Positions 1 to 64,000 of a stretch of DNA of 64,000 nucleotides are shown one piece after another. This DNA is from Termitomyces sp. T153. Its lineage: Eukaryota; Basidiomycota; Agaricomycetes; Agaricales; Lyophyllaceae. The notes below the pieces were generated by a model, which was not told the origin of the DNA, ran no database searches, and worked only from the letters and a program-made list of their open reading frames with translations. The position numbers were made by a program, and so were the translations under genes. The stretch is taken from positions 124,001-188,000 of the forward strand of contig JACKQL020000065.1 of the NCBI GenBank assembly GCA_018296165.2, written 5' to 3'. The stretch's first letter is position 1. Each line of letters starts with the position of its first letter.

Positions 1-2141
1 GTCCTCGACGGGCTCCTCGCGGTCGTGGCTCTCGTTCCTGAGCACGTCGTCCTCGTCGACCTTCTCAGACTTTTCCGTGTCGTCGCTGCCGTCGCCCCCC
101 GCCTCCAACTCCAAGACGCACGCCTTCTTCGCCTCGCCGTTCCCCACGCGCCCTCCATCGCCCACGCCGCCGCCGCCGTCGACGACGACCAAGACGCATG
201 CCTTTTTCGCGATCCCATCCATCGACGTATCGCCACCGCCGCCGCCGCCGCCGACAACGACGACGTCTGATTGCGCCGACGAACGCACGCCGCGGCCTCA
301 GAACCGCGAGCCGGCGGCGGCGGCGGCCGCAGTGGGCTCGCCGTGCGCAGGCAGCGTGATCTCCTCTGCACTCACGTCGCTCCGTCTGCTCAAGCCGCTC
401 GGGCACGGTGCATTTTCGAGCGTCTGGCTCGCCGACGACCTCTCGCCCGTCCCCCTCGTCCTCCGCTCCCGCCGCAGCCTCCGCTCTCTGCGCCGCCAGG
501 CCTCCCTCACCCCGACTCTGAGCCGCGCGGGGTCCCTCAGGAAACTCCGCGCACGTGTGCCTGGGACGAGGCCTATACGACTCGAGACGGACGAGATGGG
601 TGTGCTCACGTCGAGCCTGTCGAGAGCTTGTTTGGACGATGCAAGAGACCCAGGCCCGAGACCAAGCACGAGAGGCCGGCTTGTAGCGGTGAAGATGACG
701 GTGCGCGGCGGGGAGGGCGTGCGTGACGACGAGCTCGAGCAAGAGAAGGAACGAACGCGAGTGGCGTTCGTGCGCGAAGTCGAAGTGCTGCGCGTGAGTT
801 GTCTTGTTCTCTCCGACGACGCACTGAGGCCAACCGTCAAAAGCACATCGCGCACCCAAACATCACGCCGCTCCTCACCCACTTCTCCACGCCCTCCCAC
901 CACCTCCTCGTCCTCCCCTTCCTCCCCGGCAGCGACCTCCTCCAGCTCGTCAACGCCGACGCTGCATGGCCCCGCCTGCGCGAAAGCGTCCTCCGCAGGC
1001 TCTGGATCGAGCTCTGCCGCGCCGTAGCGTGGATGCACAGCGTCGGTCTCGTACACCGCGACATCAAGCTCGAAAGTGCGTTCCCTTTTCTCCTTTTTTT
1101 TCCTGGATACCACACCGACTTGCATACCCAGATATCCTCCTTACAACTCCGATATTCACTACACTTACGCCCGACGCACCCGCACCGACACTCGCAGACC
1201 TCCCCGCACCCCCCGCCCCGCTCGTCAAACTGACTGACTTTGGTCTGTCGAGGTTTGTTGATATCAGATCTGCAGAGGAGCGGAGACGCGCGAGGAGGGC
1301 GCAGCGGCGCGAGGGGGGAGCTGGGGACGGGCGAGAAGACGAAGACGAAGACGAAGACGACGAAGGCCCCCTACTCTCCACGCGCTGCGGCAGCGAAGCC
1401 TACGCCGCGCCCGAGCTCGTCATGGGCGGCGGCGGGCGGACGAGAAACGAGCCGTCGCCGCCTCTTCCCTCCAGCACCTCCAACAGGAGCGAAAGAGAAC
1501 GAGAAAGGAAAGGCGTGTACGACGCGCGCGAGACGGACGCTTGGGCGTGTGGGGTCGTGTTGTACGCGCTTGTGGGGCGGAGATTGCCGTTTGGGGAGGG
1601 CGTTGGCGCCGGGACTGGGACTGGGATTGGTGTTGGTGTTGGTGCTGGGGCTGGCGCGGGGAGGGTGGGCGAGGGGCGGGGGAGGATGGCACGGAGGGCG
1701 TGGTTGATGCGGATCGCGAGGGGGGAGTATGAGTGGCCTGAGTGTGAGGGTGAGCCAGTAGCGGGAACACACGGGGAAGACGAGGAGCTGGTAGGACCGA
1801 CTCTTGCGCGGTCGGAAGGGGCACGGAGGATTGTGGCGCGGCTGCTTGTTAGGGATCCGAGGAGACGTGCGAGGGTTGGGGAGTTGTGGGGGGATGGGTG
1901 GATGGATATGGGCGCGGGTGGGACGGGTGCGGGTGCGGGAATAGACAAAGGAGAAGACCAACATGCAGAGCCTGAGCCTGAGCCCGAGCCCGAGGAGGAA
2001 GGAGAAGAAGAAGAAGAAGAAGAGATGGGCGAAGAAGAGCTTGAGGAGGCGCTTAGAGAGGCCGAAGAAGAGATCGAGACGGATGGGTGGTTGGTTGATC
2101 AGGAGGGGATTGGGGACGTCGCGAGGAGGGAGGTTGTTTGA
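1..2141 (+). CDS. Ser/Thr protein kinase, 5' end beyond the window
   Basis: Three exons are visible: open from base 2 to 793, then 844-1075 and 1132-2141 (TGA 2139-2141). The introns are 50 and 56 nt, GT-AG. No start codon is visible, so the N-terminus is missing. The product begins with a Ser/Pro-rich low-complexity stretch and then a protein kinase domain. It has a glycine loop (GHGAFSSVWLA), the VAVK lysine, a helix-C Glu (REVEVLRHIAHPNI), the catalytic loop HRDIKLEN made across intron 2, DFG in KLTDFGLSR and an APE motif (YAAPE). About 80 Ser/Arg-rich residues separate the glycine loop from the VAVK lysine, which is unusually long. The tail is very acidic (poly-Glu around 1990-2090). All main catalytic residues are present, so it should phosphorylate Ser/Thr. 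The subfamily and substrate cannot be told from the sequence. Confidence 0.87.
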
Positions 2142-2977
2142 TTCGCGGTCGTTCCTGCCACCCTGCTCTGCTTGAAGTCTTGGAGTCTACCAATTGCAAT
2201 CGTCTCCACATGCGCCACACCCCTCCTCGCCCTTTCTTACACACCACAATGACCCCACCAACAACAACGAAAAAGAAGAAGAAACAACAACAACACGAGT
2301 ATGTATACGATACACTTACAATACACTACACCACCCTATTCTTACCTGGTACTCACTATTTATCGCCTTCCTTCCTTCCTTCCTTCCTTCCCCTTCCGTC
2401 TTTCATTCTTATCCCTCCGACCTTGTGCCATAGCCAGTGTACCCATACATATACATATACATACATACATATATACGGTCGCTCGACTTGTCATTGTTGT
2501 AATTCCATCACTTCCGTCTTAAGCTTATCGCCCCCTTTTGTCCTTTGTGTTCTTGATAACTCGTTAGGTTGTAGTTTTTTTTGTGGTTCGTTTGTGATTT
2601 GTTGTTGTAGTTGTTGTTGTAGGTACACGTTGTAGATGTGTTTTTGTGGTTTGTGGTTTGTGGTTGGGTTGGGTTGGTGTGATGATATTGATATGGGTGT
2701 TCAACACTGATTAGATTTTCAACGGCCTGACTACATCAAGTTCTACTGGCTGGCGGACTCGATGTATATTACCCATCGACTTAATTGTGGTTTGGATGGA
2801 CCAGGGACAATTGGTATTACACTGGTTTCCGTGGAGAGAGTGTCGACGCGGTCACTTCTTGCAATTGTGACTCAATCAGGTGACCAGCTAGCCCAAATAT
2901 AAGTAGTGGGCGAAAACACCATTGGTGAATTCAAAGGTTCTTTCTGCACAACAAACCCGCAGCTGGTGCTATCACCC
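2142..2977. other. Intergenic: kinase 3' flank, microsatellites, F-box promoter
   Basis: No gene was seen. It contains a CCTT-type microsatellite near 2373-2400 and an ATAC-type one near 2445-2477. Parts of it (about 2286-2353 and 2726-2820) recur in diverged form downstream of the next gene. A TATA-like AAATATAAG at about 2895 sits 80 nt upstream of the F-box start codon. Confidence 0.6.
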
Positions 2978-4438
2978 ATGAAACGGCGTTCAAAACGTTT
3001 ACGTTCAGCTGCAGGACGAGATGGCAGTGTAAATATAAATATCGACGATCACGATGTCGACAAAGTTGCTACTCTCTCTGATGTCGCGTCCAAAAAAGGC
3101 TCAAAGGTCGAGAAATCCACTGAAAGTTCCAGACTCAGGCGTGTCAAAGGAAGACGTGGTCAATTAGAAGAAATATCTCGGATGCCTCTTGATATTCTTT
3201 ACGAGGTGACTCGGTTAACTGATCTGGTCGTAATCGTCCATGACTCTGACAAGTCACCTTATGCAGATTTTTTTGCAACTTGATCCGATAGACATTTTAA
3301 GCCTTTCTCGGGTATCGAAATCACTGAGAAAGATACTTATGCGTCGTTCTTCCACATATATATGGAAGAACGCTCGGGCCCGCATTCCTGGTCTTCCAGA
3401 ATGTCCCATCGACATGAGCGAACCGGCATATGTGAATCTGGCATTCTACCCATATTGCCAGGTTTGTCGTGTGCATTGATTCTTGGTTCCATCTCTCCTG
3501 ATGTACTCGTCTAGTTCTGCCTGAAGGCTTATGTTAGTCCAGGGACAATCCTGTGGGGATCGAGAACAAAAGCTTGCAAGACTTGCTTTGCAGAACAGTA
3601 TGCTGTTTTGTCTTTTCCCTGTATTCTAACACTCCATTGACATGTATGTTGTCAGTTTTGAACATTATCCGAACGACTTCCCAGACAATGTGATGCCGTC
3701 TGAAATGATCTTAAACGGTAAGTTTGTTTATGTGGATGGGCCAATAATCTTTTACTGTCGTTATAGATCGTGGCGTGGCCTACATCGTAAATAAAGATAC
3801 GTTGCGTCAGTATCTAGCTGAATGGAAAGGCCTTCAAGGTACTGCACTAGATGAATGGTGCACCAGGAAACAGTCTGAACAGAAGATACGAGAGGAGGTA
3901 CGTGAAAGTCATATGCTACAAGCACGATTACCCATGCAAACCCAAACTCAAGCATGCGGACAAATGTAAGATGTGGAACAAGACCCGGAATAGGGAACGA
4001 TCAGATGAGCTGGATAATCTGCGTGGCCAGCGATACCAAGCGTTCGTTGATTCTTCCTTCTTTTTGACACAGTGACTAAGACTTGATTCTATGTTCATAG
4101 TATCAAAGCTAAATTATCGGACCTCGGTACAACTTTCTCCTTTGTTTCAATTGTCTTTGACTCAGTTTCCTTAGGCTGGGGTGAAGAGATATTTCATCTA
4201 GAAAACAGTACACATAGGCGGCTCTTTTTGGGGCATAAACTAATCAATCAACCTAAAGTACTGACCGAACGAAGTAAGGTTTTGGTGATGATCTCTGTAT
4301 GTGTCACTCATCTCACAATGAACAGTATGGGGCAATATCAAGGATGTTCTCATTGATTTTTTGGAGAAAGCCAAGGCACGCCGCCTAGATAAGCTGCGCA
4401 GGGATACAAGAAAAAAGCGTGGCAAGATTTTGTCCTAG
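2978..4438 (+). CDS. F-box domain protein, nine exons
   Basis: Exons: 2978-3205, 3267-3461, 3515-3597, 3656-3717, 3767-3897, 3953-4041, 4101-4126, 4175-4273, 4326-4438. Every intron is GT-AG, 48-61 nt, and all phases join to one 341-residue reading frame ending in TAG. The start is the first ATG in frame. A basic N-terminus (KRRSKRLRS) precedes an F-box at about residues 69-115 (ISRMPLDILYEIFLQLDPID), whose middle is made across intron 1. The order F-box, Cys-rich segment (FCLKAY, KACKTCF), charged helix and a DLGWGEEI motif is that of a large basidiomycete F-box family. Members are expected to link targets to the SCF ubiquitin ligase through Skp1; the target is unknown. The gene lies between two copies of a duplicated 3' flank. 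Confidence 0.85.
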
Positions 4439-6604
4439 GTGCTCTCATATGGCAGATTTGTGACGTTACCGCGATCCATCCCTCACCCCTCTCACCCACA
4501 ATTCCCCGGAAAAAGACACGAAAACAAAGAAAGACAACATGAGTATGTAGGCAATACATCTGCACTCCACCATCCTACTCTTACTTGTTACTCGCTACGT
4601 ATCTTTCCTTCTCATCGCCTGACCCTGTAATCATTGTAATTCCAGTTCTTCCATTGTAAATACCTGTCCTATCCACCCCTTGTCTTGTCCATGTCTTGAT
4701 ACCTCAGTATAGGCACTATTTACTCTTTGTGGTTCATGTTATGAAATGATGTAAATTATGGTGACTATATTTTCCTGACTACATCAAGTTCTACCGGCGG
4801 ACTCGATGCATACCACTATCGACTTAATTGTGGTTCGGATGGACGCAGTTGGTATATATTACTTATCATTTATCCTATCCCACTTTACTGAGCTTGTAAG
4901 GGCTCAGACATAGTGAAGGCGAGCGTGACTACTACTTACTAGACATGTACATTCAGGGGGGTAATACACTCAACTTGGAAACCATAAAGAAATCTCCCCA
5001 TATCCACTGAGTAGAAGGGAAATGTTTAAGAAATCTCCATTCCCGTAATCAACCATCTTTCTTTGGAAGTTGTTACTTGACATGGTGGATCGTGCATATT
5101 TATTCATATATACTGTGTAGTACTGCTCGTTCCACAACTACTGACTAAGAAAAAAGAGGAGGAGGATATACTAGGTGTTTTTGTACTGCCACAATATATT
5201 CAGTCTCGACCACCGAATGCGGCTCCACGACCCGCAAGTACTGCAGGAAGTTCGCTTTGAAGAGCGTGACGCAAAGGACTATGGGGAAGATAATGGTTAA
5301 ATCATCAATGTGAAGTTTGACTTTTTGCGGGAAGATAGGTCTATGTTTTTGTGGCGGAGGGAAGGAACGTACTATATTTGTTTAGACAACATAACAATCG
5401 CAAGTGTGATTACTCGACTCTAATTTGTCTCAACATCTTGGCAACTTCTGCACTGACAGAAAGCCCGTGAGTCCATTGCCGTTGGTAACGTGGCAAGCGT
5501 GAATGTGTCGTGAAGTACCGTGTGCCGTAGATCCATGACAAAATCATACAAGCCTCACAGCAGTTACAGTGTGGCTACATGGAATGTTAATGGATTTCTG
5601 TCAGTCTACTAGTACCCATGTGAATACAGTCATAAGTAGCAGCATTTTGATGGTGATTAGCTAAAATTTGGAGTACGCAGGTTGAACTATATGCATTATC
5701 ATATAGATACTGAAAAAGCACGTCAACTGAGCTTTACAAAGCATGGGACAGATTACATTGAAGCCAAGTTGCCAACTAAAGCTGTGACCATCACTTCAGG
5801 CCCAAAGGAAGAAGAGAGATAGAAGAAATGAGTCGCAATTTCCAGGTGTACAATACTGCATGATAGACAATTAAAGGCTCATTAGCATTTGCAGTTATAT
5901 CACAGTGATGTGCACATTAATCAATGATGTTGTACATAGACTTATGGTAATTGAAACAACTACTCATGGCAGTCCACAGCACTCACGGTACCCCCAGTCC
6001 TATAGTACTCGCCTATCGGCGTTCTCTGTATGTCGGACAGTGACATGGGACCGAGTTTGACATTCATTGCTTTCGGGATGGAGGACAAAATTACTTCTGC
6101 CGGGACCTCGGTTCCATTGTAGATGCCTCGGCTCCGGGATAGAAATCATTGGATCATTGATCATGCACAGAAAATGACAGCCAGTCTACTGTAAAGGTCA
6201 TTCAGATAGGCAAACGGGAAATTCAAAAGCTCATAGAACTACAAGAAAAAAGACTTTTGAGATCGCTGAGGTTCATATGTACTCCTTGGTACTCTGAATC
6301 TCTCACTCGTCGGAACAACCCGACATCTTATTTTGATAATCTTTTTTGATCAATATCAATGGCTGTAACTGATAGTATAACTCCTTGCTCCAACCTTCTC
6401 AATAGATTCGAGGATCAAATCATTTATTGCTGTTACATTGCCTTACAGATCATCAGTGTTCATACATTGTGTCCATCCACTTGACAACGCCCTGATAGTT
6501 CTGATAAGGATGGGATATAAAGACTCTGGAAGGATTGCAGTGTTTGAAAACTTTGTACCCTATTGTACCAACTGTGAAAAATCAGGGCCCTACCTCAGAT
6601 ATCA
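4439..6604. other. Intergenic, no gene recognised
   Basis: About 2.2 kb. The first 430 bases carry the second, diverged copy of the flank found downstream of the kinase (about 4528-4594 and 4774-4862). The rest is AT-rich, with only short random frames on both strands. I could not chain exons into a recognisable protein here, but a gene with very short exons could be missed. Confidence 0.5.
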
Positions 6605-8272
6605 ATGGTTAACATAGGCGCCGCGAACGGGCCGTTCCTTGTAGGCATGTACTTCTCCACAAACAGTATAACTCTCCTTAAATCTCTGTGCTATCCTAGC
6701 TGTGATGATCAGTTTCATGTATATAGATTTTCTCGGATACCCTTCTTGTCTAACTACCATTCAGGCTTTTTGGAGTGACATGCTCACAAACGGTGTATTA
6801 CTTCCGGACATACCCTGGTGATCATAGATTCTTGAAAGCATTAGTGAGTCACTGTCCTCTGAATTCTTTTAGATTTATCAATACCCATTTGGTATCCACA
6901 GGTTATAGTGCTTCTGTGAGTCCTTTTCCACTTTGAGATCCAAAATCTGAGTTAAATCAGCATCTTGGAGGGCGTACATACGGCTTTCGTAGTACAGGCA
7001 GTGTTTTATGCCTATCTCGTGTGCAAGTTACCTGAGAACATATCAATAGCACTCGATGTCCCTTTGTCAGTCTGATCCTATTGATTGTCTGTGACAAATA
7101 TTGACGTCTTCTAGGGGATCTGCGGTATGTAGCATATTTCACTTGATCTAAGGATCGGATGTAAATGTTGAAATCACCGGCAGGGGTCTATAACTGCCAC
7201 TGTGAGTTCAATTTATTCTCTTGTTCTTCTTATAATGCTTTCATTAGATTGCCATTACATCAATAGTTCAGAGGTGTGTTCGTACTTTCCAGTTTCAATT
7301 GCTAAAAATGATGTCATCATGCAACCCCATCAGCTTCTATGCATGGAGAGTGTATCGTCGTGAGTACTCTGTATCTCCTTTGACCTTGCATGTCTACGAG
7401 ATCATCTATAGTCAGTGTAGGACACCAATTGCAAAAGCCCCTTGTTGCCTTCATAGTATGTACTGTTCGATCATGCATGTCTATATCCCTCAAAAATTTG
7501 ATAATCTTGCAGCTGGTTACATCTCTTGCCCAATTGGGTGAGCCTACGTTGTTTCTTCATATGTCCTGTGCAAACTCTGAGCCATGAGCAGGTGCTGGCC
7601 TGGGTGAGCACTAATCACTTACTCAGGCTTTCTGTTTTCAAAATGTGCTTCATCACCTTAGCTCTCAACTCTGCACAGTCTGTGTTATTTCATTTTGCGT
7701 TAACATAAATGATCGAGTTTTCAAATAGGTACATCTTTCCCTCGGTCAAGGATAGCAGGAGACTGCTTCCAAAGGTACAGATATCTACATTTTTTGATCT
7801 GTACGAGATCTTGATTTGTGTCGGAGTAAGATTTCATTCTTAGCTGATAGTGCTATGAGTGTTACTTGTGATGTGACCATAAGCGCATCTCTTGTTTACT
7901 TCCTTAACAGAATGCGTACTGGATTCAAATCGTGAGCTCTTTTCTCCCACTTGGCTCAAAGAAGGTGATGAGTCCTTAATTTAGGTCTGAAAATGTCATC
8001 AACTATCTTGTCATCTTCAGGCAAGCTCATTCAACTCATCATTTTGGGTGTGCTCATTGATGACCATACAGTATGAGCAATGGAGTACTGACAAGTACCA
8101 TTGTGACCTGTTCACTTGTGTCTGTGAGCAATGCCAAATTCACTCTGTGATTGGTTTCCTCAATTTGGGCACCCATCTACCCCAGTTCTACACTGCTCCT
8201 ACAAGTCTTCTTTATAGTGGTGTGTCCTTCTGTACATATATAATTCTCAATTGTCTTAATACTGATCAGTGA
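6605..8272 (+). CDS. DUF6534-like seven-helix membrane protein, many tiny exons
   Basis: No frame here is long, but short segments chained by GT-AG introns of 45-62 nt read as a family typical of Agaricomycetes. The segments include FGVTCSQTVYYFRTYPGDH (6775-6843), a 14-nt exon (6902-6915), ILEGVHTAFVVQAVFYAYLV (6961-7069), IAITSIVQ plus SFYAWRVYR (7248-7273, 7334-7359), 7412-7455, 7513-7537, CDVTISASLVYFLNRMRTGF (7844-7931), 7985-8020, 8072-8123 and a final exon 8186-8272 (TGA). The intron at 8021-8071 starts with GC. Hydrophobic segments fit a multi-pass membrane protein of unknown ligand. The 5' exons and the joins near 7070-7184 and 7604-7844 do not resolve in phase, so it may be decaying. 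Phase agreement at most other joins argues for a real gene. Confidence 0.55.
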
Positions 8273-9990
8273 TAATGATTAGCTTTTATTGTAATCAGTG
8301 GAAAATGTGTGTGTTGTGGGTATTGGTTTTGTTCCTCTTGCTCATTTTTGTTAATTTCAGTCTATTTCAACTCAATGCTGGTATGTCTGGCTAGTCTCAT
8401 CAACTATAGTCGTTGATTACATCTGATGTATCATAGGTGACGTATGTCAACTTTATGTCTCTCTACTTCCAAGGCTTTGAGATCCCAATTTCTACATTTT
8501 CACACAGCCTTAACTCCCGCACAAAAGTTCGAGGAATGCTTGGAGATACTCATACACAAATTATTGCCACTGAAGGATATTTCACAGCAGCGCTGCAAGT
8601 GAACTTTGTTCTCATCATCTTCAATCTATTTATTATCCTTTCTTTTTCTAAGGCCATCTATGAATACAAATGCTCAAACACTATCTTTGTGAGATATACA
8701 GTGAGCTTCCCTGGGTTATATTTCAAATAAAATAGCTGTAATCTTATATGCAACTTGAATTCTTTCCACCTGTTTGATTGAATGTCTATCTATTTTCATT
8801 ATTACACCTTAACCAAATGCTAATTGCCAAAAGAACACAATTAGAAGGCTTTTCCTGTTAAAAAGAACATGGAAAGATAGTATATCTTTTGTCTGGCATT
8901 CTGAACCAATCACAGACTCTTTGAACCCCTAATAATGTCCTTCCATCTCACTAACAGCACAGCCATTTTCCAGACAAGGAAATTGTGTGTGTAACAACAG
9001 CCCATCTTCAAATTCATTTGGCACTTTTTCCTGAACAGATCATTTAGGTTCAGATACATTGCACTGATCACCCTCTCTCTTGGTCCATTTTTCAGATGAT
9101 GGCAACTTTTGCTCCACAAGCTCATTGTAGACCTGTGGTGCCTAAGTATATAGTATACTGGATAATAGTCACTATAAATAATTAACAATTCTCTGATGGC
9201 AGCACCTGCATGAAATATTTCCATTATGGTCCTTGCAGCTTATATTGTATGGGCTGTAAGTCAAAACTGGTCATGATTATGTACTATGAGTATGCAAGTA
9301 AAGTGATGCCTTACATGATGTCATATGTACAATTCAATAGACAGTGTCAGATGCTGCTGCTAAGTAGATGTAAATAATGTAATAACTTAATAAGTCCAAA
9401 TAATAAGATATACTATGGACTTTCAGAGAACATTCTGTTACATACCCCTCTTTGAGACCTGTCAATGGTCTGACAGAAGGGTGGCAAATATTAGCAAGGG
9501 TGGAATAAATTATCCCACCTCCAAGACAGCACTGAGGTAGTACTAAGTACTCCTCTATGTGAATAATATACAATGCAGGCCAAGCAGTCCTGCAGAATAT
9601 GAATTCATATAGACTGATGTGCATAGGTTCAAACCATGTGTGTCAGTCACAATTCATGGTCAGGTTTCCCTGTCCAGTAACATTCACAACTGTTGTGAAC
9701 CACTAAAAGTGGTTCATCCTTCCCTCTTGTCCATCAATGTGGCTGAGGATTTGTCAGTGCACACCATCTTGTCCCAGCACTCAGTTACAGTATTGGCTGT
9801 ACTAGTAGAGCCTTCAGTCACACTGTCACCTAGTAGAGCAGCAACATTGGTTGTTGTACTGAATGTAGTGGTTGTGAGAGCAACATAAGCTATCACTTCA
9901 GGGACATGTGTCAGTCCCTCAGTAGAGTCAATATTGCATGGTCCAAGAAGGTGCACCAACAGATTCAGATGGTCTGGGCAGATGTGTATG
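8273..9990. other. AT-rich, CG-poor stretch without recognisable gene
   Basis: Frames of up to about 100 codons occur on both strands (for example 8437-8730 plus, 8910-9224 minus), but none resembles a known family and no exon chain joins. CG dinucleotides are visibly scarce from about 8.4 kb on, as in the old transposons to the right. It may be degraded repeat. Confidence 0.4.
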
Positions 9991-10892
9991 TACTTATCTA
10001 GTGATGCGAAATCGGCGAAATTGGCTTAGTTTTAAAACTCAGCTCAAAACTCCGACTCACAAAGGTGTTCGGGACTTTGTTTCACGTAGCTCACTCTAAA
10101 AGTGTCGTACAAAGTAGATTTTTAATTGATTTAGATTACAAACTCAACCGGGTCAAGTCTGATCACAAGGCTCAAGCAAAATATAATAAATGTTAAGCCT
10201 GAAGAAAATAATAGTTTATTGGCCTAAGAAACCTGCTCCCTGGGGATTTCCGAGCTGTAGCTAGTACTTTGCTTGTCCAATAGGCTCAAAAATCCTCTCC
10301 TTTTATACCCCTCAGTCTGCGCACGGACCATGGCTTTTCCACATGTTTTCATTGTCATCCGGGAGTGTGGTCAACCAGTTGGTGGGCTGGGCTGCATGGT
10401 CGGGCCTTGGCATGCACTTATTTTTGGCATTGGCAATTCGGATTTGATCATGCTGAGGCCTAGGCTGCTCTTTTGTCTGTCTCTTTTCCTCCCCCTTTGT
10501 CTTCTCCTCCTGCCTGCTGATCCTTATCAATGTGGACTTGAGGGCTGTTTAGTTTAAGTTGGTTGGTCAGAGAAGGGAGGGGCTAGCCCTGGATTGAGGA
10601 GAAACTCGGATTGTTAGCTGAGATCAATTCTTGGCCCCTGCCATCAAAATTTGATGGCCAGCTTCCCAGCTGTTGTTGACTGACTTTTGGGTTCATCCTT
10701 GGTTTTACATGGGAGGTTTTACTTTGAGGTATGCCTTACATTTACAGTTTTCAATGTTTTTCACCAGCTTACAGTTTTCAGCTGTTTTTATTTGTAAAGT
10801 ATATTGTTTTATAATATACTTTGACTAGGCTTTTTCCTCTGCCAATCTCATTGTTGAGACTGGTGTATCACTAGCATGTTGGTCATTTTGCA
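9991..10892. other. Unassigned segment upstream of the transposase relic
   Basis: From about 10,003 the sequence becomes CG-containing for some 260 bases, then returns to CG-poor sequence leading into the transposase pseudogene. No long frame and no terminal repeat was found. It may include the 5' flank of the DDE element or a fragment of another repeat. Confidence 0.3.
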
Positions 10893-13800
10893 TTGATGAA
10901 TAACATGTCAGATCTTGAGAATGTATTCATAGAACACAGTGAGAATCAGTCCTCTGAGCATCTCCTTGGCATTCATTCCACAGCTACTCTGGACACATTC
11001 AAAGGCACATTCACATTACCCCCACCTCCCAAGGCTTGTAGGCCATATGTAGAAGATATGGAAGATGAAATCAAGTTCATTCCACTCACTGACACCTCCA
11101 GTGTCATGACCTGCTCCCTGGACCCCTGATCTCATTCCCAGCCCACTTGCTTCCCTGGAGTTCCTCCCCCCCCCCCCAATGCCCCCTCAATCCCCCCAAC
11201 CATTGTACACCCTCCATGCCCACTCTGGATAACTCCAACACTTCTCTGGCAAACTCTGACAACCCCCTGGCCAACTCCAATATCTTCTCCACAGCCACCA
11301 ATGCTTCCCCTGGCTCTCCCAAGCCTCTGGAGCCATCCCCCACCATTTCTGACTCCATCATATGTTACCAACCCATCACCCTGGTTCCCCCAACCCACTC
11401 CAGAGTATTACAACAACCTCAGGACGGCCTGCATTCCCAACTGATCCCATCAAGATATCAACACAGCCTGCCCTCCAATCACAACTGATACCTGTCAACT
11501 CTGCTGAACTCTGCCAAACCCCACCACCACACCCACTGCCCCCTGGAGCTCTCCAGGAGTCAGTATATAAGTCATAGAGTAGCTCTTCATACTCTAGTCT
11601 TGATATTGCCTTACCTGATGTGTTCCTGATTGTTTCTATCTCTTGTTTTGTGTTCTGTGTAACATTTCCTTTACTCTCAGTCTCCCAGTCTTGTCTTGTC
11701 TTTATTCCATTATCATTCTTGTTATCATCTCATATCTCTGCCTGAATCTATTTTTGTTCTATCTCAATCTTGCCTCGACTCTGCCTCACTCTGTTCAACA
11801 CCATCTCATCTTGTTTGATCTGCTTCCTCTATTGTGCTCAAGTCCTTTTCAACCCTTAACACTTTTACAAACTCCATGCTTGTGATTACAAACCCCAAAC
11901 ATCCTTTAAGCCAGCTCCAGATCTCACTACTTGCTGCCCCCAAATTTCATCAACCTCTGTTGATCCCCCATCAAGCTCCAGCTCTGCTCCCATCACTCAT
12001 GTAGCCTCCACTTACTCTGCACTCACAATATTCACTTCCAGACTTGTACCTGATGCCCTGTCAAGTTTGCCCCTTTTCCCACAACTTGTCTTAGACTCCT
12101 CTGGACCACCCCAGACTTGCTTGGATCACTTCCTCCTGCTTGTCCTCCCAAGTCCCCCACATTTAGAACTCCCCTGAATGTCCAGTTATCAGTGCAGAGA
12201 ATCACATCCACCTAGTAAGGATTCACCCAGTGCAGCTGAGGCCCCATGGTCAGCAGAACCTGACATCCAGCATCTTTTCTGCCAATACATTTGGCTTTTC
12301 ACAAGATCATAATGCAATTTTGATCAATGATGATCAGGATCACAACAAAGGAAGAACTTTGTCAAAGGTATCATCTTAAAATCATAGATACAATGAGACT
12401 ACATGCAATAGTAAAGTTTGTGAGACTCCAACTGTTCTCAGAGCTACCAAAGCCCTATTAGATTTGACTACTTTACTTCATAGTCCTTCCAAAGGCAAGG
12501 GAGGTGGATATAGAACACCTCATTATGATGTGTTCATGCATCAACAGCTCTATGGCATGAAAGTGCTGCTTAACTTGTCCATAGATCCTTGATCTGATAC
12601 CCATAGTCATTCAATTGCTCCATATTTGCAAGCTGCTGTTGCTATTGGATGTGGTGTATACTGTGCATGTCAACTCCAAAAACTCTGCCATGTCTATATT
12701 CAGGATCATGATGTACTCCCTATCAACCTATATGGAAATTCAAATGAATCGATGCTTGTAGATGAAAATCTGATGAATGACATCAATCTCTATCTTCAAG
12801 AGCTTGGCAACAAAATTGCAACACAGAAGCTAGTGGAATTCTTGACACAACTGGAATTTATGGACTGGCATGGGATCTCAAAGAGATTTCCATGCATGCT
12901 GCATGCCATTATTTGAAGGCATTAGGTTACTGCTGCAAAAGGGCAGTATGCTGATGGTCACAAGCATGAAGATGTTGTGGCATACTACAATGAGAAGTTT
13001 CTTCCCTAGATTTATGAATTGGAAAAGTAGATGAGGACATATATTAATGGAATGCCAGTGGAGAGCCCTTTCTTCCATCTGGGAAAATAATCATGCTCTA
13101 GTTCCATAATGAACAATTTTTTATGCTAATGATTGATGTTGAAAATCCTGGCATCATAAAAATACACCAGCAAAGCCATATAAAAAGGGAGAAGGTGCTT
13201 CTCTAATCATTGCTGATTATGTATCTGCCAATTGTAGCTGGCTGCAGTCAAAGGATGGTTCATGGAATGCATGCAGGGTCATGAAACTAGGAAAGAACTG
13301 TGATAGCTACTTCCCTATTAATGATGACATACTTGAGCAGGCAAATGAAGCAATGACAACTGTATAATCTGACTATCCAGAGTACAAGCATGTCTTTGTC
13401 TATAACAATGCTCCTTCCCACCTCAAATGTGCTGAGGGTGCCATTACTGAATGATGCATGCCAAAGAATCCATTTGCTTGGTTCTTTGTAGAGGCCACCA
13501 AACATGATTCTGATAGCAATGTGGAGTGTAATTCTGATGGGACACTAAAGAAGGTGATGATCCTGATGAGATATGCCAAATTTAATGGACAACCCCAGCC
13601 TCTATATTTTCCCCTGGGGGCATCCCATGGCTGGAATGTTCAAGGGAATTACTAAAATACTCTGGGAACATGAACTAGTTGAGGCAAAGCTGAAGCTTGA
13701 ATGCAAAGGATTTAACTGTGCAGCCCCAGCTCTAGACTGCTGCTGCCATTGTGTGCTTTTTAATCAGCCAGATTTTGCAAACCAGCCCACTCTTCTGGAA

Positions 13801-14198
13801 ACTGCCTTTGGTTCACATGGATTTAAAGTCCTCTACCTTCTCAAGTTTCTTTGTGAGCTCAATTTTATTGAGCAGTGTTGGGGTTATGCCAAGCATGTAT
13901 ACAGGCTACATCCAGAGTCATTGTGTGAGGATCAGCTCATCAGTCATTTACTCAATGCTTTAGGAAGTGTTCCACTTGATTCAATGCAAAAGTGAGCTTC
14001 CTTTTTTAATCATACTATTGAAATGTTTAATCAAGCCATGATCACTCAAGATTTGCTTTCCAATCATGGAAGTCCATGCTTGCATACTCTCAGTGACTGA
14101 ATGGTAGACAGGCTGCCTGAGCTGCAAAAAGATATAGAGGCCACAGGATGATTCCCAAGACCATTCTGAGGGAACTCAAGGCCACAAATATATTCTGA
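10893..14198 (+). pseudogene. Agaricomycete DDE transposase-like gene, decayed and split by a solo LTR
   Basis: Coding relics run 10893-11101 and 12266-14198, separated by a solo LTR. Recognisable blocks in order: an N-terminal helical region (12,600-12,900, plus AAKGQYADGHKHEDVVAYYN near 12,930-13,000); a catalytic-like block near 13,190-13,470 (GASLIIADYVSAN, HVFVYNNAPSHLK); a C-terminal block at 13,573-13,995 (CCCHCVLFNQPDF, CELNFIEQCWGYAKHVYR); and a terminal YRGHRMIPKTILREL near 14,130-14,196. This order is that of a DDE-superfamily family abundant in mushroom genomes. Many in-frame stops and at least two frameshifts (near 13,620 and 14,125) make it non-functional. No terminal inverted repeats were found. 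Confidence 0.75.
11102..12265 (+). mobile_element. Solo LTR of the A/B/C family in the transposase pseudogene
   Basis: A 1,164-bp LTR runs from TGTCATGACC to AACCTGACA, flanked by a perfect 5-bp duplication TCCAG (11097-11101 and 12266-12270). It contains a TATA-like TATATAAG near 11,566 and the conserved AGTCTTGATATTGC start-of-R motif near 11,597. No internal region is present, so it formed by LTR-LTR recombination. It is CG-poor, which marks it as an old copy. Removing it restores continuity of the surrounding transposase relic. Confidence 0.85.
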
Positions 14199-15109
14199 CT
14201 TGTAGAAACATTTATTTGAATATCTCAGTCAATTTTGATTGAAATTCTCAGTAATACTTGATTTATATACTATATGTACTATTTAACAATTGTGTGGGCT
14301 TCAATTTTCTCAATACCCACTGGATCAAGTAAGAACCTTTTTCCAAGTGATGTCACACTAAAGTAACTTATGGGCTACCTTGGCTGGTTGCTGTGCAAGG
14401 TAGGTGATTTAGGCTGACTCACTGTAGTGGAGCCATTCATTGGCTTGCAGAGGAGCAAGGCCCCAAGCCTCCAAGAGTTGTAGGAGAACATAGAAGTTTC
14501 TCAATTGTTGGCACTTGCTTCAAATGATGCCTTTGATGACAGTGGAATGAATTTCTTGAGAGCCTGTTCTGCACAACATTTGAATTCCAAATCTTTGAGA
14601 TTTTGTTTCAAGTCTGTTTGGGCTCAATATATATAGACAATATGATGAACTGTCTGTTACTGCTGGTAATGTTACCAGTTTCAAGATCTGTTACCCAGCT
14701 AATGGATTAGATAAACCATGTCACCAGCATTAGCTGCTCAATGCATCTTGGTGTGCTCTATTTTAGCCTTAGCTCATATCTCATATCTCTCTTGCTGCAT
14801 ATGTGTCAATCTGCTCTACCTCCATTCTTAGGTCAAATATCATCAATTTTCTTATCTCTTTCCATACACTTGTAGTGAATCCATTTGATGACAGTAGCAG
14901 GGGGACAAGGAACAAGCCATTGCTGCCTCTTCCTCCCAGCACCTTCAAAAAAAGCATCCAAGAAGTCTGATCCTTCACTAGCTACTTTCAGTGCCATCAC
15001 AGCTAAGTCTTATGTTGTTGTGACTGGGTTAGACAGGGAACTCTGGTATGTAGACCCAGCCAATCTCAATCAACTTCCTGCCTGTCAGAGACTGCAGCCT
15101 TGACAGGCA
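14199..15109. other. Unassigned repeat-like sequence between two transposon relics
   Basis: CG-poor, with only short frames (for example 14885-15103 plus). It probably holds the 3' flank of the DDE element and the broken end of the neighbouring chromovirus, but no motif decides this. Confidence 0.35.
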
Positions 15110-15870
15110 TCACCACCAATCACACTCCAAGATGCTGGGAGAATGTAGGATCCATGGCTTTGAAGATGCACATATTAGAGCTGGTGTTAGCAGAGAAGTT
15201 CCAGAATGATGTGCATGATTTCACAATATTCCTCCAAGGTGTTGGTATAGATGAAAATATTGTCAAGATAAATGCAAACAATGCCTTCCACAATAAGATC
15301 ATGTAAGATGTTGTTTATCAGGTGGCAGGGCTATTATTGAGACCAAAGAAAATTACCAGAGGTTAGGGGTACAAAGAGTCTGAAATCAGTTCTGAATGCT
15401 ACCTTCTACTCATCTCCTTCCTTGAGCACACATTATTGTAGCCCCAATGGACATCTAACTTGGTGAAGTAGCATGCACCTCAAGGGTTGTTGACAAGCTC
15501 TAAAATGAGTGGCAAGGAGTAGCAGTTCTTCACTGTCATTGCAAGACTCCAAGAGACCTATCTTTTTTCTTGATAAAAAAATCTGGGAAAGCCATTGTGG
15601 ACTTGGAGGGTTGTATCTGGCTGGAGCCAAGGTTCTCCTGCAGGAACACATTCAACTCATCCTGCTCACAGGGTACAAGTGGATAGACTTTTCAACAGGA
15701 GGGGTTCTATGCTAGGAAGCAGCTCAATTGCATGGTCCCATTGCTTGCACTCTGGGAGTGAATTGATTGATGCCTTCAAGAATACATCTTCAAAGTTATG
15801 GAGGTAATGAGGAAACATATTACAAAAAGGCTTGGGATAAGAGCTTGCTGCAAATGCCTTGGCCATTTGT
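15110..15870 (-). pseudogene. Reverse transcriptase remnant of Gypsy element 2
   Basis: On the minus strand the block YLHNFEDVFLKASINSLPE (within 15,866-15,666) matches the pol linker of element 1. It is followed by fragments of the fingers and palm, such as MTVKNCYSLPLILELVNN and VIFFGLNNSPAT, each in a different frame. Many stops and shifts are present. The sequence loses similarity near 15,110, before RNase H. Confidence 0.65.
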
Positions 15871-16445
15871 TGAGAAGTTGTCTGTCTGGCCCAAATATTT
15901 GCTTATGTAGAAGGGGGGTGGAACATTGTAGCATAGATCATATCACCTGCCTCAGTGGTCTTGTCTGGAGACTCAGGGTCTGGAGCACCAGCAAATTTGC
16001 ATCCATCTTCCTCTTGGAGCTCACACCCAACACCTTGAACATTCTCATAAAGGGCCTCCTTATGAGGGAGTGCCTGAGGAGAGGGGATCCAGAAGGTCAA
16101 GATCAGCATAAGAGAGATGCCCTGCATAATGGGCACACACAAGTGGCATGCTCACAAATCTTTGCTTTATGCTCCTTGCAGGCCTCTTCTGTACAGGTCA
16201 TACAATAACAGGGGCAGCAACTCATCACTTTACTTCACTCTTTGTCTAGTCAATCTTGAGGTTGTGTTTACATAGCCAGATGAACTCCAACATCATATCT
16301 TGCTTCTCCAAGCTGGTGACAGCAAAAGCAGCACATTCTGAGTGATTCTGGTAGTGAAGGATCAGATCAATCACAGAACAGATGGAGCCTGCTTTATTGA
16401 GCATGCCATCTATATTGTAAATGGTAATTGGCTACAATTAAGGAA

Positions 16446-16630
16446 ATCTTGTAGATTTCTGGAGAAACACCTCTTAAAAACATGTTAAATAATTTCTGAT
16501 AAGTGTTACTCCAGAAACTCTCAAAAAAAAAATTCTAAATAGGAAATTTTGAAAGTAATATCTGAAGAAACACTTGTTAGAAATCACTTAACCTATTTTG
16601 AGCAGGTGTTTCTTCAGAAATCTACAAGAT
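16446..16630. mobile_element. MITE with inverted ends inside the protease of Gypsy element 2
   Basis: The ends 16446-16472 and 16604-16630 are inverted repeats of 27 bp with one mismatch (ATCTTGTAGATTTCTGGAG at the left edge). Weaker pairing extends about 5 bp further out on each side. The 131-bp interior is very AT-rich and codes for nothing. On the minus strand the aspartic-protease block (DSRAS in place of DSGAT) lies on one side and YNIDG to KQDMMLEFIWL on the other, so the MITE splits the protease. I could not define a target duplication. Confidence 0.65.
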
Positions 16631-17011
16631 GTCCTCAAGTGACAAGAGAGAGGGTGAGTGGTGAGGTGATGTCATTGCACATATCCTGCATCCAGAAAGA
16701 GGCCAGATGCTCTGCTATCTGCTGGGTGTCTGTTGTCTCAATTTCCATCTGTAGCTTTGAGGAGTTGGCAAAAGAAGTGGAAGTAATGAGGTAACAGCAA
16801 AGGAACTGGCATTCCCAAGCAAGAGTTTGAGAGCATGGGCAAGGAGGTGTGTTCCTGGTGGAGACTTTTGCTAGAGGGAGGTTTGTACATTTGAGGGTGG
16901 GCTTATTGTTTTGGTTGTAGCAATAAGAGTTGCAACAGATATGTTTGATTCCACAGACAAGATAAAAAAATGGTATGGGCAATAGGGATGTGCAGGTCAC
17001 TTGTTGCTTTT

Positions 17012-17215
17012 CTAAAAATCATCCTCTGACTCAACAGGCACAACTGCCAACTCTTCTGCAATTTCAGCTGAGGGAGTAACTGCAGGTGTATTGGGGGAGG
17101 GGGCTCCTGCTGCATTATGGGCTGCCAGGAGTTGGACAAGCAGCTCCTCTTGCTTGGACAAGGAGAGATAGTATACCTTTAGCTCTTGAGGACAGCAATG
17201 GGCAAAGTGGCCAGC
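17012..17215 (-). pseudogene. gag C-terminal fragment of Gypsy element 2
   Basis: Minus-strand frame with GHFAHCCPQELKVYYLSLSK followed by a run of aligned residues shared with the zinc-knuckle end of gag in element 1. The first Cys of the knuckle is cut off by the LTR fragment starting at 17,216. Confidence 0.65.
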
Positions 17216-17527
17216 TGTCAGGTTCCGCTGACCTCGGGGGCTCAGCTGCACTGGGCGAGTCCTTACTAGGCGGGCGTGATCCCCTTGCACTGGTAACCAA
17301 ACACTCGAAGACGTTCTGGGCACTGATGGCTTGTGCGGATAGTTGGTGGGATGTGATCCGGACAGATCCAGGGAGGTCCGGAGAAGTCGGATTGCGGGGA
17401 AATGAGACGGTCTTGGCGGGGTTCAGGCAGAAGACCGTATGGGAGATTTGCAAAAGCAAAGGAGTAGGCGGCTGTGTGATCAATGGGAACGGAGCCGGGG
17501 TTTGATGGGAGATCATTTGGAGTTGAT
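17216..17527 (-). mobile_element. LTR fragment abutting the 3' LTR of element A
   Basis: 312 bp identical in layout to the terminal part of the adjacent complete LTR (TGTCAGGTTCCGCTGACC to GGGAGATCATTTGGAG). It ends where a second TGTCAGG begins, giving two LTR ends in tandem. Either A inserted into an older LTR of its own family, or unequal recombination produced the partial duplication. Confidence 0.75.
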
Positions 17528-18699
17528 TGTCAGGTTCCGCTGACCTCGGGGGCTCAGCTGCACTGGGTGAGTCCTTACTAGGCGGGCATGATCCCCTTGC
17601 ACTGGTAACCGAACACTCGAAGATGTTCCGGGCCCTGGTGGCTTGTACGGATAGTTGGGGGGATGTGATCCAGACAGATCCAGGGGGTCCGGAGAAGTCG
17701 GATTGTGAGGAAACGAGACAGTCTTGGCGGGGTTCAGGCAGAAGGCCATACGGGAGATTTGTGGAAGCGAAGGATTAGGCGGCTGTGTGATCAATGGGAG
17801 CGGAGCCGGGTTTTGATGGGAGATCATTTGGAGCTGATGGAGTCCGAGACCGAGTGAAGAGCAAGGTTCGGACCTGGTAAAGGAGTGTCGGGGTTCGTAA
17901 TTGTAATCGTGGAGTTTGTGAGGTCGTTAAGGTTGATGAAGACTTGGGCACAATGGTCGGACGGAGTCACCGAGACAACGTCAGACAAAATGGGACGGGG
18001 TTGATATGGGACAAGAGTAGATTCGAATAGAGATACGAAATGATAACAAGAACAATAACAAAATGGAGATGAGACAAGACCGGGAGACTGAGATAAGACT
18101 GGGAGACTGAGGTAAGACTGGGAGACTGAGATGAGACCAGGAGACTGAGATAAGAGAACGAAACACAAAACACGGAAAGGAAACAATCAGACCATAGGTA
18201 ACGTTAAGCAATATCAAGACTAGAGTACAAAGAGCTACTCGATGACTTATATACTGACTACCGGAGGACTTCGGGGTATGTCGGCTGTGGCGGCGGGGCT
18301 TGGCAGGGCTTGACGGAGTGGGCGGGTGTCAGTTGTGATCGAGGATTGTGCCGTGCTGATACGTTGATGGGATCATTGGAGAATGCGGGTTGCCCCGAGG
18401 TTGTCGTGATACTCTGGAATAGGTCAGAGGAACCAGGGTGTTGAGTTGATGATGGGTGGCAAAGATCGGGAACAGCAGGGGTGGTTCTTGGGGTTTGGGA
18501 GGCCCAGGGTAAGTGTCAGTGGCTGCGGGGCAGGCACCGAAGTTGGCCCAGGGGGCCGTCAGAGTTAGCCGGGGAGGCGTCGGAGTTAGCCAAAGTAGGC
18601 GCGGGGCATGGGCGGAAGTTCGGCAGAGCGTTGGGGGTTTTTTGGGGGTTTGGGGGGTTGATGGATGATGTGCGGGGTTTCGGGGGACGGGTCGTGACA
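17528..18699 (-). repeat. 3' LTR of element A
   Basis: Complete LTR, TGTCAGG...GTGACA on the plus strand. On the minus strand it has a TATA box near 18,250 and the R-start motif AGTCTTGATATT at 18221-18210, about 32 nt downstream of the TATA box. That is the spacing expected for RNA polymerase II initiation. Confidence 0.85.
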
Positions 18700-18909
18700 T
18701 CACCCCCTTTCAGCGTCGAGACCCTTCGAGATGTGGGGGCAGGATGGGGATCGGCGGGGCGTGGGAGTCAAAGCCAAGCAATATTGATCAATCCACAGCG
18801 AGTGATAGCAGCGTGGGAGACGAAGTCAAAGCGCGGCCGCCGTTTCATCAGGGTTCTCCTCAATCAATTAAAAGCTTTGGGCATGCCCCAGGGTTTCCCA
18901 AATTTCGTC

Positions 18910-20040
18910 ATGTCTTCCCCCAGCGTTCCAGTAGTCTCTCCCGCCGATTTAGATGAGGTGGTGGTGTACGACAGTGGGGGTGAGGAGTTCGAGCGTCGGC
19001 GCCGGGGTAGCGTCAGGGACCGGAGTCGTAAGTGTTGTCGACTTTTCTTTTCGGGATGGTTGACGGGGTTCCTGTAGAATCGTCCATGGTAGTAGTAGTG
19101 GTTTTTTTGGGGGTCCCGAAATGGACCAAGTTTTGTCCCGCATTGCCAAAGGGGAAGGGGGTGTCCTCAGCAATGGTTCGGGGGAAGCGTCGAGCCTCCC
19201 CACCCTCAGGGGTGGGACCCAGCAAGAGGCCGCGTGGGCGTGAGTTGTCGGCGGGGCCTCCGGAGTCCTCCCTCTTTTCTCCTGTCCCGGGCGTCCCCTT
19301 GGAACGGTCGTCGAGTCCTCCCGCGCCGATCCCTTCGATCACGGAGGTCTTTCTTTGCAAGCAGGTGGAGGCCTTGACGACGTCGTTGGCAGTACGGGAG
19401 GGTGAGCTCCGACGGGCGAGGGAGGATTGTGATGCGGCGCGGACGGAGAAGGAAGCAATGGAGCGGGAGAGGAACACTTTGGTGCGCGTGGCGACGGAGC
19501 GAGCATTAGAGGTGCGGGGTTTGCGGGAGTGTTTGGCGCAGATGGAGGGGCAGCCTGCGGGGGAAGCGGAGGGGTGGGGACGAGTTCTGGAGGGGGATGC
19601 ATTGTGGGTGGAGCTGGAGGCGGCAAGGCAGAGGGAGGATTGGTTGGCCAACGAGGCCGCCTCGGGTCACGCGGGGATCCTTTGTGAGTTGTCTCCCGTT
19701 CCTCCGTTCGTTATTGACGGTTCATTTTCTGGGTTTAGGCTGGGTGCGGGAGCATCGGGTCCTCTTGGACGGTGCCTCTGCGGCGTTCGCATCGATTCAG
19801 GATGGGTTGATGCAGGGGTCCACAGTCCAGCCTCTGGAGTTGCAGCAGGGGATGGCACGATTGGAGAGGTTGTTGGCGGGGCATCGGCGATGCAATGCGG
19901 TGGCCCCGGGGTCGTGGTGGGAGGTGGTGGCCGACGTGGGGGAGGCATTGCCAGGGTTGGCGGAGGTCTTAGTGGTGGTGCGGGCCCAGATGGAGGTCGA
20001 CCTGGGGGTTGGGTTGCCGGGGGGTCCAGGGAGGGAGTGA
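18910..20040 (+). CDS. Coiled-coil protein encoded antisense to element A
   Basis: Three exons, 18910-19027, 19078-19683 and 19739-20040, with GT-AG introns of 50 and 55 nt, give 341 residues ending in TGA. The start is the ATG of MSSPSVPVVSPADL. An acidic segment (VVVYDSGGEEFERR, about residues 16-29) is followed by a basic Pro/Ser-rich part (RGKRRASPP, SKRPRG). A long heptad-rich coiled coil follows (from about residue 125: KQVEALTTSLAVREGELRR), and then a second helical region ending in GPGRE. No enzymatic motif is seen. Copies in elements B and C keep the exon layout and usable splice sites despite divergence, which argues for a real gene. The basic stretch could be a nuclear-localisation or nucleic-acid-binding patch. 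Function is unknown; a role in controlling or packaging the element is speculation. Confidence 0.65.
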
Positions 20041-22667
20041 GATGGGTGTGGGCCTCGTTTCTTGTTGCTCTCGGACTTGCTGCCTTCCCCGCCTACTGTA
20101 TATATAATTTTTTGTATGCAAACATGTCCTTTTCTTGGTTCCTGGGCGTGTGAAGTGAGATTTTTGTTTTGTATGAGGGCGAAGTAAGCGAAACACGCAG
20201 GGGTGTGAGAGGGAGTTGAATCCCTAGTGCACCCAGAGGCGGGGTTTATGCCCGCTAGTGCCATCTGTGCTGGCTAGTCCCGGGGTTTGTCGGGACGGGG
20301 CGGGGCATCGCAGGGAGGGCTCCCGGGGTCTGGCGGGGGTGGCGGGATTTCTCCAGTGGAGTCCCGCAGCATTTTGGGCGGTGTTATTTGGGTTTGATTC
20401 TCGGAAATTCTGCCTGGGGGTGTAGGGGTTCTCATTTGTCTGCGGCGGGGACGTGCACCGTATTGGTATCAGAGGGTGGACCTTCAAATTTTTCACGGTG
20501 CCCAGCAGGTTCAGGGCTTTGGTTGTCTTGGCAGTGCGGTTGGTGGGGGGGTAATGGAGGTCTTCCCATGGTCTGGCCCTTATGCCGGCACTGGTGGTGA
20601 GGGCGGCGGGGCCTTCTTCATTGGCGGGGTTTGGTGAGGCGAGGTTTGTCCTTGCAGCATAGTTGGTCCGGGTCGGGGTCGTGTTCCGGAGTGTTGCGTC
20701 TGGGGGCGGGCATGTTTCGAGTGGTGCTTTGGTGTGCTCCGGAGTGTTGATGACCGAGGGGGTAGGATGCGGGGTGATCAGTCCCAACCAGTTCCTTTGG
20801 GCCCGGGGCCGAAATTTGGGGTTCCGGATCATCTACGTGATATTGCTCTCCTGACCAAAGGTAAGCCTGAGATGGACAAAGGGGGTTTTATGTATTTCTG
20901 ATACTTCCTCGAGTTCAGAGGTCCGGGGGTTGGTGGTTCCTTCATCGGGAAGAAGTGGGTGGTCCCAGAGTTGACACAAGGGTCACTCGGTGGGGGTTTG
21001 TTGATTGTTCACGGTTGTTGGGGCGGCGGGGAGGTCGGCCGCGGGGAGGCACTGGAGTGGGGTTTCCCGGGAAATGCGGCAGGGTCGAGGCTACTCTTCA
21101 CTCGTGTTCCGGAGCGGCCTGGAGATTTGTTGCAAATGTGGGGGTGGCAGTGGGGAGAGGCACTGCTCGCTTTTCTGGAGGCTCCAATGATGTGGTCCCT
21201 GTTTGGCGGACATATTCCGGTGTAGGGACGGGATTCGGAGCGGGTGGTGATTTCTGTCGTGGAGTTGGGGCTACCAAGGTATCATTGTCGAGCTGGCGCC
21301 GTGAGTTCTCTTGATCAAATGTTGTGGTCGGAGCGGAGGCCCTGGAGTCGTGTCGCCAGGGTCCGGAGCTGTGTTGAAGGGTTTGGAGGGGTCTGGGTCG
21401 GACAGTTTTGGGCTGGTGTGGGGTTGTTTGGGTTGTCAAGCCGGGTGGGGGAGGTTCCTTGAGGATATCGGAGCGTGTGCCCTTTGGGTTGTCGGGTCGC
21501 TTAAACGGCTGATTGTCGTTTTCTGGATGATGGTGGGGCTTCTCCCTCCCTTATATGAACATGTCAGCGAATTTAGAGTACTTAGGGAACTACTTTGTAT
21601 AGGGTCCTTTTTCCTATAGTTAGTTCGGGGTGGCTCCTATGCTGGGGATTCCTTTGTGGGAGGTGGCGTAGTCTGGTGGTGGAGTTTAGGCTCGGGGGTG
21701 GCATGCAGGGGGGGTTTTGGCATCCAGGGTCCTCATTGTCAGGGGCTCCGGATTGTGTGGGGGAGGGTGGTGAAATAGCGGCATGGTCTGGAGTTGTCCC
21801 TTGTCGGGAGTGGGGTGCCGTGGTTCTCCTCATTAACATCTAGAGGCTCGGGGATGTTTTGGTCTTGTTCCAGGGTTGTTGGGGTCGGGTCGGAGGTGTC
21901 AGGGCCCCTTTATTTGTTGGGCGGAGGTGACGGCCGAATCGATCGAGGCCCGGAAGCAGGTCCTGGGGTTGGGGCGTAGCCTAGGTCTGAGGTTCTTGTT
22001 TGGTGGTTGGGGTTGTTGGGTCGAGCTTAATTTTGGTGGTTTTGGGGCTAGTTGTCGGAGGGTTTAGTTCCTCGGAAAAGGGGGGGGGGGTCGGGGTGAG
22101 GGTCGGGGGTCAATAGTAGGGTTCGGTGATGTTGTCGGCGTTTAATTGCATCTATTGGTCTGCGGAGTTGCTAGTGGGTTGGCAGATCCACAGGCAGGCT
22201 TTGAAGAAGCGTGTTCTCAGTGGTCTTATCGGGTTGGCGATCCTCATGCAAGGGGTGACTGCTTCGCGGCGGGTTGGTGTTATTGTTTGTTGGAGGGTTG
22301 GCGCGGTGCCGGAGACATTGTTGCTCGTTTGGTCGGATGGTCGGCAGGTTTTTTAGGATGTTGTTCTTTGGATGATGTTGGGGTCAACTTTGCGCGAGAG
22401 AACGGGGTGGGAGATGATTTGACGGTTTGCACGAGGGGTTGGAGGTTGGGTGGGAGTCAGGGAGGGTGTCCGTGGGGGAGCCATTGTATGGAAGTAACCG
22501 GAGCGGAGGGGACGTTTGGTGTCGGATCCACGACTCAATGTCCCTCGGCAAGTTGGGCAGGGCCGTATGAATCATAAGGGTTTCCAGGCACGGGTAGACC
22601 ATAGACATCGGAGTTATTTGATCGTGTGTGCGGAGATAATGCGGGCATCACAGACGGGGTAAGGTAG
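20041..22667. other. Rest of element A interior, no convincing gene
   Basis: GC-rich and low in complexity, with Gly/Trp-rich plus-strand and Pro/Thr-rich minus-strand frames, including a 202-codon minus frame at 20224-20832. The frames show no domain and are not kept intact in element B. An AT-rich TATATATAA near 20,098 lies just 3' of the antisense gene. A G-run occurs at 22,081-22,089. Confidence 0.5.
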
Positions 22668-22679
22668 AGTCTTGATATT
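22668..22679 (-). other. Self-priming primer-binding site of element A
   Basis: On the minus strand AATATCAAGACT lies 1 nt past the 5' LTR. It is the exact complement of AGTCTTGATATT at the predicted transcript start in the LTR. It lacks the TGG expected of a tRNA-primed site. Confidence 0.75.
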
Positions 22680-22680
22680 A

Positions 22681-22983
22681 TGTCAGGTTCCGCTGACCTC
22701 AGGGGCTCAGCTGCACTGGGCGAGTCCTTACTAGGCAGGCATGATCCCCTTGCACTGGTAACCAAACACTCGAAGACGTTCCGGGCCCTGGTGGCTTGTA
22801 CGGATAGTTGGGGGGATGTGATCCAGACAGATCCGGGGGGGTCTGGAGAAGTCGGATTGTGAGGAAACGAGACGGTCTTGGCGGGGTTCAGGCAGAAGGC
22901 CATATGGGAGATTTGTGGAAGCGAAGGATTAGGCGGCTGTGTGATCAATGGGAGCGGAGCCGGGTTTTGATGGGAGATCATTG
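22681..22983 (-). repeat. Truncated 5' LTR of element A
   Basis: 303 bp of the U5-side end of the LTR, starting TGTCAGGTTCCGCTGACC on the plus strand. Similarity stops after GATGGGAGATCAT at 22,983, where gag of Gypsy element 2 resumes. Confidence 0.8.
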
Positions 22984-23590
22984 ATGTACTCATCTAAGGA
23001 CTGCTTTCCATGACCATACTGTTCTTGGTCTTCAAGGGCAAGAGCTGCAGTCTTTGCAGGGTCAAGGGAAAAGAATTCAGCTCAGAAATCCTTCTCAACC
23101 TCTATTCAGTTCTCAAAACTGTTCACTCCTTTAGGGTGGCAAAACACATACAATGCATATGTTGAAGCTCAACTGGTTTCTATATAAGAGAGGACCCAGG
23201 CAGGTTTCAGGGCATTGGAGGCAAATGCTTTAACACTTAGCTGAATACAGGTGAAGCAGGACTGAAAAAAAATGTTCCTCAGCCTTACAATCCCCATCAA
23301 ATATGTCAGGAAGCATGAGGTGGAAAAGTTTCAAGGTGAGGAACTAAAGAGTCCAAGCTAGGTACAGAAAGAAACCTTTCTGCAGCTGCTGGAGGTGTAG
23401 TGGAGTGGTAGGAGCAGAAGGGAGGTGTCCCAGGAGGGTCTGGAGAGAGAGAGAGGGACACAGCTTCAGTGGTTTGATGTAATCTAGCAAGTTTGGCAGT
23501 GTGAGAGGTAAAGAAGGCTTGAGTAAGTTCCTGCATCTCTAGAGTCAACAAATGACTTAAGGCATTGTCCTTGGGGGCTTGAAGCATCTA
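22984..23590 (-). pseudogene. gag N-terminal half of Gypsy element 2
   Basis: The minus-strand frame 23587-23306 and its continuation to 22,984 align with gag of element 1: shared blocks are SNALKPAWVLSYIETS, TYALYVFCHP, FFSLDPAKTAALALEDQEQY and SLDEYIN. Stops and shifts occur. The frame is cut at DEYIN, where the truncated LTR of element A begins. Confidence 0.65.
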
Positions 23591-23885
23591 GGGGAGGTGC
23601 TGGAGGGGTTGATTGGGTTATAGAAGCAGCACAAGGAGTAGTAAGACACCAGTGGGGAAGAGACCTTTTAGTTGTCTCAATTTATTGAAGCAATTGAAAA
23701 GGAGGCTTCCAGAACAAAGCTAGAGACTTGTTCTGCTGTAAAGGTGATCTCTATAGGCTGTGGCTCAATCGCACAACTAGCAGAGGGAGATCCAAAGTCT
23801 ATTCAGCATTTACAAAAAGTTCCAGGGTTCCAGCTACTTGTCTGGCAAAAAGAGATTCAAAAAATCAAGTCTAAGGATTCTTAAT

Positions 23886-24440
23886 GCCAGTATTCAGAAA
23901 ATTTACTCTGGAGCTTCTAAAAAACACTCAACAACAACTAAATCCAGAATCTGTCCAAAAACAGAAATTCATTCTAAATAGCTTTGATCTCCAGCCTTGA
24001 GACACATGACCACATAGGAATATAACTGTTAGATAACTCTTAGTTGAAAGTCCTTGTTTCCAGAAGATGGGAGGGATGGAAATGAGAGGCCAGCCTGGAA
24101 TAAGGAAAACAAGAATGGGGTCCAGTATAGGCAGTCTCTTGACAGCCACTCATTCCACAAGTGATAGAGAGGACTCTTTTATGCTGGTCACTTGGGCTTG
24201 CAAGCATCATGCAGATAAATGTCCTCATCATTCCCCAGAACACCAGGTTACTCCCCAGGATGTTCATGCCTTACTCCTCTATGCTCAGCTCCTAATTCCT
24301 TCTTAAGTGCATTCACTGAGGCAGCCATAGTGCTTAACCCAAATGCTCTTATGGCTCTGATATGCATCCAGCAGGTTTTCAATGCAGGATAGCTTGCCTA
24401 TGTACCACTAGACCTCTTTACCCAACAATGCTTGCCACAG
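23886..24440. other. Unassigned CG-poor sequence
   Basis: It lies between the LTR remnant of Gypsy element 2 and the DIRS-like relic. No frame resembles a known protein. Confidence 0.35.
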
Positions 24441-27400
24441 GGAAATGACAGTGCCAAATTGCCATAGCTACATATTCCTTTCTCTCATGACCAGCACCAA
24501 ATTTCAGTTCTCTGGTATCAGATTTGACTTGAGCAAGGAGAAGGACCTGAAGCCCTTCAAGTTCATTCAGGCCTCAAGCACTCTCATCTCAGTCATCTGT
24601 CACAGCTTGAACATGGGGCTGGATGGCCAGATCAGAGGTATAGTCACAGGCAGCATAGCGGATGCTTTTTATGCCCATTACTACTGCATACAATAGCATG
24701 CCAACTTTTCAGAGATTTTCTAGGCATACCTGGCCTATGACATGCACATTTACTATGCCTACCTACACTGGCAGGGCAACCTCTGAGTGCAGGGCTGATA
24801 CAATGTTGTATTCAACAAGAAGTTCTGCCTGCAGTGCATGGGTCAACCTGCAACCTGTCTGTTTGGCCCAGGCACCTTGAGTTCCTCTAATGCAAGCACT
24901 AGTCAGTCCTTATAGCCCTCCTCTGAAAAACCCCTGTCCTGCTTGATTGCAAGCACATCCTCCAACTCCACCTCAGCAATCCTCTTTCCAGAAGACACCC
25001 CAATGCCCACCATACATGTCAGAGTCCAAGAACCACAATGGTGGCTCATGCCAGGTCTGCTGCATGGTGTGCAGCAGCAATGACCACTGTTTCAGAAGCT
25101 GCACTTGTGAGGGCAGGGTACTCTGACAGACCAACAATTGCCTTGATGTAGAGGGAGTGTCCTTCTGCTATGCATGGAACAGACCTCACTCCTGCCAGGC
25201 AATGGACTGCCCTCATTGTTACACCTGTTCCCTGTGTAAAGATGGAGTCCACTTCTGCTCAGGACTGCTCTGCATGAGTGCTTTTTGCTGGTGACAACCC
25301 TGCTGATGGTTGAGTGCTGAGCAGCAGTTTTGAATGCTGATGGTTTACAATACATATTCTTACTAGATTATTCATGTGATACCTGTTGCAATTGCCTCCC
25401 TGATTATTTCTACAGGTCTCAGAGACTTTCCCCTTACTTATACATACCCTCTGCTGAACTACTATTGCACTTTAGAGCACTATGATGTTGTCCTTAACAA
25501 ATACAAATAGGAATGTGAGTTGGCTTGTATCTCTGAGGGATACTCCTCCAACCTTATCAAACAATTGTTTGGTCATTACCAAATAGCACCATTAAATGTC
25601 ATTGAGCACACCTCTGGCAAGATATGCATTACTGTTGATCATTTCCATCCATACAACAACTCTGACATTCCATCCATCTGTCAACACCCAGATTGATTCA
25701 AAATGATTTCAATGTGACTGGAGCACATTTTATGCATGCTGGCTACTAGTGGCTGAAATGCTTGAGGCACACAAGTGGCAGTCTTTAGAAACATTCCAAC
25801 AGGCCCCTTGGCAATGCCTATACACTGCTCTGGCCATAAATGATGAAGTGGTACTCAATCAACCCACTAGTCAGAGAACCATGATGACTAGGAGAACTTA
25901 TGGAGTGTCAGAGTTTGACAGAGGTTGAACAGACAATCCACACTAACAGAAGTTCAAAGATAACAAGAATACTAAGCCCAAAGACTAATCATGGTCAGAG
26001 GACTTAGAAATTGAGCTGGAGTTTTATTGGGGATTAAGGTTAACAATTTAATTATGATTTGGAGCTGCAGAGTTAGTAGGGATAAGTGCCAGGAAATAGA
26101 TAATGTTGGGAAAGAGATACAGATAGTGCCAGAAAACTAGAGGCTGGGAAATCTATGTAGGCTAAAAGACTAAAGTACTGACTATGTTGGTATGGTACTT
26201 AGAGTAGGTCATTTGGGTCCTTAGAGGAGTTTGGGGGTTGATATGGGAATATGGAGCATATTGCCAAGGTTTAGGTTGTGCTCCAAGACTGGGAGCAGGG
26301 CAGCAGTGCCAAAACAAGATTGGTGCTGCCAGGGGTCTTAGACAAGTGCAGGATGGGTGGAGGGGTTCTGCAGTGTAAGTTCAGAGGTTCTGTCCAAACA
26401 GGAAAGGTCATTGATGTGGACTAGATAGGTTGATGGCAGGGTTTGATGGCAGGGTTTGATGGTGGGGTTGGGTGATTTGGGCGGATTGTTTGGGGGGGAT
26501 TATTTACACTTCCCAGGGCATTGAGGCACCCCTGAAGTGGATGAACAACTTCATATTTTCAGATATTTATCCTACTTGCCTAACAGCTCCTCTTATTACA
26601 AATACAATGAGGACTTGATATGGTTAGTAGCAAATGATCTGGGTTGGCCATGGGCTCTAGAAAAATTTGTACCCTTTTCCAATAATTCTATCTACACTGG
26701 CTTTGAGTGGTCCCTCAGTGCTAAATAAGTTAGCTTGCTTATACCAAAACATCTCAAGTACTTGACAAAACTCTTGACCTGAAAAAAAAGTGGCAAACTA
26801 AACTTGGTATTAACCAAATCATTGATTGGCACAATGAATCACATTATGCTTGTGGTTCCACAAGGGCACTCCCATCTTCCCTTGCTTTACTGCTTCCATG
26901 TGAGTCTTCTCCTAGGAAGCCTTGCCTGGGTAGTTCACCATATTCAGCCATGCAGTGTATGAAGACATCCTGTGATGGAGGATTACATTGGAGAATGCTT
27001 GTACCATAGTTATCATCAAACTTTCCAAACCTCAAGGCCTTTTCATTCATGTGGATGCATCAACTTTCTGGGGCATAGGCCTTGTTCTGAGAGACAAGTG
27101 GCTAGCATGGAAACTATGTCCAGGATGGACATCTCCTGAACAGAACATTGGTTCAGCCAAGATGGTTGTCATTGATCTGGCCATGCACAGCCTCATAGTG
27201 GCAAAATATTATGATTGTCACATAATGCTTTGCTCAGGAATTGCCAGTTGCATTGGAGCACTCATAGCTGGATGTTCATAAAATTCAACTACAAAGTTGA
27301 TATTACAACACATAGTTTTGAATTTCCAAGCATATTTCCATTTGGATTACAGTAGAATGGATTTCTAAACAGCTGAGAATTTTGGCAGATGGACCATTGA

Positions 27401-29002
27401 GAGGTATCTTTCCATCTTGTCAAAAACTATTCCCTTACCTACCTGTGGTTTCTGCTTACCTTAAACCTCATGTAAACCCTAGCATATAATTTGCATCATT
27501 ACCTGCAGACTGATAAAAATCCTGTAAACTCAATTAGATAGAGCTGAAATTGGCTACATGGGTGATATGACTACATTATACTTATCAGGCACAAAGAGAG
27601 TGCTTGTCAGCCTCATGATAGATGACTCTACACATACTCTGAATTGAACCTCTGACTCTTCACTGCTCACAATTGATTCTCTCATTGCTTCATTGACTTC
27701 ACAACACATCACAAACTTCATCACAAGACAATCCAGCACTTATACAGAAGATTCAGAACCCATCAATCTCATTTGCCCAGATATCAGTTGTCAGGCAAGA
27801 AAATATACCAAGACATTCCTGAAATCAAATGTAAGCCTAGTTGGTGGGCATGACACCTCTATCCCTTACATCAATACATCTTGAACCTCATATCCATCTG
27901 AGGTTCATGAACTCAGTTTTTGATAAAGAGTGTGCAGATTTGCTTATCAGACTTGAGATCCCCCTCTCAATGTGAATCAGAGGCAAGACAATGGTCCATT
28001 ACAGATCTGCTGTATCAGGTGCAGGTGCAGCTTGATAGAGGAAGAATCACAGATTCCAACCATACAACCTGGATACTTATCTTTCACCTTGTCTACATGC
28101 ATTTGGGGAGTTATAAACTGTACTTGGAAGGCTTCCACTATGGGCAAACATGCATCAGCAGGAAGACAATTTCTCTCATTCTGTACAACCAATGTGATCC
28201 CTTGAAAACATACACTGCCAGCATCAGAAATCCTTCTTTGCAAATTTGCAAGCTTGTTTGCAGTAGACTGGCTGGGAGTGCAATTGCAGCAAAGGGCATC
28301 AGGGCATGGTACATACAGCACAGTTTCTTGTATCATGAGGGTCTACAGCTTGAGTATGTCATTCAAGGTGTGGAAAATCAACAACCACTGAACTCAAAGA
28401 GACCCAAATGTCCTCCTGTTTCATTAGACCTTACAGCTGAAACTTGATTTGAATGACACCTTTGACACCTGCATCTATTTCTGTGACAACCTGCTTTTGG
28501 GCACAAATCTGTCTTAGAAAATTCTTACCAGTGAATGAACAAAATTTTAACTGTAACATGAACCCAACCTGGAAAGATTTGCAAGAGCCAACTTTGGTCA
28601 GAGGATCTAGAGTTTTGCATCTACCAAACACAAAAATGGGTGGTTTGAGAGGCAAGGATATGATTGGAACTTATCAATCCTTTGTAGACCACATAGAAGC
28701 CTTCTTTATCCATGCCCAGCTTAACTTTGCAGATCTTTTGGGGCCAATTGTGTCTTATTGTTCTCCTTCTGGCATTGTGACTCCACTGACTAGAAGGAAA
28801 TTCCTGGCACAGATAAATTCAATTGAATATGCCTTGTCTCTCTGTCTCATCTTGTAACTTCACCTACATTTTAACTTCTATCTCTTAATCAGAATGCCTG
28901 TGTAAGGACAAAATATAAGTCCATAGGAGGAGGTATGGAGGAAATGCAGAACACATTTTGGACTGAGCAATGTGGTCATGTGTCTTTGGACTCCTTGGAA
29001 TC
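24441..29002 (+). mobile_element. DIRS-like (tyrosine-recombinase) retrotransposon relic
   Basis: Fragmentary plus-strand frames follow the order seen in mushroom RT/RNase H/recombinase elements. There is a possible Cys-containing nucleocapsid-like part (24,445-25,350). The RT palm follows near 26,535-26,730: one frame gives KWMNNFIFS where WVDDF-type sequence is expected, another gives DLGWPWALEKFVPFS and FEWSLSAK. RNase H is at 27,040-27,280 (FIHVDASTFWGIGLVLRDKW). The recombinase-like C-terminal part is at 28,290-29,002 (PLTRRKFLAQINSIEYA). Frames are full of stops. Chromovirus element 1 inserted at GAATC (28998-29002), and DIRS sequence resumes at 45,399. The assignment rests on motif order and residue similarity that I recognise. 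Confidence 0.55.
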
Positions 29003-29373
29003 TGTCAGGGGACTTCCATTTCCAACCTCTGTGACTGGTTCCAGCACCTCTGCAGCTTGTTTGATGCCTCTGGGGCTCTTTCCAGAACCCTGGAGAACTC
29101 TGGAGAACTCCAGAGTTCTCTGTATTACCTCAAGCAACCATTGCCCTAGGGTTAGGAGTAGCTCCAGTCACCTGTACAGTAGTTCCCACACCTCCACCAC
29201 CTGCTGATGCACTGCACCAAGCAGCAGAGATCCTTAGACTTGTTCTCTTCAGATTCCCCTCTGCTAGGTGATTAGTTACTGACTTGTATCATGATCTACT
29301 GTGCTAATATACTTTGGATTCCCCTCTGCTAGCTGCATGACTCTAATCCATCACTCTGGAGGTTGCCCTTACA
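29003..29373 (+). repeat. 5' LTR of chromovirus element 1
   Basis: 371 bp, TG...CA. It contains AGACTTGTTCT at 29234-29244, the predicted start of R, which is complementary to the primer site at 29376-29386. No clear TATA box was found upstream of it. Confidence 0.85.
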
Positions 29374-29375
29374 AC

Positions 29376-29386
29376 AGAACAAGTCT
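29376..29386 (+). other. Self-priming primer-binding site of chromovirus element 1
   Basis: AGAACAAGTCT, 2 nt past the LTR, is the exact 11-nt complement of AGACTTGTTCT inside the LTR. The same spacing and site occur in element 2 (23724-23734, minus strand). It is not tRNA-like. Confidence 0.7.
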
Positions 29387-29965
29387 CCTAAAACTGGCCT
29401 GGAAGCCCTGCATAACCACAAGGAACCTCCAAGCCACTATCTGTCACTTCTCCACCAGGATTAAGCATCAGAGAGTTCTATGTCTCAGCTTGCCAACCCA
29501 GACACACCCTTGGAGGCTCCAGCCCCACAGGACAAAGCCTGGACTCACCTGCTCCACCTAGAAACCCCGGTGCAATTAACACAATCATCTCTTACCCACT
29601 ATATGACTGAACTCTCTACCCTCCATTAGACAATGGATCTTATCTCCCAGTCCCTCCAGGCATTGCTAGAACACCTAAGCCCTAACTCTGCCCCTCCTGT
29701 GGCTAAGGAATTAGCTCCACCTGCCATGGCACCCACTCTGGTGGCTCCAGTGACCCTGCAGCTGCAGATCCCTTGCTCAGCACTGCCAGATGCATATGAT
29801 GGTGCTTGCTCTGGTGGGAAGCAATTCCTACAGTCCTGCCTCACCTACATTCACCTCAGTAGGGACACTTTTGACTCCAATGCATTGAAAATAGCCTGGA
29901 TGCTGTTATACATGAAGACTGAACCTGCCTCCACCTACACACTGCAAGTCTTCTGCCATCCTGGA

Positions 29966-31003
29966 TGTCACAACCTGCTCCCTAGACCCTGGCATCATTT
30001 TCAGTCCTTCCCAATGCTCCGCCAAACTCCCCCAACCCTCATCCACCCTCCACACCCACTCTGGGTAACTCCAACACTTCCTCGGCAAACCCCAACGGCT
30101 CCCTGATCAATTCCAATGCCTTCTCTACAGCTGTTGATGCATCCCCTGAATTTCCCTGAACTTCCGAGACTTTCCCCACCACTTCTGACCACATCACACA
30201 ACCCTGACTCCCCACTCTAATCCCCCCAACCTGCTGGGAAGCACCCGATGACTCTGGAGCAACCCGCTTTCCAGCTGATCCCATCAGAATGTCACCATGG
30301 CCCACTCCACAATTGCACCCAACACCCATTGACTCTGTGCAGCTCTATCGAGCCCTGCTGCCATATCCTCTGTCCTCTGGAGCCACCCAGTAGTCGGTAT
30401 ATAAGTTGTAGAGTAACCCCTGGTACTTTAGTCTTGATATTGCATTTACTGGTTTCCTATGTCTCATCTTTCATCTTGTCTCTGTTTCTATTTTTAGTTT
30501 CAAATCAATCTCTTTCCTCTGTCTCATCTTGCCTTGTCTCTGTCTTGTCTTGACTGTATATATCTCCTTTGTTTCTCTAAGTTCCTTTCTTCTCCAACAT
30601 CAGCACAAACTCCACGCATGCACTATGACCCAAACATTCTTACAACAACTCCAGACCTCACTCCTTGCTCGGCCCTGGAGCCCATCAAGCCTTGGTGATC
30701 CCCCTTCAAACTCCAGCTCTGCCCCCATCAACTGCAAAGTCTCCACTTACTCCACAGTCTATTTGTGTGCCCACAAACTTGTTCCTGACACCCGCCCAGG
30801 TTCGATGTCTAATATACTTGGTTTTAGACTCCTCCAGACCATTCCAGACTTGCTCGGACCACCTCCCCTAGCTCCCCTTTGCAAGTCCCTTCACTCCACT
30901 CCGCACCAACCCTGGGATGCTAGGTTATAAGCACAGAGCATTGCATCTGCCTAGTAAGGATTTGCCAGTGTAGCTAAGCCCCCGTCATCAGCTGAACCTG
31001 ACA
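29966..31003 (+). mobile_element. Solo LTR of the A/B/C family inside gag of element 1
   Basis: 1,038 bp, TGTCACAACC to AACCTGACA, with a perfect 5-bp duplication CTGGA (29961-29965 and 31004-31008). It has a TATATAAG box near 30,398 and the AGTCTTGATATT R-start motif near 30,431. CG-poor, hence old. Confidence 0.87.
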
Positions 31004-31688
31004 CTGGAGGTGTGGGGAGCTTTCTGGACTGGGCTGTCTTTGAGAAGGACTTTTGCACAGAGTTTTTTCCATTGGACCCCGCCAAGACCACAGCACTGAT
31101 GCTGCATGACAGGGAGCAGTACAAACAAGGGAAGCATATGTTGGATGAGTACATCAACTCATTCTGAGCCCTGGTCAAACAAGCCACCTACCCCAACAGC
31201 CTTCAGCTATGCCTCACCTTCCAGGATGGCTTGCACCCTGCCTTGGTGGAACACATTAACAACCTGGTGGAGAGTTGCCCCAACAATGAAAAGATTATGT
31301 TGTAGTATGAGGTGGCCCAGGACCAATGGCAGCTCATGGAGATATGGAAGGAGCTCTGCTGCCCCCATTCCATGATGCACCCTGCTCTGGTTAGCAACTT
31401 CTGCCACCCTGCGCCTACTCACCCAGTGCTGGCCCTTGCTCCAGCTGCCCCTGCTGCTTGTCCCCTACCCCCAGGGATTCACATGGATGTGGACATGGCC
31501 CAACAACTCTGCACGGCCCCACTATTATGCTGGAGATGCAAGACACCTGGGCACTTTGCACAGCACTGTCTCCTAGACCTGGAGGTCCACTACCTTTCCA
31601 CAGTGGAGCAGGAGGAACTTCTTCTGCAGCTCCTGGCCACAAAAGATGCTGCTGGAGCTCTGTCACTGGATGAGCCCTCATTGGAGTT

Positions 31689-32825
31689 TGTCATAACCCA
31701 TCCCCTGAACCCCCGCACATCGTCCAGCAACCCCCCAATCCCCCAAAAAACCCCCAACACTCCGCCGAACTTCCACCCATGCCCCGCACCTATTTTGGCT
31801 AACTCCAACGCCTCCCCAGCTAGCTCTGACAGCCCCCTGGCCAACTTTGATGCCTTCCCCGCAGCCACTGACACTTACCCTGGATCTCCCAAACCCTGAG
31901 AACCACCCCCGCTGTTTCCGATCTTCGCTACCCATCATCAACTCAACACCCTGGTTCCTCTGGCCCATTCTGGAGTATCATGACAACCTCAGGGCGACCC
32001 GCGTTTCCAAATGATCCCAACAACATATCAGCGCGGCCCAACCCTCAATCGCAACCGACACCCGCCCACTCTGTCAAGCTCCGCCAAGCCCCGCCGCCGC
32101 AGCCGACGCACCCCGAAGTTCTCCGGTAGTTAGTATATAAGCTGTCGAGTAGCTCTTCATACTCTAGTCTTGATATTGCTTAACGTTACCTATAGTCTAA
32201 TTGTTTCCTTCTCATGTTTTGTGTTTTGTGTTTTGTGTCTCGTTTTCTTATCTCAGTCTCCCGGTCTTATCTCAGTCTCCCGGTCTTGTCTTGTCTCCAT
32301 TCCGTTATTGTTCTCGTTATTGTTTCATACCTCCACTCGAATCTACTCTTGTTCCATATCATTTCGTCTGACGCTGTCTCAGTGACTCCGTCCGACCGTT
32401 GTGCCCAAGTCATCATCAACCTTAACGACCTTACAAACTCCGTGGTTACGATTATGAACCCCGACACTCCTTCACCAAGTCCAAACCTCGCTCTTCGCTC
32501 GGTCCCGGACTCCATCAACTCCAAATGATCTCCCATCAAACCCCAGCTCTGCTCCCATTGATCACACAGCCGCCTACTCCTTCGCTTCTGCAAATCTCCC
32601 ATACGGTCTTCTGCCTGAACCCTGCCAAGACCGTCCCGTTTCCCTGCAATCCAACTTCTCCGGACCTCCCCAGATCTGTCTGGATCACATTCCACTGACT
32701 ATCTGCACAAGCCATCAGTGCCCAGAACGTTTTCGAGTGTTCGGTTACCAGTGCAAGGGGATCATGCCCGCCTAGTAAGGACTCGCCCAGTGCAGCTGAG
32801 CCCCTGAGGTCAGCGGAACCTGACA
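31689..32825 (+). repeat. 5' LTR of element B
   Basis: 1,137 bp, TGTCATAACC to AACCTGACA. TATATAA at 32134-32140 is followed 32 nt later by AGTCTTGATATT (32166-32177), the predicted first bases of the transcript. Confidence 0.88.
32134..32177 (+). promoter_or_regulatory. Core promoter and start of R in the LTR of element B
   Basis: TATATAA plus a conserved AGTCTTGATATTGC starting 32 nt from its first T. The same arrangement is seen in the other copies of this LTR that retain this part (near 11,566, 18,250, 30,398, 37,615, 38,265, 44,300 and 61,697). That conservation supports a polymerase II promoter with initiation at or near the A of AGTCTT. Confidence 0.65.
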
Positions 32826-32826
32826 T

Positions 32827-32838
32827 AATATCAAGGCT
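32827..32838 (+). other. Self-priming primer-binding site of element B
   Basis: AATATCAAGGCT, 1 nt after the LTR, pairs with AGTCTTGATATT of R at 11 of 12 positions. The exception is a G that can wobble-pair with U in RNA. Confidence 0.7.
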
Positions 32839-35352
32839 CTACCTTACCCCGTCCGTGATGCCCGTTATCTCCGCACACATGATCAAATAACTCCGATGTC
32901 TATGGTCTGCCCGTGCCTGGAAACCCTTATGATTCATATGGCCCTGCCCAATTTGCCGAGGCACATTGAGTTGCGGATCCAACACCAAAAGTCCCCTCCG
33001 CTCTGGTTACATTCATACAACGGCTCCCCCCATGGACACCCTCCCCAACTCACACCCAACCTCCAACCCCTTGTGCAAACTGCCAAATCATCTCCCACCC
33101 CACCCTCTCCGCCAAATCCATTCCCTCGCACAAAGTTGACCCCAACGTCATCCAAAGAACAGCATCCTAAAACCTGGCGACCATCCAACCAAATGAGCAA
33201 CAATGTCTCCGGCACCATGCCAACCCTCTAACAAACAATAATGCCAACCCACCACGAAACAGTCACCCATTGCGTGAGGATTGCCAGCCCCGATGAGACC
33301 ACTGAGAACATGCTTCCCCAAAGCCCGCCTGTGGATCTGCCAACCCACTAGCAACTCCGCAGACTGACGAATGCAATGACTAGCCCTGAAACCACTGAAA
33401 TCAACCCCAACAACAGAACAAGAACCCCAGACCTAGGCTACGCTCCAACCCCAGAACCTGCTTCCGGACCTTGGTTGACTTGGCCGTCACCTCCATCCAA
33501 CAAATAAAGGGGCCCCGACACCTCCGACCCAACCTTGACAACCCCAGAACAAGATCAAGACATCCCCGAGCTTCTAGACGGTCAGGAAAAGAATGACTAC
33601 ATACCCTCCACCCCGCCACCTCCCTCAAAGGAACCCCCAGCATAGGAGCCACCCCAAACTAACTATAGGAAAAAGGATCCTACACGGAGTAGTTCCCCTA
33701 AGTACTCTAAATTTGCTGACATGTTCATACAAGGGAGGGAAAAGCCCCACCATCATCCAGAGGACGTCGATCAGCTGTTCAAGCGACCTGATGACCCAAA
33801 GGGCATATGCTCCAATATCCTTAAGGGACCCCCCCCACCTGGCTTGACGACCCAAACAACCCCGTGCCAGCCCAAAACTGCCGACCCACCCCTCTGACCC
33901 CCTCCAAACCCCTCGACACAGCTCCAGACCCTGGCAACATAACTCCGGGGCCTCCACTCCAACTACAACATTTGATCAAGGGGACTTACGGTGCCAACAA
34001 CAATGCCCTGGTAGCCCCAACTCCGCAACATAAATCACCACCCACCCTGAATCCCGCCCCTATGCCGGGATATGTCCGTCAAACAGGGACCACATCATCG
34101 GAGCACCCAGAAGCAAGCCACATATGGAGTATCCTCTTTGGAGTACCCCAAAGCAGGCCACATGCAAAGTAATCTCTCGGAGTACCCTAAAGGTTGCTGA
34201 TGCCTTCCCCAAGAAGCAAGCGGTGCCTCTCCCCACTGCCACCCCACATTTGCAACAATCTCCGGGCCGCTCTGGAACATGAATGAAGAGTTGCCTCAAC
34301 CCTGCTGCAACTCCCGGGGAGCCCCACCCCAGTGCCTCCCCATGGCCGACCTCCCCGCCACCCCCCAACAATTGTGAACAACCAACAAACCCCCACCGAG
34401 TGACCCTTGTGTTGACTCCAGGACCACCCACTTCTTCCCCGATGAAGGAACCATCGACCCCCAGACCTCCAAACTCTAGGGAGTATCAGATATACGTAAG
34501 ACTCCTCTGTCCGTCTCAGGACTTATCTTTGGTCAGGGAAGCAATGTCACGTAGATGATCCGGAACCTCAAATTTCGGCTCTGGACCCAAAGGAACTGGT
34601 CGGGACTGATCACCCCACATCCTGCCCCCTCAGTCCTCGACACTCTGGAGCACACCAAAGCACCACTCGAACGTGCCTGCCCACAGACGCAACACTCCGG
34701 AACACGACCTCAACCCGGGCCAGCTATGCCGCAAGGACAAACCTCGCCCCACCGACTCCCACCAATGAAGAAGGCCCCGCCACCTTCACCACCAGCGCTG
34801 GCATAAGGGCCAGATCACGGGAAGAACCCTGCCCCCCCCCCCCCCCCACCAACCGCACTGCCAAAAAGACCAAAGCCCGAACCCACTGGACACCTGTGAA
34901 AGATTCAAAGGTCCACCCTCCGACATCAACACGGCGCATGTCCCCGCCGCAGACCAAAGAAAACCCCTACACCCCTGGTTGGAAATTCCGAGAATTGAAC
35001 TCAATACAACACCCCGAAATGCCACGGAACTCCACTGGAGAACTCCCACCACCCCTGCTGGACCTCAGGAGCCCTCCCTGCAATACCCCGCCCCGTCCCG
35101 ACAAATCCCGGGACTAGCCAGCACAGATAGGCACTAGCGGGCATAACCCCCACCTCTGGATTCACTAGGGGTTCAACTCCCTCTCACACCCTTGCGTGTT
35201 TTGCTTACTTCGCCCTCATACAAACTAAAACCTCACTTCACACACCCAGGGACCAAGAAAGGGACATGTTTGTGTACCAAAATTATATATATATACAAAA
35301 GGCGAGGGAGGCAGCAAGTCCGAGAGCAACAAGAAACGGGGCCGCACCCATC
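32839..35352. other. Element B interior upstream of the antisense gene, no convincing gene
   Basis: Counterpart of 20041-22667 in element A. Only Pro/Thr-rich plus-strand frames and their Gly-rich complements occur; none carries a domain. A run of C at about 34,832-34,848 is a likely slippage site. Confidence 0.5.
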
Positions 35353-36482
35353 TCACTCCCTCCCCGGACCCCCTGGCAACCCTACCCCCAGGTCAACTTC
35401 CATCTGGGCCCGCACCACCACTAAGACCTCCGCCAACCCTGGCAATGCCTCCCCCGCATCAGCTGCCACCTCCCACCACGACCCCGGGGCCACCGCATTG
35501 TGTTGCCGATGCCCCACCAACAACCTCTCCAATCGCGCCATCCCCTGCTGCAACTCCGGAGGCTGAACCGCGGACCCCTGCATCAACCCATCCTGAATCG
35601 ACGCGAATGCCACGGAGGCACTGTCCAAGAGGACCCGATGCTCCCGCACCCAGCCTAAACCCAGAAAATGAACCGTCAGTAACAAACGGAGGAACAGGAG
35701 ACAACTCACGAAGGATTCCTGCGCACCCCAAAGCGGCCTCGTTGGCCAACCAATCCTCCCTCCGCCTCGCCGCCTCCAGCTCTGCCCACAACACATCCCC
35801 CTCCAGAACTTGTCCCCACCCCTCTGCCTCCCCCGCAGGCTGCCCCTCCATCTGCGTCAGATGCTCCCGCAAACCCTGCACCTCTAACACTCGCTCCATC
35901 ACCACGCACACTGAAGTGTTCCTCTCCTGCTCCATCGCCTCTTTCTCTATCCGCGCCACGTCACAGTCCTCCGTCGCCCGTTGGAGCTCACCCTCCCGTA
36001 CTGCCAATGACGTTGTCAAAGCCTCCACCTGCTTGCGAAGAAAGACCTCCATGATTGAAGGAATAGGTGTGGGGGGACTCAACGACCGTTCCGAGGGAAC
36101 GCCCGGGGCAGGAGAAAAAAGGGAAGACTCCGGAGGCCCTGCTGATGACTCGCGCCCACGCAGCCTCTTGCTGGGTCCCACCCCCGAGGGCGGGGAGGCT
36201 CAATGCTTCCCCCGAATCACCACCAAGGATGCCCCCTTTCCCTTTGGCAACGCGGGACAAAACTTGGTCCGTTTCGGAACCTCCAGAAAATCCACCACCA
36301 CCACCACGGACAACTCTACAAAGCCCCATCAATCATCCTGAACAGACAAGTCGACACCACTTACGACTCTGGTCCCTGACACTAGCACGGCATCGACGCT
36401 CAAACTCCTCCCCCCCACTGTCATACACCACCACCTCGTCCAAAGCAGTGGGAGAGACTACTGGAACGCTGGGGGAAGACAT
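35353..36482 (-). pseudogene. Antisense coiled-coil gene of element B, one nonsense mutation
   Basis: Same three-exon layout as in element A, read on the minus strand from ATG 36482 to the stop at 35353. Intron 1 (donor after GACCAGAGTC) and intron 2 (donor after CTTC, about 35,712) keep GT-AG ends. Exon 2 carries VEALTTSLAVREGELQRATE, and exon 3 ends GPGRE as in A. The CGA codon after RGK in A is TGA here (36202-36200), a single C-to-T change at a CG site. The rest of the frame stays open, so the loss looks recent. Confidence 0.65.
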
Positions 36483-36682
36483 GACAAAATTTGGGAAATT
36501 CTGGGGTACATCCAAAGCTTTTAATTGATTGAGGAGAACCCTGACAAAGCGGCGGCCGCGCTTCAACTTCGTCTCCCATGCCGCTATCACTCGCTGCGGA
36601 TTGATCAATATTGCTTGGCTTTGACTCCCACACCCCGCTGATCCCCGTCCTGCTCCCCGCGTCTCGAAGGGTCTCGACACTG

Positions 36683-36694
36683 AAGGGGGGGTGA
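36683..36694 (+). other. Polypurine tract of element B
   Basis: AAGGGGGGGTGA directly abuts the TGTCACGACC start of the 3' LTR. Element A (18711-18700, minus strand) and element C (61241-61252) have the same tract in the same place. It fixes the sense direction of the family. Confidence 0.75.
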
Positions 36695-38953
36695 TGTCAC
36701 GACCCGTCCCCTGAACCCCCACACATCGTCTAGCAACCCCCCAATCCCCCAAAAAAACCCCGACGCTCCGCCGAACTTCCACCCATGCCCTGCGCCTATT
36801 TTGGCTAACTCCGACGCCTCCCCAGCTAACTCTGACGGCCCCCTGGCCAACTTTGATGCCTTCCCCACAGCCACTGACACTTACCCTGGATCTCCCGAAC
36901 CCCGAGAACCACCCCCACTGTTCCTGATTGTCAGGTTCCGCTGATCTCGGGGGCTCAGCTGCACTGGGCGAGTCCTTACTAGGCGGGCGTGATCCCCTTG
37001 TACTGGTAACCAAACACTCAAAAATGTTCCAGGCACTGATGACTGGTGTGGGTAGTCGGTGGGATGTGATCCAGACAGATCTGGGGAGGTCTGGAGAAGT
37101 CGGATTGCGAGGAAACGGAAGGCCTTGGCGGGGTTCAGGCAGAAGACCATATGGGGGGATTCGTGGAAGCGAAGGAGTAGGTGGCGGTGTGATCAATGGG
37201 AGCAGAGCCAGGGTTTGATGGGAGATCAATGGGAGTTGATGGAGTCCAGGACCGAGCAAAGAATGAGGTTCAGACTGGTGAAAGAGTGTCGGGGTTTGTA
37301 ATCATAATCGCGGAGTTTGTGGGGTCGTCTAGGTTGATAAGGACTTGGGCCCAATGGCTGGACGGAGTCACCAAGACAGCGTCAGATGAAATGGAATGGA
37401 GTCAATATGGAACAAGAGTAGATTCGAGTGGAGATATGAAACAATAACAAGAACAATAATGAAATGGAGACAAGACAAGACCGGGAGACTGAGAGTAAGG
37501 AAAACAAGACACAAAACACAAAACACAAAACACAAAACACGAGAAGGAAACAATCAGACCATAGGTAACATTAAGCAATATCAAGACTAGAGTATGAAGA
37601 GCTACTTGACGGCTTATATACTGACTACTGGAGAACTTCGGGTACGTCGGCTGCGGTGGCAGGGCTTGGCGGAGCTCGACGGAGTGGGCAGGTGTTGGTT
37701 GCGATCAAGGATTGGGCCGCACTGATACGTTGATGGGATCATTGGGGAACGCAGGTCGCCCCAAGGTTGTTGTGATACTCCAGAATAGGTTGGAGGAACC
37801 AGGGTGTTGAGTTGATGATGGGTGGCAAAGATCGGAAACAGTGGGGGCGGTTCTCAGGGTTTGGGAGATCCAGGGTAAGTGTCAGTGGCTGCGGGGAAGG
37901 CATTGAAGTTGGCCAGGGGGCCATCAGAGTTAGCCGGGGAGGCGTTGGAGTTAGCCAAAATAGGCGCGGGGCATGGGCGGAAGTTTGGCAGAGCGTCAGG
38001 GGTTTTTTGGGGGGTCGGGGGGTTGATGGACGATGTGCGGGGGTTCAGATCTTCGCCACCCATCATCAACTCAACACCCTGGTTCCTCTGACCCATTCTG
38101 GAGTATCATGACAACCTCGGGGCGACCCGCATTTCCAAATGATCCCAACAACGTATCAGCGCGGCCTGACCCTCGATCGCAACCGACACCCGCCCACTCC
38201 ATCAAGCTCCGCCGAGCCCCGCTGCCGCAGCCAACGCACCCCAAAGTTCTCCAGTAGTTAGTATATAAGCTGTCGAGTAGCTCTTCGTACTCTAGTCTTG
38301 ATATTGCTTAACGTTACCTATGGTCTGATTGTTTCATTCTCATGTTTTGTGTTTTGTGTTTTGTGTCTCGTTTTCTTATCTCAGTCTCCTGGTCTTATCT
38401 CAGTCTCCCGGTCTTGTCTTGTCTCCATTCCGTTATCATTCTCGTTATTGTTTTGTACCTCCACTCGAATCTACTCTTGTTCCATATCATTTCGTCTGAC
38501 GCTGTCTCGGTGACTCCGTCCGACCATTGTGCCCAAGTCTTCATCAACCCTAACGACCTCACGAACTCCGCGATTACGATTACAAACCCTGACACTCCTT
38601 CACCAAGTCCAAACCTCGCTCTTCGCTCGGTCCCGGACTCCATCAACTCCAAATGATCTCCCATCAAACCCCGGCTCCGTTCCCATTGATCACACAGCTG
38701 CCTACTCCTTCGCTTCTGCAAATCTCCCATACGGTCTTCTGCCTGAACCCTGCCAAGACCGTCCTGTTTCCCTGCAATCTGACTTCTCCAGACCTCCCCA
38801 GATCTGTCTGGATCACATCCCACTGACTATCTGCACAAGCCATCAGTGCCCAGAACATTTTCAAGTGTTCGGTTACCAGTGCAAGGGGATCACGCCCGCC
38901 TAGTAAGGACTCGCCCAGTGCAGCTGAGCCCCCGAGGTCAGTGGAACCTGACA
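36695..38953 (+). repeat. 3' LTR of element B, interrupted
   Basis: Two pieces, 36695-36928 and about 38048-38953, read through into each other in LTR order (…CTGTTCCTGAT then GATCTTCGCCACCC…). They are separated by an LTR of the same family in opposite orientation. Apart from this interruption the 3' LTR is close to the 5' LTR. Confidence 0.8.
36929..38047 (-). mobile_element. Inverted solo LTR inside the 3' LTR of element B
   Basis: It starts TGTCAGGTTCCGCTGATC and runs through the minus-strand R motif and TATA region. It ends in GTGCGGGGGTTCAG, lacking the final ~16 bp (GGGACGGGTCGTGACA) seen in the LTR of element A. Only GAT is shared at the two junctions, so a clean 5-bp duplication is not visible. 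Inverted recombination between LTRs is an alternative to insertion plus end loss. Confidence 0.75.
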
Positions 38954-39249
38954 GAGTTGACCCTGGAGGAAGCCAACATGAGCACCTCACCTCTGGAGCT
39001 AGAGGGGAATTTTTAGTTGAGTAACAGATGAGGTGTATGCCTCTGTTGCTAGGTGCTAATGGGTTCTCTTCTCTGTTGATAGAAAACAAAACTGCCTTTT
39101 CCAATGCCCTTCATTCTGAGACAGAAGAACCTCAAAGCCTCTTTCCAGACATACAAACACTAACTCTGGAGCCCCCACCAAGCTCTCCAACACCTCTGAA
39201 GGTCCAACAGTGCAGCCCTGCTTAGGCATGCCAAGTGCCCTGACAGTAT

Positions 39250-39594
39250 GTGATGGCCTCTGGCTCATCAGCCCATTCCTTGTGCCTCAATATGGAGATC
39301 AAGATGACAGACACCCAGCAAAACTGCAGAGTCACAGCTCTCCTGGACAGTGGAGCAACAGAACTTTTTCTGGACTTAGAGTTTGTCAAATGCCACAGCC
39401 TAACCATGCAGCTCCTTCCCAAGCCCATTCCTGTCTATAACATTGATGGAACACCCAACAAAGCCAGTGCAATTAGCTCCATAGTCAACCTGGTTCTCCA
39501 CTATTGGAACCATGTGGAGTGCACCATATTCACTGTCACCAGCTTGAGAAGGCAAGACATGATTCTTGGGTTCACATGGCTCCGAGAGCATAAC
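39250..39594 (+). pseudogene. Aspartic protease domain of chromovirus element 1
   Basis: The frame contains the retroviral-type active site LLDSGATELFLD (about 39,333-39,368), then PKPIPVYNIDGTPNKAS and LRRQDMILGFTWLREHN. The protease frees mature gag and pol proteins. This stretch is open, but the polyprotein around it is broken. The next residues (EVDW) are split from TKGEVTMSRCP by the SINE-like insertion. Confidence 0.8.
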
Positions 39595-39609
39595 TCTGAG
39601 GTTGATTGG

Positions 39610-40551
39610 GGGCACAATGGCTCAGCTGGCACCAGCATGTCCCCAAGCAGGTCACCTGACTTGCAAGTGCAAGGTCGGGGTTTCGACTCTGGCTGAGTGC
39701 ACCTGTGTGAAAAACACCTTAGACACCACGTGGGTTATTTCAACGCTGCCGGAAAGCCACCGCCTGCACATGTTGACTAGGGAGGCTTTGTTGTGCAGGC
39801 CAAAAGGGACTGACCAATCAGCATGTGGTACAATGAGGCACGGTGACCATCATGCTTGTGACAGATTAGAAAAAGAGAAAGTTTCCCCGGTGCGATGGAT
39901 TTGGGAGAGGGCCTAGGTCTTCGCTGACCAAGTGGATTGTGGCACAGGTAGGCATGAGGATAGGAGTCAATAGTTTGATCAGGCTGCCGACACACTGTGT
40001 GGTCCATCGGATGGTCTGGTGAGGTAAAGCCACTGCTGCCAGTTTGATCGGGTGCCTAGCCAAAAGGTGCGGCATGTCTGTCACTGGGTGGCACACTGGG
40101 CTATTCCGTTGCGGGTTCTGAATCTTGGGATCGATCTTCCAAAAGTAGCATCTGGGCGTGGGGGGGGGGGTTTAGTCATGAGACGCTTGCTGAGTGCATG
40201 GGAGTGGGAGGCTATGAGCTGGCCAAGCGCCTCACGAGGGACAATACCAGTGCACACACAGTAAGCCCTGGCGAGTACAGCTGGGTTTAGAAATTGGGAC
40301 AGCACGTTAGCGGCAGATGGTGTGGGATTTAGTATGGGAAGTAGTATGAACTCCGACAAAGTCAAATTGTAGTAAAGTGGCTATGAGGCATAACTGGCAT
40401 CAGCTGAAAAGGGATTAGGCCGGAGAACTAGCTGGAGTGTCCGTAATTACCACCCCCATTATGTACTGCAGGACCTAGGACACTATGGTCAAGAGGGAGT
40501 CTCATGTACAAAAATAGGTCTTGAAATAATAAAAACTGGTCAATCAATCAA
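39610..40551 (+). mobile_element. SINE-like retroposon with pol III promoter and 15-bp target duplication
   Basis: A 942-bp insertion in pol, bounded by the perfect direct repeat TCTGAGGTTGATTGG (39595-39609 and 40552-40566). The 5' end looks tRNA-derived. It has an A box TGGCTCAGCTGG (39618-39629) and a B box GGTTTCGACTC (39679-39689), about 50 nt apart. The 3' end is AATAATAAAAACTGG followed by a short CAAT repeat. No protein frame was found. Long target duplication, internal promoter and simple-repeat tail point to LINE-assisted retroposition. It is long for a SINE. It contains CG sites, so it is younger than its chromovirus host. A G-run lies near 40,160. Confidence 0.72.
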
Positions 40552-40566
40552 TCTGAGGTTGATTGG

Positions 40567-43500
40567 ACCAAAGGAGAGGTGACCATGAGTAGATGCCCTA
40601 GGAAGTGCTCCACCTGTGCCACAGAGGCCAGGGCAGAGCATCAGACTCAAGTCTGAGAACATGCAGCCATCTGAGCATGTTGTGCCGGCCCTCTCCCCTT
40701 TGCTGATCTAGACCTCCTGGACCCCCTGCTTCTAGCATTTCCTTATAGGGAGGCCCTTTACAAGGATGATTGGAGCAATAGCAGAGCTCCAGAGGAGTGT
40801 GGAGGAGAGTTTGGTGGTATATGCAAACCAGAGCTCCCCCAGATGAAGCAATAGAGGTGAGGGATTGAATTTATATTACCACTGTCCACCCATTGCCCTC
40901 TGTTATGGAGATCAGGACTAGCCAAACTACATCCCAGTGGCTGGCCCAGGCCTTTGCCACCAATGCTGTGCTTCAAGAGTTCTGGAATGTAGTACCCCCC
41001 TACTTGCATGCATTTGAGGACGTGTTCTCCAAGGCCTCCTTTGACTCACCTCTGGAGTGCAAGAAGTGGAACCGCACTATTGAACTGCTGCTCAACTCAG
41101 CACTCTCCAGCTGTAAGGTCTACCTCCTCATACCCAAAGAGCAGGACGAGCTTGACACCTTCCTCTAGGAGAACTTGGACTCTGGTCATATCCATCCATT
41201 CAAATCCCTGATGGCTTCTCCAGTCTTCTTCATCAAAAAGAAGGATGGCTCCCTCCAACTGGTACAGGACTATCAGGTACTCAATGCCATGACAGTGAAG
41301 AATTGCTACCCTCTCCCCCTCATCTCTGAGCTTATCAACAACCTCTGGGGTGTGCAATACATCACTAAACTGGACATCTGGTGGAGTTACAACAATGTGC
41401 ACATTCAGGAGGGAGACAAGTGGAAGGTAGCCTTTCAGACCAACCAGAGATTGTTTGAGCCACTTGTTATGTTCTTTGGTCTCACCACCAGCTCAGCCAC
41501 CTTTCAGACCATGATGAACGACATCTTCTGGGACCTCATTGTGGAGGGTGTAGTGTGCGTGTACCTCAATGACATCCTCATTTACACCAAAAGGCTGGAG
41601 AAACACCATTGGATCACTTGTCTTGTTCTGGAATGCCTCTGCTGGCACCAGCTCTACCTCAAGCTGGAGAAGTGCAAGTTTGAACAAACCTGGATTGAGT
41701 ACCTCAGCCTAATCATCTCTCATGGAACTGTGGAGATGGACCCAGTGAAGGTAGCAGGTGTGGTGGAGTGGCTGGAGCTCCAGAACAAGAAGAAGGTACA
41801 GGCATTCCTTGGTTTTGCAAACTTCTACTGGAGATTCATCTAGGACTTCTTGCATCATGCCTGCCTGCTGTTTAACCTCACAGGTAAAGATGTTATGTGG
41901 AGCTGGGGACCTCTGGAGCAGATGGCCTTTGACACTCTCAAGCATGCCATGACCTCCAGACCTATTCTCCTCTTCCTGGATGACAACTCTCCCTTCTGCA
42001 TAGAGTCCAACAGCTCCAACTTTGCTACTGGGGTGGTGCTCTCACAGCAATCTCCAGAGGATGGGAAGTGGCACCTGGTGGCCTTTTACTCCAAAAGCCT
42101 GAATGTGGTGGAGCAGAACTATGAGATCCATGACAAAGAGATGTTGGCCATCATCTAGCCATTTGAGGAGTGGTGGCACTTCCTGGAAGGCATGCAGCAC
42201 AAGTTTGAGGTCTGGATGGATCACAAGAACCTTGAATTCTTCCAGACAGCCAAGAAGCTCAATCACTGGCAGACCCAATGGTCCCTCTACCTTGTCAACT
42301 TTGACTTCTCCTTGCACTACAAGCCTGGCCAGAGCATGGGGAAACCAGATGCCCTGTCTTGGAGGGCAGACCACAGAACGGAGGGAGGGAATAACAGTAA
42401 CATCATGCTCCTCCACCCCAAATTGTTTGTGATCCAAGCCATGGAGGGCCTAGTTGTTGATGGAGCAGAGGCAGACATTCTCTAGAACATCTGATGGAGT
42501 AATAGGGATGGTTGACAGGAGCTTGTGGTGCAGACTGTTTGGACACTGAAGTCAGGGCATGCTACTGGTGTTAAGGTGGTCTGTGCTGATGAATGGGCCT
42601 TCTGAGATGGAATCCTGACCTTCCAAGACTGTATCTACATCCCCAACATCCCAGAGCTCTGTTGGAGGATCATGGAGCAACACCACAACTCCCACATTGC
42701 AGGGCACCCTGGGCAGTGGAAGACACTGGAGTTAGTATCACGGAACTACTGATGGCCCCAGATGTCCTGGTACATTGGGTCCTACACTAGTACCTGCAAT
42801 CTCTGCCTCTGGACCAAGCTCCAATGCCGACTCCCCTATGGACAGTTACACCCACTACCAGTGCCTGTGGAATGATGGAGTATGGCATCTGGGGACTTCA
42901 TTGTAGAGCTCCCTGATGCCCATGGTTACAATGCAATCATGGTGGTGGTGGACCTATATGGCAAGAGAGTGCACTTCATTCCAACCCACACCACCTGCTC
43001 TGCTATGGGTGCTGCAAGCCTGTACTGGAGGAACATCTGGTAGCTCCATGGCCTCTTCAACACTTATGTCTCAGATTGGGAACCGCAATTTATGGTGGAG
43101 TTCACCCATGAGCTCTACTGACTGCTTGGAGTAAAGCTCCACACTACCACTGCCTACCATCCACAGTCTGATGGCCAGATGGAGCATGTAAACCAGGAGT
43201 TGGAACAGTATCTCTGCCTCTTCTGCAATGAGCGCCAAGATGACTGGGACAAACTCCTCCCTGATGCCAAATTCCAGTACAACAACCATGTTCACATGTC
43301 TACCCAATTTTCCCCATTCTTTCTTGATACTGGATGGCACCCATGCATGGGTTTTGAACCCCAGGCCTGACCCTCAGAGAATGAGGCAGTAAACAAATTT
43401 GTGGACCAGATGAAGAGGTCACAAAAAGAGGCCCAGGCTGCACTGGCAAAGGCAAAAGATGACATGGTGCAATACTATGACTGCGGGAGGACCCCAGAGT

Positions 43501-43610
43501 GCAGATATCAGCCCAGGGATCAAGTCTACCTGGATGCCTCTGACATTATGACCACCCATCCCTCAAAGAAGCTGTCACACTGCCAATTAGGGCCATACAC
43601 AGTGGAATGA
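40567..43610 (+). pseudogene. Reverse transcriptase, RNase H and integrase of chromovirus element 1
   Basis: Continuous but stop-riddled pol. The RT fingers have FFIKKKDGSLQLVQDYQVLN (about 41,225). The palm has VCVYLNDILIYT where YLDD is normal, so one catalytic Asp is Asn. RNase H starts near 41,990 with CIESNSSNFATG, where the first catalytic Asp is lost. Integrase has the HHCC zinc module (HHNSHIAGH, CNLC near 42,800), DFIVELPD and VVVDLYGK (near 42,900), SDWEPQF (near 43,075) and a downstream Glu in QMEHVNQELEQYL (43,170-43,215). In-frame stops occur at about 41,166, 41,841, 42,156, 42,483, 43,040 and 43,119. The end of pol is cut by the solo LTR at 43,716. Confidence 0.87.
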
Positions 43611-43715
43611 CAGGTAGGACCCTTGGCCTATTGACTCCAACTCCCTGTAGTGATGCGCCAGCTTCATCCGGTGTTCAATGTGGTCAAACTTATCCTGGCC
43701 CCTAAAGATCCTATT

Positions 43716-44730
43716 TGTCAGGTTCCACTGATGATGGGGGCTCAGCTGCACTGGAGAATCCTTACTAGGCAGACATGATGTCCTGCGCTTATAACCTAGC
43801 ATCCCAGGGTTGGTGCAGAGTGAAGGGACTTGTGAGGGAAGCTAGGGGGAGTGGTCTGAGCAAGTCTGAAATGGTCTGGAGAGAGTATATTAGACGTCAG
43901 ACCTGGGCAGGTATCAGGAACAAGTTTGTGGGCATGCAAATAGACTGTAGAGTAAGCGGAGGCTTCATAAATGATGGGGGCAGAGCCAGAGTTTGATGGG
44001 GGATCACCAAGACTTGATGGGTTCCAGGGCTGAGCAAGGAGCAAGGTCTGGAGTTGTCATAAGAATGTTTAGGAGTTGTAGCACATGCGCAGAGTTTGTA
44101 CTGATGTTGGAGATGAAAGGAACTTAGAGAAACAAAGGAAATATATACAGTTGAGATGAGATGGAGATGAGGTGAGACAAGACAGAGAAAAGAAATAGAT
44201 TTGAGACTAAAAATAGAGACAGATGAAATGAAACACAAGACACAGGAAACCAGTAAATGCAATATCAAGACTAGAGTATGAGGAGCTACTCTACAACTTA
44301 TATACTGACTACTAGATAGCTCCAGAGGGCAGTGGGCATGATGGTGGAGTTTGACAGAGCTGTGCAGAGTTGACAGGTGTTGGGTACAATCATGGGGCAG
44401 GCCATGGTGATATTCTGATGGGATCAGCTGGGACTGCAGGCCACTCCGAGGTCGTTGTGATACTCTGGAGCAGGTCAGGTGAACCAGAGCAGTGAGTTGG
44501 AGGTGTACAACAGGGTTAGGAACAGTGGGGGAGGGTTCCAGGGGTTCAGGGGGAGTGTTGATGGCTGTGGAGAAGGCATTGGAGTTGGTCAGGGGGCTGT
44601 TGGGGTTTGCTAGGAGAGTGTTGGAGTTACCTGGAGTGGGCATGGGGGGTGGATGGGGGTTGGGGGAGTTTGGCAGGGCATTGGGGAGGGCTGAGAACAG
44701 TGTTGGGGGTTTAAGAAGTGGGTTGTGACA
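43716..44730 (-). mobile_element. Solo LTR, inverted, between integrase and chromodomain of element 1
   Basis: 1,015 bp, TGTCAGGTTCC to GGTTGTGACA on the plus strand, so opposite to its host. Flanks are CTATT (43711-43715) and CTATC (44731-44735), a 5-bp duplication with one later change. The minus-strand R motif lies near 44,268. CG-poor. Confidence 0.83.
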
Positions 44731-44733
44731 CTA

Positions 44734-45047
44734 TCCCAGGGCAACATCTGCCACCTCTGCTGCCTGTGGTGGTGGTCAACAACAACAAAGAGTACAAAGT
44801 GGAAGAAATCCTGGACAGCTGTTTATTCTGGAGATGACTACAGTACAAGGTGAAGTGGAAAGGCTACAGAATCAAGGATATTTCCTGGGAGCCATGGGAG
44901 AATGTACATGCCCCTGGACTTGTTAAGGAGTTCCACCAGAGACATCCAGACATGCCGCACACCATACAAGGAATCTACCCTATCTTGCCAGTGGACCAAG
45001 CAATCAGGGACTTCTTCTACCCTGCACATCAAGATGCTGCATGCTAG
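44734..45047 (+). pseudogene. Integrase C-terminal tail with chromodomain, element 1
   Basis: After the solo LTR the frame reads EYKVEEILDS, then YKVKWKGY, DISWEPWENV and a tail to TAG 45047. This is a chromodomain, which in chromoviruses directs integration to chromatin carrying particular histone marks. One stop lies between the two halves. Confidence 0.8.
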
Positions 45048-45058
45048 AGGGGGGATGA
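45046..45058 (+). other. Polypurine tract of chromovirus element 1
   Basis: AGAGGGGGGATGA lies directly upstream of the 3' LTR start TGTCAGGGGAC. Confidence 0.65.
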
Positions 45059-45398
45059 TGTCAGGGGACTTCCATTTCCAACCTCCATGACTGGTTCCAG
45101 CACCTCTGCAGCTTGTTTGACATCTCCGGAGTTCTCCAGAGTTCTCTGTATTACCTCAGCAACCATTGCCCTAGGGTTAGGAGTAGCTCCAGTCACCTGT
45201 ACAGTGGTTCCCACGCCTCCACCACCTGCTGATGTGCCGCACCAAGCAGCGGGGATCCTTAGACATGTTCTCTTTGGATTCCCCTCTGCTAGGTGATTAG
45301 TTACCAACTTGTATCATTGTCTACTCCACTAATATACTTCAGATTCCCCTCTGCTAGCTGCGTGACTCCGATCCGTCGCTCCGGAGGTTGCCCTTACA
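45059..45398 (+). repeat. 3' LTR of chromovirus element 1
   Basis: 340 bp, colinear with the 5' LTR but about 30 bp shorter; several base differences are visible, showing age. It is followed by GAATC, the second copy of the target duplication. Confidence 0.85.
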
Positions 45399-46165
45399 GA
45401 ATCTAACTACTACCATCACACATACCTCCTCCTAGCATGAGATCTGTATGCTACCATTCCAAATCCTTACTACAGTGCAAAACACTCAAAATAACTAGAA
45501 CCATCAAATTTTGAAATGGTATGTATCAAGGACTGATACAGATAGCATGCCATAGCTTTAGAGCTAGATAGCATGAATGCAGTCTCAGTCGCACTTTATC
45601 AAAGTAAGATGAACCATATTAAAATGGTCAGATAGTGTGGATGCAGTCTAGGTTAAATGGATAATGAGTATATGTAGTGTAAGATAATATAGCAAACATA
45701 CCTCAATCACACTTTATCAAAGTAAGACAAGCTGAGGTATGACAAAGTAGGAAAACATATTTATAATGGCGCAGCTGAGCACATGTGATGAAAACTCCAG
45801 TGCGGCGCATAAGGAACGCGTCCTATCCATTGAAACTATGTCCTTACTCCAAACATATTCAAATTTTTTTCAAATCCTCAAAATTGATTGACTCCTTTCA
45901 ACTATTTCTTTCGACTGAACATAGCAGATTCTCACCCACTCAAGTTTGGTTATTTTTCCAACAGCATGGCCCCCCTTTCCCTTATTGTGATATCTAATCT
46001 GACACATCATTTTTATTTACTTCCTGGGAAAGAAGTATGTCTCTAATTCATGCATGCAGGAGGCCTAAGTTGTATGCTATTTAATATGAACAATTGGCTA
46101 AGCACACGGAGAAATTCGGTCATGGATGAACATCATTTAAAAAGCAATCAGTACTTCAGTTTGTC
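45399..46165. other. Resumed DIRS-like flank and AT-rich spacer
   Basis: The first part continues the element interrupted at 29,002. A motif CACTTTATCAAAGTAAGA occurs twice (about 45,592 and 45,711), each near a variant of GATGCAGTCT. No gene is seen before the terpene synthase. Confidence 0.4.
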
Positions 46166-46169
46166 TACT

Positions 46170-47466
46170 TCATATCTTTGTACTGCAAATTTGGGCTGAC
46201 CGCGGAAGCAGGACAACTTTTCTGCTTTGCTGTACTTCCCTCCCACTCGTCCCAAAGTATCTATGACTCTCGAAGCTCCAACATTCATTTGCCCTGACCC
46301 AATTACCAAGCCCATCCAAATAATGCTTCACATCTCGGTCAATTGTTGTGTCAAGAGGTGGGACATGTTTCAAGTCGTTCAAAAACTGCCGCCCAAGTTC
46401 TGAATGATGATCGCCGATCCAATTCACTGCTTCACTCAGACCAATCTTCTTTTGATGCATCACAATAGTGACAATATTGTGACCATGATCTCCACGAGCT
46501 TGCTCGACGTTGTAAGAAAATAAATCCTGGTTTCTTTTTCAGCACAAGAGTAGAGATAGAAGCCAAAAGAAAGTTTTACATTATCAAGGATAATCATGTC
46601 AATACAAGCATTGGTAAGACGTTCGATGATGGGATCCTCCAAGACATTGTCTGGGAGATTGAGTCCAAATTGGAGAAGCGCGAGCGATGGTTTCACACCA
46701 ACTGTCTTTCTCCAACAAGGAAATACTCGTCAATGCTCCTGATGTAATTTTGGGCACGATCTTCGGCTTGCTGAACCACCGAGGCAGTATATTCATCAAA
46801 AGACTTAATAAACCGACGACTTGCTCCTTCGGATGCACATTGCATTGATAGCTTCCAAAATCTAAGTCAAGACACAAAGACGATTAGATGTCAGAAGGAT
46901 AGAGTTTTTTGAGACCTTACTGTCTAGCAACTTCGCCGACAACACACTCATGAGCTGGCCTTGCTTTGTCTGGATTGCGTATTGCATCCATGACCATGTC
47001 AGCCATTTCTTGAGCTTCACGGGGTGCTGCAACGTCAGTGTACCGATCAAACACATCAAACAGGCCCATGAGATCAGTGCCTGCGCGAATAATGTCTGTA
47101 TATCAGAATATACATTGAGAATCCCTGTCAGGAAGAGTGAATATAAGGAAGAGCAAACCTTGGTTTTCCAGAGGATATCCGAGGGAAGCGAGCAAGTCTA
47201 ATGAGTGATATTCGAGACCATATACTGGAAGAGCAGCGATATCAAACAGTAAACTCACTAAAATTGCATAGATCAAATGCTCGCTGTTCCCCAGCCGTGA
47301 ATATTTTGAAACTTTGAATCCATGCCGATGAATCTGCTTGAGCCTGGAGGTAGAAGGGACTAATAGTACGTGTCCAGGGCCAATTTGCAAGAGTATCAGG
47401 CAGGAAAAAGACAGATTCAGTCAAGCCACTTTCCATCCTAGAAAGATCTTTTGCTTGCTCTTTCAT
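46170..47466 (-). pseudogene. Sesquiterpene synthase (protoilludene-synthase-like) with one frameshift
   Basis: Five exons on the minus strand: 47466-47259, 47197-47159, 47095-46921, 46861-46580 and 46526-46170, with GT-AG introns of 53-63 nt. It starts at an ATG before LPDTLANWPW and ends VVLLPRSAQICSTKI. Class I terpene synthases cyclise farnesyl diphosphate. The Mg-binding NDxxSxxxE triad is intact and made across the last intron (NDLFSYNVEQARGDHGHN). The conserved C-terminal WVRANECWSFESHRYFG is present. The first metal motif reads DRYTD where DExxD is usual. In exon 4, between IDEYFL and KTVGVKPSLALLQ (about 46,714-46,722), one nucleotide is missing and the frame shifts. Either the gene is dead or the base is an assembly error. 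ATG 47436 is an alternative start. Confidence 0.8.
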
Positions 47467-49242
47467 GGGTTCTCGAGTTTTTAAAGAAGACTGCCAATCA
47501 GACAATACCTGAACTGGCAACTGAGACACACTCAAGAACTCTGCTCCATCGATGTAGCTTATGGCACTGGGCGTGTGAAGGTAACATACACGGATATGAT
47601 ATCAGATATCTTTCACACATTCAAAGTATATGAATTGTCGGCCCGTTACGCCAGACGGTATTTCCAATAACCTTTTTTAGTGCCCTCGGACCGGTTAACC
47701 GAAGATCTTTATCAGAAGCTTTCCTGATACATGAGCCAGATCAAGAATGGTGTGGGTGGCTCGAGGAGTAAGTTTGTTTGAGGATGCTAGAGGATGTTGT
47801 TAAGGAAAGAATGCTTCGATCGAGTATGGAATGTTTAGTAAGCGAAGATGGGCAGGGGAAAGATCAAGGACCAAAAAGGAAGAAGGAGTAGCGGACATAG
47901 GGGAATGATTGAAGAGGGGAACCTGAGATCTATGATTAGATAGAGAGACAAGAGACAGAGCATGATTGAGTGATAATGGGACTGACCACTTCTTGATAGG
48001 TAGAACTTGGTAATTTTTTTTGATTTTTACATCCGTAGAGAAGGAGGATTTGAAAGGAATGATAGAACGGGCCGATGGACAGTTCCCCCCACTTCCTGGC
48101 TTGTCGGTTGCAACTCTTCTTTAATCCCCGCTGTCCTCTCCGCTGTCCTCCAATTCACATACCGATATACCTTTTGGCCTTCTGCTTCCTCGTTCTTGAA
48201 TGCCTCGTCTACGCTCCCATCCGCGCCTCATTTCCTGAAATCGAATCGATTGCCTGACTCAGTCGTCCCCATCCAATAGTGCTTTGAGTACTCAACCACC
48301 CATTGATGAGCTGACGGCGGAATCTATATTCCGCTAGCATCATCACCCGGCAATCCAATGAGCTTACAATGCAGAACATCCAGACCATGGCGTTGCTCGT
48401 CTTGTTGAAGGCATAAGAACGAGCATGAATCATGACGCATGATTCAGGGTTTTGGCGTGCCTGACTGCTACAGCGGTGGGGATGCAGTGAGGGCGTGGGA
48501 GCGGGAGAATGTCGAGGTAGAGGGGACACGGCAGAATGTAGCGGAGGAGGGAGGTACTGGTTGATTCGCGAGGTAGTAGTTGGGTGATGGTAGATGAGGA
48601 GTACTTGGCGTGTGTTTTTGGGGATTGTAGTGGTGTAATTGTGAATTTCGGCTGTTGGGGTACGTATTGATGTGACGGCGAAAGCTCTGATGATATTTTA
48701 AACTTTCGCGTGCACTGCAGGAAGGATAATGATCAGCTCGAAGTAAGTGAAAGTAGAATGGCTTGAGGACGTACACGGCATCTGCATCTATCCATCGATT
48801 ATAAGATTCTTTGGGTTACTTAGAGTTGTAGCATGCGCGCAGGGGCTTTGTCAAATCAACTCGAAGTTCCATTGTGGACGAGAACGCTCCGTGCTCTCCC
48901 CCCACTTCTGACGCCTCGGCGACACATCATGTGACTCTATTACTTTCACTTCAAGTCGTCGGTCAGTACCGATGGTGTAATTCTGTAAACAGACAGCCCA
49001 CTGGGGATACGGAAGATCAACACAAATGACTTAGGCATGTCTTGTCCCAGGTGGACAATGATTGTTGACTAGAACTCTCATTGCACACAATTTAGATGCA
49101 CCTTGAGTTCAAGAAAGGCCTCTTTCGAAACTTCCTCGCTCTGAAAGAATACAATCTATGTTCATCTCTATTGACACGGACTCGCCAAACTTCGCTTTCA
49201 ATGTAGCGATCTCTCAAAACTTCAACCCTGTAAGAATTAGCT
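47467..49242. other. Upstream region of the terpene synthase, no confident gene
   Basis: A minus-strand frame at 48,529-48,209 contains a short hydrophobic segment (SNAMVWMFCIVSS), loosely like part of a multi-pass membrane protein. I could not connect it to other exons. The rest shows only short frames. Confidence 0.4.
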
Positions 49243-49975
49243 ATGAGATTATTCTTTTATCTCATCTTCATTACTACAGTCAGAGATGATTTCATACATA
49301 TCTTGGCCGTCTCAATAACCGGACGAGGTCGCGAAGCATACCTGCAATCCCGTCCTCTTCGTTTTTTCAAAGCAGCCAGTAGCTTATCACGAGCACCAAA
49401 CATTACACTGCGCAACGATTTGGTGGCACGAATCATGCACGAAGGAAATGGTTCTTGTCATGTCGACATCTTTGCTTTGGATGAGTATGACATCGACCTT
49501 ATATTGTAAACAGGTCATTTCCCTGGAAGAAACCATCGTTGAGTGTCCTGTGCCTTGATGATTGATGCAGTATCACATTCGATCTTACCGTGCTGGCAGC
49601 TTCCCTGCCCACTAGGTCATCGCAACGTGGGTGGGATATCTGAGACATCAATCAGCCCATCTCACACTCAGTTCATATTTGTCACCGAAAATCTGAACAC
49701 TATCTATGGTATGGTCATTCCCCACGATGTATCACAGTTCCCTGTTCTCCGTAAGATTGTGAACTTCCCTGGGGACCATTACCCAGTCATTGCAGCTGAC
49801 TTTGAGAAGAATGTTATTGCTTTCGAAAGAGATTAGAAGGCGGACCGCGACAAACTTATTGCTTTCGAAAGAAATTAGAAGGCGGACCGCGACAAACTCA
49901 GCGGTCATTAAGCTGAATACCTTGGTAGAGGACAGGTTCGTGTCCAAGGTGTTCACTCTTATGAATACCCCGTAG
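49243..49975 (+). pseudogene. Unidentified, possibly decayed gene with tandem 42-bp duplication
   Basis: Two open stretches (49243-49509 and 49543-49836) look coding in composition (for example RGREAYLQSRPLRFFKAASS, HVDIFALDEYDIDL) but match no family I recognise. Near the end a 42-bp unit starting about 49,816 (ATTGCTTTCGAAAGAGATTA...) is repeated at about 49,858. The repeat is in phase and each copy carries a TAG. It may be a broken F-box or propeller-type gene; this is a guess. Confidence 0.35.
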
Positions 49976-50154
49976 AATGGTATGTCGGGTGGCCACCCCT
50001 TCTAGATGAACGCTCGGACGGATTGTATAGTTTTTTGGTAGGAGGGGGCTTCTTGTAGTGGATACTGCTTTGTCCTTTGCATCGACTATCAGTTGTTACT
50101 TATCCCTTCCGGATCTGGTATATACATATAGTGAAGGTTCCGTCATTAAGAAAT

Positions 50155-50238
50155 TCTTCGCTAGTATATCGGTTAGTACACGCGCCTGTCATGGATGTAA
50201 GTTCGCGCGAAAGCTGGGTTCGACTCCCAGGCGAAGAG
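50155..50238 (+). tRNA. tRNA-Asp(GTC) with a short intron
   Basis: The 7-bp acceptor stem TCTTCGC/GCGAAGA pairs perfectly. The D arm GTATATCGGTTAGTAC follows. The anticodon stem is CGCGC/GCGCG with loop CTGTCA.. and anticodon GTC. The T arm is CTGGG-TTCGACT-CCCAG and the discriminator base G. Twelve extra bases directly 3' of the anticodon loop (about 50,191-50,202) form an intron at the canonical position 37/38. Internal A and B boxes are part of the gene, and a T5 run at 50262-50266 can terminate RNA polymerase III. Confidence 0.9.
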
Positions 50239-50418
50239 TATGGAGTGTACACATTTAGTTATTTTTCGTCGTCCCCTTCATTTGTTTCATCTCGAATGGT
50301 CTACTGATTTTTTCAGACATTGTTTACGCTAATATCTAGAATATCATTGCGTGGAATCAGTCTGCAAGCGATAATCCATACGTTCATAAGTTCTACATGA
50401 TTTCATGGCTGCAAAGGG

Positions 50419-50740
50419 CTATCTTGAGTCATGAGTTTGATGAATAGCAAGAGCATGAATCTGGTGAACAGTTGTGTTAATGGTGTGGCATAATTCCTTA
50501 TCAAATCCAACGCAGCGTAGAACGAAACACGGGATCTTCCAACGACCACTGTCATAGTGCTCTTTGACCAAGTCAGCTGACATTGGTGGGTGATTGTTGT
50601 CAAAATGGCGGGCTGTGAGGCGTGCGCAGTGCGATTTTTTAGTCTGCCAGTTGATAGAACAGTTGGACCCATCGTCACGGATAAGAATTTAGGATACAAC
50701 TAACCTGGTCATCAAGGATCATCCATTCAGAGAGCGCCAT
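50419..50740 (-). CDS. Small two-exon hypothetical gene
   Basis: Exon 1 50740-50705 (MALSEWMILDDQ) and exon 2 50643-50419 join across a 61-nt GT-AG intron into an 86-residue frame ending in TAG. The product is His/Cys-containing (SADLVKEHYDSG, FVLRCVGFDKELCHTIN) without a signal peptide or membrane segment. I recognise no family. It could be a fragment of a larger gene. Confidence 0.4.
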
Positions 50741-51110
50741 TGGATGTTCTGGAAGAGACGAAATGATATATGTGCCGAGGTAACACCACTATCGAGCAAT
50801 TGAGTTGAGAAATAAAGTAATTTGGGACGGGTATACTTTGCTTCCTTTGCCCTGTACGACTAGTTCAAAGGAACACTCCTCCGGTACTGAGAGGGGATAA
50901 AAACAGTACCCTGAGCGACCACAGGAAGGGATGTAGCTTGATGATCACATCTTTGCTGATTAGATTGCACCAAAATATACCACAGCCTATATTTCTTACA
51001 GGGGCATGCAAGCAGGAGGCTGTGGAAGGAGATACAATCTATTCATCGGAGTAATTAGTGAGTTGAACCGTTCATCAATCAATCAAACCAGTGCCTTTTA
51101 GCTTGTGTTA
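50741..51110. other. Intergenic
   Basis: No frame or repeat of note. Confidence 0.4.
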
Positions 51111-51114
51111 CATT

Positions 51115-51508
51115 CTACAAAAACAAGGCGCCTGTTGAAAATTCAATCGGCGGAGATATGATTATCCTCCTTACCATCGGCAACATCAGCATCAGCAGCT
51201 GTATATCAGAATGACTCTTCAGCGTTAACATTGCTGATTCGAATCCATCCTCCACAAACGGTATATGGGGAAAAGATCTCTCGATTGCCGCTAATCTGTT
51301 CTGACGTACTTCTGCAGCTAAGTAAACCACCTGTGAGTGGACCAGCGCTGACTGAAACTCGACATTGTATCAACAACCCGTATAATGGAGGACACTCACT
51401 TTCTTTTCGAGCCAGTGTTGCCTACTTTCTGTCGCCATGAGATACTCCAGTAGCTCGTGATGTCCATTCCTGGAGTGAACTTCCTGTTCGCATATATCTT
51501 CCATTCTT
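51115..51508 (-). CDS. Hypothetical gene, possibly part of an F-box-family protein
   Basis: On the minus strand MEDICEQEVHSRNG... (about 51,508-51,385) runs to QHWLEKK. It then joins, across a GTGAGT...CACAG intron, to VVYLAAEVRQNRLAAIERSF (51,330 downward). A further GTAAGG donor follows near 51,170. The pattern AEVRQNRLAAIE recalls the charged helix that follows the F-box in the gene at 2978-4438, but no F-box was found upstream. Boundaries are uncertain. Confidence 0.35.
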
Positions 51509-52355
51509 CCAGTGTTATTCTATGTAGGCACAGGTCTTTTAATCCTTGATGTGCACACGACAACAATAGGGACCCACACTTGACAGTCCATAGGGGGTGT
51601 TGGGTATGTGAGCCATTTTTCCTTTTTTCGGTCGCAAAAACTTCTTGAAAATCACTACAGTGAACCGCCGCCAGTGTCTTCCAAGGGTAGACAATGGAAC
51701 ACTTGGCGTTACTTGCAATCCTGCTTCACATACAACCATCCACGCAGAATATTTAAAAAGGTTTGGACGGCCGATTCCGAGATCGTCGATCGATGTGCAG
51801 TTCTACAAACTTTGTGCTAAGAAAGAAGCTGACATTGAATCGCAAGTATATGTCCGTAGATATACGTACGACCAGGGAATGAATGAATGGATGAACTCTG
51901 TTTATACCGCCGGCAAGCTGCAATACAGGACTAAGAGGCGGGGGTGAAGTAAGGTAATGGCTCTACACCAATGATATGTGCTGGTGTGCGTTGTGATGTA
52001 GCGGTAATTGTAGATTACTTGCCATTCGAACTCTCTTCGCAGAATCTCGTGTGGCTGGTATTTGACGCGGTCACGTCGCAAGTACGACCAGGGAGTTCTT
52101 ACTGTTACAATGTTACAATTTTAGATATCTACCTCCGCTAACTAATAGCTAAGGACGAATCAGTGATGATAAGCCTCGGTAGACCGACCGCCCAGCGAAG
52201 ACGGATTGCGGAAATGTTTTGATGAGAGTCTAGAATTGATAGCCGTTGATGTCGTAATTCAACCAATCAAGTAGGATTAGCGCGCTTGAAATTGGCAAGT
52301 ATAGGCCATAAATTAATTTCCCACATTATTATTACACGGAAGGAGTCACAAATGT
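51509..52355. other. Intergenic, no confident gene
   Basis: Overlapping short frames on both strands (for example 51645-51947 plus, 51539-51739 minus) show no known motif. The last 300 bases are 3' flank of the OST48 gene. Confidence 0.4.
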
Positions 52356-53948
52356 CTACTCCGCCTTGTGCCCTTTTGCCTTCTTTTCGCGTGAGTCACC
52401 GGCCAGCCACAGGGCCGAAAACAAGAAGAAAGCGATACTCGTGCTGATTGCGCCCGTATAGTAGGGCCATGCAGCACTCAAGAAACGTGGATAGCCATCA
52501 TGGCGTGGAGGCACGACCGGGACAGTCATAGAGCTCGTAAGATACGTGAGGCTGTAAAATTGAGGCAAATCAGTAGTGCATTTATGGCATGAAGATAATC
52601 CACGTACCCCTTGCGTTTATAGTTGATCACGAACTTGAAGACACCATGCCGGTCGGGTACACGGAAAGTGGCTGAATACTTGCCCGGATTGCTTGATACT
52701 GGCAACAGAGCTGTCCGAACGTGTGGATCCAGCATTGTAAATTCTAGCTGGAGATCTCTGATCTCTGGATACGGCACCCAAGTTGACGTTTTCGAATTAT
52801 ACTTGGAGATATAGGCGTTATATACCTGAAGGTGTCGTTAATCGTACTGAGGTGTAGCCTTAGTTCAATCCTCACAAGTCTATCATTAGTGGTATATTGC
52901 TCTGGTGGTTCAGTTGCATTGACGCGATGATGGGTCGTGCTTTCGATACGAAAGACGTTTGTTTCCTGGAAGGTCCATGCGACGACATCACGAGCAAAAG
53001 CGGCATTTCCAGAAGGAAGACCTCTGAGAGAAAAGAAGCTCAGAATGTGCGTGGTTCTTCAGACTATGATACAAAACGCACTTAGATATTTCTTTCTGCG
53101 CAAATTCGTCGCTGAACACATTGACACCACCCACGAACGTGACGCGCGAATTGTCAAGCGTTTGGAAACCAGTGACTAAGCTAAGCTGGGATCCAGCCCA
53201 GAGACCTTCGCCACCTCTCTCCGCCGCGTCAACGAGAGAATCAGGAGATCCACCATCGGTTTCAGAGGCAAAGCTTTCCTCCGGTGCACGGAGAATAGGT
53301 ACGATCATAGGGTTGTTTCCAATCGAGTGTGGCACACCAGAGAACCAGACTGGGTTGATATTTGAGGAAACGATCGAGTTGGCTTGGACAGAAACGGGAA
53401 TGACCTGAGGCGATTCTTCGCGTTCTGGGAAGTATGAGACTAGCGGAGTGCCAGGAGGTGGAAGAGTGAGCGAAAATTCTGCGGCCAGTGATGACATTGG
53501 CGTCTGTTTAGAGGACAAGGCGATAATGAGGTTAGTCTTCTTTCCTAGAAGTTGTACAAAAGATTGCGGTGTGATATCCTTCGCAAAATCTATCAAGATT
53601 CAGGAAGATAATATTTGAATAGGAAATTGATAGCATACTCTTCGTTTCAGATGCCAAAAGGATAACGTGGGCGAAGTTGGGGACATCGTGCTCAATGACG
53701 AGAGGTCCTTCAGCCTTGGGGGCGCGGAAAGTCAGCTCATATCCTTGCTCTAGAGTGATCATTGTCAAGTGAATTCATTGCGGCATTGTAGTAATTCACA
53801 GACCCTTCAATCCATCGAAGAAGAGAGAATAGTCATCCTGCCTGTTTGGTTCAACAACTACCAGGACAGAATCCCCAGTGCTAGACCTGGCATAGAGACA
53901 CGTAGCAAGACTAACAACAAGAAGGAATAACGAGCGAAGCTGTACCAT
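52356..53948 (-). CDS. WBP1: Oligosaccharyltransferase 48-kDa subunit (WBP1/OST48)
   Basis: Six exons on the minus strand: 53948-53804, 53749-53639, 53589-53082, 53023-52876, 52825-52608 and 52551-52356, with introns of 49-58 nt. All phases agree and give 441 residues, the usual length. It starts with a signal peptide (MVQLRSLFLLVVSLATCLYA), then VLVVVEPNRQDDYSLFFDGL and GYELTFRAP. The large luminal domain includes NPMIVPILRAPEES and SQLSLVTGFQTLDNSRVTF. The Wbp1 signature region follows (WVPYPEIRDLQLEF, GVFKFVINYKRKG), then one C-terminal membrane helix (YYTGAISTSIAFFLFSALWL) and a Lys-rich cytosolic tail. It is a non-catalytic subunit of the ER complex that N-glycosylates nascent proteins. 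It faces the adenylate kinase gene head-to-head. Confidence 0.95.
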
Positions 53949-54211
53949 TGGCGGTTTGCCGTGATGGACGTCGAGGTCAATAAATTCCCAACCGCTGGCA
54001 CTTGCGCACGAGTTCCACGTCACGGTCGCGCTCAGCTGGATATTTTTGGAATTGTGCGCTTGGCATGGGTTTCTGAACCAAATAGAAAGTCCCGAGCCTC
54101 CATACAAACTCCGATAAAGCCCGACTAAAATTCATTTGCAAACGCGCTAAGCTTTGTCCAGCCGTTACCTCGTTGGTCGTTCAAAATTGTTTGTCTCCTT
54201 TCTTTCCAGCG
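53949..54211. promoter_or_regulatory. Shared 263-bp intergenic region between WBP1 and ADK1
   Basis: The two start codons point away from each other with only 263 bp between them, so both promoters must lie here or overlap the 5' untranslated regions. No clear TATA box is seen. A TTTCCAG just before the ADK1 ATG suggests an intron in its 5' leader. Confidence 0.55.
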
Positions 54212-55139
<928 letters not shown>

Positions 55140-55689
55140 ATCTAATGGCTACCTAGGGACTTAACTACTAGACACAATACCATGTTGTGGATTAAACATG
55201 CTGGCAGTGCCTCCTGAACACCATTCAGACAGCAACGAACACTCAAAGGTAACAAACAGTATGAAGGAAGTCAAAACCTGAGGCATATACCAATCAATAA
55301 AAACAAGGAGAAATAAAGTTTCGGAAGTGCGGTTCTAACTTGTAAGCGGACTGGTGGTCTGACTACAAGGCTATGTGTGCGGAAGAATCATGGCTAAATA
55401 TCGAAAACAACCGAGAATGATGCATCATCATACATCAATGATGATCCTAGGTACTTGCGGTTTTGTATTCTGCTTTTGGGAATTCGGTCGGGCTTGTGTA
55501 AGTTCTCTTTGTTGATCGAAGAACCAGTGAGTTGGCTGCTATTTAGGCTGCGCCCACAGACGTCCGCTAGAGAAATCTGACTGATCAGATCTTCGGACGA
55601 AAATCAAGGCCGTGCTGTAATCTGTAGACACACCAAACTTATAAACCCATCATGCATCATGTCTGAATAAAGTTCTTCACGATCAAGTT
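55140..55689. other. Intergenic between ADK1 and the Zn2Cys6 gene
   Basis: It holds the 3' flank of ADK1 and the 5' flank of the transcription factor. No frame or repeat stands out. Confidence 0.5.
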
Positions 55690-57871
55690 ATGCCTCCCCA
55701 CAAAACAGACACCACCCTCAGACGAGGTACTGCCTGCTTGGCTTGCCGGTAAGAAGTTTACAATACCTTCACCATAAACGTATCTGATTGCTCTACCATC
55801 TAGCAAACGAAAATTGGTAAGAATTATTGAAAAACAACGTTCATTCCTATTAATGCTGATCATATCAATCAACGCCAGAAATGTGACGGAATACGCCCTG
55901 TATGCCGTCAGTGCTCGAAGATGGACCGTGCCGATGCCTGCGCGTATGACGACAAACAACAAAAAAGCCGGACAATGCTCTTGAAAGAGCAAATCTTTCA
56001 GCTAGAACGTCATTTACACGATCTCGAGTCAAGCTCAGGCTCAGGCTCGAGCTCAGGTTAGCATTCTTTAAACTTGATTTTCACAAGCTTTCTTTCTGAT
56101 TAGCGCTGGAAATCAGGAGCACCATCGTCTCCTTGCAATGTCGAATTGGATTCGAGACTTTCACCTGTATCTGATGATAGTAGAGCTTCGAATCGACAAT
56201 TTCTTTCGTACACCTTCGCCTCCACTTCCGTCTCACCATCCCCTCCTCACTCTGAAGCCAGTTCGATAGCTCCATCCATGCTTCTCAATCCCACAGAACA
56301 CCGTGTCAAGTCCGAAGATTCTGCCTCTTGTTCCTCTTCGGCCTCCTCTCTTGCTGGACCTTCTCATACTGACCCTGGAAGGACCCTGTCTCCTCGTGCG
56401 AAACAATTTCTGTGGGATTTTCCGCGTCATACATTTACCAATCAACCCGCTGACCCTGCAATTTTTCATCACTATAGACTTGATATTTTTTTCGCTCACA
56501 GACATCAATTCTGTTTCTACGCGAGTGTAGACCGGTTCCATGAGCCTTTCCAACCAGGGAACGAGCCCCACCCCGCACTTGTAAACGCAATATACCTTCT
56601 CGCATGTCATTTCGCAAACTCTCAGATCTACACGGACCTCGAATTCCCTTTCTATACACAAACACAACACGAAATCAATGTGGCGTTGGACACTTCGGAC
56701 CGGCTTCCCGATATCGTTCAAGCATCAGCGCTTCTCGCCATCTACCTGTTCATGAACAATCGTGTTATGGAGGGATACCGACACACCTTCTCTGCAATCA
56801 AACTCGCCGTTGGAACTGGTTTACATCAAATACAACCCCAAAGTGTACTGACCGGTATCTACCCAGCACATGCACCTCTTATTCCGATCCTCCCGCCAAG
56901 AGATGCCATGGAGCTACAAGATCGCATCCTCGCATTCTGGCAAATCTTCACGATTGACCGTTGCTGGTCTGCAGCCAATAACTTACCACTCGCATTGTCG
57001 GATAAGGATACACCCCAGTGTCGCATCCTCACCCCGTGGCCTCTCGAAGCTAGCAAATGGGTATGTGCCTTGTGTTTCAGCATCATTTCTCATTTCTCCT
57101 GACCGCCATGCGAACAACTAGGATGCAATTGGTTTTCAGCCACCCCTCCGTGCGTTCTTTGATGGTGCGGAGCTTTCAGATCCATCTGAAGAGACTATAC
57201 CCTCTTTGAAAGCCAAAGCGGCTGTGCTCTACGAACTAACATCACGATCAAAAGATGGTACGTTCGATGGGTCATTGGCACGAACTATGCGCCCTTACCC
57301 ATTATCCCCCAAGGTTCTGATCCGAACGGCTGGACATATCGCTTTTCAGAGGATGCCCTGCATAGATTTTCCTCGACAATTCCCTCCGTCCCGTTAAATT
57401 GCGAATACCTCGTGATACAGACGATGATTTATACTTCCTTCATCCATCTCCGACGGCATGTAACTTCCGACGGCCGGGCTTTGAAAGCGGGACACTCTAT
57501 TGTACAGCTCATATGTCAGTTAACTGATGCTGACTGGCCTTGCTTGGATCCTATCATTAGCGTACGTAACTCTGGCATTCTGAAAAGGGTCACTTCACGA
57601 CAATTACTATAGGCATGTTGGCTCTCCGTTGCAGAAATGTTCATTATCGCAATTGCTCACTTGAAACTGGACACTTCATCTGGGGACCTCAGCAATGTGA
57701 TTAGTGGCTACCGGCATAATCTGAATGTCCTTGTACAAGCCCTAACTACCTTTGGAACATATTTCGCATTATCCGGTACGCACCTCGAGTTCTTGACATA
57801 AGACTTTTCATGACACGACTTTTTGGGTTTTAGGTGAATTTGCTTCGAAAGTCGAATTAGCTTGTGGTTGA
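55690..57871 (+). CDS. Zn2Cys6 fungal transcription factor with 13-nt microexon
   Basis: Eight exons: 55690-55748, 55804-55816, 55879-56056, 56117-57060, 57122-57257, 57314-57561, 57613-57775 and 57834-57871. The frame is 592 residues, ending TGA, and all phases agree. The binuclear zinc cluster CLACRKRKLKCDGIRPVCRQC...C has exact C-x2-C-x6-C-x6-C-x2-C-x8-C spacing and is split over three exons; exon 2 is only 13 nt and supplies the RKRKL turn. A coiled-coil dimer segment follows (MLLKEQIFQLERHLHDLES), then a Ser/Gly linker. The fungal-specific transcription factor domain follows, with helices such as FHHYRLDIFFAHRHQFCFY, YLLACHFAN and AIKLAVGTGLHQIQPQS. It binds DNA, probably as a dimer at CGG-type sites. 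Its regulon is unknown; the terpene synthase lies 8 kb away, with no sign of linkage. Confidence 0.88.
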
Positions 57872-58282
57872 TCGACCTCAGCTAGGACCCACAGACCTGG
57901 ACTTGTAAATCATTCCCAAGTGTAGCAATAGCCACGATACCCAATCTTGACGTTCCCCTGTACACAAATGTTTGTCAATGTTCATATGTCTTATATTGGC
58001 CTTGCTTGGAAAGGGACCGAAATTGCAGTTTATTTGTCAGCGTATTTAAATTTGAATGTGTTTAAATTTGAATGTTTTTCTTCGAAGGGCTTTGTGTGGG
58101 AATTTTACCTTGTCCTCAGTTGACGTGTTGCGTGGATTTCAGGCGGAGCTAGAATATGGCCAAACCTTAGCGTGTGATCAGATCAACTAGAAGTTGATCA
58201 TCACATCTGATCTTTGGCTATTCTGGGCTTGCTACTGCATCTGAAACTGCTCTGTGTATTCTGCTTTCGATATCCTAGATTT
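57872..58282. other. Intergenic, 3' flank of the transcription factor
   Basis: It contains a short internal repeat TTTAAATTTGAATGT near 58,044-58,075. Element C similarity begins at about 58,283. Confidence 0.4.
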
Positions 58283-59424
58283 AACTCTAGGGAGTGTCAG
58301 AAATATGTAAGACCCCTTTTTCTGTCTCTGAACTTACCCTTGGTCAGGAAAGCAATGTCACATAGATGACCTGGAACCCTCAAATTTCAACTCCAGACCC
58401 AAATGAACTGGTTGGGACTGATCACCCCGCACTCCGCCCCCTCATCATTGACACTCCAGAGCACACCAAAGCACCACCCAAGCATGCCTGCCCACAGACA
58501 CAATACTCTAGAGCACAACTTCGACCAGGACCAACACTCCAGAGTGCAGCAAAGCCTGATCCCAAGTGCCCTTCACCAAATACAATACTCTGGAGCTTGA
58601 TAACACCCCACCATGCATAACCCCACTCAAACATAAACCTCTGGGCACCCCCAACCAAGGAAACGCAACCCTCACCCTAAGGGAGTACCTCCACCTCCAC
58701 ACTGACCAAACCCACAGCATAGATGGTATGGAAAACAGCCCCCCACTAACTCCCTACAGGGACCACCCTACTCCAGGGGCTCCGCCACTAAGCCACTAGG
58801 GACTCCCTCCTCTGACCAACTATGCCTCGAGGACAAACCTCACCCTACCACCCCCACCATCATTGAAAAGGACCTCTGCCACCCTGCTACCCATGTCGGC
58901 ATAGAGGCTGACTGCTGGAAGACCTCTGCCCCCCCCTGCTAGCCACACCAACAAAAGACTGAAGCCCTGACCACTCCAAACACACATCAAAGACTCAGAG
59001 GACCACCCCCTTGAACCAGCACAATGCACATCTCCACCACAGACTAAAGAAAACCCCTACACCCTGGGTCCAAGGCCCCAAGAATCAAACCCAGCAATGC
59101 CGCCCAAAAATGCCACGGAACTCTGCCGGAAGACTCCCAACACCCCCACCAAGCCTTGGAACTCTTCCTACAGCACTCTGCCCTGTCCCGGCAACCCTGG
59201 GACTAGCCAACACAGATGGCATTAGTGGGCTTAACCCCCACCTCTGGATCCACTAGGGATTCAACTCCCACCAGCACCTCTGCATGTTTTACTTACCTCA
59301 CACAAATTAAAGTCTCACTTCACACACCCAGGAATGATGAAGAAGCATTGGAGGGTACAAAAAATATGATACAAGGCAGAACAGGGCAGCAAACTTGAAG
59401 ACAACAAGAAGTGGGGCTCAACCA

Positions 59425-61035
59425 CTCCCTCACTCTTCCCCCAGAACTCCCACCACCCCCACTCCCAAATCAATCAATCTCCATCTAGGCCCGCACCACC
59501 ACCAAGACCTCTGCCAATCCTGGCAAGGACTCCCCTGCATCTGCCATCACTTCCCACCATGACCCCGGGGGCACTGCATTATGCTACCGATGCCCTGCCA
59601 GCAACCTCCCCACTCTTACCATCCACTGCTGCAACTCTGGAGGCTGATCCCCAGACATCTGCGCCAACCCATCCTGGATTGATGCAAATGCTGTGGAGGC
59701 ACCATCCAAGAGAATCCGGTGCTTCTGCACCCAGCCTGACTCCAAAAACAATGCATTTTAGCAATAGACAGAGAATTGGGAAAAATACTTACAAAGGATC
59801 CCCATGTGCTCTGAAGTGGCCTCATTGACCAGCCAATCCTCCCTCTGCCATGCTGCCTCCAGCTCTGCCCCCAGTGAACCACTCTCTGGCACCATTCCCT
59901 GATCCCCTGCCCCCACTGTGGGCCACACCTTCCACTGCATCCGACACTTCTGCAAGCCCCATACCTCTGGTACTCACTCTGTCACCACTTGCACCGAGGT
60001 GTTCTGCTCCTGCTCCAATGCCTCCTTCTCCACCCATGCTGCGTCTCAACCCTCCCTTGCCTGGTAAAGCTCCCCCTCCCATGCCATCAACGCCGCTGTT
60101 AGAACCTCCACCTGCTTGCAAAGAAAGACCTCCATGATCAAAGGCAAGGGCTCCAGAGAACTTGATGCCCATCCCAAGGGCATGCCTGGGGTGGGAGAGC
60201 AAACATGAAACCCAGGAGGACCCACCATCAGCTTGTGCCCCCATGACTGCTTGCTGGGCCTTGCCCCCAATGGTGGGGAAGCTCTCCACTTCCCATGGCC
60301 CACCACCAAGGATGCTCCCTCCCTCCACCCACCCCGTGGAGGCCCCACCTGCCCCGCAGACTGCCCTGCGCTCTTCTTTCCCAATATCCAAGTCTTCTGC
60401 ACCTTGCTCAGCTGACTCCACACCCAGTCCTCATCCCACCCCTGCTCTGTGGCAATGCACACCACTCATCACTCCAACAAGATCAAGCACTTCTTGTGGC
60501 TTGTGCAACATGGAAGGCAAACAGAAGTGTCATGCCATGAGCCCATGGAGGGTGCATTGAAGATGCAGGCCTTGCCCTGCTGCACACAAAAAACACACTA
60601 AGAACAATGGATCAGCACACATGACAAAGGAGAACTCAAAGACTCACTGGGGCCTTGTTTTGGCACCATTCCAGCATTGGGGGGCCCCAAGCCCACACCA
60701 ACTCCCTTGCAAACTCCTCTGCCATCACCTCCACCTGAGGAATTTGCTGCAATGGTGGAACCCCTTCTGCATCCCCCACCGCCAATTGGGGCACCACGGG
60801 ATGAAATTTGGCCCACCTAGAACCTCCTGGGGAACCCACCACCACTGCAGCCAACTCTGCAAAACTCTGTCAGTTACCCTGAAGAAACAAGTCAATGCTG
60901 CTCACAACTCTGGTATATTGCACCGGCTTGGCACCGATGCTCGAACTCCTCCCCCTTGCTGTCATACACAATCACCACATCCACATCTGAGATCAATGGG
61001 GTGGGGGAAGTGGCTGAGTAACTGGAAGAGGACAT
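59425..61035 (-). pseudogene. Antisense coiled-coil gene of element C, decayed
   Basis: Minus strand. Exon 1 starts at ATG 61035 with VVIVYDSKGEEFEHR, matching the acidic motif in element A. A GTGAGC donor and a TTGCAG acceptor replace the intron 1 sites of A. Exon 2 retains KQVEVLTAALMAWEGELYQA, LEAAWQREDWLVNEA and the basic region. Intron 2 has GTAAGT and CAG. Stops are present (after QAREG, and a CAG-to-TAG change at 59,497-59,495 near the end). Splice sites survive although the intron bases differ, which supports ancestral function. Confidence 0.6.
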
Positions 61036-61252
61036 GACAAAGGATTTGAGAAGCCCCAGGGTATGTCCAAGGCTTTTTAATTGATTAGGAAGAACCCCCT
61101 GATGAGGTGGCAGCCACGCTTTGACTTCACCTCCCACACCACCATCACTTGCTGCAGATTGATCAATATTACTGGGCTTCAACTCCCACACCCCTGCTAA
61201 TCCCTGACCCGCTCCCCACATCTTGAGGATCTCAACACTGAAGGAGGGGTGA

Positions 61253-61935
61253 TGTCACAACCCATCCCCTGGACCTCTTACATTGCCCAACAAACCCCCA
61301 TCCCCCTGGAACCTCCCCTGATGCTTTGTTGAACTTCCCCAGCACTCCATGCCTACTCTGGCTAACTCCAACACATTTTTGGCTAACTCCGATGGCCCCC
61401 TGGCCAACTCTGATGTCTTCTCTACAGCCACTGGCACTTCTCCTGGACTTCCTGAGCCCCTAGGACCACTCCCCCACTGTGCCTGATCCCATTACACATC
61501 ATCAACTTGACACCCTGGCTCCCCCAACTTACCCTGGGGCATCATGACAACCTCAGAACAGACCACATTACAATTGATCCCATCAACATATCAACATGGC
61601 CCACCCTCTGGTCATAACCGACACCTGTTGACTCTGTCAAGCTCTGTCAAGCCCCACCACCACAGCCAACATCCTCAGAGCTCTTCAGTAGTCAGTATAT
61701 AAGACATAGAGTAGCTCCTTGTACTCTAGTCTTGAGATTACCTACCTACTTACCTGTCTTACCTGATGTGTTTCTGATTGTTCTTCTTGTGTTTGTGTTC
61801 TGTATCTTATTTTCCTTATTCTCAGTCTCCTGGTCTTATCCCATCTCTGTTCCATTATCTTTTTGTTATTGTTCCATGTCTCCATCTGAATCTATTCTTG
61901 TTCTCATCTCATCTTCATCTCATTTCATTTGACTC
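61253..61935 (+). repeat. Partial 3' LTR of element C
   Basis: It starts TGTCACAACCCATCCCCTGG, includes the TATATAAG box near 61,697 and a decayed R motif (AGTCTTGAGATT near 61,730). Similarity to the family ends after TCATTTCATTTGAC. Confidence 0.7.
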
Positions 61936-62856
61936 CATTGATGAGCCCCAGTTATTGCTGAGCACCATTTTTTTTTGGCATTTCAGACTTAGCAGCAGCT
62001 GACTACCTTGAATCCAACACAAGTCACAACACTCAGCACACGAGACTTAGCCTGAGGATTGGACCAAAGCACAAGACTTTAGTGACTGTGAGACTTACTG
62101 ATCATGAGAAACATCATGTGGAGTCTGGAACTTGGGCCTAAATCATCAAGGCCTAGACTCTCCCTAGTGACTCTAGTGACGAAACAGTGTCTCTTACTAT
62201 ATATGGACAAATTATCAGACACATACCTTTTTACTATCATTTCTTTTGCCAAGCTTACCAACATACTTGAACAGCATCTACACTTCAGGTATTGACATCA
62301 GACTCATTACTTTTTGGTGCCGCCAAGAAGCCTTAGCAATAAGCCTCCTCAACTTTGACCTCAACTCAGTGTGGTGCCAACTGTGGGTGCCTATTTTAGT
62401 TAATCTGACTTAATGACACTAGCAACTACAGCTAGCGACCAGTTTACATTCATCCCTTAATTTGAGTCTTCCTATTACTGCTTTTCCCCATCTCTACCCT
62501 ATTCCCTCACTCTCCACTACCTCTGTAGGAGGGCATTTTGTCTTAGTGACATTACTTGTCTTTACTCCTTTTTCTTTCCTGGTTGTCACTAGCAACTTCT
62601 GCTAGTAATAGCAACTTCTATCAACTTTACTCTACAATGTAACTTTTGCTCTAGTTCTCTGGGACAGTTACTGACTCACCCTCAACTATTAACTTCCTAC
62701 TGCCAGCTACCCTATTTAGTGACTAGTGATAGGTCCTCTTTTTAGGTTTCCTGCATGGCACTAAGCAGCATAGGAGCACATCATTTTTGGAGCCTACCAT
62801 GAGGAAATTTAAAGTTAATCATTCTGCTAGAAACCAGAGCTCAAGCAAAACATTGC
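61936..62856. other. 5' region of a second Gypsy element
   Basis: It lies between the broken LTR of C and a gag frame, so it probably holds LTR remnant and leader of the gag-bearing element. TTTTTGGTGCCGCC near 62,315 resembles a tRNA-primed binding site (TGG start). I could not define LTR ends. Confidence 0.35.
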
Positions 62857-64000
62857 TTGGAAAACCTTGTTGAATCACCTCTGCCTTCATTTTTGACCCC
62901 TCAGCACTCTTTGCCAGCAGCCCATCCTCTACCTCTTGCTGATGAACTCAAAACCGCTAAAAACCTTTGTGACATTAGCAAAATCCTTGCTGATTTTCCA
63001 GGCACCTTTATTGAAAGTTTTCTTGATGCACCACTTTCACCTTTGACCCCAACTGACTCTATCTTTTTTCCAGAAGCCCAATCTATCCCTTCATCACCAA
63101 CTAACCCCCTTCCTTCACTAAACTCGACAATCACTAATATGAACAATGACCCCGCTGCTCGGCATGCTAGAATGCTACCATGCAATGACACAACTGCACC
63201 TAAATGGGATGAGAGTCACCCTAGGGAACTCCCCCAATACTTCAAGGAACTGGAATACCTCTTTGGTGACTGTGGCATTGCTGACAACACTCAGAGGAAG
63301 GAATATGCATTGCAATACATCTCTTATGACACAGCAGAAACCTGGCTTGGCTTACCTGAATTTGGCAACAATATTGGCAACAACACTCCCTGACCATATA
63401 CTTACTAGGAATGGAAATCAGCAGTGCTTAGGCTGTACCCTGGCACTGATGCTAGTGCTTGTTATAACCTTGGCAACTTGGAACAGCTGGTCAACCAGAC
63501 TTTCAACAGTGGCTTAGCGACATTGGGGAGGTTCTCTGATTACTACAGGGATTTCCAATGTATTGCTAGATGGTTACTTGCTAACGGTGAACTCTATTGT
63601 AATGAGGAATGTTGCTTGTTCCAACAAGGTATCCCTATGTTGCTATGGTCCAAAATCATTTGTTGCCTCAAAATCACTCTTCCTGACCACTATCCTGAGG
63701 ACCCTTATGATGTTGAGCAAGTTTTTGAGGGTGCCAAATGGGTTTTAAAGGGGATGAACACCTCTACAACCAAGACCAGCAATGGCACCAGTGGTATTCC
63801 TTCATCATCGCCAATTGCTAATGCACCAGCTGCCCCTTCACCTATGCTTAAGCAAGAAACTTTGGTATTAACAACCACCACAGCAATAGTCAGCACCTTG
63901 GAACATTTGGAAGCTCTTTTGACCAATGGTAATGCTCAACCTTGTCAACATTTTGCTAACAGCACTTGCCACTTTTGCAGTGAAATTGGTCACACCATGG
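62857..64000 (+). pseudogene. gag of another Gypsy element, two in-frame stops, runs off the window
   Basis: The frame from 62,857 carries APKWDESHPRELPQYFKELE, FGDCGIADNTQRKEYALQYI and YDTAETWLGLPEF. After two close stops (TGA 63391, TAG 63403) the same frame continues with EWKSAVLRLYPGTDASACYN, LGRFSDYYRDFQCIARWL and LPDHYPEDPYDVEQVFEGA. These blocks are those of a common mushroom Gypsy gag, unrelated in sequence to the chromovirus gag at 29.6 kb. FANSTCHFCSEIGHTM at the window edge is the start of a zinc knuckle. The stops make it inactive. Pol would lie beyond the window. Confidence 0.75.

Follow-up and report, generated by a model that had tools for sequence, protein, structure and literature searches.

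Elements A, B and C, which lie in a 64-kb window of Termitomyces DNA (the whole stretch analysed), are probably LARD-like satellites of a self-primed, chromodomain-bearing Gypsy lineage that have no detectable pol and retain the antisense accessory gene of a complete relative. The antisense frame is apparently kept under selection, as judged from its substitutions and stops. The evidence below supports the original prediction that this LTR family lacks pol and carries a spliced coiled-coil gene which lies antisense, is conserved and is under constraint. Its suggestion that a LARD had freshly captured this gene is replaced by a different history, in which a chromovirus with a full pol has the same gene in antisense and the pol-less elements retained it. 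The features of the three elements are as follows.

17528 to 18699, minus strand: 3' LTR of element A, full length, 1172 bp
18209 to 18221, minus strand: AGTCTTGATATTG, predicted start of the sense transcript and self-primer, LTR of A
18246 to 18253, minus strand: TATATAAG, TATA box of the predicted sense promoter, LTR of A
18700 to 22680, minus strand: interior of A, 3981 bp, gag and pol not detected
18700 to 18713, minus strand: polypurine tract of A, adjoining the 3' LTR
18714 to 18909, plus strand: upstream region of the antisense gene of A (putative promoter and 5' UTR)
18779 to 18791, plus strand: CAATATTGATCAA, motif conserved within the putative antisense promoter of A
18910 to 19027, plus strand: antisense gene of A, exon 1, with the acidic YDSGGEEFE
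19028 to 19077, plus strand: intron 1, GTAAGT..TAG
19078 to 19683, plus strand: exon 2, basic patch and coiled coil
19684 to 19738, plus strand: intron 2, GTGAGT..TAG
19739 to 20040, plus strand: exon 3, C-terminal conserved domain and stop
20096 to 20120, plus strand: AT-rich stretch, possible polyadenylation region of the antisense gene, proposed from sequence
22663 to 22680, minus strand: primer binding site of A, TAATATCAAGACTCTACC
22681 to 22982, minus strand: truncated 5' LTR of A
31689 to 32825, plus strand: 5' LTR of element B
32826 to 36694, plus strand: interior of B, 3869 bp
about 36485 to 35353, minus strand: antisense gene of B, one premature stop
36695 to 38953, plus strand: 3' LTR of B, interrupted (pieces 36695 to 36928 and about 38044 to 38953)
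36929 to 38046, minus strand (opposite to B): solo LTR splitting the 3' LTR of B
58283 to 61933, plus strand: element C, a diverged relative
within 58283 to 61933, minus strand: antisense gene of C, decayed, with a zinc-cluster exon and an extra intron
from 61253: piece of the 3' LTR of C

The LTR has a true length of about 1.15 kb (TGTCACGACCC..CCTGACA), and the 300-bp LTR described earlier is its last quarter, a misreading that arose because the 5' LTR of A ends abruptly at 22982. As originally predicted, A and B have LTRs; in each, a primer site follows directly on the 5' LTR and a purine tract directly precedes the 3' LTR. B is flanked by a target duplication, GAGTT. The decayed third copy, C, exists and contains several stops; its position, at 58.3 to 61.9 kb, is outside the range first given. 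A search of the whole window against Rfam gave no match at gathering scores.

The antisense gene of A consists of three exons totalling 1026 nt and encoding 341 amino acids. The previously described pattern of an open frame in A, one premature stop in B and several stops in C holds, as do the GT-AG intron ends in all three copies (GTGAGC..AG and GTAAGT..AG in C). The protein of A shows heptad periodicity (p=0.0005). The genome contains 1021 matching LTR-primer-site junctions, and the 40 copies compared with A are its best DNA matches among 577 candidates scored, so that the set leans towards intact frames. Within this set, the 1026-nt frame has a stop only at its end in 25 of the 41 aligned copies, A included. 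After removal of redundancy, 35 of these best DNA matches remain, with intact frames in 21 and GT-AG ends at both introns in 31. Among the 150 exon-2 matches listed, 38 contain a stop. Six public predictions among 120 matches listed have 341 amino acids, and the three inspected cross both exon junctions as in the proposed structure; many other public gene models of the family deviate from this form in length and exons. We infer that the antisense gene is transcribed and spliced to make a protein. A profile of this protein matched only two SNAP-25 chains among solved structures (E 0.36-0.43), which we judged to be chance coiled-coil similarity.

The orientation of the gene can be checked independently from the priming signals. 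The LTR of A carries TATATAAG and, ~30 nt further on, AGTCTTGATATTG, which is complementary to the primer site TAATATCAAGACT at 12 of 13 positions, the 13th being a G-U pair. In both A and the related chromovirus, this self-primer complement lies at the expected distance from the TATA box, with the transcript start predicted by sequence. Since self-primed elements are laid out in this way, the gene runs antisense to the element. Priming by tRNA was set aside, given a primer site without an initial TGG and the fit of self-priming. All 20 copies read have the primer site and purine tract. Fourteen copies are complete at both ends and have flanks, and 5-bp target duplications were seen by eye in 11 of them; the two LTRs are 91-99% alike in the 19 pairs measured.

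No gag or pol is detectable in the interiors of these elements. The tblastn probe, the pol and gag-like ORFs of the relative, represents one chromovirus lineage, and its gag-like ORF owes that name to its position. At E 1e-3 it gave no match in any of 20 interiors, those of A, B and 18 further copies, and both positive controls were found. The shortened form of the gene was met only in such elements (20 of 20 interiors). We also followed 20 of the 1021 junctions, taken as exact matches from the head of the list on contigs C1 to C5 with known copies excluded. Nineteen continue into the same pol-less interior across the 800 bases read, and the remaining one (L062) contains 68 bases of it followed by an inverted piece of the same interior. 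Because these 19 junctions and the start of L062 enter the pol-less interior, no helper with A-type LTRs was found among the 20 sampled junctions at 800 bases each. One satellite of the zinc-cluster-bearing type has an interior that is 65% identical over 1.7 kb and gives no pol match, and its zinc segment contains a stop.

A complete relative carries a longer version of the same gene. Two loci, L069 and L070, have it in antisense orientation in the space that separates pol from the 3' LTR, and the intron positions of the L069 gene correspond to those of A. The 1394-amino-acid pol ORF of L070 contains RVT_1, RNase H, integrase (rve), SH3_Tf2-1 and Chromo domains; RVT_1, RNase H, rve and Chromo score above the cut-off, and the chromodomain after the integrase identifies the element as a chromovirus. 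Its gag-like ORF gave no Pfam match. Among the chromovirus relatives, 79 of 91 gene entries are arranged tail-to-tail with pol, whose end is 192-600 nt away, and none lies on the same strand. Positions 18703 to 18917 of A are 73% identical to the chromovirus, and the LTRs resemble each other in pieces only (64% and 80%). A-type elements and the chromovirus have the self-primer, primer site and purine tract in common. Given a chromovirus with the longer antisense version, A and B appear to be satellites without pol that retained an accessory gene.

The longer chromovirus protein adds a zinc-cluster-like motif, a six-cysteine segment that is absent from the A-type protein (A and B). The Zn2Cys6 consensus has the spacing C-x2-C-x6-C, twice, and the chromovirus protein shows this six-cysteine spacing. 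All six cysteines are present in 42 of the 59 proteins that span the region, and the spacer is 15 residues in 58 of 58 proteins with the cysteine pattern. Pfam Zn_clus stays below its gathering score (11-15 bits versus 21) and is listed in 8 of 15 proteins scanned. The chromovirus protein is probably a DNA-binding regulator of the element.

Constraint on the antisense frame was assessed in several ways. The dN/dS comparison proposed with the original prediction gives values below 1, and intact frames are more frequent than a null model predicts with each of the four reference copies used. Taken over 21 reference copies, omega has a median of 0.62, and stops occur at 0.57 of expectation. Omega among A-type copies is moderate (0.55-0.76, or 0.71-0.73 when each distinct change is counted once), which fits decay after insertion and also weak constraint. 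Indel cells per copy number 2 within the 1026 exon bases versus 90 within 387 flanking bases. Exon 3, the one exon compared at depth, gives a dN/dS of 0.20 (24 pairs, dS 0.69) between A-type and zinc-type satellites, the latter being six copies selected for the absence of stops and so biased towards intact frames, with the interior viewed for one. Between A-type elements and the chromovirus the value is 0.32 (8 pairs), and five control frames of exon 3 give 0.36-1.63 between A-type and zinc-type copies.

These measurements bear on several other explanations. The real gene might instead be an element-sense ORF of 359 amino acids (19016-20092), with the antisense frame as its mirror image. The longest stretch of this ORF reaches at least 359 amino acids in 21 of the 41 aligned rows, and its third positions in exon 2 coincide with those of the antisense frame, where omega is nearly equal (0.68-0.83 sense versus 0.65-0.77 antisense). 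In exon 3, however, where the frames separate, omega is 1.09-1.59 for the sense ORF (exon 3 plus 52 bases) versus 0.39-0.64 for the antisense frame, or 0.96-1.11 versus 0.69-0.75 with distinct changes counted once. Stops over the whole length are also less depleted in the sense ORF (0.75-0.92 of expectation versus 0.43-0.57), which spans both introns, is interrupted in A itself and faces an antisense frame whose introns correspond in the chromovirus. We therefore rejected the sense ORF on omega and stop depletion and regard it as very improbable indeed. Selection could alternatively act in complete elements only, with the satellites being young dead copies, recently or repeatedly derived and hence still intact. 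The omega of 0.71-0.73, the 38 interrupted exon-2 matches among the 150 listed and the similarity within the 19 LTR pairs would fit such copies. We nevertheless consider this account unlikely, since the shortened gene was seen only where no pol is detectable (all 20 interiors), A-type elements and one zinc-type satellite have a pol-less interior in common, and exon 3 has diverged between the two types at a dN/dS of 0.20 and a dS of 0.69 (interior viewed in one of the six zinc-type copies).

Two further explanations concern the origin of the gene and the product that matters. The introns and the zinc-cluster-like motif recall fungal regulators and would suit a host gene captured by the element. 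Yet the relatives in protein searches are all Termitomyces proteins among the matches listed (the best 120 of 198, 119 of 119, and the best 120 of 222), where each search scored the 7993-7995 candidates with most shared words. The gene is present already in chromovirus copies, and no single-copy host homologue appeared among the matches listed in these searches, which were not aimed at one. Similar repeated proteins may also occur in other Agaricales. Capture of a host gene by the element is distinctly unlikely, and an ancient capture by the ancestor is possible. If the antisense RNA rather than the protein mattered, double-stranded RNA could dampen the element. This idea has been discussed for plant elements (in an excerpt of PMC7264820), and pol and the gene face each other with their 3' ends 192-600 nt apart. 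Constraint at the level of codons, matching intron positions and six cysteines at a fixed spacing are not expected if the RNA alone has a role, and we find this explanation quite improbable.

Under the satellite reading, a promoter between the antisense ATG and the 3' LTR would drive the gene, and the spliced transcript would give rise to a nuclear coiled-coil protein; CAATATTGATCAA may serve the sense strand rather than an antisense promoter. Because the gene is antisense to the RNA that is reverse-transcribed, its introns would stay in the replicating copy, and an intron-bearing gene could outlast many rounds of retrotransposition. The satellites would be copied by the proteins of a related complete element and recognised through common LTR ends, self-primer, primer site and purine tract. 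The gene is proposed to persist in satellites because it is active for its own carrier element. It is conceivable, if doubtful, that the satellites evolved a shortened form of the helper's antisense regulator for themselves, and that this protein, with the coiled coil and C-terminal domain and no zinc cluster, pairs with the helper's protein, alters what it does and tips helper activity towards the satellite. If true, an accessory gene would be in use where a retrotransposon and its parasite are in conflict.

Non-autonomous LTR elements are usually viewed as passive passengers. This lineage appears to retain one protein gene under purifying selection after the loss of reverse-transcription functions, which suggests that the element benefits from the backward gene. 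LARDs consist of LTRs, a primer site and a purine tract around a non-coding interior without gag-pol. The elements described here resemble them in their paired LTRs, primer site, purine tract, target duplication and lack of gag and pol but differ in that the interior is not non-coding and retains a constrained antisense gene. Large retrotransposon derivatives have been reported from the mushroom Laccaria bicolor, and that report does not use the word antisense (PMC3411680).

The original prediction knew of no description of such a gene. Antisense accessory genes have in fact been published from plants and from Boty. A literature search of partial coverage gave no description of a fungal, pol-less form that has introns and a zinc cluster. 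The plant aORF-3R genes (Grande gene23, RIRE2, Retand TRP28, PvRetro13) belong to Gypsy elements, occupy the space between pol and the 3' LTR in antisense, are conserved in most copies and are suspected of a nuclear or DNA-binding role, according to excerpts of PMC7264820 and PMC11963269. Neither text uses the word intron, and PMC7264820 urges checking for spliced transcripts. The same excerpts describe Retand clusters that lack one or two domains (10 of 63) with TRP28 still present (PMC7264820, PMC11963269). The gene of the chromovirus relatives takes the same place, antisense between pol and the 3' LTR (79 of 91 entries converge), and A and B are without pol. Unlike the plant genes, it encodes another protein, a zinc-cluster/coiled-coil product of an intron-bearing gene in a chromovirus, with its relation to TRP28 checked through Pfam, which gave no hit. 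Unlike the reduced Retand clusters, the satellites are without detectable gag-pol.

HBZ, the antisense gene of HTLV-1, is spliced and has a coiled-coil bZIP. It is an accessory gene with a nuclear product (excerpt of PMC11963269), and the HTLV antisense promoter sits in the 3' LTR (excerpt of PMC7264820). Unlike HBZ, which belongs to a retrovirus and with which no homology is claimed, the gene here has its putative promoter in the interior adjoining the LTR. Boty of Botrytis cinerea, with its antisense gene brtn (Zhao et al. 2011, as cited in excerpts of PMC7264820 and PMC8365987), is likewise a fungal retrotransposon with an additional antisense gene, but its host is an ascomycete; brtn was compared by description. 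The complete relative resembles the Tf1/sushi kind of chromoviruses, whose self-priming mechanism is described in PMC2864245 (excerpt), in its chromodomain and SH3_Tf2-1 and differs in its antisense accessory gene and satellites. As far as we are aware, such a gene is new for basidiomycetes, and its introns, its combination of a zinc cluster with a coiled coil and its constraint in a lineage without pol are apparently new as well. Because the satellite separates the gene from gag and pol, it makes the role of antisense accessory genes directly testable. Antisense placement would also offer a spliced gene a simple means of persisting inside a retroelement, with its introns escaping removal.

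Elements A and B are LTR retrotransposons carrying an antisense, three-exon gene of 341 aa, and element C is a diverged relative. We consider it quite probable that they are pol-less satellites of a chromovirus lineage that have kept an antisense accessory gene, a reading of the anatomy, homology and constraint observed here. LTR bounds were drawn from self-comparison of the window and from comparison with 20 fetched stretches.

22982-22681, minus strand: truncated 5' LTR of element A
22680-18700, minus strand: interior of element A
18699-17528, minus strand: 3' LTR of element A
18910-19027, 19078-19683, 19739-20040: exons of the antisense gene of A
31689-38953, plus strand: element B
36929-38046, opposite to B: solo LTR splitting the 3' LTR of B
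58.3-61.9 kb: element C, a diverged and decayed copy

The original prediction placed all three elements within 17528-38953, which held for A and B but not for C; the family it described, with an antisense intron-containing gene, is a real feature according to LTR comparisons, the primer site and frame tests. The LTR is ~1.15 kb long, begins with TGTCACGACCC and ends with CCTGACA, and element B is flanked by a GAGTT duplication. Across the 72 Mb genome (307 contigs), 1021 LTR-primer-site junctions were found at up to three mismatches, and a reversed-pattern control gave none. A second LTR 3' end (17216-17527) abuts the 3' LTR of A without a gap; this and the truncated 5' LTR of A suggest that A inserted into another copy or recombined with one.

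The primer site TAATATCAAGACTCTACC directly follows the 5' LTR in 20 of 20 copies, a few with small changes, and a purine tract lies just before the 3' LTR in these copies. The LTR of A contains TATATAAG and, ~30 nt on, AGTCTTGATATTG, able to pair with the primer site; this layout recurs in the chromovirus, with 13 of 13 bases complementary. This pairing layout fixes the sense strand of the element and hence the antisense orientation of the gene, while the transcript start is a position predicted from sequence.

Neither pol nor the gag-like ORF of the chromovirus relative had a match at E 1e-3 in 20 interiors (A, B and 18 others), and both positive controls were found, in line with the predicted absence of gag and pol. 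Four of the 18 copies (L011, L014, L015 and L018) have common 5' flanking bases, two of them (L014 and L015) ending at a contig end; these four are duplicates or assembly effects and not independent insertions. In a sample of 20 of the 1021 junctions, 19 enter the same interior over 800 bases and the remaining one over 68. At L017 (140-1531 and 8013-9258), a copy of the A type sits inside a diverged element that retains little of its interior, possibly a still smaller derivative of the same lineage.

The antisense frame was followed through 41 aligned copies: A, B and 39 others, taken as the best DNA matches (40 of 577 candidates scored). In 39 of the 41 the spliced exons add up to 1026 nt, and the terminal stop is the only one in 25 of those 39. 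Removing six near-identical copies (at least 98.5%) leaves 35, among which 21 start with ATG and are free of indels and premature stops. Both introns keep GT-AG through divergence, as predicted, in 31 of the 35 and in 17 of the 21 intact copies; the four non-redundant copies without full GT-AG each have a single donor G to A change. When observed changes were re-dealt over sites with identical trinucleotide context, omega was 0.55 and stops were 0.43 of expectation with A as reference (medians of 0.62 and 0.57 over 21 reference copies), placing dN/dS below 1. No new stop relative to A occurs in 22 of 40 copies, where 5.9 or 7.5 were expected by two computations. Three other references gave a smaller excess of stop-free copies, 26 (expected 12.4), 26 (17.7) and 19 (10.7), so intact frames exceed chance for all four. 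Counting distinct changes once weakens the signal, omega then being 0.71 for single-copy changes, 0.73 when at least two copies share the change and 0.46 when at least 20 do. Indel cells, in which shared events are scored once per copy, number 2 in exons, 3 in introns and 90 in the flanking 387 bases. A wider exon-2 set contains a stop in 38 of 150 rows among those listed. Sixteen exon-2 copies in different places of the genome score identically (353.6 bits), suggesting a recent expansion of a single satellite subfamily.

Among the protein relatives listed (120 of 198), all are from Termitomyces, which points to a Termitomyces-like mushroom as the source of the window, and six of these 120 are 341 aa long. 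The three of the six that were examined (P0002, P0005 and P0006) read across both exon junctions as modelled for A; many other public gene models of the family differ in length and exons, and annotation is therefore support for splicing and not proof.

An element-sense frame of 359 aa (19016-20092) overlaps the antisense gene, and the longest sense-strand open stretch reaches at least 359 aa in 21 of 41 rows. In exon 2, sense third positions coincide with antisense ones and omega is nearly equal (0.68-0.83 sense, 0.65-0.77 antisense), so this exon cannot discriminate between the frames. Exon 3 separates them: with four references, omega is 0.39-0.64 for the antisense frame versus 1.09-1.59 for the sense frame, or 0.69-0.75 versus 0.96-1.11 when distinct changes are counted once. 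Stops over the whole length are 0.43-0.57 of expectation in the antisense frame and 0.75-0.92 in the sense frame. On its exon-3 omega and its stops, the sense ORF was rejected as a real gene.

Diverged Termitomyces protein relatives have an additional six-cysteine segment, C-x2-C-x6-C-x15-C-x2-C-x6-C. The spacer is 15 in 58 of 58 proteins with the pattern (254 examined), and of the 59 proteins that cover this segment's position 42 have all six cysteines, the other 17 mostly having missing pieces or an altered cysteine. Matches of zinc-version proteins to Pfam Zn_clus stay under the cut-off. In the two chromovirus loci examined (L069 and L070, with L071), the gene is antisense and lies between pol and the purine tract with 3' LTR. 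The L070 pol ORF (1394 aa) encodes protease, reverse transcriptase, RNase H, integrase, SH3_Tf2-1 and Chromo domains. In L069, pol is preceded by an ORF of 234 aa that had no Pfam match and is called gag-like on its position alone. The element containing L069 (C65:23778-34598) has 998-bp LTRs that are 99.3% alike and GTGTA on both flanks, and its pol is split over two open stretches. Zinc-version genes were taken from the 91 scored of 2854 first-look candidates, candidate numbers being loose and overlapping between queries; these are the first 91 of 115 rows, the other 24 being second pieces of the same genes. In 79 of the 91 rows pol ends 192-600 nt beyond the gene on the opposite strand, and in none on the same strand; the 12 unpaired rows may reflect only that 131 pol places of 3179 candidates were scored. 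Stop-free genes make up 48 of the 91 rows, some of which equal scores on three contigs (C65, C180 and C241) suggest to be duplicates. The L069 gene has three introns: the first and last match the two of A, and C shares the middle one. Without breaking the frame, the A family has lost the zinc-cluster segment along with the middle intron and the last part of the second exon.

Zinc-type satellites, whose gene has the zinc segment, are represented by L072, with a stop in that segment and no pol match. Its LTR is 69% like that of A and its interior 65% over 1.7 kb, making a pol-less ancestor common to both satellite types likely. In exon 3, four A-type versus six zinc-type copies give dN 0.136, dS 0.691 and a ratio of 0.20 (24 pairs), the six having been selected as stop-free in exon 3 and the interior read for one; control frames range from 0.36, in a sense frame, to 1.63. 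Ratios within groups are 0.32 for zinc-type (15 pairs) and 0.24 for A-type (6 pairs). Against two chromovirus copies they are 0.32 for A-type (8 pairs) and 0.21 for zinc-type (12 pairs; dS of 1.69, near saturation), and the one chromovirus pair, at very low divergence, gives 0.69. That selection acted in complete elements only draws a little support from the distinct-change counts and the junction sample; beside these ratios, we think it unlikely.

For the satellites as carriers of a kept accessory gene, the stretch from purine tract to ATG (18703-18917) is a putative antisense promoter: it is 73% alike between A and chromovirus, versus 61.5% for the gene itself, and contains CAATATTGATCAA. 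A, B and both chromovirus copies have this motif without mismatch and C has it with one, and it is exact in 45 of 78 fetched loci; at one mismatch it occurs 4 times in the window versus 0.13 by chance, one (12315) beside another LTR. It could instead serve the sense strand. A heptad test on hand-chosen stretches gave p=0.0005 for A and 0.01 for a protein relative (P0146), and the product may be a nuclear coiled-coil protein. Being antisense to the reverse-transcribed RNA, the gene would keep its introns through copying. In the chromovirus, the version with the zinc cluster may be a DNA-binding regulator of the element; the short satellite version would work without that cluster, and our guess is that it pairs with the protein of the helper, the complete element.

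Nearly all Retand elements are reported to carry antisense TRP28, predicted to bind DNA, and some gag-pol domains are missing in 10 of 63 clusters (PMC11963269). Boty, as described in citing texts, is a fungal retrotransposon with an additional antisense gene. LARDs are reported in Laccaria, in passages with no mention of antisense genes (PMC3411680), and antisense retroviral genes are the subject of another source (PMC10186651). The literature searched, with partial coverage, held no fungal pol-less element with such an antisense gene; the point of interest is a satellite retaining only an antisense regulator-like gene.

Elsewhere in the window, a diverged LTR of the wider A/B family (11218-12265; ~66-69% alike) has a near-match of CAATATTGATCAA 50 bp past its end. 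A different chromovirus-like Gypsy (29003-45398; LTR pieces of ~370 bp, 83% alike) has been disrupted by B and by further LTR insertions, and its pol is a 38% match to that of the chromovirus relative. Host-like genes encode a Fungal_trans domain protein (56104-57099) and an OST48 N-terminal domain (52991-53599); a third, a kinase-like stretch slightly below the Pfam cut-off (828-2138), lies where the window begins, in DNA with a high GC content (66%).
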